Source: Chloranthus sessilifolius
Taxonomy: Eukaryota > Streptophyta > Magnoliopsida > Chloranthales > Chloranthaceae
Direction: 5' to 3'
DNA: 64,000 nucleotides
Assembly (NCBI GenBank): GCA_021018995.1
Contig: CM037591.1
Coordinates: forward strand, 6,206,001 to 6,270,000
In this document: piece after piece, positions 1 to 64,000 of the stretch
Layout of the letters: each line of letters begins with the position of its first letter
Position numbering within the stretch: position 1 is the first letter of the stretch
The notes under the pieces: model-generated
The model's database searches: none
Told to the model about the DNA's origin: nothing
What the model saw: the letters and a program-made list of their open reading frames with translations, nothing else
Translations under genes and position numbers: made by a program

Positions 1-827
1 TGTTTTCTTGGCCATGTTCTCCCCATTGTCTCTTGTCGCTACAATTATTTGCTCAACGTTTCTCTTAGGCGAAGTAATCACTTTGGGAAGGTGATTTAAG
101 TTTATGCATTCTTAATATTGTCTCTGAATTTTTAAATTGCAGTGGTTTGATAAGAGAAAATTAGAAAAACATGCCTACTTTCAATTAACTTTAGAAAAAC
201 ATGCCTGCTTTTTTAAGTTTTAAGAAAACAATGCCTATCCATTTTTTTAAAACGATTTGTGGGATACACGTGGCACTCATTTGAGATGGGATGTCACAGC
301 ATCTTGCCAAAAGATGATGAGCTGCTTGCCAAAAAGTTTGGGCATGATCCAATGCATATCTTCTGTTGAAAAAGTAGTCAAAGATGCTCAAATCCAATGC
401 ACCAGAATGGATGGGCAGAGACCTTAACTTTGATCCCCTCAAATAAAGGACAAAAAAGCCTTTAAAAAGTTGTCTTTAAAAAGCTGTCTTTGATCTATCA
501 AAAATGGGTGTTGTTTTCGATTGAATCACTACGGAAAAAAAATCGTAGGCACCAATTTCCTAAAACTTAAAAAATAGGGCATATATATTTTCCTAAAGTT
601 AACTAAAAGTAGGCTTGTTTTCCTAAAAATCCCTTTAATTAATATAGGGGACTAATTCTATATATCGGTTTGGTTGTTGCAGTGTTGTGGGAGGAGTTTT
701 CTTGGTTAGTGGCCTTTACACTGTTCTATGGGGAAAGAGCAAAGAAGAGATAGATAGTAAGTTAGCTACTGAAGAAGAAAAGGAGTTTTCTAAAGAGAGA
801 AACGAGATTATAATTTCACCTATTTGA
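1..827 (+). CDS. WAT1-related (EamA-type) transporter, last two coding exons (5' partial)
   Basis: C-terminal end of a plant drug/metabolite-transporter-family protein of the WAT1-related (nodulin MtN21-like) group, integral membrane proteins moving small metabolites or auxin. The penultimate exon is 1-90 (codons from base 2) and reads through FLAMFSPLSLV and FLLGEVITLG, ending in AG before GTGATT. The last exon is 683-827, after TTGTTGCAG. The split codon gives Ser, and the join reads ITLGS-VVGGVFLVSGLYTVLWGKSKEE, the usual last transmembrane helix and the WGKSKEE end of this family, then a charged tail to TGA at 825-827. Only about 77 residues are present of a usual 350-400. The exons are too short to stand out as open frames. 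The intron (91-682) is almost filled by a TIR element. Family call is firm; the member and substrate cannot be told from this end. Confidence 0.87.
148..637. mobile_element. Non-autonomous TIR element in the last WAT1 intron
   Basis: The left end (AAAAACATGCCTACTTT, then a second AAAACATGCC about 40 bases on) is mirrored at the right by AAAGTAGGCTTGTTTTCC. About 90 bp of imperfect terminal inverted repeat bound a 490-bp element with no coding capacity. A second copy in reverse orientation lies at about 1068-1570, and a relic of the interior at about 56100-56400. Target duplications were not resolved, so the superfamily is left open. Confidence 0.65.
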
Positions 828-1067
828 GTTCACTTCAAGCTCCTATGAAGTGCAAATTACTATGATTTTTTGAGTTCCTCCAATAGTGATAAATATGTAA
901 TGTCCAAAATGATTTAGTTTCTATCTTTTCCATATGAAGCAAGTCATCTCTTGTTTGCTTCTCTCAGTTTGGGGTAATATATCTACAAGATTGAACCAGC
1001 TAGTGATTAGAGTTTGGCTAACCGCTGAAGATTGAATCATAAGTGGAGGTCTAATATTTTTTTAGGG
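828..1067 (+). other. Probable 3' UTR and flank of the WAT1-related gene
   Basis: AT-rich sequence after the WAT1 stop codon with no coding signal. It presumably holds the 3' UTR and poly(A) site, but I cannot place the cleavage site. Confidence 0.4.
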
Positions 1068-1570
1068 CTTTTTAGAAAATGATGCCCAATTTCAGTTAAC
1101 TTTACGAAAACATGCCCGGTTTTTTTTTAATTTTTTAAAGGAAAACAGTGCCTATAATTTTAGATCCGTAGTAATTCAATAAAAAATATGATCCATTTTG
1201 GGTAGATGAGCTACCCAAAACGTGATTTCAAAAAAAGAAATTAAAAAAAAAAAAAAAAACTTTTTATAGACTTTTTAGCCCTTATTTTGAGGTGTCGAAG
1301 TTAGGATCACCACCCAATCAATCTAGTGCATTAGATTTGACCATCTTTGACTACTTTTTCTAAGGTAGATATGCATTAGATCATGCCTAAACTTTTTGGA
1401 TAGTAGATCATCTTTGGGCAAGTTGTTTTGGCATCCGATCCTAGATGCATGCCACGTGTAGCCCATATATCGCTTCTAAAAATTTGTAGGCACTGGTTCC
1501 CTAAAACTAAAAGAGTCGGCATGTTTTCCTAAAGTTAATGTAAAGTAGGCATGTTTTTCAAATTTTCTCT
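1068..1570. mobile_element. Second copy of the intronic TIR element, inverted
   Basis: Starts near AGGGCTTTTTAGAAAA and ends near AAGTAGGCATGTTTTTC. Terminal and interior words (CTTTGACTACTTTTTC, GCATTAGATCATGCC) match the 148-637 element in reverse complement. No open frame. Confidence 0.62.
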
Positions 1571-2508
1571 TTCTTTAACCCTTTATTATATATGAATGTA
1601 TTGATGATTTAGTCCTTGGATCATAAGTTTGTAGAGATTCAGGTACGGTCCGATCATAGGTTTGTGGAGGATTACATAATCCTCCACAAACTTAGAGCAC
1701 CTAGTGTTCCAACTCAAGATCAACCCTAGGCTCTCTAATGGTGAGAAAAAAAGGCTTCTATATAGGAAATGCTGCCATAGATACTTGCCAAGTGGAAAGG
1801 AAGACCAATGGACGGTCCAAATGGAGATTGAAGACATCTAATGGTCCAAGAAACATGTCTTATTTACAAGCTGGAGAGAATCAGCTCGCTTCGAGACCGA
1901 TAAACCAGGTTGAAGATGCTATTCTCATTGCCATAACGGCACGAGAGAACCCCATGCTTTTTTACTACGCTAGATCAAAACGAAAATTCTAAAAGGCACG
2001 AGTAAGCTCTCCTCTCTAGTTATAAATTTGCCCGGAAAAACATGAATCATAAGATTTTGCCTTTAAACTTTATGTTTTCTCATGTAATTATTACAAGCTT
2101 CCCCAATACATCCATTTGTACACATGGTACGAAATTGGGTGTATATATATATATATATATATATGGAAAATGAACCCTAGGACGTGGTTCCAGGATACAA
2201 CCCTAAAACGACACCCGTTCCCTCTAGGGCTTTAGAAACATAAATTTTTCTCTGAAATTTTTTTGCCTTTCAAGTCACAAGTCAAAATATCATGGTTATC
2301 CAACAAACATGGTGCATTGAATTTTTTCCAATTTTGACCTAATTAATGGTGGAAAAACATCCTTTTCTAATTATTTTTTTGTAGATAGTATGAGATCGAC
2401 CTTGGGAAACTTGTCGTGGCACCCAATCCTCGGGTTGGGTGCCACATGATGCCTAGCTAGCCACATCATAGGGTTCAACCCTACGATCACGTACTAGGAA
2501 ACCGTCTT

Positions 2509-2551
<43 letters not shown>

Positions 2552-2562
2552 AAAGGGATTCC
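1571..2562. other. Intergenic DNA: palindrome, TA microsatellites, weak MITE
   Basis: No gene recognised. It holds a near-perfect palindrome at 1660-1691 (listed separately), TA microsatellites at about 2142-2164 and 2512-2549, and between them (about 2165-2510) a possible MITE whose ends share CCTAG.ACGTG and ACCCT words in inverted orientation. An 84-codon open frame at 1738-1992 has no recognisable domain. Confidence 0.4.
1660..1691. repeat. 32-bp near-perfect palindrome
   Basis: GTTTGTGGAGGATTA is followed after a 2-base centre (CA) by its exact reverse complement. The stem is 15 bp and perfect. Confidence 0.9.
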
Positions 2563-2934
2563 GTCCTTTAATGGAGGACGGTGAGCATCCTCCAAGATCC
2601 CACTTAGAGTTCCATGTGGGACTTGTAATATTGTTTTGATGCCACATGGAACATAGGTACATTGCTTAGATCATCTTTGAAAAAAATAAAATTAAAAACT
2701 CATCTTCATCGTGTATTTCTTTAGTAGTAAAATTTGAGCTGTTGAAACTAGTTCAAGTTTGGCTAATTCTTTAAAATTCTGTTTTTGAAATTATATATTT
2801 TTAAATTGATCTAAAGAACACACTCGTGCTCCACAACTCTGCGTGGTACTCAAAATTTGTTTTGAGTGCCACATGGAGCTCCACGTGTATCTTGGAGGAT
2901 GGTGACCGTCCTCCATTAGAGGACCTATCTTGGA
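2563..2934. mobile_element. MITE with inverted ends of about 45 bp
   Basis: Left end GTCCTTTAATGGAGGACGG, then CATCCTCCAAGAT; the right end is the near-exact inverse (ATCTTGGAGGATGGTGACCG, then CTCCATTAGAGGAC). A 372-bp non-coding element. TSD not clear, partly because the left flank is a TA microsatellite. Confidence 0.75.
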
Positions 2935-3044
2935 TTACATGGGTCCTCATCATTTTTAACTATAAGGGGAAAACGAGAATCATCATTTAGCCTTTTGTTA
3001 GTACAAGCAGCGGTGGAACCACGTGTACCCGAGTGAAAGCGAGT

Positions 3045-3977
3045 TGTGACGGGGCCAATACTCGAGCTTGCGGCGTGGTGCGTGTGGCAAGACATGTGGT
3101 GCCAGGAGGGCACGCGACATAGGGCCATGTTGGCCTTGCGACGTGGTCGCGCTGCGAGGACGCGACACGGTCGCATGAGGGTACGACCCGGAGCGTCACG
3201 GTCGCGACACGGAAGCGACATAGCCAAGGTGGGCTAGCGATGCATGAGGCGTTGCGGTATGTCAAACCAATAGGTTTGAGGTTATCCTGTCATTCTGGCT
3301 GAATGACCGTTTTACCCTTATATAGGGGAAGGGAGCTAGAGAGCTATTCCCCCGCACACGGGGCCTTGCGTTGCCAGAGGGGGCGCAAGTGTCTCCTAGG
3401 CCTGAAAGGGTGGGCCTAAGACGTCGACGCAGCGATGCCGTGTGGAACCCGAGGGAGGTTGATGTATGGCCCCGGACTACGTGTCGCGGTGCATGCGGCT
3501 GGGCAACCTCGCGAGACAACACCAAGGCGCTGCGTGGGACTCAGTTGAGCACGACAACATGTGGGCTAAAGACGAACGTGTGCTAGTAATTCAGAACGCA
3601 CACGAAGGCAAGCTGCGTGGACTCGATGGCACGCGAGCGAGGCACAAGGTCAGGCTTGGTTCGGACGAGGTACTAGTGCGACAGGTGAAGCTTGAAGCGA
3701 GCCCAAGTTAGCCTTGATGGTGCGATTTGGCGTGTCGTAAGGCACGATGAGCGGAATGGTAGGCCGTGAAGCAGAGGCAACCATGTTGGGAGGAGTTCCG
3801 CCTCAGGGGTGCGTGCGATGATGCGATGGGTTGGCTTGTTGCACGCAGCGGACAGGCTGGTTGAAAGCGCGTCGAAGGACGCCCTCGCGACGATTGTTAT
3901 CAGAAGTAGGCTGACCTAGCGAAGCGTGCGTTAGGTGCCGCACGGGACTGAGGTTGCGGAAGTGCGACCCCGTGACA
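3045..3977 (+). mobile_element. Solo LTR, same family as the 27-32 kb element
   Basis: GC-rich block with termini TGTGAC and GTGACA, flanked by GAGT on both sides (3041-3044 and 3978-3981), a probable 4-bp target duplication. The interior words (GTGGTGCCAGGAGGGCACGC, the GGCAACCTCGCGAG region, TAGGCTGACCTAGC, TTAGGTGCCGCAC) match the LTRs at 27180-28303 and 30550-31723 in reverse complement. It is shorter (933 bp) and diverged. Several open frames cross it on both strands, but none resembles a protein. Confidence 0.7.
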
Positions 3978-4369
3978 GAGTGCCCGCACTCAACCCAAAG
4001 AATAAAAAAACATTAAAAATTAAACCAAACGCCTTATTCTCTCTCCCTCCCTCTCTCTCTCTCTCTAAACCCTCTCTAAATAAAACCCCCTCTCTCTCTC
4101 CAAAACCCAACGACCCCTCTCCAAACCCTCTCCTTCTCAGCTCGCCTAGTCACCCACCTGAAGCCTATGCCGACACTGCCGACGCCCTCCTCTTGCCGAC
4201 CCCCTCCCTACAGTAAGCTCTCTCTCTCTCAAGCATCGATTCTCAACCCTCTCTTCCTCTTCTTCTCAGCAGGCAGCAACAATAGGTCAACCGTCAGCAA
4301 GCCTGGCTAGCTCTCTTCTTCTCAGCTCTCTCGTCCTTCTTCTTAGCCCTCTCTTCTTTTTCTTCTTCT

Positions 4370-4403
<34 letters not shown>

Positions 4404-4450
4404 CCTTTGTCTCCTTGACTCCCTCTCTCTCTATCCTTTTCATATTTTCT
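3978..4450. repeat. CT-rich low-complexity tract
   Basis: Long pyrimidine runs ((CT)n, CTCTCTAAACC, CTTCTT). A 93-codon open frame at 3935-4216 runs into it and translates to Ser/Pro/Leu-rich low complexity, which I do not consider a gene. It could be a UTR-like or promoter-like pyrimidine tract, but no adjoining coding exon is seen. Confidence 0.6.
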
Positions 4451-5190
4451 TTTTTTATTTGATTTAGGGAGTATTTAAATATTTACATTAATTCAGACTT
4501 TAGAGGTAAATTAATTTAATTAGATTTACGGTTATATTTTCATTAAATTTAATATTTTATTTGGTAAAATATTAATTATATTTTAAAATATATTGTGTAG
4601 ACTTTGTTGAAATCGCATTTGTAGGCTCACACAATAGGATCAATGCAAAATCGGAGTTTATTGAGTTAAAATTTCGTCGGATCGGTGCTAAATCGGAGGT
4701 AATTTTCTTGTCTAAATCTAAATTTTGAAATTCTATTTTGTTTACTAAAAAGATTAATTTATGTTTAGAAAATGTGGATATATTTAGAATAATATCAGCA
4801 TGAATTTATATGTGATGTGTGTGACTTTATGTAGGTCATAAATCCTTAATTTTCATTAAAGCCTAAATCCCCAAAAAGTATAAATCTCTAATTTCTAAAG
4901 CCCTTTTGCAATCCCGAGTGCCCAAAAATGGTGTTTATGGGGATTTAAAGCATAGGCATTTCTAAAGCACTTTCATCGGATCATGCTAAAAGCGATATGT
5001 GGATAATTTTGAGTAAAAAAATTTTAATTTATGTTTAGGGTATGTGGAAAATTTTGTAGGATATGTGGATAATTTTGAGGTAAGTTGAGGTTTGAAATAT
5101 AGATATGTCATACAACATATGATAAAAATAGACTACGTTTCAATGAGGATCTAAAGGACTGATTTGCATCTTTTATTTATTGACCCAGTA
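4451..5190. other. AT-rich sequence, nothing recognised
   Basis: No open frame or repeat boundary I can support. It may include the 5' non-coding end of the hAT element whose coding relic starts at 5191. Confidence 0.35.
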
Positions 5191-5403
5191 ATGCACAAAT
5201 ATTTTAGGAAAAGATCTAAACTACCATCACCTTATGTAAGAGAAAATGAAATTTATGATGGAGTACAACCTCATGCACAACGTAGTAATGTTGAAAGTGG
5301 CGGAACTATGTGTGTGCCAGTGTGGGCAAATGTAGATGTTGACTTGACGAATCTTCTTGTAGATCCAGGTCTGCGTATTAAGATTTTAAGTTACCATTCT
5401 AAT

Positions 5404-6973
5404 TGTGCAACCATCGACTTTGCGGACCCGTCGCGATGATGCGCTCACTAAAAAAAATAGAGTCGCCACCAGAAACTTTTGGTGTCTCGGGATACCTAAA
5501 ATTAATATTATAAGCACCGAAGTGTGAAACATGACTCCGAATCACCGATCTATGCCAAAGTCTCTATGTAAGGACTTCGGTTATCAATCGAGAAGGTGTT
5601 AGACACCCGATTAGCCCGCTTGTAAGCGGTCTCTACTATGGTCAAGTTTAAAATAAAGAAAAAAAATAAACCATACTTCCTCTTGCTCGAAGACACTCCG
5701 ATTCTATTTGAGCCTCCCGCAATCACTAAAATTTCGGCGGCGTAATGACTCAAATTCTAGGATAAAGAAAAAGTAAAAGAAGGTAAAGGAATAGAGGGGA
5801 GAGCCGGAGCTCTCGAGCCCTCGCCGCGGATCTTTGCTTTGATGCTGACTCTGATGAGCTTTTGAAGGCAAATGGGTTAGAGATGAGTTTTTAACATACT
5901 GTGGCTTGGAAATGGTATTGAGGGAAGTATGGAGGTAGGAGATGAACTTGGGTTTCAAGACCTAGAAGGTTTAAGCTTTGAAACGGGGGGAGATTTTTCT
6001 AGAGTTCTCTGTTTTAGAAGTTTCTCTCTATCTCTTTAAAAAAATTTCTCTCTTTTAGGTCGGTTCCTCTTTCGCAATTTTTTTTTTAGGTCTGAAATTT
6101 TTCTAGGTCTGGCAAGTGAAGGGTGGGGTCCCTATTTATAGAGTTGGGGGAGGTTAAGAGAGGTTCTTAACCTCTAATGGAGGTTAAGAATTAGGTAATG
6201 TTTGATCCAAGGTTTTTGAAGATTTTTAGGCCTTGAAAAAGGTTAAAAATGGGTTTTAATGGTGGATGATGGGGGGTAGCCACTTAAATGGCACAAAGGT
6301 GGTTCTAAAGGTTTATAGGGGTCAAAGGGTTATAAAAAAATACTCCCCAAAGTCCAGGAAAATCCACAGGTCAAAACCCAAAAATCAAGAATAAGTCATC
6401 TCAGATGTGTAGGTTTGATGAATAGCGTCACGATTCGAATCCTAACATCATGATTTGAACCCCGAATCTTGTTTACGATCCATTCTGATTTACAATTATG
6501 AATCCTGGCCTGTTTACGATCCATCCTGATTTATGATTCTGAATCCTGAATCCTGTTTACGATCCATCCTGATTTACGATTTTGAATCCTAAATCTTGTT
6601 TACGATCCATCTTGATTTACGATTCTGAATCAGGAATCCTCCATTTTTGTGCATTCTTCATTTCGTCATAACTTTTGATGTACAACTCGAAATTATGCGA
6701 TTCTTGGCTCATTAAAAAGCTGAGAACCTCTACTTTCCATTGGTATAGTCCTCAGCTTCTGCTGATATCTATGTAAAGTTTGATACTCCTCTTTATATCC
6801 GCTAATTTAGTTGGTTCAAATTGGGTTCTATGGATCCGATTTAAGCTTTGTAGACGTCTTGGAAGGGTTCTATGGGTTCGGTAAGGGTACGGGAGGTGCT
6901 TTCGAAAGCTCAGAAGCACACCGTTCTCGAAGTACATATCGATCGTGCCTTGGGCAAAATTTGGGTGTACACA
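5404..6973. mobile_element. Solo LTR with perfect 5-bp TSD inside the hAT transposase
   Basis: Begins TGTGCAACCATCG and ends GGGTGTACACA, so it has the TG...CA ends of an LTR. CTAAT lies directly on both sides (5399-5403 and 6974-6978). The two flanks join in frame within the hAT protein family's order (ILSYHSN then VQENIRR). At 1570 bp it lacks any coding region, so it is best read as a solo LTR left after LTR-LTR recombination. The family is unrelated to the LTR at 3045-3977. Confidence 0.88.
6471..6640. repeat. Minisatellite, about 42-bp unit, four copies
   Basis: Within the solo LTR. Copies begin with GTTTACGATCCAT at 6471, 6512, 6555 and 6598, each followed by CTGATTTACGATT and GAATCC-type words. 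Confidence 0.85.
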
Positions 6974-7698
6974 CTAATGTACAGGAAAATATAAGAAGAA
7001 CTAATTTACAGAAGAGTCATTTTCAACTCAAATGACATAATTTTCCTCAAACGAAATTTTTGAATAAGTTTCTTGGATTTAATCCCACATGATTTGACGA
7101 GTTCAATGGTTGGTTAGAATATAACATAGAGAAAGTTGTTGCATATTGCTTATGTTGCTATCTATCTAAATCGGATAGAGGAGGATAAGGGGGTGGTGAG
7201 CAATTTGTTAGTGAAACCTTTAGAAGTTGGAAGAGGAAAGAGAAATTAAGCACTCATGTTGGAGGACTTAATAGTATTCATCATTAAGCTTATGTGATGT
7301 GTGAAAATCTTTTAAATCAGATGCAACACATAGAGATTGTTTTCGAGAAACATATTGAACAAGAAAAAATATATTACAGCTTGTTTGTATGCATCGATTG
7401 ATTGCGTACGATATCTCACTCGTCAAGGGTTGACTTTTTGTGGCCACGACGAATCAGAGGATTCAATAAATAAAAGAACCTTTCGTCAACTGTTGAATTT
7501 TCTTTCCAATCATAATGAAGAAATTAAGAAAGTTATGCTGAACAATGCTCCCAGAAATTTACAATTAATATCACCAAAGATTTAGAAAGAGATTGTTCAA
7601 GTATATATAATTGAAACTATAAGAGTGATCATCGATGATCTTGAAGACACTTTCTTCTCACTATTAGTTAATGAGTCTCGTAATATATCCATCAAAAC

Positions 7699-9270
7699 TT
7701 GAACTTTGACCTTGACATCAATAATGCACCTAAACTATTGCTCCTATCTAATAGACATCTAAATTTTATATAAGTTCATCAACTAAACTCCTACCGTCTG
7801 TCACCTTCCGTTAATATGTAATCGGAAAATGCTAAGTTGGCATACAGCACCCCAAGAAAGTGCGTGTGGCATGCCAACGTGGCGAAGACTTAACGAAAAT
7901 GACGGCTGATGTGACTTGTCCTCACGTATCTCCGACGTGATGTAATTAATATTCCCTCCAAAATATTAAGAAGAGGAGATTAGAAAGAACCACTGGTTCT
8001 TCTTCCTCTCGGCTTGGTTTTTGAAGGTCTTCTTCTCCAGTGATTAGGACTTTCAAATAGAGGTGCAGATTATTTCGGGGTTTCTCATTTAAAATCAGAA
8101 ACACTTAATTGAGCATCCAAATGGTGAAAATGGTTTGGAGTGAGAGAGAGAGAGAGTTCATTCAAGGTTCCTATCTACGGTAAGTCTTCTCTCAAGAAGA
8201 TTAAGGTTTTCTACAATTCTTTCTGCACTTCTTTTCTGTAATTCTTGAAGGTATTAGTATTGAATAATATAGAGATATATAATGCATGATTTTGAGATAT
8301 AACAGAGAGATATAATGTTCAAACTCTTTGTGCATAGCAGAGGCATACAAGAAGGATATATATATATATATATATATAACATGAGATAAGGGTTACTCTT
8401 TAGTGCATAACAGAGGGAATAATAGAGAGATATAATGTTGAAACTCTTTGGTGCATGACAGAGGCATAAGTGAATTTGAGATAAGGGTTACTCTTTTTGG
8501 GCTTTTAGTTATTGGTTATGAGATATATTTATGGTATGTAACAGAGAAGAACAATATTCAATTCAGATTATGGGATGTCCCTAATCCACTCATACAACCA
8601 TCAAACTAGGAATTTCTTGAACCACAAATATAAAAAAAAAAAATACAGCTGAGAACCAACGAAACTCATAAGATATACTCTCTACGCTTCCTTCTTTTGA
8701 TTTCCATCTCAAACTTATTACACATCTGAAGGAGCCCCGGAATAATTTGGACGACGCTCTCACACATCGGGGGATCAACCCAGCCGAAGTCTCTGCACGC
8801 TATGTTCGGGTAGCTCACGAATCTTCTCCCCAGGTTTACAGACGTCCACGATATTTGAATTTGCCGCTGATTTTTGCAGAAGCCACACAGGTTTTCTGTA
8901 ATGAACTTCGTCTTTTCCGCCCAACTCTCCATCTTTTCTATTTACAAACCCTAACTGTAGCGCCAAATACTAAATTTATAACTTATAGGTCACGTAAGGT
9001 TCACATATGGAGAGGAAGGACCAAAGATTCTTTCAGATTTTTTTTTTTTTTAAAACTGTTTTTGCTAAGTCGCCGCCAACTTAACATTTTCAAATTTGAC
9101 ATGCCATACACGCTTTCTTAGGGTGATGTATGCCAACTCAGCATTTTTCGTTCGCATATTAACGGAAGAAGACAGTGGGAGTTTAGTTGATGGACTTATA
9201 TAAACTTTGGATGCCTATTAGATATGAGCAATAGTGTAAGTGTGTTATTGATGTCGGGATCAAAGTTCAA
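7699..9270. mobile_element. Long-TIR (Mutator-like) element carrying a gene fragment
   Basis: Starts TTGAACTTTGACCTTGACAT and ends with the imperfect inverse. The repeat continues inward for about 180 bp (CTAATAGACATC, GTTCATCAACTAAACTCC, CCGTTAATATG, then GCATGCCAACGTGG). Such long TIRs on a 1.57-kb element resemble non-autonomous Mutator-like elements. No TSD could be read. Its left edge abuts the hAT relic. The interior contains a GRF zinc-finger-like sequence on the minus strand and short local duplications (AACAGAG.GATATAATGTT at about 8300 and 8424). Confidence 0.75.
8666..8932 (-). pseudogene. GRF-type zinc-finger-like protein fragment
   Basis: An 88-codon minus-strand reading inside the long-TIR element. 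It contains WTSVNLGRRFVSYPN, CRDFGWVDPPMC and QIIPGLLQMCNKFE in the order of plant GRF zinc-finger proteins, where WT..NPGRRF..CPN...C..F.W.DPPMC and IIPGLLRR are typical. The Cys expected in the CPN motif is Tyr and the NPGRRF Pro is Leu, so zinc binding is probably lost. The reading ends soon after a basic EIKRRKRR stretch; a shifted frame further on gives a hydrophobic tail. Either a captured host fragment (Pack-MULE style) or an accessory gene of the element. Family resemblance is good; function is doubtful. Confidence 0.62.
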
Positions 9271-9612
9271 AATTTTTAAAAGAAAATTTCATAATAAAAA
9301 TTATATTTTATAATATAAATTAATTGAAATTTATATTCATTATATAAAATTTATATCTGATTCATCTTGCACCCTGGGACTAGATTAGAATCATAGTCCT
9401 GCCACTGAATACATGCGAAACTAAAATTCATCTTCAAATTTTCAGTAACCACACCGAAAAATCTTGTCTTTGGGTCTAAATGTTATAAAATTGATAAGGT
9501 TTTAGAATGAATGAAGGATTTATCAAAAAAATAAAAATAAATGAATAAATGAATGAAGGAGCTACCAAAAGAATAGAAAAGACTAAAAATCTTTTAATTC
9601 AGTCATTGAGAT
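9271..9612. other. AT-rich stretch, possible 3' end of the hAT relic
   Basis: No gene. Words near 9364-9407 (CACCCTGGGACTAG, AGTCCTGCCACTG) resemble the CTGGCTCCGCC-type 3' end of hAT elements of this group, so this may be the end of the element whose transposase starts at 5191. Weak. Confidence 0.3.
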
Positions 9613-9939
9613 GGTACCTTTATTTGCGCCGAGGGAATCTTTGAAGGCAATTATGCAAAACGTTTTGAATCATATGATGGAGATTGTTTTTCATACGAAT
9701 CTTTCATATAATAGATTTTGAGATCATGGGCATTAGGCATTCAACTTTTTTATTTTGGCACACATCCCAAAAGAGAGACCGAAAATTAGCTTGACACACA
9801 TAATGCTCGAATGTGATTCCTTTTGATGTGTGCTTAATGAAATCAAAAACTGACTGTATGATGGCCCATCATCTGATTGAAACCAGTCAAAGGTTTTTTG
9901 CCCTCAAAGATAGATTTGTTGGGTGCAAATAAAGGTACC
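9613..9939. mobile_element. Hairpin MITE of the GATCATGGGCCCACC family
   Basis: Ends GGTACCTTTATTTGC and its inverse GCAAATAAAGGTACC. The two halves are inverse to each other almost throughout, centred near the ACACATCCCAAAAG word. Same internal words as about 17 other copies in the window. No coding capacity. Confidence 0.78.
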
Positions 9940-10326
9940 TTCAAGATATGAGAGTCAGCTCATTCATCCTCACCATTATAAAGGGCCTCGTAGATTTGAC
10001 ATCCCAGAGAAGAAAATTCAAACATCGAACTTATATAAAATTAAAATATTATAGATGGTGGACAATTTTACAGACAGTTTATATGGCGCAACGTGATTGG
10101 CTATAGTGCTTGTTGGGCCCAAGCACTGCAGCCAGCCACATTGCACCGCATAAGCTGTCTGCAAAATTATCTATAAAAAAATTATCTACCATATAAAACT
10201 GTCGTATAAAATTCAAATGTGGGCCTCAGTGTGGGTTGAGTAGGTTTGATTCCCCTGGTTGGTGAACCACTTACTCATCTTTGGTTTGGCCACGATTGGG
10301 ATGTGTGGCATGGCAAATCTTTTTAA

Positions 10327-10713
10327 GGGTATGACTATTTTCACCCGTTTAATAGTAAGTACCACATAATTTTTTTTCGGATAAAAATTATTGACTAATT
10401 TGAATATAATGATGGAGATATTTTTCTCAATCTTTCTCACGATAGATCTTAAGATCATGGTACACCTATAAGACGGTTAGATATCGATTCCACATGGCAC
10501 ATGTCTCTAGAAGTGAAGGTCAGCTCCTTAATTTACCCATGATCTAGGTCACTTTTGGGGATGTGTGCCATGTGAAATTAACATCTGACCGTCTGATAGG
10601 TGCGCTATAATCTTAAGATCTATAATGATCATCCGATTCAAATTGGTCAATGTTTTTGTCCGTGAAAATATTTTGTGGTACTTACTATTAAATGAGTGAG
10701 AATAGTTGTACCC
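10327..10713. mobile_element. Hairpin MITE, same family with different tips
   Basis: Left GGGTATGACTATTTTCACCC and right inverse (GAGAATAGTTGTACCC), with TTTAATAGTAAGTACCACA repeated inverted inside each tip. The interior carries the family's GATCTTAAGATCATGG and CACATGGCACA words. Confidence 0.78.
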
Positions 10714-11202
10714 ATCTTTAATTTATGGTTGTCAATGTGTCAGGTTAACTTGATACCCAACCCAACCCATTATTTTATGTGGTACAGGACATAATTAAAT
10801 TTGACCCATCGGTCGGGTCGGGTCGGGTCGGGCATGAGATATCCGACCTGACCTTTGAGATCATCGGCCTATCATCAGACAATAAGATGTTAATTCCACA
10901 TGGTACATACCAAACAGTGAATGTAACCAGAGCATACACCAAACATTGTGTATGTTCACTTTTTGGGTTGTGCGCTATATAGAATCAACATCTGACTGTC
11001 CAATGATAAGATATGATCTCAAGATCCACTATGTGGAAGATTGGGTAAAGAAAATCATCATTGTCTAATTCAAAGCCATCAACAATTTTTTGCTTTGGTT
11101 AAGTGGTGTTCTTGTAACAAAAAAATGTTGCATTAGTACTTTTATATTTGGGTTGCTTTAAGTGCTGCTCCTCAATTGCAATTGCCGTAGTCTCTCCCAT
11201 AT
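10714..11202. repeat. GGGTCGGG cluster and degenerate hairpin-MITE copy
   Basis: 10741-10860 has ACCCAACCCAACCC against (GGTCG)n, a compact copy of the GGGTCGGG repeat group. 10856-11100 is a hairpin-MITE relic (GAGATCATCGGCC, TTAATTCCACATGG, AAGATCCACTATG). No gene. Confidence 0.55.
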
Positions 11203-12071
11203 GAAAGGCACACGCGTAAAGATATCATTACGCCAATTGATATCGTGCTCCCTTTTTGTGAAGTGATAGGTGACATTGGGACCACATTACTAATTAGAGT
11301 TATACTTTTAAAATATTTTAAAAGCTAAATACCCTTTTAACCGTCATTCTTGACTTTTTTAAAGTCTCTTTCTTCTCTCTATTTTTCTAAGAAAGTGTAA
11401 GACTTATTTTTTCAGGCATAGTTTACTCAAAATATGTGGCGCCCCATTGCAAAGTGCTAGCACCTCGGCAGCAAAGCGTCGGCACCCCGAAAATTAGGCG
11501 AAGCGCTGGCACTCAGGCGCCAGGATGCTAACGTCGGCGCTTCGTTTTAGGGGCGCCGAAGCTTCGAAAAAAAAAAAAAAGAATAAATAATATTTTTTTT
11601 TTCGAAGTCTCGGCGTCTCGTTATCAAAGCGTTGGCGCCTCATTTTAAGGGCGTTGGCGCCCCTAAAATGAGGCGTTGACGCTTCAATTTTTTTTTAGCG
11701 AAGCGTTGGGGTATCAGCGCCTCGCTATCGAGGTGTCAGCACTTTGTTGTCGAAGTGCTCACGCTTCGTTATTGGACGCTCATTTTTTTTGAGTAAAATA
11801 TACTTAAAAAAATAAGTATTAACACTTTCTTAGAAAAAGTGAGAGAAGAGAAAGATACTTTAAAAAGACTTCTAAAAAAAGTCAAGAATGACGGTTGAAA
11901 GGGTATTTAATTTTTAAAATATTTTAAAAGTGTTACTCTAATTAAAAATGTAACTCTAATTAATAATGTGATTTTAATGTCACCCATCACTTCACAAAAA
12001 AGGAGCTACGTGTCGCACTCATATCAATTAACGTAGAGATATATTTTTACACCCGGGCGTAGTTTTCCTTT
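11203..12071. mobile_element. Foldback element with GC-rich palindromic core
   Basis: Two long arms in inverted orientation (left TTTTTGTGAAGTGATAGGTG and AACCGTCATTCTTGAC; right the inverses). Between them is a core of reiterated GGCGCC/GCGTTGGCGC/CGAAGCG words. TCCCATAT flanks both ends (11195-11202 and 12072-12079), with the ninth base differing. The 8-9-bp duplication with long inverted arms suits a Mutator-like foldback element. No ORF. A larger relative spans 25581-32625. Confidence 0.8.
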
Positions 12072-12079
12072 TCCCATAT

Positions 12080-12082
12080 TTA

Positions 12083-12113
<31 letters not shown>

Positions 12114-13795
12114 TAAGAAATTAAACTAAAATTAAAAGAAATATTAACAACAGATGCACACCATACTTAGTGGTCGGTGATGGCTAAAAAGATGGTGGGA
12201 GTAGTTAATTAACTATATTATATACACTATTTATATAAGAATAATGAGGTTAGGACCACATAGTTTGTAGTCTTCAATTATTTATTTTCTCTTTCGTCCT
12301 TCTCCTATAAAGGCACAAAGACAATCAGACAATCGATGAAACAACTACTATTTTTTTTAATTTAAAAATTGGAAAAATTTTAGTATAGGAAAATCATAAA
12401 TATAATACAAAAATAAGTAGTGTTAGTCCCGTACAAGCAAAAATATATTACAATTAAGTAGCGTTAGTCCCGGACAGGCAAAGTCACCAAATTAGGGTTC
12501 AACAATAATTCAGCAAGGTTAAAATTTGAAATTTTTTGATAAAATACGGCAAGCTTGGAGAAAATTGAGAGGAAAATAAAATAAAATAAGATGAAAAAAC
12601 ATAAATATATTAAAAAACCCCTAAATTATTCATAAAATTCTTGGATCTTTAAGAAACATACGATTTTTAACAAATTCGCGAATAGTTTGTGATTAATTCG
12701 TAGAACCTTAAATACGCGAATAATTCATAAATTTTTTAAAAAAAGATTCAAAGAATTTGGTGACTGTGCATACATGGTGCTGAAAATGGTGAACAGGATA
12801 TTGACTCAACCTCCAGTCTTTTACGCACTAAGTGATTGCTCTCCAAACTCGAAATCACGGTCTTCACACTTAAGAGTTCAAGCCTTTCGCAATTGCACCA
12901 GGCCCCTTATGGTGACCTGCCTCACTATAGACTCAAAAAGCTACATTTTTCTTTTGAAAATTGAATTTTTATTAATAAAAGAACAGGACAAGAGACCTAA
13001 GAAAACCCTGAAATCTCATGCTAGCACCATAGACATTGGTATCTGAAAAATCGGACTTTCCAAAGAAAACCAAGATAGGCATCTAACTAGGCAACGTAGG
13101 AAACCCAAAAAAGAAAAATACTTACGAAAGGAGGAAATCGGAATGACCGAGAAAAAACCTTTTACAACCCAAAAAATATAGCAAAGATCCCAATTACAAA
13201 ACATTAATAAGAGAAAGAAGATGCTCAGCATCGAATCGTCTAATGGTGAAAATGGATGAGTCTTCAATCCCAACAACAACGGCCCAAGAGCATAGAGTGA
13301 GAATGCTATCCATGAGGGGCACTCAAGGGGTCTGGCCCCAATCTCATTTTTGGCTAAAGTCCACGATTGGGATTGGTCAGAGATCATTATCTGTTCCGTT
13401 TCTTCATTTGGGTATAAGCTTGGATGTTAGTCATATATAAAAATAGAAGCCAGTTCCCTCTGATATGGTTTTAGGGTTATTTATCGTATATTTGGAGAGA
13501 AACAAATTTTTTAGCCAAAAAAGTTAAGTAATGAACGCATTGTTTTCCGATGGCAACAATGAGTCTTTGCCATTATCATTATCAATGAAATAGGAAATGA
13601 AATCAATTTTTCATATTAAAAATAGAAATGGATTTCCTAATTGATTACTTGTGGAAATGAAGTTTTTGTTGTTATTTATTTTTTTGTTAGTTAGGTGACT
13701 TATATTAAAACGATCAGAAAAACAACAAAAGAACATAATCGAGGCATAGAAAATAAAAAAATAGTAGCCAACTTCTCTAAAAAAAAAAGAAAAGT
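12080..13795. other. No recognised gene
   Basis: AT-rich with a TA microsatellite at about 12082-12106. A 123-codon minus-strand frame at 13016-13387 and a 90-codon plus-strand frame at 12774-13046 have no motif I recognise. FINKNSIF-like wording just downstream of the minus frame vaguely recalls plant LINE 3' ends, which is too weak to call. Confidence 0.3.
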
Positions 13796-13935
13796 ATCCG
13801 TTGATACTGACAGAGTATCGGTTCATATCGATATGGTATTAGCGACACCACCTTAAAACTTATGTCAAGGTGATATCAGTTTATGGCCGATGATGATATG
13901 TCGGTATCAGCCGAGTTTTGGTACCTTGGCTATAT
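13796..13935. repeat. Truncated TATCGG-type element
   Basis: Reiterated GATATCGG/TATCGGTT words ending GGTACCTTGG, the right end of the CAAGGTAT-terminated group. The left end is not recognisable. Confidence 0.5.
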
Positions 13936-14708
13936 CCCTGCTTGCGAGAGATCATGACAGGCCTAATTAAGTGGGCCGACAGACTTTAAGATAAGCGGGA
14001 TGCGACAATGGTGAACTTTACAGACAGGCAGTGATGACCAACAAGCACGATCGAGGAGGTTTTCGGGCTTTTATCGGCAATATCATCACGAATATTTAAA
14101 GGCTTATTTAATTATTTTTATTACCAAGCACGAATACTTTTTTGAAAGAACATGCACTTTCAAGAAGGTAGTAAAGAGTCTTTAGGATTGTTTAGATATT
14201 CAGAGAGTTAGTATACGTAACTTTATAATTAAGATTAGGATCTTAAAATAAGTTTGATAAGAATACTATTCGTAAGAATTATGCTTATCTTCCCAATATG
14301 CATAAACGAAAGTCTATTAATTGACTTACAAAGATTAATAAAATTAAGTTAAAGATTTCTAAAACTTAGTATGCAGCTAACATTATTAGCCACTAAGTAT
14401 AACAAATGCAGTGGTAGGAGAATAATATCAAAAATGATACCCGAGACGATACCGCTTTTGGTACCTTGGGTAGGAGAGAGCGCAGCTTCAATGTATTAGG
14501 ATAATATCAAAAAAAAAAATATTAGGATGGTATCATAGAATCATTCCTCTCAAATACACTTTTTAAAAGCACGCCAAGCTTCCAACAAACATCACTTAGA
14601 TAAGATGATGTCATTTGATTGGTCACTGATTTTATATATATATATATATATATAAAATATTATATATATATACCACTTGCAATAAGAAATTGTCTCATAA
14701 TATTATTT
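13936..14708. other. No recognised gene
   Basis: AT-rich intergenic sequence with a TA microsatellite at about 14634-14672. Nothing else I can support. Confidence 0.35.
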
Positions 14709-15098
14709 GGGAATTGCTAATAACCACCACCAAGTATTGAATATCTGTTATTGCTTAAAGTTTAAAAACTGTTAAATTACATTTAATTGGACGATGGAGG
14801 TCATTTTTCATTCTGATCTTTCACACAACTGATCTTGAGATCATCATAATATCATCATCTTGTCAGATTTTTGGATTCCACCAAGCACACAACCCAAAAG
14901 TGACTTGCGAGTATTATGTGTCTTTGGGTCACTTTTTTGGGATGTGTGTCACATAAAATCAGAAACTAATCGTATGATGATCTTACCATGATCTCTAGAT
15001 AAACTGTATGAAAGACTATTGTTGGATTCAAAACAGTCAACGGTTTTGAGTTGTACTTAATGTGGGATAACCATTATTTGGTGGGGGTAATTACTAGC
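14709..15098. mobile_element. Hairpin MITE copy
   Basis: Family interior (GATCTTGAGATCATC, CACTTTTTTGGGATGTGTG) inside tips that pair as CTAATAACCACCACCAAGTA and its approximate inverse near 15065-15095. Confidence 0.6.
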
Positions 15099-15145
15099 AG
15101 CCTTAAACTTAAAAAGGGCACCTTCTTTTTTGACTTAGTATTAAC

Positions 15146-15360
15146 CAAGGTGTCCAAATTGGCATCGGTTATCGCTTCATGGAGGACCGATACAACTCGA
15201 TCATTTTTTTATTCTTTTTTGTTAATAAAAACTTCAAATTTGGGCCCAAACCGTTACATATCGGCCAATACCCGATTCGGGCCCGTATCGCCTGATAAGT
15301 ATCACGATACCGGGCCAGGATACCAATAGGTATTGGTATGGGCCGATTTTTTATACCTTG
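15146..15360. mobile_element. hAT-like TATCGG element, perfect 8-bp TSD
   Basis: Starts CAAGGTGTCCAAATTGG and ends TTATACCTTG. GTATTAAC directly flanks both sides (15138-15145 and 15361-15368). The interior is a palindromic run of TATCGG/CCGATA words. Confidence 0.85.
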
Positions 15361-15656
15361 GTATTAACTTGTTAGAGTCATCAATAAGGCACATGTGGCA
15401 TCGATCTGAGCTGTCCATTGGCAAGTCATCGTACGGTCAGTACTCATAATATCAATACACTCATAAGAGGATCCTGACCTTCTGATCAAGAAACTGCACG
15501 TGGACGGTCGGATGAAAAATCAATCGATCAGCACAATTTTGTAGCATGACTCCCAAGTCCCAAACCACTGTTGACATGTCAGCTAGCATTTCAGATTGAT
15601 GTCATATGGATAATGTAGGTGACCTGAGCACCTAACAACAGCTTCTTCTATTTTAG

Positions 15657-16036
15657 GGTACCCCATTATTTGCACTCCATGAACCTGTTATCGCACCTTA
15701 CATACCCTAGCCGAAATTTGCATTGATTGCTTTCAATCAGATGATGGAGATCATCTTTCATTTCAACTTCTACACTCCATATCTTACGATCATGAGCGTA
15801 CCATCAGACGATTAATTTTTTATACCACACGTTATACATTCTAAAAAGTGACCCGAAAACCATAAAATGGAATCAAAAACTGAACTAGTTGACAGTATGC
15901 CCATGATCTAAAGATCCATTTTATGGGAAGAGTAGGATGAACAAATGAGGTCTACCTTCTGATTCAAAGCAGCCAATACATTTTGGTTGGGAATATTGGG
16001 TGAGATTGCAGTCTCATGGAGTGCAAATAATGGAAC
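15657..16036. mobile_element. Hairpin MITE copy
   Basis: Tips GTACCCCATTATTTGCACTC and the inverse GAGTGCAAATAATGGAAC, with the family interior and near-complete self-complementarity. No ORF. Confidence 0.72.
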
Positions 16037-16046
16037 TTTTTGTGGG

Positions 16047-16400
16047 TATGGGTATTTGCAACCAAAGATTCGGTGTGTGCAACCGATGATTGCACCATTA
16101 GCATCGTTGACGGCCTTGAATTAGACGATGCAGATCATTTTTCATTCCACTCTTTCGTACAATAGATCTTGAGATCATGGCCCACCTATCAGACGATCAG
16201 ATGTTGATTCCAAATAACACACATCCCAAAACTGATCATGATCATAGTGTACCATTATAAGGGATCACAGTCACTTCTAAGAATGCGTGCCACATGGGAT
16301 CAACATTTGACGATTGGGACAAAATACGATCTCCATCATCTCATTCAAGGAAGTCAACAATGTTAACGGTGAAATCATTAATTGCGGAAACCGAAGTGCG
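16047..16400. mobile_element. Hairpin MITE copy, diverged tips
   Basis: Carries GATCTTGAGATCATGGCCCA and CACATGGGATCAACATTTGA family words. The tips are only loosely inverse (GGTATTTGCAACC against GGAAACCGAAG-type words). Confidence 0.5.
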
Positions 16401-16423
16401 ATGATCAATCAAGATTGAAACTA

Positions 16424-17593
16424 GGGAAATTTACCTGATCAACCCTGTCAGATACACCTTTTACGTCAGAGGCCCTATATTTTCACCTTTACCCAAATCG
16501 ACCAGCTGGGAGCCTAGCCGACCCTAAGGATAGCAAAAAGTCTAAATTACCCCCTTTCTTTAACGCACAAAAACATCATCTTCTTCCACATGTAAATCTG
16601 CTACAGTTTCTAAAAGTCAGAGGTGGCGAAGGTGACGGTGTCAGATCTACTCCAATCTACTATTTGGATCGACCCGATACACCTTTTTCATCAGAGACTG
16701 TAGCAGATTAGAATGAGGAAGAAGAGGATACACTTATATAATTTAAAATTTTAAATATTTGCATTTTTCTATATTTACGCGATGTGAAACGAAATCTATG
16801 CCGTCTGATTTGAAGGCCACAATATAAAATCGATGGTCAAAGATAGATATGAAAAAAAGGCGATATCGACTCTGTACATAGTCGATATCGACTCTGTACA
16901 CAGTCGGTACCGACCATTTTAAGAGTCGTTAACAACTGTTTACAGAGTCGCCATCGATTCTTTACACAGTCACCATCGATTGTATAAAAAAAAAATCATA
17001 GTTGATGGCGACTCTGTATAGAGTCGCTATCGATTTTATAAAAATTAAAAATAATAATAAATAATAAAAAAAAATTTATACAATCGATGGTGACTCTATA
17101 TAGAGTCGATGGCGACTCTGTACAAAGTCGCCACCGATTTTATAAAAAATAATTATTATTATTATTTTTTTTTATGCAGTCGATGGCGAGTCTGTACAGA
17201 GTCGATGACGACTGTGTACAGAGTCGATAACGACTCTTAAAATGGTCAGCGTCGATTGTGTTAAGAGTCGATATCGATTGTTAAATTTTTATTAATTTTT
17301 TTTAAAGAGGCGATATCGCCTTTTTTCGTATCTATTTTTGGCGTCATCTATTTTGTTATATGGTCTTCAAATCAGACGGTATAGATTTGGTTTCACATTG
17401 CGTAAATATAAAAAAATGTAAATATTTACAATTTTAAATCATATAGAACGAAAAAAAGTATAAGGGATATTCCGGACTTTTTGTGCTAGCTGAAAATAGC
17501 TTGGCTAAAAGCTGATTGATTTAGATAAAGGTAAAAATACAGGACCTCTAACGTAAAAAGTGTATCTAACCGGGTCGATCAGCTAAATTTCCC
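16424..17593. mobile_element. Mutator-like element with perfect 9-bp TSD
   Basis: Ends GGGAAATTTACCTGATC and inverse GATCAGCTAAATTTCCC. Inverted similarity extends well over 150 bp (CCTTTACCCAAATCGA, AAAAAGTC). TTGAAACTA flanks both sides (16415-16423 and 17594-17602), the 9-bp duplication expected of Mutator-like transposition. There is no transposase. The middle (about 16860-17320) is an array of degenerate GAGTCGATATCGACTC-type units. Confidence 0.9.
16858..17325. repeat. Array of GAGTCG/CGACTC palindromic units
   Basis: Some 15-20 degenerate copies of ACAGAGTCG(A/G)TATCGACTCTGT-like words, separated by short A/T tracts, arranged roughly symmetrically about 17060 inside the Mutator-like element. 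Confidence 0.8.
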
Positions 17594-17859
17594 TTGAAAC
17601 TATTACAACGACGTCACGACGCATGGCAACGGTCAGCTTCAACCAAAGGGCACCTAATACTTTATTTAATTTGAAAAATAGGCTGTGAGACTTATAAAAA
17701 CAATATATAAATAATAAAGTGGTCTCCCATAGTATATTTGCAAATCCATGATCCTTATGTCACTATGAAAACTAAGCTCATTGGAAAATGGGTCCCTTTA
17801 TTTTCAACCACTGGTTCTTTCTTCTCAACCCGAATTTATCGTGCATTTACCTTTGACTG

Positions 17860-18180
17860 CTTGTAATACGACTAATATTTCAGTTTTTGCTCCAATCTTA
17901 GATATGATGAATCTTGAGATCATAGGCCCACCATCCGAAAGGTCGTATTTTGATTTCACGTGAAACAAATCTTGAAAGTAATTCAAGAACCACGATTGAT
18001 ATATATATATCATGATCATATTCACTTTTTTGAATGATAGATTCATGATCTCAAGATCTAATATGTGGAACATCGGGTTGAAAAATAATCTCTATCATCA
18101 GATTCAAAGTAGTCAACAGTTAAAGCAAGTGAATCTCGAGTTGAATAGGAAGACTGTTGGCTTGTAAATACAGGTACCCT
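17860..18180. mobile_element. Hairpin MITE copy straddling the start of duplication copy A
   Basis: GAATCTTGAGATCATAGGCCC, then CTCAAGATCTAATATGTGG and GTAAATACAGGTACCC. The counterpart in copy B is at 20836-21112. Confidence 0.6.
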
Positions 18181-19383
18181 TGGAAATTTCTAACCAAGTT
18201 TTATAACCTTTGACCCAAATTTCCCTGCCCACACCCTAGAAAAATGAATATGCACACCACTTTTATAATATGAAAAGCAAATAGTAAGGTGATATTTGTC
18301 ATAATCTGATTAAATTTATTGTTTATTGTTATTGACCTAGATTTCATCGACCATTTTCGATTTCGTCGAAATTTAAGAAATTTATTTAATTGCAGGTCTA
18401 GTCGAGCACACATCTTTTACCGTTTAGGTCAAGTCAGGTTGGGTCGGACATATGCCCTTTATCTATTTGACAGTCAAAATTATGGCCTGACTCAACCTAA
18501 CCTAACCCATTCACAGCCCTACCACGAGACCCGAGCGAGAAATTGCTACCTACTTGATTTTCTTTGCACTATAAATCACAAACTCCAACGGACCCATTCA
18601 CTCTCAAGAGTAAAGAGTAAACGGGTCAATCTCCTTATGCTAAAATGGTCAACCTTGAGAAGTGTACGGTTATTTATAAACAAGCACATTGGTGCAAGGA
18701 CAAGTTTGACCACTTTACCATAAGAATATTGAACTGTTCACACTTGTCCTCTACCAACTCATACATATAACATGAGTCAGAACCCTAGAAATATGTGAAA
18801 GTCAGCTTTTATCAGTGACTATAGTCAACTTGTACATTAGATAGAGATGGGCATCACCTCTTATGGATAGGGTTTGGCCTTAGATAAATGGATATGAACC
18901 ATCTAATTTGAGCTTTAATATCAGGCATTAAAACTGAATATAACTATTGATATTAAAGTTTATAGATCAAATGATTTAAATCTCCCCCAAACATCACCCA
19001 CAGCTTTAAACATTGATTTGATGGTATATGATCATTTAAACCCGTAGGTAAGACGATTCCTCTTAGGTAAGATAGTGAGTACCTTCATAAAATAAATAAA
19101 TTATGATAACAAATATAAGAAGAGGCAACTTAACTAATTAAAACTCATTGAGAATTAATTATATGAACTGTTTAGGGTTTAAAAAATGACAGTAACCAAC
19201 TTCAATTGTTTGATGGATCACTAAAAAATAGGGTCATATGACATTAGTCAGACTTAATTAGATGTGACTGATATTTAACACTATGCTCAAAACTATTGGT
19301 TTCAACATGAAAAAGATTGTAATCTCATTGCCACAGGAAAAGGAGAAATTTCTCAGTGCACAAAAGGATTCCATTATTAATAT

Positions 19384-19929
19384 GGGTGTGGGTATTCTCA
19401 CCCATTTTCGGAGTAAGGATCATACAATTTTTCACAATCGAAAATTATTGATTGTTTTATGTTCTAATCTTTCCCACAATAGATCTTTAGATCATGACAC
19501 ATGTATCAAACAATCAGATGTTTAATCCACATCCACTACAAAAAATAAGACTATTAGCGGGAGAGCTAAAAACTGCTACTAGTACCAAAGAAATTGTTGT
19601 TAATAGTCTTCATAGCCTTTAAGAGTATTTTTTTTTAATATCGGCAGTTTTTTGCAGCAAAAATTGTCGATAATAATCTTATTTTTTATAGTGATAGCAC
19701 ACGTCTCTAAAAGTGAAAGTCAACTCTTATGCCCATGATCTAAGTCACTTTTGGGGATGTGTGCTATTTGAGATCAACATCTGAAAGGCCGCACCATGAT
19801 CTTAAGATCAATCGTGGAGAAGATTGTAAGAAAAAACAATTTCCATTGTCCGAATCAAATCAGACAATGATTTTCATCCATGAAAAATTGTGGTCCTTAC
19901 CCCAAAAACGGGTTAGAATAGCCCTACCC
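19384..19929. mobile_element. Hairpin MITE containing a CACTA insertion
   Basis: Left GGGTGTGGGTATTCTCACCC, then GAGTAAGGATCATACA; the right end is the inverse (TGTGGTCCTTACC, then ATAGCCCTACCC). It is interrupted at 19534-19693 by a CACTA element. Confidence 0.7.
19534..19693. mobile_element. Miniature CACTA element
   Basis: Begins CACTACAAAAAATAAGACTA and ends TAATCTTATTTTTTATAGTG, the CACTA-superfamily terminal signature. 160 bp. Flanks ATC/ATA give an imperfect 3-bp duplication, and the surrounding MITE continues across the insertion (CCACAT, then AGCACACGTC). Confidence 0.85.
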
Positions 19930-20057
19930 CAAGGATCAAAATTTCGGATTTCGTTTTAACTTCGGTGGGGACCGAAACCGAAATTTTGGTCAGAAATCTT
20001 CAAACCCATACAAAAATCCCAAAATTTTGGTCATTTAGGCCGAGATTTTGATCCTTG
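19930..20057. mobile_element. hAT-like TTTCGG element, perfect 8-bp TSD
   Basis: CAAGGATCAAAATTTCGG start, GATTTTGATCCTTG end. CCCTACCC flanks both sides (19922-19929 and 20058-20065), so it inserted at the right tip of the preceding MITE. 128 bp. Confidence 0.9.
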
Positions 20058-22402
20058 CCCTACCCTATTAATATTTGTATAAGCACAAAAGATATTTTCA
20101 TATGCAAAAGATATTGGAAGTGACAACTTCATTGATCACAAGCCTTGTGTGGTCCCTAATGGCATAAGTATTTTATGGACCCAAAAATAGAATCTGGTGC
20201 TTAACACCATTAGAGAAGGTGGCACTCTTACCCTTTCTTGACCAACCAATGGATAGTGAAACAAACCATCTGATCAAATGGCCACATCTTGGATGGATCA
20301 TAGCAAATTGGATCAATCGAACGATCACAAGTCACAACCATTTGTGAACGAACTCTTTGAGGGACGATTAAACGTATTTCATTTTTGATGACCCCTTAGC
20401 AGACTACCTATCGATTCGATGGTCATCCAACTGGTGAAAAATGATATCCAATGTCTGATTTCAAGCCATCAATGGGTTTCAACGACAAGCACCCTCAATA
20501 ATCCTGTAGGCACAAATAGAGGTACCCTAACTTATTTACCAAAAAAAAATAAAAATTATGAGAACACTCCACGTTTTCTACGAAAGTCATAACATTGACC
20601 AATCTTTATTGTATGTATGATCAGGAGCTTCTTGGATGGTCAAGATGCTTGTTCCTCGTGTATAGAGATTGATGACTCATGCACCACTATGGTGTACGGG
20701 CCCATCCACCTAATACCAATTCTATTCTTATATGATTGCACGTGGGGAGAGTCAATCTCAGTGTGTAGGGCACAATGCCTGACTCACTTGACCCGAATTT
20801 TTTTTCAAGTCGGGCACATACTTGAATTATCGGGTCCCATCCGAACAGTCGTATTTTGATTTCACATGAAACAAATCTTGAAAGTATTTCAAGAACTGCG
20901 TTTGATATATGTCATGATCATATTCACTTTTTTGAATGTTTTACCGGTGGAAATAAAATCTATCCGTCTAATGGTAGGTTCATGATCTCAAGATCTATTA
21001 TGTGGAACATCGGGTTGAAAAACAATCTCCATCTTCAGATTCAAAATAGTCAACAGTTGAAATAAGTGAATCTCGAGTTAAAAAGGAATAATCTTGGGTT
21101 GTAAATACAGGTACCCTTGAAAATTTCTAACAAAGTTTTATAACCTTTGACCCAAATTTCCCTGCCCACACCCTAGAAAAATGAAAATGCATAATAATTT
21201 GAAAAGCAAATAGTAAGGTGATATCTGTCATAATCTGATTAAATTTATCGTTTATTGTTATTGACCTAGATTTCATTTACCATTTTTGATGATTTGGTCG
21301 AAATTTAAGAAATTTATTTAGTTACAGGTCCAGTCGAGCACACATCTTTTACCGTTTAGGTCAGGTCAGGTTGGGTCGGATATATGCCCTTTATTTATTT
21401 GGCAGGCAAAATTTTAGCCTGACTCAACCTGACCTGACCCATTCACAGCCCTACCACATAGAGACCCGAGTGAGAAATTGCTACCTACTTAATTATTCTA
21501 AAATATAAAATTATGATAAATATTTATTAAAGACTTACGCTTAGCAAACTTGATTTTCTTTGCACTATAAATCACAAACTCCAACGGACCCATTCACTCT
21601 CAAGAGTAAACGGGTCAATCTCCTTATGCTAAAATGGTCAACCTTGAGAAGTGTACGGTTATTTATAAACAAGCAAATCGGTGCAAAGACAAGTGTGACC
21701 ACTTTACCATAAGAATATTGACCTGTTCACACTTGTCCTCTACCAACTCATACATATAACATTAGTCAGAACCCTAGAAATATGTGAAAGTCAGCTTTTA
21801 ACAGTGGCTATAGTCAACTTGTACATTAGATAGAGATGGGCACCACCTCTTATGGATAGGGTTTGGCCTTAAATAAGCGGATGTGAACCATCTAATTTAA
21901 ATTTTAATATCAGTCATTAAAATTGAATACAATTATTGATATTTAAGTTTATAAATCAAATGATTTAAATCTCCCCAAACATCACCCACAGCTTTAAACA
22001 TTGAGTTGATGGTATATGATCATTTAAACCCGTAGGTAAGACGATTCCTCTTAGGTTAGAAAGTGGGTACCTTCATAAAATAAATAAATTATGATAACAA
22101 ATATAAGAAGAGGCAACGTAACTAATTAAAACTCATTGAGAATTAATTATATGAACTATTTAGGGTTTAAAAACTGACAGTAACCAACTTCAATTGTTTG
22201 ATGGATCACCAAAAAAAAATGTTGAGGTTAGCATTAGATGTTGGGGTCATCCTTATTACATGGTTGACACAAATGATCAACAATATCGAAATGTTCGGTG
22301 GCAGGCTATCGGACGGATGAGACGACGATCAGCTCAAAAACTGGCACCAATCCAACGGTCCGAACTCCTAACCATCATATGGGGCGATACTACATATGTA
22401 CA

Positions 22403-22403
<1 letters not shown>

Positions 22404-22488
<85 letters not shown>
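22404..22488. repeat. (TA)n microsatellite, about 85 bp
   Basis: Uninterrupted TA dinucleotides. Ile-Tyr repeat frames on both strands here are artefacts of the repeat. Confidence 0.97.
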
Positions 22489-22491
<3 letters not shown>

Positions 22492-22738
22492 GAGAACTAT
22501 TACTTGCACGCAAAATGTGTGTCCTTGCACACAATTTTAAAAAGTGAGTTATTACTTGCACTTGTCCTTTTAGAGTTTTTGTGGGTACAATTACAGCTGC
22601 CCAATTATAAAATTAGGTCAAGTAAAGACTAAAGACTAAAAAAAATAGGAGATTCCTAAACAGCCGATATAGACCCTTATAGAGCCATATGGTCATATCA
22701 TATTAGTCACACTCAATTAGATATTATTGATATTTAAA

Positions 22739-22939
22739 AGGGCACTTTAAAAAACCAATCTTAAAAAAATAAATGTTTTAGCAAAATATTTCAGAAATTA
22801 AGCGTTTAAAAAAAAACAATATTTTCACAATTTTTTAAAATTCTGAGATTTGTGAAAATATTATTTTTTAAAAATATTTAAGCTCTGAAATTTTTTGCTA
22901 AAACGTATATTTTTTAAGATTGTTTTTCCAAATTTCCCT
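22739..22939. mobile_element. Foldback MITE with 7-bp TSD
   Basis: Tips AGGGCACTTT...AATCTT and inverse AAGATTG...AAATTTCCCT. The whole 201 bp folds on itself. ATTTAAA flanks both sides (22732-22738 and 22940-22946). Absent from copy A at the corresponding site. Confidence 0.8.
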
Positions 22940-23329
22940 ATTTAAAGCTATGCTCAAAACTATTGGTTTCAACAAAGAAAAAGATGGTAATCTCATTACC
23001 ACAGGAAAAGGAAAAATTGCTCATTGCACAACAGGATACCATTATTAATATGGGTGTGGCTATTCTCACCGGTTTTCAGAGTAAGGATCACACAACCAAT
23101 GGATAGTGAAACGAACCATCCGATCAATTGGCCACATCTTGGATGGATCATAGCCCGAAAATGGGATCAATCGATCAATCGCAAGTCACAACCATTTGTG
23201 AACGAACTCTTTTAGGGACGATTAAACGTGTTTCGTTATTGATAGATGACCCCATAGCGGACTACCTATCGATTCGATGGTCATCCGACGGTGACCATCG
23301 AATCGAAGGTTAGGGGGTTCACCATTTGT

Positions 23330-24450
23330 ATAGGTGTTTCAAGTATTTTGCTTATTCATGAAAGAACCAAATAATGATGCATGTACGTTTTGGGATCTAT
23401 GTCACGTAGAATCAAAATCTTGAGGTCTAATAGGTGCGTCATGATATCAAGATTCATTGTATCGAAAATCGGGGTGAAAAACGATCTCTATCGTATGATT
23501 TCAAGCCATCAATGGGTTTCAACAGTAGCTAGGCACCCTCAATAATCAGTTGTATGTATGATCAGGAGCTTCTTGGATGGTCAAGATGCTTGTTCCTTGT
23601 GTAGAGAGATTGATGACTCATGCACCACTATGGTGTACGGGCCCATCCACCTAATACCAATCCTATTCTTATTGATTGCATGTGGGGAGAGTCAATCTCA
23701 GTGTGTAGGTCACAATACCTGACTCACTTGACCCGAATATTTTATCAGGTCGGCTCGGGCACATACTTGACCTAATCGGGTCAGGTCGGACACGAGACAT
23801 CCGGCCTGATCTTCGGGTCAGGTCGAGTGCACCATCAGGTTGGTTCCGATCAGTATGCCATTAACCCGTTGCACAACCTACTTTTTTGCCCAACCCGACC
23901 CTACTGAACCCTACCAGTGTGAAGGGCAATAGTCAGGTCCAATAAAATTGAATCGGATTTCAAGTTCAACCATATCTGCAGCTCTTGAATATGGGAGAAT
24001 CTTGACTTTTGTGCTTTTTACTTTTTATAGGATGGCGTGCAGTCAAGATAATCCTATTACCAAGGGCGGCAAATGTGGTTGAACTCGACGGCAAATGTGG
24101 TTGAACTCGAAATTGAGTTCAACCTAGTTGGACTTGACCGTTGTCGCTCATTTTGAATACGTTGCTTTGAGAAAAACACAGGCCAAAAGTTAGGCTTATA
24201 TTGTAGAGATTGCACGCTTGTGTGACTACATGATGTTCACGAACTTCTAAGGCATAAAAGTTTGTGCACATCTCACAATCACATAAATGTGTAGCCTGCT
24301 TTAATGCACATGATGGGTGGACACCCATTGTAAACTAACTCTATATCATATCAAAAGACGAGTGCTACGTGTAGAAAAGATTGTGGAGTTAATATTACCA
24401 ATAACAATAATTTCTCCCTGACACTTTTTTAGTTGTTTAAGGTGCTGCAG
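23330..24450. other. Repeat remnants, no gene
   Basis: A hairpin-MITE relic (about 23330-23530), a GGGTCGGG-rich cluster (about 23740-23910) and a 21-bp direct repeat (GGCAAATGTGGTTGAACTCGA twice, about 24066-24108). A 69-codon minus-strand frame at 24119-24328 is not recognised. Confidence 0.45.
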
Positions 24451-24577
24451 ACCAAAGAGAGGCTCTTTGGCTCCGGGGGAGAATTGCTTTTGTATTTGTT
24501 AACGCGGCTCCTTAACACCAATTTTTTTTTAGAGGAGCTTTTTTTAGTGATAAAACTCCTCTTTGCTTGCTCTCTTA

Positions 24578-24828
24578 GGTTGCGTTTGGATTAGCTCTTT
24601 TGGGACAAAGAGCCACTCTTTCACTTTTTAGCTCCGACAAAGAACTACTTTTACATTTGATAACACAGTTCCTTGCCTCATTTGCTTTGGCAGTGAGCTA
24701 TTTTAAGTGATAAAATTGCTCTATACCTGCTTTATCTCAAAGCAGATTTTATCTGCTCTAAATCTGCTCTGACAAAGAGCAAGCAAAGAGCTACTTCTGC
24801 TCTTATAAGAGCTAACCCAAACACAGCC
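24578..24828. mobile_element. Tourist-like (PIF/Harbinger) MITE
   Basis: GGTTGCGTTTGGATTAGCTC start and GAGCTAACCCAAACACAGCC end, with TTA on both sides. The GG...GTTTGG tip and TTA duplication are those of Tourist-like MITEs. The interior is rich in CAAAGAGC/GCTCTTTG. A second right end (CCAAACGCAGCC then TAA) at about 24898 suggests an older copy around it. Confidence 0.82.
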
Positions 24829-25231
24829 TTAATGTGCTCTAGTGGAAAACAGGCCCAGATTTGTGTCTGCTCTTATAAGTGCTAATCCAAACGCAGCCTA
24901 AGAAATCTCCAATTCTTACTTACAAAGGTGTGCAAACAAGTTAGATGTGGAAAAAAAAATCTCTTTTTAATAAGAAAATATCCTAAATATTGCCATTAAT
25001 TCATGACTTGTTCGATAAATTGTGACTTTTCTAATATGTTTTATTCATCATTTTTAATAATCGTTTTTATTTTTTATTTTTTCCCCGACTATTTCCACAT
25101 CTGTTTTTTATTTTGCCATTTTTTATAATTTTCCTCTTTTATTCCCAAACCCCTAATTGGTAACTTTGCTAGAGCCATCCATTTAAGAATTAGATTTTGG
25201 TTCTTCAAATCAATCCCATTAGTCTTGTAGG

Positions 25232-25519
25232 CATAGTGACAAATTTAGAGCGAACTGGGGGTTAAACAAAATTTTTCGAGAAAATTTCGGTACCTTTCGA
25301 TAATTTTGGTATTTTTCGGTATTTTTGATGTTTTTCAGTAAATTTTGATATTTTTGGATAAATTTTTTTTATATATTAAAAAAAATTATTTTATATATAT
25401 ATATTATTTTTAATCTCCGAAACTTTCCTGAAATTTTTTCGAAAGGTATAAAAAATAATCCGAAATGTACCGAAAGGACCCCCACCGAAAAATTCCCAAA
25501 AACGAAATTTGTCACTATG
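25232..25519. mobile_element. hAT-like MITE, perfect 8-bp TSD
   Basis: CATAGTGACAAATTT start and AAATTTGTCACTATG end. CTTGTAGG flanks both sides (25224-25231 and 25520-25527). The interior reiterates TTTTCGGTA. A relative lies at 40586-41021. Confidence 0.88.
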
Positions 25520-25544
25520 CTTGTAGGCAGGTTCAAGATGGAAT

Positions 25545-25583
<39 letters not shown>

Positions 25584-26090
25584 AAGGAAAAACTGCGATC
25601 AGGCCAATTGATATGCGGGCAACACGTAGCACCTTTTTTGTGAAGTGATAGGTGACATGGGGCCCACTTTACTAATTAGAGTTAACTTTTAAAATGTTTT
25701 AAAAGTTATATTCATTTTCAACCGTCATTATTGACTTTTTTAAAAAGTCTGTTTCTTTTCTCTCTTGTCTCTCTTTTTCTAAGAAAGTATCAGACTTACT
25801 TTTTCAAGTATATTTTACTCAAAAAATGTGAGCACCCGGTAGTGAAGTGCTAGCACCTCAGCAATGAAGCACCGACACCCTGATAGAAGGGCGTTGGCAC
25901 CCCGACGGTGAATCGCTGGTACCCCGACACCAGAGTGTCAGTGGTGCGGTGTTGGGCCTCTATATCGAAATGTCGACGATTCGCTAAAATAAAATAAAAT
26001 AAAAACGGGATGTTTGCATCTCTATATCGAGGTATCAGCGCTTCGATAAAAATTTAAAAAATATTTTTTTTTGGCGAAGCGTTGAGGCGC

Positions 26091-27179
26091 CGTGTGACGG
26101 CGTCTTTACTTTGTATGTTAGCTAGAAGGCATGGGGAGCTTAGAGCTGGATTTTTAGCTAGCAGGAAGGCGGGCGGACCTTAGAGCTAGCTGAGTAGCAT
26201 GATTACTCCCTCGAAAGATTGCGGTAATGAGGACGTTGACCTTATAGAGTCGGAGAGGATGTCACGGTGTTATTAATTTAGCGGGTGAGCGCAGAGGCAT
26301 GTGACCTTGCAACGCGTGCATGTGCCCGTTATATACGATGCGACGGTGACTCGAGATATGCGAGGATCTAGTGTGGCGACTAAACACACGAGGGGCATGA
26401 AATGCGGTGCTCCGCGTAGGGGCACGCGATATGGTGCCAAGAGAGTATGTGACATCTTGGTGCCGTAAGGCACAGGATGTGGTGCCAAGAGGGCACACGA
26501 CATCCTGGTGCCTTGAGCACTTGATGCGATGACATGAGGGCATGTGACATAGTGTCAATTAGACACGAGACATGGTCGCAACACGGATGTGACATGGTGA
26601 TATGCGGAGTTCGCGACACAGTGCCATGAGGGCACATGACTTGAGGCCATGAGGGCCTCGCGACGTGGTCGCGATGTGGACGCAACGCGAATGCGTCACG
26701 GTCACATGTGACGCTGATGCGTGACCTCACAGGGCGTGTTGGTGTGGGGGATGACACTGTGTGCAACGGGAGGAGGTCTGTATGCTTTGGTGGTATGTCA
26801 AATCAATATGTTTGGGTTCTCCTACCAGTTGACACAAGTTGGTGTTTAGACTATACTTGGGGGAAGAGAGTTGTGGAGTTATTCTCCTACACATGGGGCC
26901 CTGCGTTGTTGGACGAGCACATGGGTTTCCTAGGTCAGGGGTGGGCCTAGGACATCACTGCAGTGATGCCATGTGTCACCCGATGTGAGGTTGTCATATG
27001 GCCCCGAGCTACGCATCGCGGTGCATATGGGCCGGCAACTTCACGAGGGCACTCAAGGGCTACGTGGGATACAGTGGTGCAAGCTAGAGGACTGTCTGAG
27101 CGTAACGTCTTTGGTCATGTGGGCCGATGGCGAGGCTTGGATTAGCATGAGGGCGCATACTTGCCGGGCAAGGAACTAC
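26091..27179 (+). mobile_element. Inverted, truncated 3' end and LTR of the 27-32 kb retrotransposon
   Basis: 26091-26259 is the inverse of internal sequence 28304-28471 and ends in a purine tract (GTCGGAGAGGA). The LTR starts at 26260 (TGTCACGGTG) and runs to about 27179, where it breaks at the first base of the opposite-facing element. Roughly 330 bp of this LTR are missing. It carries the same TATATA-like word (CGTTATATACGATGC) as its relatives. Confidence 0.75.
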
Positions 27180-28303
27180 TGTCACCAAGTTACTCTTTTC
27201 GACATGCACTCGCGTGCGACACCTAACTTTCCAAGTTAGGTCAGCCTATCTCAAATACCAGTTGTCACGAGGCACAACTTGATACTGGCTATCACACTCA
27301 TACAACGCCTCATTGTCGCGTATAGCGAGGCCAATTTATCCAACCAAACTCTGATACCACCCGTTTAAAGGACATGAACTCTCGATCACGGTTGCCTTCT
27401 CTCGAGATCAACCATGTCGACGCATCGTGTCTCCTCGCGACACTCATGTACGCACTTTAGTGTCACTTGGCTTGCCCAGCTTCACCCTGTGCACTGCACT
27501 AATTCCTTGCCCGTGACAGTAGCATGCAGCTCCTCATGCTGAACCAAGCTTGCCATCGTGTGTGGCCCACGCAACCAGCACATGTTTACACCAGACCCTC
27601 AGCTAGCATGCACCACTGTGTCCCCCGTAGCCCTTGAGTGCCCTTGTGAAGTTTTCGACCCATATGCATTGCGACGCATAGCTCAGGGCCATATGACAAT
27701 CTCACCTCGGGTGACACATGACATCGCCAAAGCGACGCCTTAGGCCCACCCCTGACCTAGGAAATTGATGCACTCGTCCAGCAACGTAGGGCCCCATGTG
27801 TAGGAGAATAGCTCCACAGCTCCCTTCCCTCAAGTATGGTCTAAACACCAACTTGTGTCAACCGACAGAAGAACCTCAAACGTCTTGGTTTGGCATACAA
27901 CCATGGCACACAGACCTTCACCCATGGCATATAGTGTCATCCTCCACACCACCATGCCCTATGAGGTCACGCATTAGTGTCACATGCGACCGTGTCGCAT
28001 TCGCATCGCGTTCACGTCGCGAGGTCCTCATGGCCTCAAGTCACGTGCCCTCATGGCACTGTGTCACGAACTCCTTATGTCACCATGTCGCGACTATGTC
28101 TCGTGTCTGCCTGGCACTATGTCGTGCGCCTTCATGGCATCACATCACGTGCTCAAGGCACCAAGATATCGCGTGCCCTCTTGTCACCACACTAGATCCT
28201 CGCGTATTTCGAGTCACTGTCGCATCGTATATAAGGGGCACATGCAAGTGTCGCAAGGCCATGTGCCTCTGCGCTCATGCGCTAAAATAATAGCATCATG
28301 ACA
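27180..28303 (-). repeat. 3' LTR
   Basis: 1124 bp, aligned end to end with 30550-31723 with many substitutions and small indels. Includes the TATATA-like promoter word near 28234 (read from the minus strand). Confidence 0.78.
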
Positions 28304-28316
28304 TCCTCTCTGACTC

Positions 28317-30534
28317 TATAAGGTCAACGTCTTTGTTGATACAATATCTCGAGGGAGTAATTATGCCACTTAGCTAGCTCTAAGGTCCGCCCGCCTTCCT
28401 GCTAGCTAAAAATCTACCTCTAAGGCCCCCATGCCTTCTCCCTAACATACAAAGTAAAGACGTCGTCACATCCTTCCCTACTCTATAAGGTCAACGTCCT
28501 TGTTGATGTAATATTTCAAGGGAATGACTACGCCAATTCCACCAATCTGGCAGTGTCAATGCCTATACTGACACCAAGACCTGCATCAGTACCTCGACTT
28601 TTGTCTTGACCCCATGCAGAGTCTCTATCATTATGCTCTGCATTGAGCATTAGTAACTACAACTCGCTCTAGTACCTCGACAATATGTGTCTTCACCCAA
28701 GAGTTCGCCTAACAAGTTTTGCTTTTGAAACGTCTTAGTACCTCGGTCATGCTTTCAAAACTTTGTTTCTCAAGCTTACCTTCGACTCAACCTATCTACA
28801 AGGTCCTGCCACCTGCCTGCTAGTTGATCTATGTGCATCTCAATGCACCAGGGGCATGACCACGTCATATCCCCCCCCACTCAATGCGTCAACGTCCTCG
28901 TCAACACTCGAACTCATACGTTAGTTCCTTGACACAATTTCGATCTTCACCAAGACATTCTCACACCAACCCAAGGACAAACAACGCTCATCAAACTGTA
29001 TTTGTACTAGTACCTTAACTACTATCCTTCGTCTTCACCCAGGCACAATCATAATAGCTCATCGCAACGAGCTAAATGCATCCTCTATAGCGTAATAGAT
29101 CTTCGCCTCATGCCACAACATAGTGCCTTGATCATCTTTTTTTGTGTCTTCACCCCATGTAGTGTTCTAGCCAACTTAGTCTGATCAATATTTCACCTAG
29201 GTATCTTTATATACCAGTTCCTCATATAACCAGAAGCAACCCGATTATTAGCATCATTCATGTTACCACCTAAATCGACTGTCAAAACAAAGCAACTCGT
29301 GCCTTTGATGTTCACATCACTGGCTCCAAGTCCACGCAACTGTTTGCTCATCGCAACTCTATGGTTTCTCAACATTTTGTTTTCACCCATGAGCCTGCCA
29401 ACGAGCGACCATGCTCATTCCAACGAAGAACCATGCTTCTCACTACTATAGCTCGCAATGCTGCCCATGTCTTTCGACTGTAGCAACCAACAAAAATCAA
29501 TTTTCTCGGACCATTAGACTTGATCACCACTACAAGCCCTCAATTGTCCTGCAGTGCTCTAGTACCTCAATATCTCGATGTCTTCGCCCAAGAGCCTGCC
29601 ACGAGCATAATGCTCAATCATCGAAGCTCCATGCTTCTCACACTATGATACCTCGACCTATGTCTTCACCCATAGTGTGACTCGAGTTGCCTCCTACAAC
29701 CCGACTTACAACTTAATTCGTTGCCTTCGTGTATGCTTCTAGCATCCTAATGAGTGCAATCAATACCTTCACTTTCTACCGGCTATCATGCCTTGGTACC
29801 TCGGACATTGACCTATTCACCACGAAACATACCACCTTTACCTTGAATTATTTCGCTTCAATATTCTAACCATATTGTCTCTGCCATGCTCAGGAACTAT
29901 CTTTGTCTTTAGTCCTTCTCGTAGACTAAAGATCTCAACGATCACCTGAGACTCGCATCCTCTAAAGGTACCCATCTGGCTCTCGGATTTACTTCCTCTA
30001 AAGCTGCGCTGAATCATTTGTCTAACCATCTATCTTTTACAGACATCATGCCTTGTCATTTCACAACAAAGCAACGAGCTGATCCTTACACTGTCACATA
30101 TCAACGGTCTAGACCCTCATGCCATGTACCAACAACCGATTCTGAAATCTCAGCTTCCTCATAAAGTGAGAATGGAGCATCATCCTTGCTCCATGTCATC
30201 CCTGACAACGGTGCTCTAAGCATCAATGTGACCCAACATCTCTTGTCGGAACGTCACTAGCGCTCATCTCTCTCGGACCTTCCCGCTACCTCAATGTGTG
30301 GCTCTTATGGCCAACAAGCATTGAGCAACATCCATTTTTTGTAATAGCATAATCCAACAATAACTTTTCTCTGCGGGCAACCAAGCTCTTAAACTTACTG
30401 TAACAGAGTGCATCCTAATTGCATCTCAATCGCAGATATGCAACTCAACTGTACACAAGTACCTCTGATTATCTCGAAATTAGAGCACATCTCATCGCTC
30501 TGGCATGCCAACATAGTCTCATTTGAAACGATCT
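28317..30534 (-). other. Non-coding interior of the LTR element with a recurring motif
   Basis: No recognisable protein. The word (A)GTACCTCGAC, usually followed within 10-20 bases by TGTCTTCACCC, recurs near 28593, 28671, 28737, 29015, 29131, 29566, 29650 and 29795, so the interior seems built from an old degenerate repeat. A local repeat of CTCTATAAGGTCAACGTC occurs near 28315 and 28484. Confidence 0.6.
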
Positions 30535-30549
30535 GACTCTAATACTAAC

Positions 30550-31723
30550 TATCACCGAGTTACTCTTTTCGACGTGCAGTTGCGTGCGGCACCTAACTTT
30601 CCAAGTTAGGTCAGCTTATCTCAGATACCAGTTGTCACGAGGCACAGCCTGACACTGACTATCACACTCGTGCAACACCTCACTGTCACGTACAACAAGG
30701 CCAACTTATCCAACCATCACTCTGATACCACTCGTCTAAAGGACAGGAACTCTAGATCATGGTTGCCTTCTCTCGAGGCCAACCATATTGACGCATAGTG
30801 TCTCCTCGCGACACTCATGCACTCACCTCAGTGCCACTTGGCCTGCCCAGCTTCACCCTGTGCACTGAACTAGTTTCTCGCCCATGACAGTAGCATGTAG
30901 CTCCTCATGTTAAACCAAGTCTGTCATCGTGTGTGGTCCACACGACCAGCAGACGTCCGCATCATTCCCTCAACTAGCGTGCACCACTGTGTCCCACATA
31001 GCCCTTGAGTGCCTTCGTGAAGTTGTCGACCCATATGCACCGCCACGCGTAGCTCGGAGCCATATGACAATCTCACCTCGGGTGACATATAGCATCGTCG
31101 CAGTGACGTCTAGGCCCACCCCTGAACTAGGAAACCCATGCGCTCATCCAACAATGCAGGGCCCCATGTGTAGGAGAAGAGCTTCACAGCTCCCTTCCCT
31201 CAAGTATGGTCTAAACACCAACTTGTGTCAACCGGTAGGAGAACCTCAAACGAATTGATTTGACATACCACCATGGCACACAGACCTCCACCCATGACCC
31301 ATAGTGCCATCCTTCACACCAACACGCCCTGTGAGGTCGCGCATCAGTGTCACATGCGACTGTGTTGCATTCTTGTCGTGTCCACGTCATGAGGCCCTCA
31401 TAGCCTCATGGCACTATGTCGCGAACCCTACATGCCACTATGTCGCGTCCATGTCGCGACTGTGTCTCGTGTCTATTTGGCATATATCGCGTGCCCTTAT
31501 GACATCGCATCACGTACCCAAGGCACCAGGATGTCTCGTGCCCTCTTGACACCACATCGCGTGCCCCTATGAAAAGCACCACATTTCATGCCCCTTGTGT
31601 CTAGTCACCACACTAGATCATGAGTATCTCGAGTCACTAACGCATCGTATAGAAGAGGCACATACACGCGTCGCAAAGTCACATGCCTCTGCTCTTACAC
31701 ACCAATGTAATAACGCCGTGACA
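30550..31723 (-). repeat. 5' LTR
   Basis: 1174 bp. Ends GTGACA on the plus strand. Partner of 27180-28303. Divergence between the two LTRs is visibly large, so the insertion is old. Confidence 0.78.
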
Positions 31724-31816
31724 GCCGGCATTTCAATAAAAAAAAAATAAAAATTATATAAAAATTAATGAGGCGTTGGCTCTCTGACTTTGGCACTCTG
31801 GTGCCAGGGTGCCAGC

Positions 31817-32297
31817 CATGGTTCAAAATTTCGGCCGAAACGCATCAATTTTCGTGGGGCCCGAAACGATAACTCCATATTTTCGCCAAAATTACTGAAG
31901 TAGCAAATTATTGGTCGATAATTTGCCCGAAACTGAAATTTCGACCGATATTTTGCTTCTTCGAAGAAAAAAAAAATCCGCTTGGGCCTCAAGATCAATG
32001 ATCAAAATTTCGGTTTTTGTTTCAATTTCGGAGTGGACAGAAACCGAAATTTTGGACTGAAATTTCGGCGAAAATTTCAACCCCATACATTTGATGACCA
32101 AAATTTCAGTCCTAAATTATCGTTTCGGTGGGGACCGAAATCGATAGTTTCGGCTGAAATTTCAGTCATTTCTGCCGGAATTTTGATCCTTGCTCAAGAT
32201 TTCAATCAAAATTTCAATCAAAATTTCAAATTTTCGATTAAAATTATGGCTTCGGGCAAGATTGAAATCGAAACGAAAACCAAAATTTTGATCCTTG
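31817..32297. mobile_element. hAT-like TTTCGG element with a second one nested in it
   Basis: Outer element from CATGGTTCAAAATTTCGG to AAAATTTTGATCCTTG. The flanks are GTGCCAGC (31809-31816) and GTGTCAGC (32298-32305), 7 of 8 matching. The interior is split by the 31996-32192 element. Confidence 0.82.
31996..32192. mobile_element. Nested hAT-like TTTCGG element, perfect 8-bp TSD
   Basis: CAATGATCAAAATTTCGG start, AATTTTGATCCTTG end, flanked by CTCAAGAT on both sides (31988-31995 and 32193-32200). 197 bp. Confidence 0.9.
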
Positions 32298-32620
32298 GTG
32301 TCAGCGCCTCGCTATTGGGGTGTCGACACCTCGTTTTCGAGGTGTCGACGCTTCGCTGTCAAGGTGCTAGCATTTTGCTATTGAGCGGACACATTTTTTG
32401 AATAAAATATACTTGAAAAAGTAAGTTTGATACTTTCTTGAAAAAATTGAAAGAATAAAGAGAAAAGAAAGAGACTTTAAAAAAGTCAAGAATGACGGTT
32501 GAAAGAGTATTTTACTTTTTAAATATTTAAAAAAAAAAACTTTTAAAATATTTTAAGGGTGTAACCCTAGATAATAAAGTGAGTCTCATGCCACCCATCA
32601 CTTCACAAAAAAGGTGCTAC

Positions 32621-32629
<9 letters not shown>

Positions 32630-32684
<55 letters not shown>

Positions 32685-33546
32685 GAGCATATGGGTGCCA
32701 TTACTTGCACACGTGTTCAAGTGATTGAATCGAATTTAAAGAAAGACTTTATATTTTAGGGACATGTGATATGTAAAAATGCAATAAAGGCCGTCTGATT
32801 TGAAGTTCATGATCAATAGATCTCTAGTGCATAAAATTGGAACAAAGCAAGTTAGTTGTCATATGATCTATTATAGTCAACTATTGAATTATATTACCTT
32901 TGACTCCATTTAATCAAATGATAAAAATTATAATTTGTCCTAACCTTTTTCAATTGATATCTTTAAATCATAATCTTCAAATCAATCAGCTTAGACGATG
33001 TTTTCGCATAATAGAGGTCGCCAAACTTGTAAGTCTTTTTTTTTAAATTTGATACAATCCGGTGCAATCACTTGAAAAGCATGTACAATTAATGGCTACT
33101 TAATATGTATATAATTTTGAGTAGTGTGAACCCGAACCATTTAGATATTTTCGAGTCTTTCCCTTGTGCTCGAGTGTCATCGAGTCTCACGCTTTCAACT
33201 GTCCCAGTTTCGTAACAAATTTGATTTTCGAGTTATTTAGTAGAAAAGCATCGTATTCTTAGCACAAAAAGTAGCAGGAGCTCATGGATCAAAAGTCTGG
33301 CTCCTGAGTCTCAACGGCTATTTTCCAGTTGTTTCAATTTTGGAATCCAAAATTTCAAAGAATAATAAAATTATAGGATAATTTCCAACGATTACTTTTT
33401 TAGAATCCAAATCTTTAAAGAATGATAAAACTAGTAAAATTATACAAAAAACTACGAACACAAGTGATTAAAGAACACATTTTGCATTTTGGAGACTTTT
33501 GTCAAGAATCCTTAAGAATTTAAGTAAGATTCCTAACAATTCTCAT
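32630..33546. other. TA microsatellite and hairpin-MITE relic
   Basis: TA tract at about 32633-32681. A diverged hairpin-type copy (CCGTCTGATTTGAAG, CAATCAGCTTAGACGATG) lies at about 32750-33080. The rest shows nothing recognised. Confidence 0.45.
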
Positions 33547-33737
33547 CAAGGTATCAAAATCGGTATTGGTTTGTCGATGACTGAATGGTATCGCGGTTGA
33601 TACCGATAGATATTAGCCTTTTTAAAAAGAAAATTCACATCTCGGCCGATACAAGCCCATATCGGCCGATATGATATCCGACACCCAAATTGAGATATTG
33701 ATGCATATATAAGTATCGGCCGATTTTTAATACCTTA
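33547..33737. mobile_element. hAT-like TATCGG element
   Basis: CAAGGTATCAAAATCGG start, TTTTTAATACCTTA end. Flanks ATTCTCAT and ATTCTCAA (33539-33546 and 33738-33745), 7 of 8 matching. 191 bp. Confidence 0.82.
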
Positions 33738-34980
33738 ATTCTCAAAGTTGTTAGAAAACATCTAAAAGAGGCCTTAAAGATGTGACCAAACAAGACTAAA
33801 CTATTGAACATCTCGTTGAATTATTTTATTAAATAATATATTTCAAAATAATCTATTTAGTTTATTTTATGAAATGCATGCATGATTTATCTTTCACTTT
33901 TGTTTTTAATAAGATTTTTACCAACAATCACTTTTAACTCTTTTTCCAAAAGAAAAGGTTCTCTTGTCTCACCTAAAGACCCAACTATGTTCCAAGCCTT
34001 CTCATTGGGTGCCATGAGGCATTAATCCGCCCTAGGGATCTCCCTTCCCCATTGGTTTTAGAAAAAATTTACGGCCTCAATCTAACGTAACTATCTAAAA
34101 CTAAATAGTTAAATAATCATCTTTAAACCTATTGACCACCATTGATCGGATGGTTGTCACTGCCTTGTTTTTGAATGGCTCATGATTTCGTAAAATGTAT
34201 TGTAGGATTTGAAGACCATGATCTAAGGAGCTATTCTGTCGACGATTGGGACAAAAAAATATTTTTATAATTGATTCGTAAAAGTCAATATGTTTAATAT
34301 GAGCAACTAAAATTACGATATTTAGATTATAGTCTTCAAATTTGATGACAAACTTGGTGAAATTATATGCCACGTCTCCAAAAAATTAACCCATCAACCA
34401 AGTCAGCTAGCACTCGAGTAGGCATACCTAATACCAACCCTAGCATTAGTTCCTCCTAGCAAGCATGGTGAGATCCTAAGGGGTACCCATCCCACAAATT
34501 AGCTCTGTAACTAACAAATATCAAAGAGAGTTGTATCCGCACACCACTTTTTTCTTCTCACACACCCATAGAAAAAATAAAGTATTTAGGATGCAAATAT
34601 GAAAATAATTTTATTTGGTCGAAAAAAAAAAAAAAAAAATTATAAAAGTTTGTATGCACTCAAAAAGCTGTTCACTTATGAACACACTTTTTGCTAAATA
34701 ACACTTATTATGCATTATTATTAACCACAATAAAGCAAAATTTTATATTATTATATTTTCATTAATTGGTGTGCGGATAGAAAAAATTTGGTGTGCGACT
34801 GAAAATAGTGTGAGAAGAAACTAATTAAAAGTTTAGAACTCTTGCATTAGGTGATAGGGTCATCTATACTATGCAGGTAACAAAAATGGTCATCAATTTG
34901 AAATGTCCATCCGATCTCCCAATGGCGGACCATCGGATGGATTTGACTTGATTTATAAACTAGCACTAATCAGATGGTCC
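33738..34980. other. No gene; hairpin-MITE relic
   Basis: A diverged hairpin copy is likely at about 34100-34380. The rest is AT-rich DNA without recognised features. Confidence 0.35.
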
Positions 34981-35053
34981 CAAGGATTAAAATTTTGGCC
35001 AAACTTTTAGATTTCGGTTTCGATCATTCCCAAAACCAAAATTTTGATCCTTG
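34981..35053. mobile_element. 73-bp hAT-like TTTCGG element, perfect 8-bp TSD
   Basis: CAAGGATTAAAATTTTGG start, CAAAATTTTGATCCTTG end. GATGGTCC flanks both sides (34973-34980 and 35054-35061). The smallest member seen. Confidence 0.9.
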
Positions 35054-35385
35054 GATGGTCCTAAGAATGGCATCAACGTACGGTTACGATGTTGCCTACG
35101 TAAAATATAAGAGAAACTAAATGCTTGGTTTGATGATCTTGATATGGCGATGTCATGTGTACGAAATCAAGGACTGAGACATAAAGAGTTGGTATTAGGT
35201 AAATGAGCCATGCACAAGTGCTGAAAGGTCATTAAATATATACATGTGGTGGGCCACGTCATTAATATTTGATGGGTAGTTCCATCATTATGAGGACGAA
35301 AGTGGATTGGCATGGGCCCGATCTTGTCACGATTGACTTTCACGTAAGATCGTGCGGATCACTTTTCTGCCCATCATGCTCCGAT

Positions 35386-35606
35386 CAAGGTATTAAAACT
35401 CGGCCAATACATATCGGTGTTTCGTTAAATTGATACGTACCGATTTTCAACTCAATTTTTGGTATCGGCATCGGCCGATATGAAACCCGTATCAGCCAAT
35501 ACCTCCCTATTTTACTTTTATTTTATTTTATTTTTAATACTCACTGAGTCAAATCAGCCGATTTGTATTGGGCCTCCCTGATACCGGTGCCCGAGTTGAC
35601 ACCTTG
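35386..35606. mobile_element. hAT-like TATCGG element
   Basis: CAAGGTATTAAAACTCGG start, GTTGACACCTTG end. Flanks GCTCCGAT and CCTCCGAC, 6 of 8 matching. 221 bp. Confidence 0.72.
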
Positions 35607-36661
35607 CCTCCGACCATCCATCAGAAACAAACTCTAATATACACATCATATATTGGCCCATCCGCAAAATTCTGTGCCAACAATCTCTAAATCCTTTGAT
35701 CAAATGTCCAAAAAAGCCGCCCACAAAGGGGTCCTTGTAGCGGTTGATGACTTGGGTACGTTCCTCAAGGTCGTAAGCTCAAGTAGTGACTCCTCTTATG
35801 CGATACTCCATGAAATACTCGCGGCACAGCTAAAAAAGTTGTTAAAGTTTATGAAAATTTTGGGGCATCGTCTCAAAACTAATTGAGTAGAGGGGCTCAG
35901 GATATTATAAGTGGAGAGATAAGACTATGAATACCCGATGTGAGACTAAACTTTAACACGATCTCGCAAGTATTGGCCGGATTGAGCTAAATCACGTGAA
36001 AAATTAAGTTGAGTGACGTAGAGTGGAGAAAGATTTGCAGTGATAGTTTAAATGAATATTCAGCGTTTGATCAAAGGTCCAGAATTTCAAGGTCCAAATG
36101 ACTGGTTGGGAACCTTTGCCAAGAATGAATTGTGGGCCGAATCCATTTTACATGTTTACCTGCCACTTGGACACGTAATTTTGCACTATGTTTTAATATA
36201 GACCCCTGAGCAGTGGTGGTGCACGGGCCCACCTACCTGATATTTAAACAAAAGTTAGGCTGATTAGGTTATGAGTTGGTATAAAGTACCTAAGCTGTCA
36301 ATCTCCTTCCATCCCACTAGTCAGCGTAAGGAAGTTTCACAGATATTAATAAGCATGAATATCAGTGCAAATAAGATTTTTTTACGAATGCACTAATTTG
36401 GCATCAAAAGATATAAGTGCATGTGCATGGAACGGGCACATAATTCCAAACCATTCGGTTATTGAGTTGGCAATAGGGGATTGGGTCCAAGATCCATGTG
36501 ATTCTTCTCTGTTGCTCATGTTTAGTTGGTATTAGGTGCACGGGTCATGATCAATGTTAGATGGTCAATCTTACATCTGCCCGAGTCATGACCAAAAAAA
36601 AGTCAAAAAATATACTTTCACTGATTTTGGGCTTTAAATTGTTACTCTCCTAAGGTTTGAC
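35607..36661. other. No recognised gene
   Basis: A 77-codon frame at 35653-35886 has no recognisable domain. I see no splice structure around it. Confidence 0.3.
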
Positions 36662-36859
36662 CAAGGATCAAAGTTTCGGTCGGAATGACCAAAATTTTAG
36701 CCGAAATTATCGGTTTTGGTCCCCACCAAAATGATAATATGGGACTGAAATTTCAGTCATTTTTGTATGGAATTCAAAATTTCGGATATCGGCCAAAATT
36801 TCGGATTTCGATTTCGGTCATGCCCGAAACTAAAATTTAACTCGAAATTTTGATCCTTG
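36662..36859. mobile_element. hAT-like TTTCGG element
   Basis: CAAGGATCAAAGTTTCGG start, AAATTTTGATCCTTG end. Flanks GGTTTGAC and GATTTGAC (36654-36661 and 36860-36867), 7 of 8 matching. 198 bp. Confidence 0.85.
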
Positions 36860-37357
36860 GATTTGACTAATTAAGCTGAGGTAGTTGGACTCATGCAATG
36901 CCTTTGTCACACAACCCATCTCTACGATATCTTTTTGGGTACTTATGTTTGGCCTTGCACCCGAGATCCCATGAAAACCATTAATTGCTTTAAATCAGGT
37001 GATGAAGGTTGTGCTTTACTTTAATCTTTCATACAATAAATTTTGAAATCATGACTCACCTATCAGTGTCCCGAGACATTTTTCACCTAGTAAGCCTCTC
37101 AGCTATAAAAAAAACAACAAATACTTAAAATACTCATACCTTTGCTATTATCTAAATAAGACGTTATGTGTTCCCTCTATCATACTCTTAGATATAAGAA
37201 AAGAAGACACCTGTCTCCGCCATCTTATCTAACCCTTTTGAGAATTGAACACAATAACCCTTTTTCTAGTGAAATAATGGCAATATCAAATATTAAGTGC
37301 ATCAACAAGCCCTAATCCAAAATGATCCACTTAATATTTGATCCATGAAATATTAAC

Positions 37358-37546
37358 CAAGGTATTAAAATCGATATTGATCTCGGGTATCAGTTTGTCC
37401 GGGCCGATATATATCGGTCAATATTGAAAATAAAAGAAAGAAAAAACTAAAATAAAACAGAGTGTCTCGGTTGAAACCGAGATGTATCGGCAATACTGAT
37501 ACGAGATACCGATACGTATCAGTACCGACCGATTTTTGATACCTTG
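37358..37546. mobile_element. hAT-like TATCGG element, perfect 8-bp TSD
   Basis: CAAGGTATTAAAATCG start, TTTTTGATACCTTG end. ATATTAAC flanks both sides (37350-37357 and 37547-37554). 189 bp. Confidence 0.9.
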
Positions 37547-37729
37547 ATATTAACACAAATTTTATATTAGCCATTAATTTATTACTATTCCATTTAACTA
37601 GGAAATTAAGTGAGATAAATTTTTTTTTTATAAAACCAATTATACAACCGCAACCTCATCACCTGATCATCCGCCTAAAATGATAAACCTTCGAGTTCTA
37701 TACGAAACTGTAACAATAGGAGGATCCCC

Positions 37730-37933
37730 AACCTCAAGGGGTTAGGCGAGTTGGCCAGGTTCCTACTTCCAAAAGCAGGAGACTTAAATTCGAATCCCCT
37801 CCCCCCCTGAGACCACCTTAGGGATTTATATCTTGTGCTGACCTAGCATGTGCTGAATTTGGGGTGTGCATGTGCCCCTAGGATTAGGTGGGTACTCTAG
37901 GAGGCCCGAATACCCAAGTTATCAAAAAAAAAA
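37730..37933 (+). mobile_element. tRNA-derived SINE with perfect 12-bp TSD
   Basis: Pol III A-box-like TAGGCGAGTTGG at 37743-37754, B-box-like AATTCGAATCC at 37787-37797, and an A-rich 3' tail (37923-37933). AGGAGGATCCCC directly flanks both sides (37718-37729 and 37934-37945). The intact duplication and tail point to a fairly recent insertion. Related copies lie at 38958-39162 and 39905-40062. Confidence 0.92.
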
Positions 37934-38105
37934 AGGAGGATCCCCTACCATGAACAAGTGGTCGGGATGACCCCATCACCAACAAGTCGATAGATCATGT
38001 GAGAATTGTTGATGCTTCGAATATTGTGTTAGATAGTTAGAGCAGTTTTTAGAGAGAGGGATTCACTAGCATCATTTTGTTGATCGATTACGATCTGGTT
38101 GAAGG

Positions 38106-38375
38106 CAATGATCGAAATATCGCTTTTTCGATACGTATCGTCCAGCCCCAAAATCGATACATATCGGTTTCGGACGATACTGTCCGATTTTTTGCCAAAA
38201 TAAATAAATAAATAAAACATGAAACCGATAATTTGAACGATACATTGAACGATACAGACGATACATTGAACGATAATTTGACTGTTTTTTCAGGGGTGCG
38301 ATAAATACCCAAATTATCGTATCGTTCATGTCCCAAACCGATATGTATCGGTATCGAACGATATTTTGATCCATG
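38106..38375. mobile_element. hAT-like element with GATC tips and TATCG core, perfect 8-bp TSD
   Basis: CAATGATCGAAATATCG start, ATATTTTGATCCATG end. GTTGAAGG flanks both sides (38098-38105 and 38376-38383). It combines tips like the TTTCGG group with an interior of the TATCGG group. Confidence 0.88.
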
Positions 38376-38383
38376 GTTGAAGG

Positions 38384-38957
38384 CAGTGATTATTGGATTG
38401 TAAATAACCACAAATCCGTTGGGCAAAACACGTTTCAGTGGGCCTATACAAGCAACCAAACACTCCCTTAAGTCTCGTTCGACTGTTTCAAAGCTTTTCC
38501 TAGAAAAGCTCTTCTTGTCAAATTCGTGAAAAACTCAGAATCCTAGTTTTGCTAGATATGTTATTGAGTTAGTAAAAAAATGCTTAGATTCCTAATTTTT
38601 TCTTGGAAAAATATAAATTCTTGTGTTTCTCTCAGAAAAACTTAGACTTGGTGCATTTGATACATGTGCCATGACCATACAAATGTATGCATATCATCCA
38701 ACCACGGACATGTCAGTATCGGATTTCGCTCATATTTTACGGATGTGTAATTCATTGCGTATTAAACATATTTGTTGGCCCATTTCTTTAAATATGATTT
38801 CTAGAATTGTAATTAATAAAATATAATTCTTTTGTGAATCTTGTAAGAGACCTCTCACCATAAGGGAATTGCATAAGCTCCTAAATGCGGGTATGCGCAT
38901 GTAAAAAAATTGAGCCTAAATATTAAATGCTAAGAAGCATCGCCTCTAAAGGCCTTT
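38384..38957. other. No recognised gene
   Basis: AT-rich DNA. A 67-codon frame at 38623-38826 is not recognised. Confidence 0.3.
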
Positions 38958-39162
38958 TTTATTTTATTTTTATAATCTGGGTATCCGGGTCTCTTAGAAC
39001 ACCCGCCTAATCTCAGGGGCACATGCGCACTCCAAATTCAATACATGTCGAGTCAACACAGGATATAAATTCCTAGGGTGGTCTCATGGGGGAGGAGATT
39101 CAAACTCAGGTCTCCTGCTTTTGGAAGCAGGTACTCGGCCAGCTCACCTAACCCCTTGAGGT
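38958..39162 (-). mobile_element. SINE copy, minus strand
   Basis: Reads on the minus strand CCTCAAGGGGTTAGGTGAGC, then GCAGGAGACCTGAGTTTGAA and a degenerate A-rich tail at about 38958-38985. Same family as 37730-37933. No clear TSD. Confidence 0.82.
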
Positions 39163-39319
39163 TCTTTTAGAATTGATATGTCATCTTAACGGGAAATTGC
39201 TTAGAAAATGCGGAAATCAATAAGAATTCATGAACAGCGAAAACACTTGGAAAGTGCTAAAAGAACTCACTTTTTGAATAAAACACTCAGATTCCGAGCG
39301 TTTCCATGCTCTCCAAGGA

Positions 39320-39618
39320 GACCTTAGAATTGACATTGTGTTGGCACTAAGTATCTATCCCAACTCTAAGCAGTAAGCACACTCATTAATTCTCCTACTT
39401 TGAAAAGAGATTAAGGAGGCATTACCTCTTTAAATCCAAACAAAACACTCTCTAATCAAAATTCAATGAAAGTTGAGTGTGACCTTAGAATTGACATTGA
39501 GTTGGCACTAAGTATCTGACCCAACTCCCCTTACTCTAAAAAGAGATTAATGAGGCATTACTTCTTTAAATCCAAACAAGGCACTCTCTAATCAAAATCC
39601 TATGAAAAGTTTGAGTGT
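39320..39618. repeat. Tandem duplication, about 160 bp x 2
   Basis: GACCTTAGAATTGACATTG starts at 39320 and again at 39481. Both units go on through GTTGGCACTAAGTATCT, AAAAGAGATTAA.GAGGCATTAC and GGCACTCTCTAATCAAAAT-like words. The second is about 20 bp shorter. Confidence 0.88.
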
Positions 39619-39689
39619 TATGGGCTTTTGAAATTTGTAAAATCAATAGAAGTCACTCTTTTATGATGAATCTAGTGAGGAGCCTCCTT

Positions 39690-39870
39690 CTAGCGGGTCC
39701 GGTTGTGTCGGGTCGGCCCAAATTTTTATCAGGTCATGCACATATACAACCCACCAAGTCAGGTCAGGCATGTATCGGACCCAACCTTCAGGTTGGATCA
39801 ACTAAAAGGTTAGCCATGTTGGGTCGCGTCACGCAAAAATTGGGTCAAGTGGGATCGACCCTGCCAATAT
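39690..39870. repeat. GGGTCGGG-type repeat cluster
   Basis: GGGTCGGCCCA, CAGGTCATGCACATATAC and TTGGGTCAAG, the loose inverted pattern seen in several other clusters. Confidence 0.55.
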
Positions 39871-39904
39871 TATATATATAAATTAATAAAAAATAGGAGC
39901 GATA

Positions 39905-40062
39905 TTGTTTTAATAACTTGGGTGCCCGAGCCTCTTAGAGCACCCAGCTAATCCTGGGGGCACATGTGCATCCAAGTTAGCACATATCAAATCAGGATAA
40001 GATATAAATCCTTAAGGTGGCTTAAAGGGGATTCAAATTCAAGTTTCCTGCTTCCAGATTTC
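39905..40062 (-). mobile_element. SINE copy, 5'-truncated, minus strand
   Basis: Minus strand reads CTGGAAGCAGGAAACTTGAA, then GGCACCCAAGTTATTAAAAC, matching the 3' three quarters of 37730-37933. Confidence 0.75.
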
Positions 40063-40079
40063 TACAACGTTGGCTTGGT

Positions 40080-40585
40080 TTTTGTTTAGGTCGAGTCGGG
40101 AATATACTCTTGACCCGTTGGGTTAGATTGGGTTGGGTGAACCATCGGGTCGAGTCGGGTATGTTCCATTTTTCTGTTGGTTGCCAAACTTTGGACCCAA
40201 CTTGACCCTATCTGACCCGTTGGCAGTACACTGACCGTTTTCGGGTGGCACGTGGTGCACCGTTACGTTGACGAGCTTCACATTTTTGTCGAGTCTCAAC
40301 AATAGTCTGCCACGTGGGAACCGTACGTGTCGTGTTACCATGTTTGAGGACCCGTTCACCAACTATAGTGTACGGTCCATGCACCACCGCGCCCCGCAAA
40401 CTGTGCACGTAATTCCCACCCCCGCTGTCGTCGCTGTTCCCACTTGGCCTTCATGATGAAAGCGTGCTCGAGTCATAATGTTTCTCACAGGAGCCCGAGC
40501 ATCATAAGAGGAGAGATAAAACTCACATGCTGAGCGCATACACCATTTCACCATCCCGAAAAATAACAAATGGCATACTCATGAT
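40080..40585. other. GGGTCGGG cluster, then sequence of unknown nature
   Basis: 40080-40215 is another GGGTCGGG-type cluster. 40216-40570 is less AT-rich, with overlapping open frames on both strands that show no recognisable domain. Confidence 0.4.
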
Positions 40586-41021
40586 TATAGCAAGGATCAA
40601 AATATCCGGTAAAATTTCTGCTGAAAACCAAAAATTTGGACTGAAATTTTGGTCCAAATTATCGTTTCGGTGGGAATTGAAATCGATAATTTAGGCCAAA
40701 ATTTCAGTCATTTTAGCCGAAATTTTGATCCTTGGATTATAGTGATAAATTTCTCTGAATTTATTCTGAAACAGAGTTAGAGTCGTAGACGAAACTTTCA
40801 ACCAAATTTTGGTGATTTCTCTAAAATAACAGAGTTTTATTTATTTTGATGAAATTAATGAAATTTTATCAAAATTAATGAAAATTTCTAATTTCAGCCA
40901 TTTTAAAATAATAAGTAAGATTTTTTATGAATATTAAATCATAAAAATAAAAAAACAAAATTTGTACTCCCCAAAATTTTCCTTTACCGAAATATTAACA
41001 AAAGTGAAGTTTATCACTATG
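40586..41021. mobile_element. hAT-like MITE invaded at its tip by a CAAGG element
   Basis: Right end TTTATCACTATG; left tip TATAG-(insertion)-TGATAAATTT. Flanks CTCATGAT (40578-40585) and CTTATGAT (41022-41029), 7 of 8 matching. Relative of the element at 25232-25519. Confidence 0.75.
40591..40734. mobile_element. hAT-like TTTCGG element, perfect 8-bp TSD
   Basis: CAAGGATCAAAATATCCGG start, AATTTTGATCCTTG end. GATTATAG flanks both sides (40583-40590 and 40735-40742). It sits 5 bp inside the 40586-41021 element. 144 bp. Confidence 0.9.
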
Positions 41022-41149
41022 CTTATGATTTGAGTTAATAGGCGATTGACCCGAAAAAACCTTGGGACATGCAAAGGCTTAAGAGAGGACGAAGATTAAT
41101 TTAGACAGTTTGTTACTATCACCACTTTATGTTACAATCACCTCACTTG

Positions 41150-42035
41150 AATAAACGAAAAATATGTTGACTGTTTTTAATCGGATGATGAAGATCATTT
41201 TTCACCCCGATCTTCTACAATAGATCTTGAGCTCATAGGCCTACTATCATAACGTACACTTTTTAAGATTTGTGTCTTATTGAATCATTATCTGACCGTC
41301 TGATTGTAGGCCCATGATCTCAACATCTATTGTTTAGCAGTTTGAGACAAAAAACAGTCTCCATCATCCAATTTAAACCAGCCAACAAAATTTTCCTTTC
41401 TTTAAGTGAGATGGTGGTATAAAAAAGTGGTTTAGTAGAACAGTGAGCAGCTAAATACTTAAAAAATTTCTAAAGTATCATCATCTTGGCGATTTTAGCG
41501 GTGAAAGATTAGCCCGCACAGTGCTTTAGATGAACAGCGTGCGCATGTAATCTGTAATAAACGGCGAGAGATGAGGAGATTCGAACCTTGAACCTGTCAC
41601 TGTGAGACTGTAGCTTTCGAAGTCAATGCGTTGCAGACCAAAAAGATAACGTCTTTGTTGTCTGAGAAATCATTTCTTGTAAAACGTGCATACTTTTTAT
41701 GTGATAATATATCAAATTCTTTCTCTGATCAAACGATTTTTCATCATAAAAAAAATTGTTGACCGACTTGAATTAGCCAATAGAGATCGTTTTTTAACCC
41801 AATTTTTCATGTAATAGATCACGTATTGACTCCATGTGACACACATCTACAAAAGTTATTGTCTAATAGATATACCTATGATTTACTTTGCAAGTGAAAT
41901 CAAGATTTGAACCAATTTTTGAGATGTATTCTATGTGGAATCAAGATTTTAGCGTATGAAAGGTGCTCCATGATTGTGTGGAAGATTGAGACTAAAAAGG
42001 ATCTCTATCATATAATTCAAAGCAGTCAACAATTT
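41150..42035. mobile_element. Two hairpin-MITE copies and a SINE-like fragment
   Basis: Hairpin copies at about 41150-41410 (GATCTTGAGCTCATAGGCC, CTCAACATCTATTG) and 41750-42035. Between them, on the minus strand near 41580-41650, CAACGCATTGACTTCG then GGTTCGAATCTCC resembles a tRNA-derived SINE with a B box. No A-box-to-tail structure could be completed. Confidence 0.5.
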
Positions 42036-42146
42036 TCTTTCTTCTGCGAAAGAACACATGCTCTTTATTACATATTTACTTTGCAAGTTATATTTCTAGA
42101 CTCATTTTTAGTTATAATTAAGCTTGTTCTAACCTTGTAACTCTTA

Positions 42147-42385
42147 GGATGTGTTTGGGTTAGCTCTTTTAGGGAAAAGAGCAATTCTTTCACTTTTAGG
42201 CTTTGACATAAAACTATTTTTACAATTGGTAATACAATTTTTTTGCCTCTTTTACTTTGACGAGAGTTATTTTAAGTGATAAAATTATAATATACCTGCT
42301 CTATCTCATAGCATATTTTAGCTACTCACAAAAAGCAAGTAGGGGGTATGCTTCTACTCTTATAAAAGCTAACTCAAATACAACC
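42147..42385. mobile_element. Tourist-like MITE with TTA duplication
   Basis: GGATGTGTTTGGGTTAGCTC start, AGCTAACTCAAATACAACC end, TTA on both sides (42144-42146 and 42386-42388). Same family as 24578-24828. Confidence 0.88.
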
Positions 42386-42569
42386 TTATATTATTTATCT
42401 TCATCTCTTATTATTTCTCCCCTCATTCTCAAATCCGAGACTTTTATTTGCACTCACCGAATCTTTGAGAGCAAGGATGCCGAAATTATCGTCTCCTTTA
42501 ATTGGTAATAAGTATCTTTTTCACCTCCAAATTTTTTTGTTCAAATATAATTTTAAGGTTAATTTTTTA

Positions 42570-42800
42570 AATGTGTCATATAAAATTAAAAGCTGACCGT
42601 CCATGATATGCCCATGATGTCAAAATCCAATTCGTAAGTATCCTAAAATAAGTAGATTCAAAATCGGTTAATGGTTTTCTAAGAGTAAGTGCCCTCAAAG
42701 AATCTGTAGAGCAAATAAAGCTACTTTTAATATTTTTCAGCTTTTATATTAGGTGTTTTGCAAGGAATACTTTCTCCTTTAAATATTATATACACCGGTT
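42570..42800. repeat. Partial hairpin-MITE copy upstream of the tubby-like gene
   Basis: GCTGACCGTCCATGATATG, CTCAAAGAATCTGTAGAGCAAA-type words. Only the right half is recognisable. Confidence 0.45.
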
Positions 42801-42809
42801 TTTTTTTTT

Positions 42810-43042
42810 CGTGTAAGCTTCGAGCATAAGCGTAGTTCTTGTCCGTCGTCAAAGTCAAACGGAGCCGTTTTATAACTGACGGAATAGAGACAAAAGCTAG
42901 AAGCTGATTCGCTTTTAGGTTTTGCCATGCAGAAGAAAGCTGTGAGCTAAACGACGCCGTTACTCTGCATTTTCCGTCAGTTAACGGAACGGAAGAGTCA
43001 AAATGCCGGATTGCATCAGTAGACCAGTATAAAAGAGGTTTT

Positions 43043-43078
<36 letters not shown>

Positions 43079-43080
43079 TG
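42810..43080 (+). promoter_or_regulatory. Promoter region of the tubby-like gene
   Basis: TATAAAAG at 43028-43035 is well placed ahead of the inferred 5' UTR. Upstream, TAACTGACGGAA (42873-42884) and its exact inverse TTCCGTCAGTTA (42972-42983) form a 12-bp pair 87 bp apart, with AAACGACGCCGTTA between them. A TA microsatellite (about 43048-43074) lies just after the TATA box. The transcription start is inferred to lie within or shortly after it. Confidence 0.65.
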
Positions 43081-44930
43081 AAGTCGATTTAATGAGGGTT
43101 TGGAATCCGCCTTTTTCGAAGAGGGTAGAGGAGCAGCAGCAGTAGCTAAATAGAGAGGCAAGGGATCTCTTTCTAAGATTTCGCTGTGAAGGTGAGCTGC
43201 TTTATTTTGTTGATTTTATTTATTTGTTTGTTTTATTGTAGATCAGTCATTTTAGATTATTTGAAGGGATTTAAGGTGGATTTCTGTGTTCATTTTTTTT
43301 TTTCGGAATTTTTTTAGCTTTTATTTTTAGAGTCGTGGTGAAATTTTGTAGAGTTTGGATTTTTGTTGATTATTTATTTTTAGAGGAGTCATTTCAGCTT
43401 GTTTTAGAGAGATTGAAGGTGGATTTGTGTTTTTTTTCACTTAATCTTCTGTTTTTTTTTGTGCATTTTTTTCGAACTTTTGTTCAGGTTTTGCAGTAGT
43501 GATATTTTGCAAATCTGAATTTTTTATTTGATTATTACTGCTATTTTTTTTATTTTTTAAAATGAGTAATTTCAGTTGTTTTAAAGAGATTCAAGGTGGA
43601 TTTGTAGTTTCACTTTGTTTTTTGTTTTTAGTTTTGTGCATTTTTTCGAGCTAGAGCTATTGTTCAGGTTTTTGCAGTTATTTTTTGTAGGTTCAAATCT
43701 GAAATTTCTTGTGCTTATTCGTTGGTTTTGATGGATCTGTAAGTTTTTTCTGCATGTTCTGTGCGGATACGAAGATGATCTCGTTGTTGACTTTGTTTTT
43801 AGGTTTTATTTGGATTCGAGGTGGAAAATTTTCGCTTGGCTTTAGTTTTTTTTTCTTGTGTTTCTTCATTTCTTCTTTGAATATGCTGTGAAAAGTTAAT
43901 GTTTAGCTTTGCATTTGGGTTTCTAGTCTTCAAATTCACGATTTTCGACATTTGCATCACATTTTTTCCAGAATTCATGCCACTTTTGGTGATTTTTATA
44001 TATTTCTGGAGAAAAATTTCTTGGTCTAATTTGTTTACGAGGTTTCTTCTGTATTTTTGCAGATCTGTATTCGAGATCTCGTCTTCGTTTCCAATGAAAA
44101 ATTGAAAAACTCTTGAAGATTTAGTGTCTGAAAAAAAACCACGTTCTCATCTCTCTTATAGATCCGATCTCTAGTTTCTCGCCTCAGACGTGTTCAGATT
44201 CGAAGCTTTTGATCCAGTGAGATCCTGCTCGCAGTAGCTAGTTTTCCTGCTCTCCGATTTTACAGGTATATGCGCACGTTACGGATATTTGCTATGATGC
44301 GGTTGAAATCATCTTCTTTGAACTCGCTCAAAAACTACAGTCGGATCTGATCTTATGGTTCCTATTTCTGAGCATAGCTAGAGTCTACTTGGTGCACGTT
44401 AGATCTTTCTGGATGTTTTTCTTGTTATGAAGTCGTTTCATATTTATTTATTTATTGTTCGTTTTGCCTTCACTGCACTTTTTTTCTGAGTCTTTTTGTT
44501 GTTCTTCATATGGGAACCTGATTTTTGCAGATAAAAATTATTTCTAGTTATTTATTCATTCTCTCTTTGCAGCTATTTGCCACATTTCTGGGTTATATTT
44601 TTTGTTACTGGGAATCTGAAGTTTCCATGTGCAGCAACACCTTTAAATTTTAAGCATAGGTATGAGCTATTCTCATACACTAGCTTCAATTTTTATCTGT
44701 ATGGAGTGCTGCTTATATTATTAATTGAATTATACATTAATTTATTCCTCATTCCCAGTCTCTGATTTTGATTCTTTGGAGGTATTTGAATCATATGATA
44801 GAATTGCTTCTGTGACCTTTGAACTATGTGTAGTTTTTGTTGATTGTTTGATCTCTGTATACTGAAATTGATAGTATTTTAGAGAGCTCTTATGATCTTC
44901 GCTTGATCCGTCTATCATTTAGTGCCTCAG
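43080..44930 (+). other. 5' UTR with two probable introns
   Basis: A likely first UTR exon ends GCTGTGAAG at 43191 before GTGAGC. A second UTR exon appears to run 44063-44265 (TTTTTGCAG before it, GTATATGC after it). The last acceptor is GTGCCTCAG at 44928-44930, directly before the ATG. The intervening sequence is T-rich, as expected of plant introns. Open frames inside it are not coding. Exon limits are inferred from splice signals. Confidence 0.55.
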
Positions 44931-47900
44931 ATGTCGTTCCGTAGCATAGTCCGCGATGTAAGAGATGGATTTGGGAGCTTGTCGAGGCGGAGCTTTGAGG
45001 TCCGGTTGATGGGCCATCATCGAGGGAAGTCTCATGGAGCAGTTCACGAGTTGCATGATCAACCATTAGTGATCCAACAGAGTTGTTGGGCTAGCCTTCC
45101 TCCAGAATTGCTTCGGGATGTGGTTAAAAGGTTGGAAGCTAGTGAAAGTGTGTGGCCTTCTCGCAAGCATGTTGTTGCCTGTGCCGCTGTTTGCAGATCA
45201 TGGAGAGAAATGTGTAAAGAAATTGTCAAGAGTCCAGAGTTTTGTGGGAAGCTTACTTTCCCTGTGTCTCTGAAGCAGGTAGTTTTTTATATAATTAAAT
45301 CGTCTTTGTTATGGAGTTCTCTTGTTACTTGTTGTTAGTTCTGAAGGGTGTAAATTGGTATTGGGAATATAATGATTAAACACTCCTTTATCCAACCTTT
45401 ACAGCCAGGTCCCCGGGAGGGAACCATTCAATGTTTCATTAAGAGGGATAAATCAAATTTGACCTACCACCTTTTCTTATGCCTTAGCCCTGGTAAGATT
45501 CTTTTCTACAATTGGTTGAATTCTTGAATTTATTGCAGTTACACGAATGCCTTGCTTAGGATTACTTGTGAGATTTGATTTCCAAGTTGACTTTTGTTTT
45601 TTAGTGTGTATGACATCGTGCTGATTTCATGGTGGGATTTATTGGCATTGAGCACCACTACTGGTGACTTAGTACAACAGCCAACCATTGTCGAAGAATA
45701 GTTGACTTTTGCTTTTAAAATTAGTAAATGGAAGAAATATAAATACTATATTAGAAAAGCCTTATTCATATGCTAGACTTTTATCAGATGAATGAACTAT
45801 CAGTTGATCTTTGAATAATTGACTTACAATATTATAGACAAGGTTCAAAGTATCAACCGATACCAACATGCATTAGTATCTGGCCTGGCTGATATCAATA
45901 CCTGCCTAGTATCGATCGATGCCTATTTGTAGAAGTAGGTATCTGAAGCTGCTGATTCATATTGAGAATCTGAATTCTTTTTCCTCTCACTGTCTCTCTC
46001 TGGATCCGCCTTGTATCAGCTGGCCAATACATAGCGGCATCGCTTGATATGGATGCCAACACCAAGATTTAAAACCTTGATTATAGTAGTTAAATGAAGT
46101 GTTCATCAGAGAACCTGTTTGAGGCATATTACTACGGATTGTATCTCTGAAACATCGATAGTTGTTGATCATCAAGGACTCAATATATAATGGAGTAATT
46201 AACTATAATTCAACATAGATTATCATAAAAATTTTAAAGAATTTGCCATGTTGATGGTCGTCAACCATCAACGATTAATAGGAAAAAATTCATTATGTTG
46301 GTATGTAAATGGCAATATAAACACTGTTGTTGAGTTAGTGTAATTTGTCATGGTCATTTATGTTGGACATGTGGAAAATATGTGTGGACCTATTGTTGAG
46401 GCATATTGTCAATCATTGTTCCTCTAAAGATTGATGGTCACCAAACATGAATGATTCGGCAATATAATGGAGTAATTGAATTGTCAATATAGATGATCAT
46501 CCAATGCCAACCGAATTTTATAAAAATATCAACCAAGTTTATAATGCTGATGGTCACCAAGCATCCAGCGAATAATAAAAATTCTACCCCCTTGATAATT
46601 GTATGTCAATATAGACACCTGGTATTGTTGGTTGAGTAGTATACTTTGTTTCAGGTCATCTGTATTGTACATGTGAAAAACATGCTCATGGATCTAAACC
46701 TTCCACATGGCTGATCATCCCTTGGTTGGGCACAGCCAAAGTTCAAGCCAATCAAATAATCTGATCATCTGAGCGAGATTATTTTCTGCACGTTAAGAAT
46801 GTGGACCATTGCCTGTAGGCCTTTTCAGTTTCTGTTTTATTTTTCAAAATCATCCATTTAGCTAGATTTGAGTGTTGTTTCCCAACCAGGGGATGGACTT
46901 CCATGTGGATGGTCAAATTTCATGAAAAAGCTTGGCATGTCTATATTTTATTAGGTGCTCACAGGTGGTGATCCTCTATTCCATTGCTTCAGTAGAATTG
47001 CATACGCCACTGTCTCATGATTTAATATTTTTGGGTGATATTGCAACACCCGAGCTGTATTTCTATTTGAGGTTGGCACTTAAGATGTCATATTATTGGT
47101 GGCTAGCGAGATGGGATATCGCTATCTTGATCAGTTCCAAAAAATACAACTGTCTAGTGACATCTCTGGACGTCTTGCTTGTTTTGGCTAGCAAGCCATA
47201 AAATACTTTTAGATTCCCTTTATTTGGTTACACCACCTAAGATCAGCTTCGAATTTTGGCAGAGGTTTACCTAATATACAGACTTTCTAAAAATGGATTC
47301 TAGCAGGTCATTAAGTTTTTAGATTCCGGTTATTTGGTTAGACCACCCTAAGTTCACTTCGTATCTTAGGTGACAGTCTGAGCCTAATATACGTTTTTTC
47401 CAAAAATGGATTATGAGTAGGTTGGGATATGGTTCTAGGTTGGAGTTTTTTGCGTAATGTTTGGATTGGTAGGGAGCTCCTTTTTCAATGAGTTCTTCGC
47501 TTTTATACTTTGTGGTGAATAACATAATTCTTGTGAAAGATTGTGTTAAAATTTGGGTGGGAAATTTTTCTGGCGCCCTCCATCTATAAGGATTGGAAGA
47601 TGAGATGGTAGGAGTCAATTGTACCAATGTTGAGTAAACATAAGGATGTGTATGTTCTCTTATCTAAGCTCTGGCCCCTTAATAGAATGAGAGGGAGAGT
47701 TATGTGGTGTCTTCCTTTACATAGAGGATTTTTGTATCATCATTGAGCACACTTGAAGTGTACCTTGTTATATTTCTTCCTACTGCAATGGATGGAGGAA
47801 ATAGAGGCAACTGTTACCTGGGTTCTTAATCATCAAATGCCCTCATTTTTTTAGGTTTGTTCCTTTGTTTCCTCAGTGTGTATCAGATCATAACAGAAGA

Positions 47901-50900
47901 GATCAGAGATCTAATGCTTGATTACTTTATGCTTACGGAATGAAGAAACAAAAGAGTACTTATCAGGAAAGAGTCATGAGCGTAGACATTTCTGTAGTTA
48001 AGGTCAGGAATGCGATAATTTCAAGGTTTTGGCTTACAAAAGAATAGTGTGTTCAGACAGATGACTTGGATAGCGATTGGATGCCAGTTCATAAAGACTT
48101 TGGGTTGTGCACATTGAGGATGACAAGTGGTCACCTTGTCAAGTCAGGGTTCTCAAAATAAATTTGATGGAAGTGCAACTAGAAATCTGGATACTGGGGC
48201 GGGGTGTTTGTGGGATGGTTTTATTAGTTATTACAAATGATTTAGGGAAGAGTCCTATTACAAATGATAAGGAGGGGTCGTGCTTACTATCTCCAGTTCA
48301 ATTAGAGTGGATATCTCTTGATTGGGAGAAATTCGTAGATTTTTTCATTGTCCCAGTTTATTGAAAATTGAAATGATGCCAAAGCTACCATCAAAAGGTT
48401 GATGTGGTAGAGAATCCCTTGAATCCTCAAAAGATCTGAGCAGCAATTACGTAGCGATAAATCTCTGTACACATTAAGGCTTAGAAGAAACAAAGTTTCA
48501 ATATATGAATTCGTAAAACAAGACTTACTCTAAAAATTCACTACGTGCCCTATATAGGTATGGGCTTACCAAGATCAATGCATAATTAAATATAAGCAAT
48601 TTCTAGGAGCCTTTTCATATTCTAATAAATCTAAAGAATTTCCTTTATATTCTCTAGGCAACCTTTAGTCTTTCAAAAAGTCCTTTGGTTTTGCTAGGCC
48701 ATTTTTTATTTTGTCCCATGGATGTGGTTTCCAATGCATCCTTGAGCTTCCTCTGATACCATCCACCTTTCTTTTTTCTTCCATTTTTTCCTCTGTAATT
48801 TTGGGATTTCCAATCACGTCACAAACTGGTATGTGTTGTGAAACCTGCTGCATCAAAGGTGGAAGGTGACCTTGAATGCTACTCGATGGTTAAATCAGGT
48901 GATAAAAAACTGAAATATAAGATACTTCCTGCTTTCCGAATATTCGCATATGAGGCCCCTCAAGAAGCTAACTTGGATTGGATATTGACTTAATTGCTAA
49001 GGAGAGAGTGGAGCGAGTTGGAGGGATATCTTCTGCGGTGATGCGTTTGTTCTTGGTTTCCAAGTCATTTCAACAGTTTTTCTTTTTTTTTATCCTAGTC
49101 GTTTAATCTAGGTTTAGAATGTCTGGAAATGCAAAGTCCCTACTCGACTCTAAAAAGCCAGATGATTGGAACATGGATGGAATAATGAAGTTTGGTTATC
49201 TTCAGTGACACTTCAGACGCTTACTGCCTGCACTTCATTATCTGTGCAGTAGTCTCAGTATTTTTTCTGGCTCTCTAAATCTTTCGAGTATTTTGACTCT
49301 GTTTCATGAAAATCCTAGTTGCCTTGGATGAGTTGAGAGTTAGTTATCCTTTTAGACCATTTGAAGGAGAAGTTCATCCATTTTCCATTTATGCGCTGCA
49401 TGAGATGCCTATGGGTAATGCTGCAATGGCCCTTTCTGTCATATATTGGAACTCGCCATTCCCATATTTGCATTGGCAGCCTCAGTTTTGTATTCACTGG
49501 CTCCATAGATAGATACTGTAACATTTCCATTGCTGTTTTCAAGTTTTCTTCAAATAGTTTCCCTCCATGTTTTCCTTTTGGCTCTTATTTTTGTTATTTT
49601 GGAGGTTGGTTAGCCAGACTCCAACCAGTTCAAAATGTTTACAACTTAATGTACAGCATATTACTTTCTAATGTGCCTGTTGATTTACATAAAGAGAGGA
49701 ATTATATATTGTTTATTTAAGGATTAAAAAAAAGTAAAAAATAAAAATAAACTCCTTTCATTTAGATCCATTTTAGCTAGCAAATCAGTGATTTCTTTTC
49801 CCTTCTCCAAGAGTGGCAAATTTCCTAGCAGATCTCTGATTCCTTAATGTGTATTCATCCTCAACAAGGAATGCCCATTTCCTTCTTGGTACAGTGCACT
49901 GCCAAAAGAGAATCCCTCTTCATATCCATTTAATTTCGTGATCAATAATACCTAAACTATGACATACTGGCATACTGCCTATTATCTCATCATAATTTTC
50001 AAATCTGTAATGGTGTTTGAGGCAAAACTCGACTGTTTCTCTTCAATATGGACTATTTTGCATACCAGCTGGACAAGCCACTAGCAATTCTTCATGTCTA
50101 ATTTGAACCATCCCTAAGCCAATTTCCCAAATGCATGTCCTCTCAGTCCCCATTTTTGGGTTAAGTGCGCAGCCCCATCTACCCATGATTTCTGCTTCAT
50201 TTCATACCTATGCTCCCTCATTTTAGCGGTTTAGCAGTTTTCTCAGAGCTTTGGTCGTGTCTTTGCCGGACATAAATCTTTAGAGATAAATTATGACGCC
50301 AATATTAAGTTTTGGTATTTCAACATTTTATATATTGTAGAAATCTGCGGAAGAGTTCACATAGTTTTCCAACTGAACACTGAAGTACACAATAAAGCAA
50401 CACTGAACTAGATTAACAGCGATCATTTTACCATAATGGCTAGTCTTGTGCAATGAGGCGTCTTCTATTCTTCTTTTTGAGTTAACATTATGTGATCATC
50501 AAACAAATGCTCGTAAAATGACGAGTCACTTTTACAACATAGAGCTCTGACCTGTTGTGCCACATGCGATTCAGTGGTTATCACATTGCTGACAAAAATG
50601 CCGCTTCTGTTTGCGCTCGTTACGTCAGTATGTACATTGTATAATTCCTCTATTTATCGAAGGTTCTGGTTTGATTTCATGCTTCCATTTTGCAGCTTTG
50701 CTGGTCGAGAATGGGAAATTTCTCCTCTCTGCGAAAAGAAATCGACGAACTACTTGTACGGAATATATAATCTCCATGGACGCTGACAACATTTCAAGAT
50801 CAAGCAGCACCTATATAGGAAAACTGAGGTAATGAATGGAAGTAGCAGTGTCAGTTAATACCCTTCTCCATTATGTTTGTTTCAGATATGAAACTAAGGT

Positions 50901-51948
50901 ATCTAACTTGGGATTGCTATCGGGTATCGGTCCATGGAGGACCGATATGTATCAGCCTATATGAATTTTTAAAATTTTAAAGGTGAAACAACTTTTAAAA
51001 AAATAAAAGTTCAAATTGAAGGGGTATTGGCCGATACCAAATATGACCCCGATACTGGTATCGGGGTGGTATCAGTTTTCCGGCAAAACCGATGCATATC
51101 ACTGAGACGTAACGGTATTGGCCGAGTTTTGATACCATGTATGAAACATCTCCCTAGTTCTCTCTTGAGGGCGTTTTTTGCTAGAGTTAAAGCATATAAC
51201 AGAACAGATTGCTCATATTTTCCCTTCATACAGATCCAATTTTCTCGGTACGAAATTCATAATCTACGATACTCAGCCTCCTTATAATGGTGCCGTCACT
51301 TACCCACCAGGCCGTACTAGCCGCAGATTCTACTCCAAGAAAGTCTCTCCAAAAGTCCCATCGGGGAGCTACAACATTGCTCAGGTTTCATATGAGCTTA
51401 ACGTGCTAGGCACACGTGGCCCGCGACGCATGCACTGCACCATGCACTCCATACCAGCATCCTCCCTAGATGCCGGTGGGATTGTGCCTGGCCAACCCGA
51501 GCTCCTCCCACGCTCCCTTGAGGACTCCTTCCGGAGCATCTCTTTCTCCAAATCCATTATTGACCCTATGGAGTTCAGCAGCTCGCGATTCTCAGATATA
51601 GCTGGATCTAGTATGTGCGATGGAGACGAGGAAGGCAAATGCAGGCCTTTGGTTCTGCGAAACAAAGCGCCGAGGTGGCATGAGCAATTGCAGTGCTGGT
51701 GTTTGAATTTTCGGGGACGGGTGACGGTTGCATCCGTGAAGAATTTCCAGCTGATTGCAGCCGTTCAGCCGGGTGCAGGAGCACCAACTCCAGCACAACC
51801 GACGCCGCCGGAACACGATAAGATAATTCTCCAGTTCGGCAAGGTTGGGAAAGACATGTTTACGATGGATTACAAGTATCCGTTATCGGCGTTTCAGGCA
51901 TTTGCAATCTGTTTGAGCAGCTTTGATACCAAGTTAGCTTGTGAGTAG
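44931..51948 (+). CDS. Tubby-like F-box protein, complete (427 aa, 4 coding exons)
   Basis: Plant tubby-like protein (TLP): an N-terminal F-box recruits SKP1 of an SCF ubiquitin ligase, and a C-terminal tubby domain binds plasma-membrane phosphoinositide. Exons 44931-45278, 45405-45492, 50696-50828 and 51234-51948 have GT-AG junctions and keep frame. Residues 1-50 start [20 protein letters not shown], the usual TLP leader. The F-box spans about 52-105 ([34 protein letters not shown]). The tubby domain spans about 117-427, with [10 protein letters not shown], the basic AKRNRR cluster (158-163), [20 protein letters not shown] across the last junction, [19 protein letters not shown], and the C-terminal [15 protein letters not shown]. 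Length is normal and nothing is broken. The ATG follows a splice acceptor; a GTG nine bases upstream lies in the intron. Which TLP orthologue it is cannot be told. Confidence 0.96.
45839..46079. mobile_element. hAT-like TATCGG element in intron 2
   Basis: CAAGGTTCAAAGTATC start, TTTAAAACCTTG end. Flanks ATTATAGA and ATTATAGT (45831-45838 and 46080-46087), 7 of 8 matching. 241 bp. Confidence 0.83.
46121..46690. repeat. Diverged tandem duplication, about 280 bp x 2
   Basis: GAGGCATATT opens both units (46121 and 46398). Both continue with AATATAATGGAGTAATT, TAGATTATCAT/TAGATGATCAT and GATGGTC(G/A)(T/C)CAA words. Confidence 0.75.
47206..47430. repeat. Tandem duplication, about 110 bp x 2
   Basis: TTTTAGATTCC...TTATTTGGTTA, then CCTAATATAC and CAAAAATGGATT in the same order in both units. 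Confidence 0.82.
50895..51139. mobile_element. hAT-like TATCGG element in intron 3, perfect 8-bp TSD
   Basis: TAAGGTATCTAACTTGG start, GTTTTGATACCATG end. TATGAAAC flanks both sides (50887-50894 and 51140-51147). It makes up 245 of the 405 bp of this intron (50829-51233), 94 bp before the last exon. Confidence 0.9.
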
Positions 51949-52227
51949 AAGAAGGATTGAAGAGTAGTGATTGATGTTGTATCTCTCAGATGTAACTTGT
52001 AATTGTGATGCAGAAATAACTTAACTGCTCACTTTAGGAGGGGAAAAATATTTTTATTTTTAATCATTTATCTTTCACATAGAAATCAGAGTGCATTTGA
52101 TGGTTTTTTTATTTAATCTCCTGGTAGTAGATCTGTGTGTTTTCTTGGGGGTGAGCCTCTGGCTGTCCGATAATTTGAACCCAAAACTGTTGTTTGTGTG
52201 ATATGAAATCTAATTCGAGTCAGAATT
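51949..52227 (+). other. 3' UTR and flank of the tubby-like gene
   Basis: T- and A-rich sequence after the stop, with no coding signal. The poly(A) site is not assigned. Confidence 0.5.
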
Positions 52228-52460
52228 GTGATGTCTCGGAGGCATGGTTTTAATTCTCGGAAATCTGACACGTATTGGAGGCATGGTTTTAAATCTCGGA
52301 AATCTGAGACGTATTGGAGGCATGGTTTTAAATCATCTCGCAAATCTAATCCGAGTCGAATTGTGATGTCTCGGAGGCATGGTTTTAAATCTCGGAAATC
52401 TGAGACATATTGGAGGCATGGTTTTAAATCATCTCGGAAATCTGAGACGTGTTGGCGGTT
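52228..52460. repeat. Minisatellite, about 39-bp unit with a longer variant
   Basis: Five copies of GGAGGCATGGTTTTAA, each followed by TCTCGGAAATCTGA-like words, some with an inserted ATC or a longer AATCCGAGTCGAATTGTG variant. Open frames across it (111 codons plus, 127 minus) are translations of the repeat. Confidence 0.93.
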
Positions 52461-53670
52461 AAAAACATCGACTGCCTTGAAGAGGATCATTCTCAATCTT
52501 TTAAAGACTAGATGTCAAGATCAAAGCACACTTATCAAACGGTCAAATTTTGATTCTGCATAAAAGTGACTTGAGAACCCTTTAGATCACAATCACTTTT
52601 GGGGATGTTTGCCATGTGATATCAATATCTGATCGTTTGATAGTTGGTAAGCTTGAGATATATTTTGTAAAAGACAGTCCAAAAACAATCAATCTCCTTC
52701 GTCCGATTCAAGGAAGTCGACGATGGTGACAGAAACCCCTGGCTACAGTATCTGAAACATTGACTGCCTTGAATTAGATGATGGAGATCGTTTTTGTACA
52801 CAAGTTTTTGTGAAAGAGGTCTTAGGATCATGGATAATCTATCAAATTGGGATAATTTTGATAGAACATTGCACACATAGCTAAAAGTAACCTGATCATC
52901 ACTTCTCATGGTATGCCATGGTTAAGTCAATTTAGAGATGTGTGTGACGTAGAATCGAACTACGACCATCTGATAGGTTAGAAATAATCTAAAGATCAGT
53001 TGTATGACGGATTAGGTTGCAAATAAAGAATATTGGATTGCATATGACGAATCTGCGTATCTCACCGAGACGAGACAAGACGGACGCCCATCTGGGACGA
53101 GATTTCGTACATCTCAGCAAGAAATGGGGTGATTAACGAAACACACCTCGATCTCCTACTGTCTCTGCCTGAGGTTCGGGTGAAATTTAAAACCATGCTC
53201 GAGGGTCATCGAGACGAGATTGAAGTGTGTTTCACCCGGAGATGGAATATAGAAAATATTTATTTTATATCCTATGTTAGGCTAGTACACCATTGAAAGT
53301 GTACCAATCATTATCTTTGTACACATGACTATTTTATTATACCATTATCCTATCTATGTGATAGATCTTTTGAACAGCTATCACGGTATGTCAAAATCTG
53401 TGCATTCTAATATCTGTTATTATTCTTATTTTTTAACTACTAATATTGAAGACCATTGATCTGACGGTATATAATCGATTTATAGGTGTGATTCTTTAAC
53501 TATGATATGTTTCAATCATGTACAACCACTTGGATTGTTTAGATTGATCACATATACTTTCAACATGGCATAACAGTGAAATATTTGTTAGTGGTGTAAG
53601 ACCAAACACCTATTTTAATGGTATAAGATAATTAAAAGGGCTATTTTCGTTTCACGCACTATTGCCAAGA
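52461..53670. other. Hairpin-MITE relics and CTCGG-type repeat
   Basis: Diverged hairpin copies at about 52500-53030. 53045-53230 has reiterated GAGACGAGA/TCTCG words with ATTTAAAACCATGC, akin to the minisatellite unit at 52228. No gene. Confidence 0.45.
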
Positions 53671-54430
53671 CGTCTTGGGCTCGGGGCTGTCCAAGACAAC
53701 TTGGATACTCGAGATTTCAAACCACTACAATGAGTGGAGGGCTCATTGTCTTATTTTGTCAACCTTGCATTTATTTGGACTCGGGCTCTCAATGGGCCGG
53801 GTTAGGAACGGGCTAGGGTTCAACCTGACCTGGCCCAGCCCGACCCAAGCCGAGTCCCAATTTTTAGGCCCTAACCTGGACTGTGATGTGCTCAACCCAA
53901 GCCCGGCCCATAGCGAGCCGGGCCAAGCTTGGGCTTTTTTTCAGCCTTTTTGTGGGAGAATCTTTTAAAATAAAATTTGGTAAAAAAATTTCAAATCAAT
54001 TTTTAACGAGAGAATTTGAGGGAGTGAGAGACTTGTTTGCTTAGAATTGAGACTTGAGATGATAGAAATTGCGACAAAATAAAAACCATATTTTAAAGTT
54101 TTCTATATATGAAGCTAGTACCGAGATTGGGATTCCAAAGTGCATTTTAGTAAATGTTATTGATTTTAAACCTTTCAATAGTTTAATCTCAGAGAATTTA
54201 ATTAAAATGATCTTAGCTTAATATATATATATATATATATATATTCAGGCCGGGTGTAAGCCAGGTGTTGGAACATTTATCCCAAGCCCGGCCTGGATCA
54301 ATCCGGGTTACCACACGCTTAGCTTGGCTTGAGTACCGGGCTAGTTTGGCTTCATAAAATATACTGCTTTTTTTGAGCCGGGTGTGGGCCAAAATCATAG
54401 CTGGCCCAACCCATTGAGAGCCTTAATTTG
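53671..54430. repeat. Two GGCCGGG/CCCGGCC clusters
   Basis: 53770-53950 (GGCCGGGTTAGG, CCCAGCCCGACCC) and 54240-54420 (GGCCGGGTGTAAGCC, GAGCCGGGTGTGG). Loose inverted structure. A TA tract lies at 54222-54244. Confidence 0.55.
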
Positions 54431-55465
54431 GACTTTATGACAGACTGATATTTATCAGTTCATGATATGCGTAGACTTTAGAGCGGAAATTGTCTACACT
54501 TAGCCCAACGGCTCATTGCAGACTCAATAAGCTGGCTTGTCAACTCTGCACTATATTAGACTCGGACACGTGCACGGCCTTCCCTGCTCTTTTAGTCTGT
54601 GTCTCAAAGTCTACTCACAGCACAGTAGGCAAAGACTAGTATTAGGGTTTTAATCAGACAGTAGAGGTCGTGTTTCGCTCCAATCATCCACACAAGAATC
54701 TTAGGGCTACGAACGTACCATCAGACGATTAATTTTTAATATCACATGGTACAAATTAATAAAAAAAAAGCCCTAAAGTCATATGGTACACATCACGCTC
54801 AAATGTGACGATAGGGCAACTTTTTGGGCATTTGTGTCATGTGAAATTGAAAATTGACGATATAATGGTATGCTCATGGCCTCCAGATCCTTTATCTGAA
54901 AGATTAGAGCGAAGCGTGATCTATATCGTCTGATTTAAAGCAATCAATAATTTTTGGTGTGGGGCACAGGATTCCGTGGGGTTTAAGAAGGATACAATCT
55001 TGATGATATATCTCATTTTTTTTGTATATATAGGAAATTTGAGATACAAAAAAATATAGTATATGATGTACTCCAACCATCTATCCGAATTTTGGGAGAA
55101 GTGTCATTTTTTATAGCCATTGATGAATATCTCAATTACAAAAAATACCTAAGAGCAATAAAATATACTATTTTTAAAATATAGGATTCCAATTTTATAT
55201 CCTATATAAGATACCAAGTCGGTATCTTATATCCACATAGGATATAAGATATCCATTAGAATATACAACACATCACAGCTATCACAAATTAGAGCATTAT
55301 AGTGTCACATCAGATATATAATACACCATTGGAGATGCTCTAAGGGGGTTATTTGGTGTTGGAAGTGTTCTAATAATGTCAAACTGAAGGGCTTCCATGA
55401 TCCAAGAGTGTTCAATAATAATAATGCGGCTTTATGACTCAAAGTACCGAACCAGCACATTAGCC
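54431..55465. other. Hairpin-MITE copy and an AGAGCATCTCCAA-ended MITE
   Basis: Hairpin relic at about 54650-54970 (ACGTACCATCAGACGATTAA, CCTCCAGATCC). About 55060-55342 looks like a MITE ending CCATTGGAGATGCTCTAA with a matching TACTCCAACCATC near the left, an end type common in plant MITEs. Boundaries uncertain. Confidence 0.45.
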
Positions 55466-56449
55466 ACCAGTTGAGCGGTAACTCAATTGGTATGCTCCAA
55501 TCTCTTGTGCGGGTTTCCTCCCAATGTGCTGCACCAAAAATAGATTCTCTCCGCATGTAAGTTTGCACATGTATTACATCTAGGTTGTCCATGTCATAGC
55601 CACTTTATTCTGACCACTAGCCGTCTGTAACAAGAACAAAAATGTGTAACAACGATATCTTATGAATACCACACAACCGACAAAGACATTGGTATGAACA
55701 TTTCATAAAGCTGTTGTCAATGGGTCGATTTGGGCCAACATTTTGCCTGCCCACCTGACTCAACAAAAACCAACTATATATATATTGAGATTGTGCCTTT
55801 AATTCTATTGACGGTACTAATCAACATTTTAGATTGCACCTGAAATCTTCTAGAGTTATTGAGAGTATTTTCGTCATATTCTATATTGGGTTGTATTAGA
55901 TATACACTCTAATTGTAGATTAAAATTATATTGAAGGAAACTCGATTTTTGTATTAAGTGAGGTGAGGTTTAAGAGATTTGTAACCCTACCTTTCACAAA
56001 TTAGTGAAATAACTCGGCATCACCCATGGATGTAGGCAAATTGCCGAACCACGTAAATCTTGTGTTTGCGTTTTACTTGTTGTGTGTATTTGCCTGAGAA
56101 TATGAGTTCTAACCCACCTGTGGGGAGTTGGGTTAGAATTAGTTAGGATCTATGTGACATTCATTCGAGGGATCGGATTCTATGACAACTTTCCCAAGGA
56201 TGGCTAGGGAGTATCCAAAACATTTGGGTATGATCCAATGCATATTTACGGTCCAAAATGTGGTATGTGTGGGTAGTACTCAAACTTTGACCATAATTTT
56301 GACCAAAATAAACTTTTTTTGCAATTTTTAATAGATCACATGCCACATAGCACATGATCCCAAGCATGTGTTGTTTTGGAATCACGTGCCACATAGCATA
56401 TGATCTAGGGTTCTAACCCACCATCCTTACTATGGGTTCAAACCTATTG
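55466..56449. other. No gene; weak SINE-like and TIR-element relics
   Basis: 55470-55600 contains a possible pol III-like stretch (GAGCGGTAACTCAATTGG). About 56100-56400 matches the interior of the 148-637 element (GATCCAATGCATAT, CAAAGTTTG-type words). Otherwise unrecognised. Confidence 0.4.
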
Positions 56450-56697
56450 TACCACAAAGGCATTAGCCTAGTTGGTACACTCCCTCCAATGTGAGAGAGT
56501 AGGTCGTGGGTTCGATTCTCGTTCTCCACACTATTTTTCACCCTTGTCTTTACAAGGTGTGGGTTGAATTCTATTAGTTAACCCTCACCACTATAGTTGG
56601 TGCTCCCTCATGCTGCTCTGTGATTGTCACATGTGTATGCATGCTTGCTCCTCGGTTCTCGAGGTTGTTCCGACCGAATGGCCGTATAAAATAAATA

Positions 56698-56700
<3 letters not shown>
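56450..56700 (+). mobile_element. tRNA-derived SINE
   Basis: A box TAGCCTAGTTGG (56464-56475) and B box GGTTCGATTCTC (56509-56520), correctly spaced, followed by a non-tRNA body and an A-rich AAATAAATAAAT tail. The body differs from the 37730 family. TSD not resolved because a TA microsatellite follows. Confidence 0.75.
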
Positions 56701-56741
<41 letters not shown>

Positions 56742-58250
56742 AGTAATCATATAATTCGAGTAATGAGACATAAGCCCATGACTCAAAACTCTTATTAGTT
56801 GCATGTCTTAAGTGACTTAAAAGCTACACTTAATTGTAGGGATCCTAACCCGAGCTGATTTTTACCAAACCCGCCCTGACCTAGTAAAAAACCCCAATGC
56901 CCACGATTATATATATATATATATATATATAAATAAAATATTGGGTTGGATCAGGTTGACCCAACAAGCCGATTTTTGCCTGACCCAATTGTCTTAGTTA
57001 ACATGGCCTGAAGGTCAGGTTGGATGCCTCATGCCCGACCTGACTTGATGGGTCCAGTTTATGTGCTCAACCTAGTAAAAAATTCGTATCTGGCATGTAT
57101 AGCTTTTCTTCCTATAAACTTGTATAAGAGCTGACACAAGTTATGCTGGATGTAATCTACTGAGAAATAACTATAGATCAATGTTATCAAAAGAGAAGAT
57201 CACTCTTTATCAACAACAAAAAAAAAAAAAGCGAAGATCACAAACATTTTGATAAAGGGTTAAAGAACCTTTTTATCAAATACAGCCTCCAAACTATAAA
57301 TCGATATTATGGATTTTGACGAGGAATGCACTTTGACCTTTTGATTCAAGGAATCTTGACTTCACAACCTCCAAACTTTAATAGGATGACGTAAAAGTAT
57401 TTTCGCTCGTAGGCCTGTCAAACAGGTTGAGTCAGGTCAAAGCCCAATAAGAAAATCGCAAAATGCCTTTCCCAACCCGATCTGGTAAAAAGGCCCTATT
57501 TATATACCTTTTACATGTAACATACCAGGTGAAAAACCCGACCCGACTCGACCCAAAGTTTGGGGCGGATGTCTTATGCCCGATCCGGTAAAAAATCGGG
57601 TTGGGTCAGCTCAGTCGGATGTCTTCTGCACTTTTACCTTTTGATTCAACGCAGCCTAAGGTTTTAGTGTAGGTGCTCACCAATAATCTGATAGGAGCAA
57701 ACAAAGGAATCCTGTGAAAAAATATCACATCACACGAAGTGCGGAGATCTTCGTGTGAAAGTCATGCATGGTGAGTTGTCCCAACTCGCTCCAAGCTTTG
57801 GATCATTTAAGGTTTACGAGGACCTGGAAGATTCATTTGTCCCACCTCATTGATCTCAATTATAAAGTTGGATCTTTAATGTTCCCTTAGAATACAACAC
57901 TCAAAACTATATAGGTAAGTTTCCAAACAACCTAGGTCATTTTTCATGACTAACACATGATGCATGTATATAAGAAATGAATCAATAATCAATGTGTAAG
58001 GGCTTTTCAGTGAGAAATAAGGTCAATAGTTGCAAGTAGTAGATAGTGATTTGGCTTGCCAAGGGAACATAAAACCTAACATAGCCAAAATAAAATATCT
58101 GGTTTTGAAAATGCAAAAGACCATCAATTGATCTAAAAGATAGTTAAGAGTTTTTCATGCCAAAATTCCTCCATTGCAAAGAGAGAGAACCAAGTCAACC
58201 CCCAAATTCTCCACTACATGCATACCTGGAATCTTTTCGTATTCGGTGTT
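56701..58250. other. GGGTCGGG clusters and 3' flank of SRP9
   Basis: TA tracts near 56704-56737 and 56910-56930. GGGTCGGG-type clusters at about 56840-57070 and 57413-57605. 57620-58250 shows nothing recognised and should include the SRP9 3' UTR next to 58251. Confidence 0.45.
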
Positions 58251-58935
58251 TTATTGTCTCCTACCTCTTCCTTTCTTAGATGGCTGGGGCTCCATCTGTT
58301 CCTTTCCTGATACCTCAGTTACATCGGCTGCACAAATACTCCATCAAAAAGCACATTTTAGTAACCATCCCAATTTGCAAAGAAGAAAAAATCAAAATCC
58401 ACTGAAAAATTGAAGATTGAAAGTGATATTTAGGCTTGGATAGAAATCGCCTTAAACAACCCAAAACCCCGTGCAATTGATGCATATGACCCCATAGATC
58501 CACACTATGCATCAATGTTTGTTTATAAAATGACCAAAAAATTGCACTATTCTAATTATCTAATCCCGAAAATAACAATTCTTCAATGAATCTATTTGTG
58601 GAGTGTTCCCAAAACCTTATTGATGGTCATAATTGAAGGGTTAGAGACATCTGATTAGTGCCATTGTTTGCATAAGATCCACCAAGGAGGTGACCCATCA
58701 ATTAAATGGAGTTGGTCCATGGATACGTGTGCTGATTCCCGGATAGAGATGGTTGATACAAGTTAATTGTTAGAAGAAGAGAATGGCCGTAATTTTTCCA
58801 GTACGTCTTAAATATGCGCAGGCATGGAGAAAGAATGATACCATCAGGACCCCGAGCCATCAGGGTAAAGAAGATATTGTTGAGCTTCTCCATCTTTTTA
58901 GCATCTTGTGCCTGGTCTGTTTTAAACTTTAGGCA
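58251..58935 (-). CDS. SRP9: Signal recognition particle 9-kDa subunit, last two coding exons (5' partial)
   Basis: SRP9 pairs with SRP14 to bind the Alu domain of the SRP RNA and pause elongation while ribosomes are delivered to the ER. On the minus strand an exon at 58935-58842, after TTCTTGCAG, encodes CLKFKTDQAQDAKKMEKLNN then IFFTLMARGPD. The next exon, 58327-58251, after TTTGTGCAG, completes an Ala codon and reads DVTEVSGKEQMEPQPSKKGR to GRRQ and TAA. This is the full conserved C-terminal half (about 56 residues of a usual 100-110), with the basic KKGRGRRQ tail. The exon for the N-terminal half (MVYI... to VTDN) was not found between 58936 and 64000, so that intron exceeds 5 kb or the gene is broken. 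Nothing in the two exons is disrupted. Confidence 0.93.
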
Positions 58936-59526
58936 CTGCAAGAACCAAAGAAATCATAAAGCAACCACCAAAAAGGGCCCAAAAATCTGCATCACTTACT
59001 TTTAGACCGACATACCCCTGTGCAATTAGCAAAAATGTTGCCTTTGACTTATCCAACATACATGAAGTGTGTATTGATGATATGACTTAAAGAGAAAATG
59101 GCAGAGGAATTTGCAAAGTTTTAGAAAAATGCCATCACGTTCTTTCAGATGTACACGTACTTTTGCAAAGTACTTGTTCCACAAAAAAAAGGCCCTAATC
59201 AATTTTATCCACAAAATTCACATGTAATATTCATGTTTACATTATTGACATGCAGCACAAAAAGAAAATAAATGCCACACTTCTAGATGGAATTATAATC
59301 AGATAAATCCACACATCCCACGAGTTTTTAATCTTGTTTTTTTTTACTTAAAAAAAAAAATCGACTGACAAGGTATCGGTAATATCAAGATGGACCACAC
59401 CTGATACGGATACCGATATTGACACCTTGGGCATTATGATGTCAAGGACTCAAGTGTCACTGGTTTAAACTTTTAGGCCAGCAAACCCAGAAACATTGAA
59501 GACACATTAGCAGGATGTGTATTTAC
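58936..59526. other. Presumed SRP9 intron; degenerate TATCGG element
   Basis: No coding sequence recognised. A degenerate TATCGG element (CAAGGTATCGGTAATATC to TTGACACCTTG) lies at about 59366-59429, without matching flanks. Confidence 0.45.
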
Positions 59527-60003
59527 CAGTGTTACCTAGACACGTGGCACAGGTGCCAAGTTCTCAAGGTGCCAATAGATGATTGGCACGCAAATTTCTA
59601 AAGATTCCAATACGGCGGTACGGCCTTAAAAAAAATTAAATGAAAAGAATATATATAGAAAAAAATTGAAGGAAAATCTTAGAGAGCCAATTGAGATATG
59701 TAATGAAAAGATACATAATATATATATTATAAACCTAAATAAAAGTATACTATATTATAAAAATTGTTTTCAATGACCAAACCTTTTATTTTCTAGTACT
59801 AAACTTTACACAAATTTTTTTAAACGAAGTTCATTTTATCATTGTCAAAATGATGAGCATTTTGATAGTATTATGTGTATTTTCATACATGTCTAGAAGT
59901 TTTGTGGTGTTTGAGGAGTGTCCAAGTGTCGGCACGTGTGCCAAGTGCCACTAAGTGCCGGCACAGCAAAAACTCCAAAAGTATAAATGCCAAGGTAACA
60001 CTG
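59527..60003. mobile_element. hAT-like element, perfect 8-bp TSD
   Basis: CAGTGTTACCTAGACACG start, CCAAGGTAACACTG end. GTATTTAC flanks both sides (59519-59526 and 60004-60011). The interior has reiterated GGCAC/GTGCC words (TGGCACAGGTGCC, GTGCCGGCAC) around AT-rich sequence. 477 bp. Confidence 0.9.
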
Positions 60004-60011
60004 GTATTTAC

Positions 60012-62065
60012 ACGAGCCTTTCCTACCAACACTTTGCAGAGATCAGATATTTCACCAGGATACAGACTCTGGTATGCAGGGCAGGTGAAAAACAGAAATT
60101 CAGAATCCAAGGATATGGATATTCTTTGAGTTCTAGATATATGAGTAGTGAACGCACCTAAGGAAAAAATAAGTGGACACCAGATGTAAATCATGCTGGT
60201 TTTCACAGATCACCAAGCATCAATCAGTGGCTTAATCTTACTGGGAAGGAAAACTGGATGTTTTTTGTGATGACCAAGTCCATAGGAATAGAGAAACATA
60301 TAAAATCTACCATCAGAAGAAAATAAGCTTCTATACTTCATACTAAAGAACATCTAGCATATATTAGGATGAGAACAAGACATTTACATCACTATTAAGC
60401 TTTGATTGAATCAACACAATGTTTCAGCTCGAAAAGCAGAAGATACATATTTGCTGTTAAAGAATCTGAATCCTTAATTTTTGAACTCGGATGAATCTTC
60501 AATCTTGTTGGTGTAAAAATTAAAAGCCATATGGTGTAAATTTCTTTGAACTCGGACATTCCTTGGTATCCCTCATGTGCCGCACCATTTCCCATTGATT
60601 GTGTTTCGACTCTAACTCCTAGCGTATTGTGGTGCCTTGATGATTGTCCCTACAGTTGGTCCTTGTGATGGACCTGGGAAGGTAACTCATGTAGTCTTGA
60701 CGATGGTCCCACGGATGGCCCGATGATTGTCCTCCTATTGGCTCCAAAGTTGTGGTCCCTACGATGCTCCATTTGATAGTCCCAAATGTATACCATGCAA
60801 TATGCCCATAGCCAATGTCCCTCAGTTGCACTCAGCCATTACCAGTCCCAAGCCAGGATAGAAAAGGAGTAGGGTTAATGTTAGGTTGACATCCGGTTGT
60901 AAAAACCCCAGTTAATAACTTATTGGCAACACAACTCTGCGAAGGTGTTCTAACCTGGAATGATGGGAATATAGGTATTGGAAAGGATCCAAATCAAGTG
61001 GCTGCTTAAATATAATATTTCTGGAGAAAAAGCTAAAAATTGCTTATTTTGTTTTCAATCATTAGCCCCCCCAAAAAGGTATTGGGTGTCAAATACCCTC
61101 GAATCCCTCTTTCATTCTTATGCACTTGAATATTATACCCAGGGTGCTGCTCCCGCTTGAATTTTCTACCTTGTTCTCCCTTCACGTCTTAGAATGGAAC
61201 AGTATCAACTTTATTTTGATGCTCCTGCTCCTACTTCCTACAACTAGTGGTTGCTAACCACAAAATTGTAGCCCTTAAAAACTATTCTAAATAAATAAAA
61301 AAGGACATTGTTAGGTGCGCAAAAAAATAATGTAATTCATGCGAAACCGTAAGATAAGATTTGCCAAAGTAGAGTTGAACTAACTATCTGCTCTTACAGA
61401 AATTGGACAGAGAGCTGCTTCTGCTCGTATAAGAGCTAACCCAAACACAGCCTTTGATTTTTAAAGTTACAAACTCCGTACATCACGAGACCTCAACCAT
61501 GTGATCATGTGATAGGACATCTACAAACTTAGTACATTACGAGTCCTCAACCATGTGACCATGTGATAGGACATCACATGATCTCTTATACTTCTCCTCA
61601 CCCTACTAATCCTCCTCCTCTATAAGGTTAAAGTGTTTTGACCCTAAAACCAAACAGATTTTTTGTCTCAATTGATGTCACCTTTTTAGAGAATGCTTCT
61701 TACCATTCTGATGGGAGTGTTCTTCCCACCTTGTCCTCTCTTGGTCGGGTGTGTATAGAATGCATAAAGAGTAAACCCTTCTTCCTATTGTCACATACAG
61801 TGGTGTCATATTGACGATCTTCTCCTCTCCTACACGAATTTAAAGAAGCAATGGAAAACCAAAGAAAACCAAAGGCGTAGAAAACTACACTCAAAGTAAG
61901 AGAAGCAATCGATTAAGTCTTAGATCTGTGTCCAACCAACATGAAGTCATACCTTACAAGTCAAATTTTCTTCATTCTTTTATTACTTCTTATGGTTTCT
62001 CTCTTAACCTTAATACCCTTTGTTGTGTTGATGAAGGGAAGCATTCATGTACTAATCAGTCTCCT
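60012..62065. other. No recognised gene; small repeats
   Basis: Presumed SRP9 intron or intergenic. Includes the right end of a Tourist-like element (AAGAGCTAACCCAAACACAG at about 61430-61452) and a 54-bp tandem repeat at 61469-61576 (ACAAACT...GTACAT.ACGAG, CTCAACCATGTGA.CATGTG). Other open frames are not recognised. Confidence 0.4.
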
Positions 62066-63020
62066 ATCAGTCTTATCCATAATCACAAAGTCAGGATAAG
62101 GCAATAATTCAGTAAGGGATCAAGTCGGAAAATTTTCTAAAATTTCGATGAAATTTGGGAAAGATAAAAAATACTATAAAATATAAAATAATATATTTCA
62201 AGTTAGAAATAATATTTTTAAAAATAAAATAAGTTCTAAGGTGTTTGACGAGAAGCAAATCTATAATTATGTAATCCATGTATCCGTCCGTATACATAGC
62301 GTAAACATGATTCATCTAAGGTTGGTTCAATCCCAGCTTACCTATCAAGAAAATATTGATAGATCTCAGTTAAATAAAGTAAAGATTTGGAAATTTCGGC
62401 AAGCCCTTAATTTGGAGAATTTTAGCTTTTTTAAAAAAAAACCTTGACTTTTGTGAAGATTATCTTATCTTTCCAACAGCTAGGGCTGTCAACAGGTTGT
62501 GCTTCAGCCCAAGCCCGGCCTAGCTCGAGTCGAGTTTGGGCTTATCAGTCTCATCCATAGTCACAAAGTCAGGATAAGACAATAATTCGGTAAGGGATCA
62601 ATTCGGAAAAATTTGTAAAATTTCGATGAAATTTGGGGAAGATAAAAAATACTATAAAATATAAAATAATATATTTCAAGTTAGAAATAATATTTTTAAA
62701 AATAAAATAAGTTCTAAGGTGTTTGGCGAGAAGCAAATCTATAATTATGTAATCCATGTATCCGTCCGTATACATTGCGTAAGCATGATTCATCTAAGGT
62801 TGGTTCAATCCCAGCTTACCTATCAAGAAAATTTCGATAGATCTCAGTTAAATAAAGTAAAGTTTTGGAAAATTCGGCAAGCCCTTAATTTGGAAAATTT
62901 TAGCTTTAAAAAAAAAAAAAACTTGACTTTTGTGACGATTGTCTTATCTTTCCAACAGCTAGGGCTGTCAACAGGTCGTGCTTCAGCCCAAGCCCGGCCC
63001 AGCTCAAGTCGAGTTTGAGC
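62066..63020. repeat. Tandem duplication, about 477 bp x 2
   Basis: TATCAGTCT.ATCCATA.TCAC opens both units (62066 and 62543). Matching order continues through AAATTTCGATGAAATTTGGG, CGAGAAGCAAATCTATAATT, GCCCTTAATTTGGA and AGCTAGGGCTGTCAACAGG. Nearly identical frames in the two units are repeat copies, not genes. Confidence 0.92.
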
Positions 63021-63420
63021 TTAAATAAATTGTTTGAGCCTTAATGCACTCTGGCCAAGCCCAGCCCAATTTTGTATCCAGGCCTGGTTCAAGCCTAATT
63101 TTTACAATAAAAATAATTGGGCCGATCAAGATCGACCCAAACCCGGATCAGCCCACCAAGCCCAATTATATTAAGTGAAAAAACCGGTCTAGCCTGAACC
63201 CGGACCGGTCCACTCAAGTCCAATTATATTAAGCGAAAAGACCAATCTGGCCGAATTCCATCCCGATCTGAACCCGGTTGGGGTTGGGTTTGTGCTTAAA
63301 TTAAAAGCGCAAGTCCAAAAGGACTCATGCGGTTCGGGCTTAATTTCCAGGGTAAAAAGTAATTGGACCCATCAAAAGCCCGGCTACACCCCGGCCTGGC
63401 CCGGACCATTGACAGCCCTA
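62960..63420. mobile_element. hAT-like element with GGCCCGG/CCCGGACC interior
   Basis: TAGGGCTGTCAA start and its exact inverse TTGACAGCCCTA end. Flanks CCAACAGC and CCTACAGA share 6 of 8 bases. The interior reiterates AAGCCCGGCC/CCGGACC-type words. It is the best-bounded example of the GGGTCGGG cluster type. Its left 60 bp also occur at 62479 because of the tandem duplication. Confidence 0.72.
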
Positions 63421-64000
63421 CCTACAGAGGTTATGTTTCTACAATCTCCTTTGTAATTGACCCTTGCCTCAATTCAAAGATCTTGCTTATTTGGAATGGA
63501 AGAACAAAATATGGAGAAAATACGTACTCTTAGAAAATAAAAACTCATACAAGAGAGCTAGTAGGGTTGGTAGAAAGGAAATGTGTAGTTGGGTCTTTGG
63601 ATATACACCATGAAGTACAAAAGGAGATCAAACTATACACAAACAGGTACAACGTCATCTTAGTTGAGTAATCCTAAAATATGTTCTCAATATCCCTATA
63701 AGTTTATCACATGATTTATCAAATGCTAAATTCAACATTTCATAACAAAGAAAATCCTAAGGTACAATACAAAAATAAAGATAACTATTGGCAGTTTGCA
63801 TATGTTAATAGAAAATAAAAATCAAGATCCAGGAGCACAAAATTTAAGATATTAAGGAAATTGATCAAAACAACAAAATGGCGAAAATTCTACCAATTCT
63901 ACAATATTGGCTTATAGTTATAAGAAATTAAGAATGTTGAATTTTATGTTATAGAAATATAAAACAATTTTATTACACTCTCAAAGCCAAAATACACATG
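63421..64000. other. AT-rich right edge, nothing recognised
   Basis: No open frame, repeat boundary or SRP9 5' exon could be recognised on either strand. Confidence 0.35.

Follow-up and report, generated by a model that had tools for sequence, protein, structure and literature searches.

In maize, the Ds1 and Ds-l4 elements are described as combining Ac tips with interiors that differ and with AAACGG hexamers (PMC3260210), and several hAT transposases are reported to bind short reiterated subterminal motifs (PMC3143072, PMC3260210). An earlier note on a 64,000-nucleotide stretch of Chloranthus sessilifolius DNA (the window) had singled out thirteen short elements with CAAGG-like inverted tips and knew of no described family behaving like them, a statement that the published accounts of the maize elements contradict. 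All thirteen elements were found where they had been placed, each with such tips (13/13), and they measure 73 to 276 bp (73 to about 290 bp in the note), element 31817 being measured without the guest element nested at 31996-32192 that splits it (Table 1). Their best reading is as new families of a known kind, Ds-like non-autonomous hAT MITEs. We regard it as very likely that they are non-autonomous hAT MITEs forming two main high-copy families, with reiterated words that would serve as transposase docking sites. Family A has CAAGGATCAAAAT tips and TTTCGG words and family B has CAAGGTATYAAAA tips and TATCGG words, while element 38106 combines A-like tips with a core of mixed type. Two B elements lie beside coding sequence, 45839 between exons of a tubby-like gene and 50895 directly upstream of a Tub-domain exon.

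Table 1. Elements of the window, their target-site duplications (TSDs; a single entry stands on both sides) and the genomic copies with which each is collinear, in a comparison set of 31 A and 17 B copies.
Element	Position	Strand	Length and form	TSD	Collinear A copies	Collinear B copies
A-type	19930..20057	.	128 bp	CCCTACCC	22/31	0/17
A-type	31817..32297	.	276 bp own length	GTGCCAGC/GTGTCAGC	12/31 (nearest, L068)	
A-type	31996..32192	.	197 bp, nested in 31817	CTCAAGAT	27/31	
A-type	34981..35053	.	73 bp, strongly shortened	GATGGTCC	3/31	
A-type	36662..36859	.	198 bp, inverted relative to 31996	GGTTTGAC/GATTTGAC	28/31	
A-type	40591..40734	.	144 bp, internal-deletion form	GATTATAG	19/31	
B-type	15146..15360	.	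215 bp	GTATTAAC	1/31	17/17
B-type	33547..33737	.	191 bp	ATTCTCAT/ATTCTCAA	5/31	13/17
B-type	35386..35606	.	221 bp	GCTCCGAT/CCTCCGAC (6/8)		14/17
B-type	37358..37546	.	189 bp	ATATTAAC		17/17
B-type, most diverged	45839..46079	.	241 bp	ATTATAGA/ATTATAGT	1/31	5/17
B-type	50895..51139	.	245 bp	TATGAAAC	3/31	16/17
A-like tips then TATCG, mixed core	38106..38375	.	270 bp	GTTGAAGG	14/31	4/17

Both families extend far beyond the window. In the 2.17-Gb genome, the A tip followed by TTTCGG occurs in 6169 exact copies, which imply at least about 3000 A elements, and the B tip in 354 exact copies; the reversed controls gave 0 in both cases. The excess of 8-bp duplications recurs in genome samples, above offset controls: a partner tip with a TSD of at least 6/8 was present at 18/30 B loci (control, 1.5) and at 22/22 distinct A loci of a first set (control, 1.4), and a partner tip with TSD at 9/15 A loci of a second set (control, 0.2). 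The sampled loci came from the top of the listing, every one of them on contig C1, and are not a random sample. The partner with TSD was missing at 12/30 B and 6/15 A loci. Short, palindromic, of high copy number and too small to hold a transposase gene, the elements have the properties of MITEs. Tips and words also combine in other ways. The junction of an A tip with TATCGG has 1672 exact genomic copies, so mixed junctions are common and 38106 may not be a lone hybrid; but its own junctions read TATCGC and TATCGT, not TATCGG, and the core is of A type in L060, the sole mixed-end element read. The same word class also follows a third tip type, CATAGTGACAAAT, represented by one window element, and this tip followed by TTTCGG has 102 exact genomic copies.

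The interiors were correctly described as built from TTTCGG or TATCGG words and as folding on themselves. Relative to the rest of the window, TATCGG is enriched 51-fold and TTTCGG 19-fold within the elements, and folding with RNA parameters gave z scores of -3.4 to -10.8 in 13/13 elements, compared with a mean of -1.0 and a lowest value of -2.4 for controls of the same length about 400 bp upstream, some of which overlap a neighboring element. Tip type matches core type in 12/13 elements. The exception is 38106, for which the earlier note had proposed tips of one type and a core of the other; the tips are as described, and the core is mixed, with four A-class and four B-class words. Word dyads occur in the window, four of the CCGAAATTTCGG kind and four of the CCGATAnnTATCGG kind with decayed forms included, all within elements, and the CCGATAnnTATCGG kind is intact in 9/17 genomic B copies. 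Strict hexamer periodicity was rejected as a description of the cores, since word spacings divisible by 6 make up 28/48 in A and only 10/36 in B. AAACGG, the subterminal hexamer of the Ac/Ds family proper, is found in none of the 13 window elements, in none of 31 A copies and a single time in 17 B copies. Of the 18 possible single-letter changes to each word, those seen most often are the two CpG transitions, both in the window and in genomic copies: the core words decay at CpG.

The TTTCGG and TATCGG words are probably transposase-binding sites. It is a real possibility, although on balance a doubtful one, that in these same families the words have no role, having been part of the founders and multiplied by copying, and that nothing but the tips or the palindrome counts. 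Collinear copies inherit their words, so enrichment by itself proves nothing, and some maize Ds1 elements are reported to be mobile although exact hexamers are few or missing in them (PMC3260210). Against this, similar word arrays stand behind unlike tips, including one at 25232-25519 whose core is collinear with none of the thirteen; the arrays keep changing their unit number; and subterminal binding motifs have precedent in hATs (PMC3143072).

That each core is regenerated anew by short-motif expansion while the tips are kept, as the earlier note supposed, is very unlikely. When the cores of like-tipped copies are compared, their order is largely conserved within each tip type: core orders beat every word-preserving shuffle in 128/136 genomic B pairs and 154/231 genomic A pairs. 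Between types, 0/36 window A-B pairs are collinear at 1% and 4 to 6/36 at the 5% level. Alignments can run the length of an element, that of 31996 with the inverted 36662 spanning it whole, and many words are CpG-decayed forms. A part of the proposal survives. Units of 6-34 bp are arrayed in tandem in 25/48 genomic copies, compared with 14/480 dinucleotide shuffles (22/48 without the 3 copies of the 25 in which the arrays are only A/T-rich), strong 12-bp arrays mark the cores of 31817 and 38106 (in the latter, TTGAACGATACA x 3.8), there are several A arrangements and 77/231 A pairs do no better than shuffles. Tandem word duplication is real but secondary. Given the collinear cores of each type and the CpG decay of their words, the claim of regenerated cores and retained tips is mostly wrong; the interiors look like arrays of probable docking sites in decay, not like cores newly made. 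We also considered modular swapping of A element ends. Among 37 A elements, the arms p, q and r pair as pr 12 times, pq 4 times and qq once, with at least one unassigned arm in the other 20, and inspection by eye suggests that q and r are related; these pairings and the likeness of q and r are better explained by subfamilies than by shuffling.

The assignment to the hAT superfamily is well supported by the ends and their flanks. Eight of the flanking 8-bp repeats are perfect, four match at 7/8 and one at 6/8, as first described, giving 98/104 matching positions, compared with 28.0 (sd 4.6, maximum 46) for flanks shifted outward over 2601 offset pairs, and the TSD register has its maximum at the 8-bp boundary. 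When all 1024 five-base tips were scanned across the window for TSDs of 7/8 or 8/8, CAAGG gave seven matches, five of them perfect, and was outscored only by TATAT, ATATA, TTTTT and ACTCT, all matches of the last falling in a tandem array at 16.87-17.27 kb. A looser scan was less clean: CAAGG gave 13 matches and about 90 other tips averaged 7.7, but five of these scored above CAAGG, some through simple repeats. The 13 matches were 12/13 elements, 35386 (end 35606) having been located separately, and one at 27054 inside another palindrome. hAT transposons have short terminal inverted repeats of the C/T-A-R-N-G kind, to which CAAGG conforms, and favor target sites of the form nTnnnnAn. In keeping with this preference, position 2 is T in 40/61 TSDs (p 4e-8) and position 7 is A in 32/61 (p 3.5e-4). 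Counted by eye, the A tip CAAGGATCAAA shares 9/11 letters with the printed maize Ac/Ds 5' repeat C/TAGGGATGAAA, and the B tip only 6/11. The presence in the same window of a Mutator-type element with word arrays (16424-17593, 9-bp duplication) invites placement among Mutator-like or foldback elements, a different superfamily in which the 8-bp duplications would be incidental, but the TSD register, the T2/A7 preference and the Ac-like A tip render this most improbable. The hAT-like character, palindromes, common tips and 8-bp duplications thus hold in the window and in the genome samples alike.

A search for an autonomous hAT with the same ends established no transposase gene belonging to the A or B tips among the loci read, in a genome with at least 150 matches to the hAT dimerization domain. 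Five distant A-tip pairs had no joint duplication (1 to 4 of 8 matching), and 11/12 exact A tips in these stretches had a short partner, one having none. Six of the 12 partnerless B loci were read over about 10 kb. At one (L042), two B ends separated by 4444 bp and flanked by a 6/8 duplication enclose a hAT transposase gene matching DUF4371 (E 5.7e-28) and the hAT dimerization domain (E 3.8e-6). On its own, the left flank can be aligned over 80% or more of 16/17 B copies, and the 36 bases on the right form a B end. The piece that carries the gene terminates in CTTGGCTCCGCCCTTG, which is probably a tip of its own. We read the gene as a probable nested insertion whose own tips may be CAAGGGCGGAGCC, a left tip not having been found. 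Elsewhere, a perfect duplication stands at 802 bp in L044, and a doubtful 7/8 duplication, without a B-like end, at 5795 bp in L043. The window itself holds a transposase relic (DUF4371, 7334-7582) that may end near 9407 in CCTGCCACTG; no left end was found, and with that apparent end it was rejected as a partner as far as seen.

Under the preferred reading of non-autonomous hAT MITEs, the founder of each family would have been short and palindromic, and some subfamilies would have formed since. Copies differ in their internal deletions, in the orientation of insertion, in CpG decay and in word units duplicated locally in tandem. A hAT transposase acting in trans would recognize the tips and use the reiterated words as docking sites, in the way that Ac transposase uses AAACGG. 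A whole element would then in effect be two subterminal binding regions without a gene, and slippage or repair could lengthen or shorten the word arrays for as long as enough sites were left. A bolder extension, which we consider unlikely, is a two-part recognition code of tip and word: several hAT transposases, each with its own tip, would dock on T(T/A)TCGG hexamers, some as dyads; mixed junctions (A tip then TATCGG) would be natural recombinants; tandem word turnover would tune or switch the mobilizing transposase; and methylation of the words at CpG would act as an off switch. With thousands of exact tips, this abundant Ds-like MITE set opens the link between tip and docking word to statistics, and what looks like a bizarre interior proves to belong to a family that is decaying yet largely collinear. 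Should the words bind transposase, the natural tip and word combinations would amount to an experiment already set up on transposase capture by MITEs.

Judged from titles and the starts of abstracts, no paper describing the A or B families was found, and no transposon paper matched a search with the tip strings. One A element used as a query had no match in a plasmid collection, and Rfam gave none at gathering score; viral contigs gave two exact tip matches, about the number estimated by chance, and one of these (L001) had no partner tip. Among described systems, coral CMITEs are likewise noted for an unusual interior, although theirs is reported as more conserved between families than the tips, with a piggyBac-like source (PMC2872659). 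The Brassica nigra elements BniHAT-1 and BniHAT-2, likened here by description, are also high-copy plant hAT MITEs, with 434 and 331 reported copies compared with at least about 3000 A elements here (PMC7385995). As in the subterminal arrays of Ac, Tol2, Tag1 and Herves, short reiterated motifs adjoin the tips; binding is reported as experimental in those systems and is inferred here (PMC3143072). Closest are maize Ds1 and Ds-l4, described as non-autonomous elements with Ac-like tips, 8-bp TSDs, hexamers in many copies and class-specific interiors. In contrast to them, the Chloranthus elements carry TTTCGG or TATCGG words and almost no AAACGG, are word-dense at 73-276 bp and have exact tips in the thousands, compared with 331 Ds1 and 486 Ds-l4 elements (PMC3260210).

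The earlier note described thirteen short CAAGG-tipped elements with 8-bp flanking repeats and self-folding sequences, an observation that proved correct and careful overall. All thirteen have inverted tips resembling CAAGG and are flanked by a duplication, with 98 of 104 duplicated positions matching; control flanks shifted outward (2,601 offset pairs) gave 28.0 (standard deviation 4.6, maximum 46), and the best match fell at the unshifted register. In a scan of the window with all 1,024 five-base tips, CAAGG was outranked only by TATAT, ATATA, TTTTT and ACTCT, all attributable to simple repeats or a single tandem array; a looser one-mismatch scan was noisier, with 5 of ~90 other tips scoring above CAAGG. 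Fold-back was better than in dinucleotide shuffles for 13/13 elements (z −3.4 to −10.8), with a mean z of −1.0 for upstream control stretches, some of which overlap an adjacent element. Element 31996 (elements are named by start position) is nested within 31817, which is therefore the older.

Two types were found in the window: A, with tips CAAGGATCAAAAT and TTTCGG words, and B, with tips CAAGGTATYAAAA and TATCGG words, these words being enriched in cores 19-fold and 51-fold, respectively, over the remaining window. Tip and core type were concordant in 12/13 elements. The exception, 38106, had been credited with tips of one type and a core of the other; its tips are indeed A-like, but its core is mixed. 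End-to-end comparisons of cores used as controls the same cores with their 12- or 20-base blocks shuffled, so that words survived but their order did not. At the 1% level, collinearity was detected for 6/15 A–A pairs with 12-base blocks (6 with 20-base blocks), 9/15 B–B pairs (7), 0/36 A–B pairs (4 to 6/36 at the 5% level) and 4/12 and 0/12 pairs involving 38106. Element 31996 aligned over its full length to the inverted sequence of 36662, and the same sequence, with internal deletions, recurs in 40591 and 19930.

The plant genome containing the window (2,168,743,587 bases, 32 contigs) held 354 exact copies of CAAGGTATTAAAATCGG and 6,169 of CAAGGATCAAAATTTCGG, compared with 0 for either reversed control pattern. 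At the first places listed, all on one contig (C1), a partner tip and a duplication of at least 6/8 accompanied 18/30 B loci (offset control 1.5), 22/22 distinct A loci (13 perfect; control 1.4) and 9/15 additional A loci (7 perfect; control 0.2). Core order beat all 100 block shuffles in 128/136 pairs among 17 genomic B copies and 154/231 pairs among 22 genomic A copies, and median identity over aligned columns, with gaps optimised, was 0.86 for A and 0.83 for B. Every window element was collinear with some genomic copies of matching type, including 37358 (17/17 B copies) and 36662 (28/31 A copies), with 45839 (5/17) and 34981 (3/31) at the low ends of their ranges; 38106 was collinear with 14/31 A and 4/17 B copies. 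Cross-type collinearity was rare, the few cases being B-type elements against genomic A copies (33547, 5/31; 50895, 3/31; 15146 and 45839, 1/31 each), and the six A-type elements matched 0/17 B copies. In three A copies (L067, L069 and L075), the 21 bases adjoining the tip are seemingly doubled (GATCAAAATTTCGGCCGAAAT twice, with changes), which suggests a subfamily with a doubled sub-tip. On contig C2, the first 7.5 Mb, which may be a gene-rich arm, contains 15 of the 38 B tips in a listing spanning that contig rather than the whole genome.

Because core order is kept within types in both window and genome, cores are mostly inherited. The proposal that tips are kept while cores are regenerated by short-motif expansion thus mostly fails as to regeneration but holds for change in word number: Tandem Repeats Finder arrays (period ≥6), private and inherited pooled, occurred in 25/48 genomic copies versus 14/480 dinucleotide shuffles. 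Three of these 25 copies (L020, L023 and L025) have arrays only in A/T-rich stretches; 31817 and 38106 each carry a 12-bp unit repeated three to four times. Among the 18 single-letter variants of each word, the two CpG transitions rank top for both words, in the window (TTTTGG 14, TTTCAG 10; TATCAG 10, TATTGG 10, followed by TATCGT 9) and in genomic copies (A, 59 and 36 versus 177 intact words; B, 27 and 27 versus 97). This pattern marks the words as ancestral and in decay, the fate expected of transposon DNA that is presumably methylated. Mixed junctions are common, since the A tip joined to TATCGG has 1,672 exact genomic copies as a string; 38106 differs from this junction in its tip-adjacent words (TATCGC and TATCGT), and L060, the single mixed-end element examined, has an A core.

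Passages of PMC3260210 describe Ac transposase binding to AAACGG hexamers repeated in subterminal regions, Ds1 sharing little with Ac beyond tips and a few hexamers, and variable filler in Ds-l4; a passage of PMC3143072 adds that short repeats are also bound by the Tol2, Tag1 and Herves transposases. By analogy, elements dense in TTTCGG or TATCGG may be two subterminal binding regions fused back to back, the simplest reading in our view, with the words as putative docking sites. This binding-site reading is favored by an independent hAT-type MITE at 25232–25519 (288 bp; tips CATAGTGACAAAT, 13/13; perfect TSD CTTGTAGG; fold z about −6), because its core bears 11 TTTCGG-class words behind unlike tips and is collinear with none of the thirteen elements. 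That core also holds a 19–20-bp tandem array, and CATAGTGACAAAT followed immediately by TTTCGG has 102 exact genomic copies. A point against is that inherited words need no function.

An autonomous element for the A or B tips was not established in the loci examined, which included six of the 12 B loci lacking a nearby partner, each across ~10 kb; none of five distant A-tip pairs had a joint duplication. At one of these six B loci, L042, B ends 4,444 bp apart (101–4544 of the locus; duplication 6/8) enclose a gene for a hAT transposase (DUF4371, E 5.7e-28; hAT dimerisation, E 3.8e-6). The gene is enclosed by an almost complete MITE: the left flank by itself aligns over at least 80% of the length of 16/17 B copies, and a B end makes up the rightmost 36 bases. 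The gene-bearing piece terminates in CTTGGCTCCGCCCTTG, starting CAAGGGCGGAGCC when read from the outside inward; its left tip was sought and not found. The piece is probably a separate hAT inserted into a B element. It is a lead, because its presumed tip also starts CAAGG. The hAT dimerisation domain has at least 150 genomic matches (4,130 first-look candidates, 150 scored). In the window, 7334–7582 is a hAT-type transposase relic (DUF4371, E 1.9e-18), apparently broken by other insertions, with a possible right end near 9407; 5155–5436, which has no Pfam match, we take from its resemblance to be possibly a further piece.

Neighbouring features in the window
Feature	Position	Duplication	Ends or parts
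Mutator-type element	16424-17593	perfect, 9 bp, TTGAAACTA	ends similar over first ~120 bp
Tubby-like F-box gene	44907-45335 and 51169-51945		F-box and Tub-domain reading frames
hAT-like inverted-repeat element, 477 bp	59527-60003	perfect, GTATTTAC	tips CAGTGTTACCTAG

The Mutator-type interior is built from 22-bp words (CGATATCGACTCTGTACACAGT) present in either orientation, and word arrays are therefore not limited to hAT elements. No exact TTTCGG or TATCGG words lie within the 477-bp element. Elements 45839 and 50895, between the F-box and Tub-domain frames, presumably sit in introns. The region 26200–31700 is GC-rich; GC skew is strongly negative between 28 and 32 kb, and the region contains an 85% palindrome (arms 26815–27098 and 27592–27875) and a 48-bp repeat (26421–26512).

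hAT elements prefer T at position 2 and A at position 7 of the TSD, and the same bases were found in 40/61 (p 4e-8) and 32/61 (p 3.5e-4) duplications. Compared with the Ac/Ds tip as printed in a passage of PMC3260210 (C/TAGGGATGAAA), 9/11 letters are identical in the A tip and 6/11 in the B tip. The 8-bp duplications, the T2/A7 preference and the A tip together bear out the hAT-like nature claimed earlier. The Ac hexamer AAACGG occurs 0 times in the thirteen window elements, 0 times in 31 genomic A copies and once in 17 B copies, and from this near-absence the elements are not Ac/Ds proper. They form an abundant but ordinary transposon class whose families, unnamed so far as a comparison without a repeat library tells, are of a known kind.
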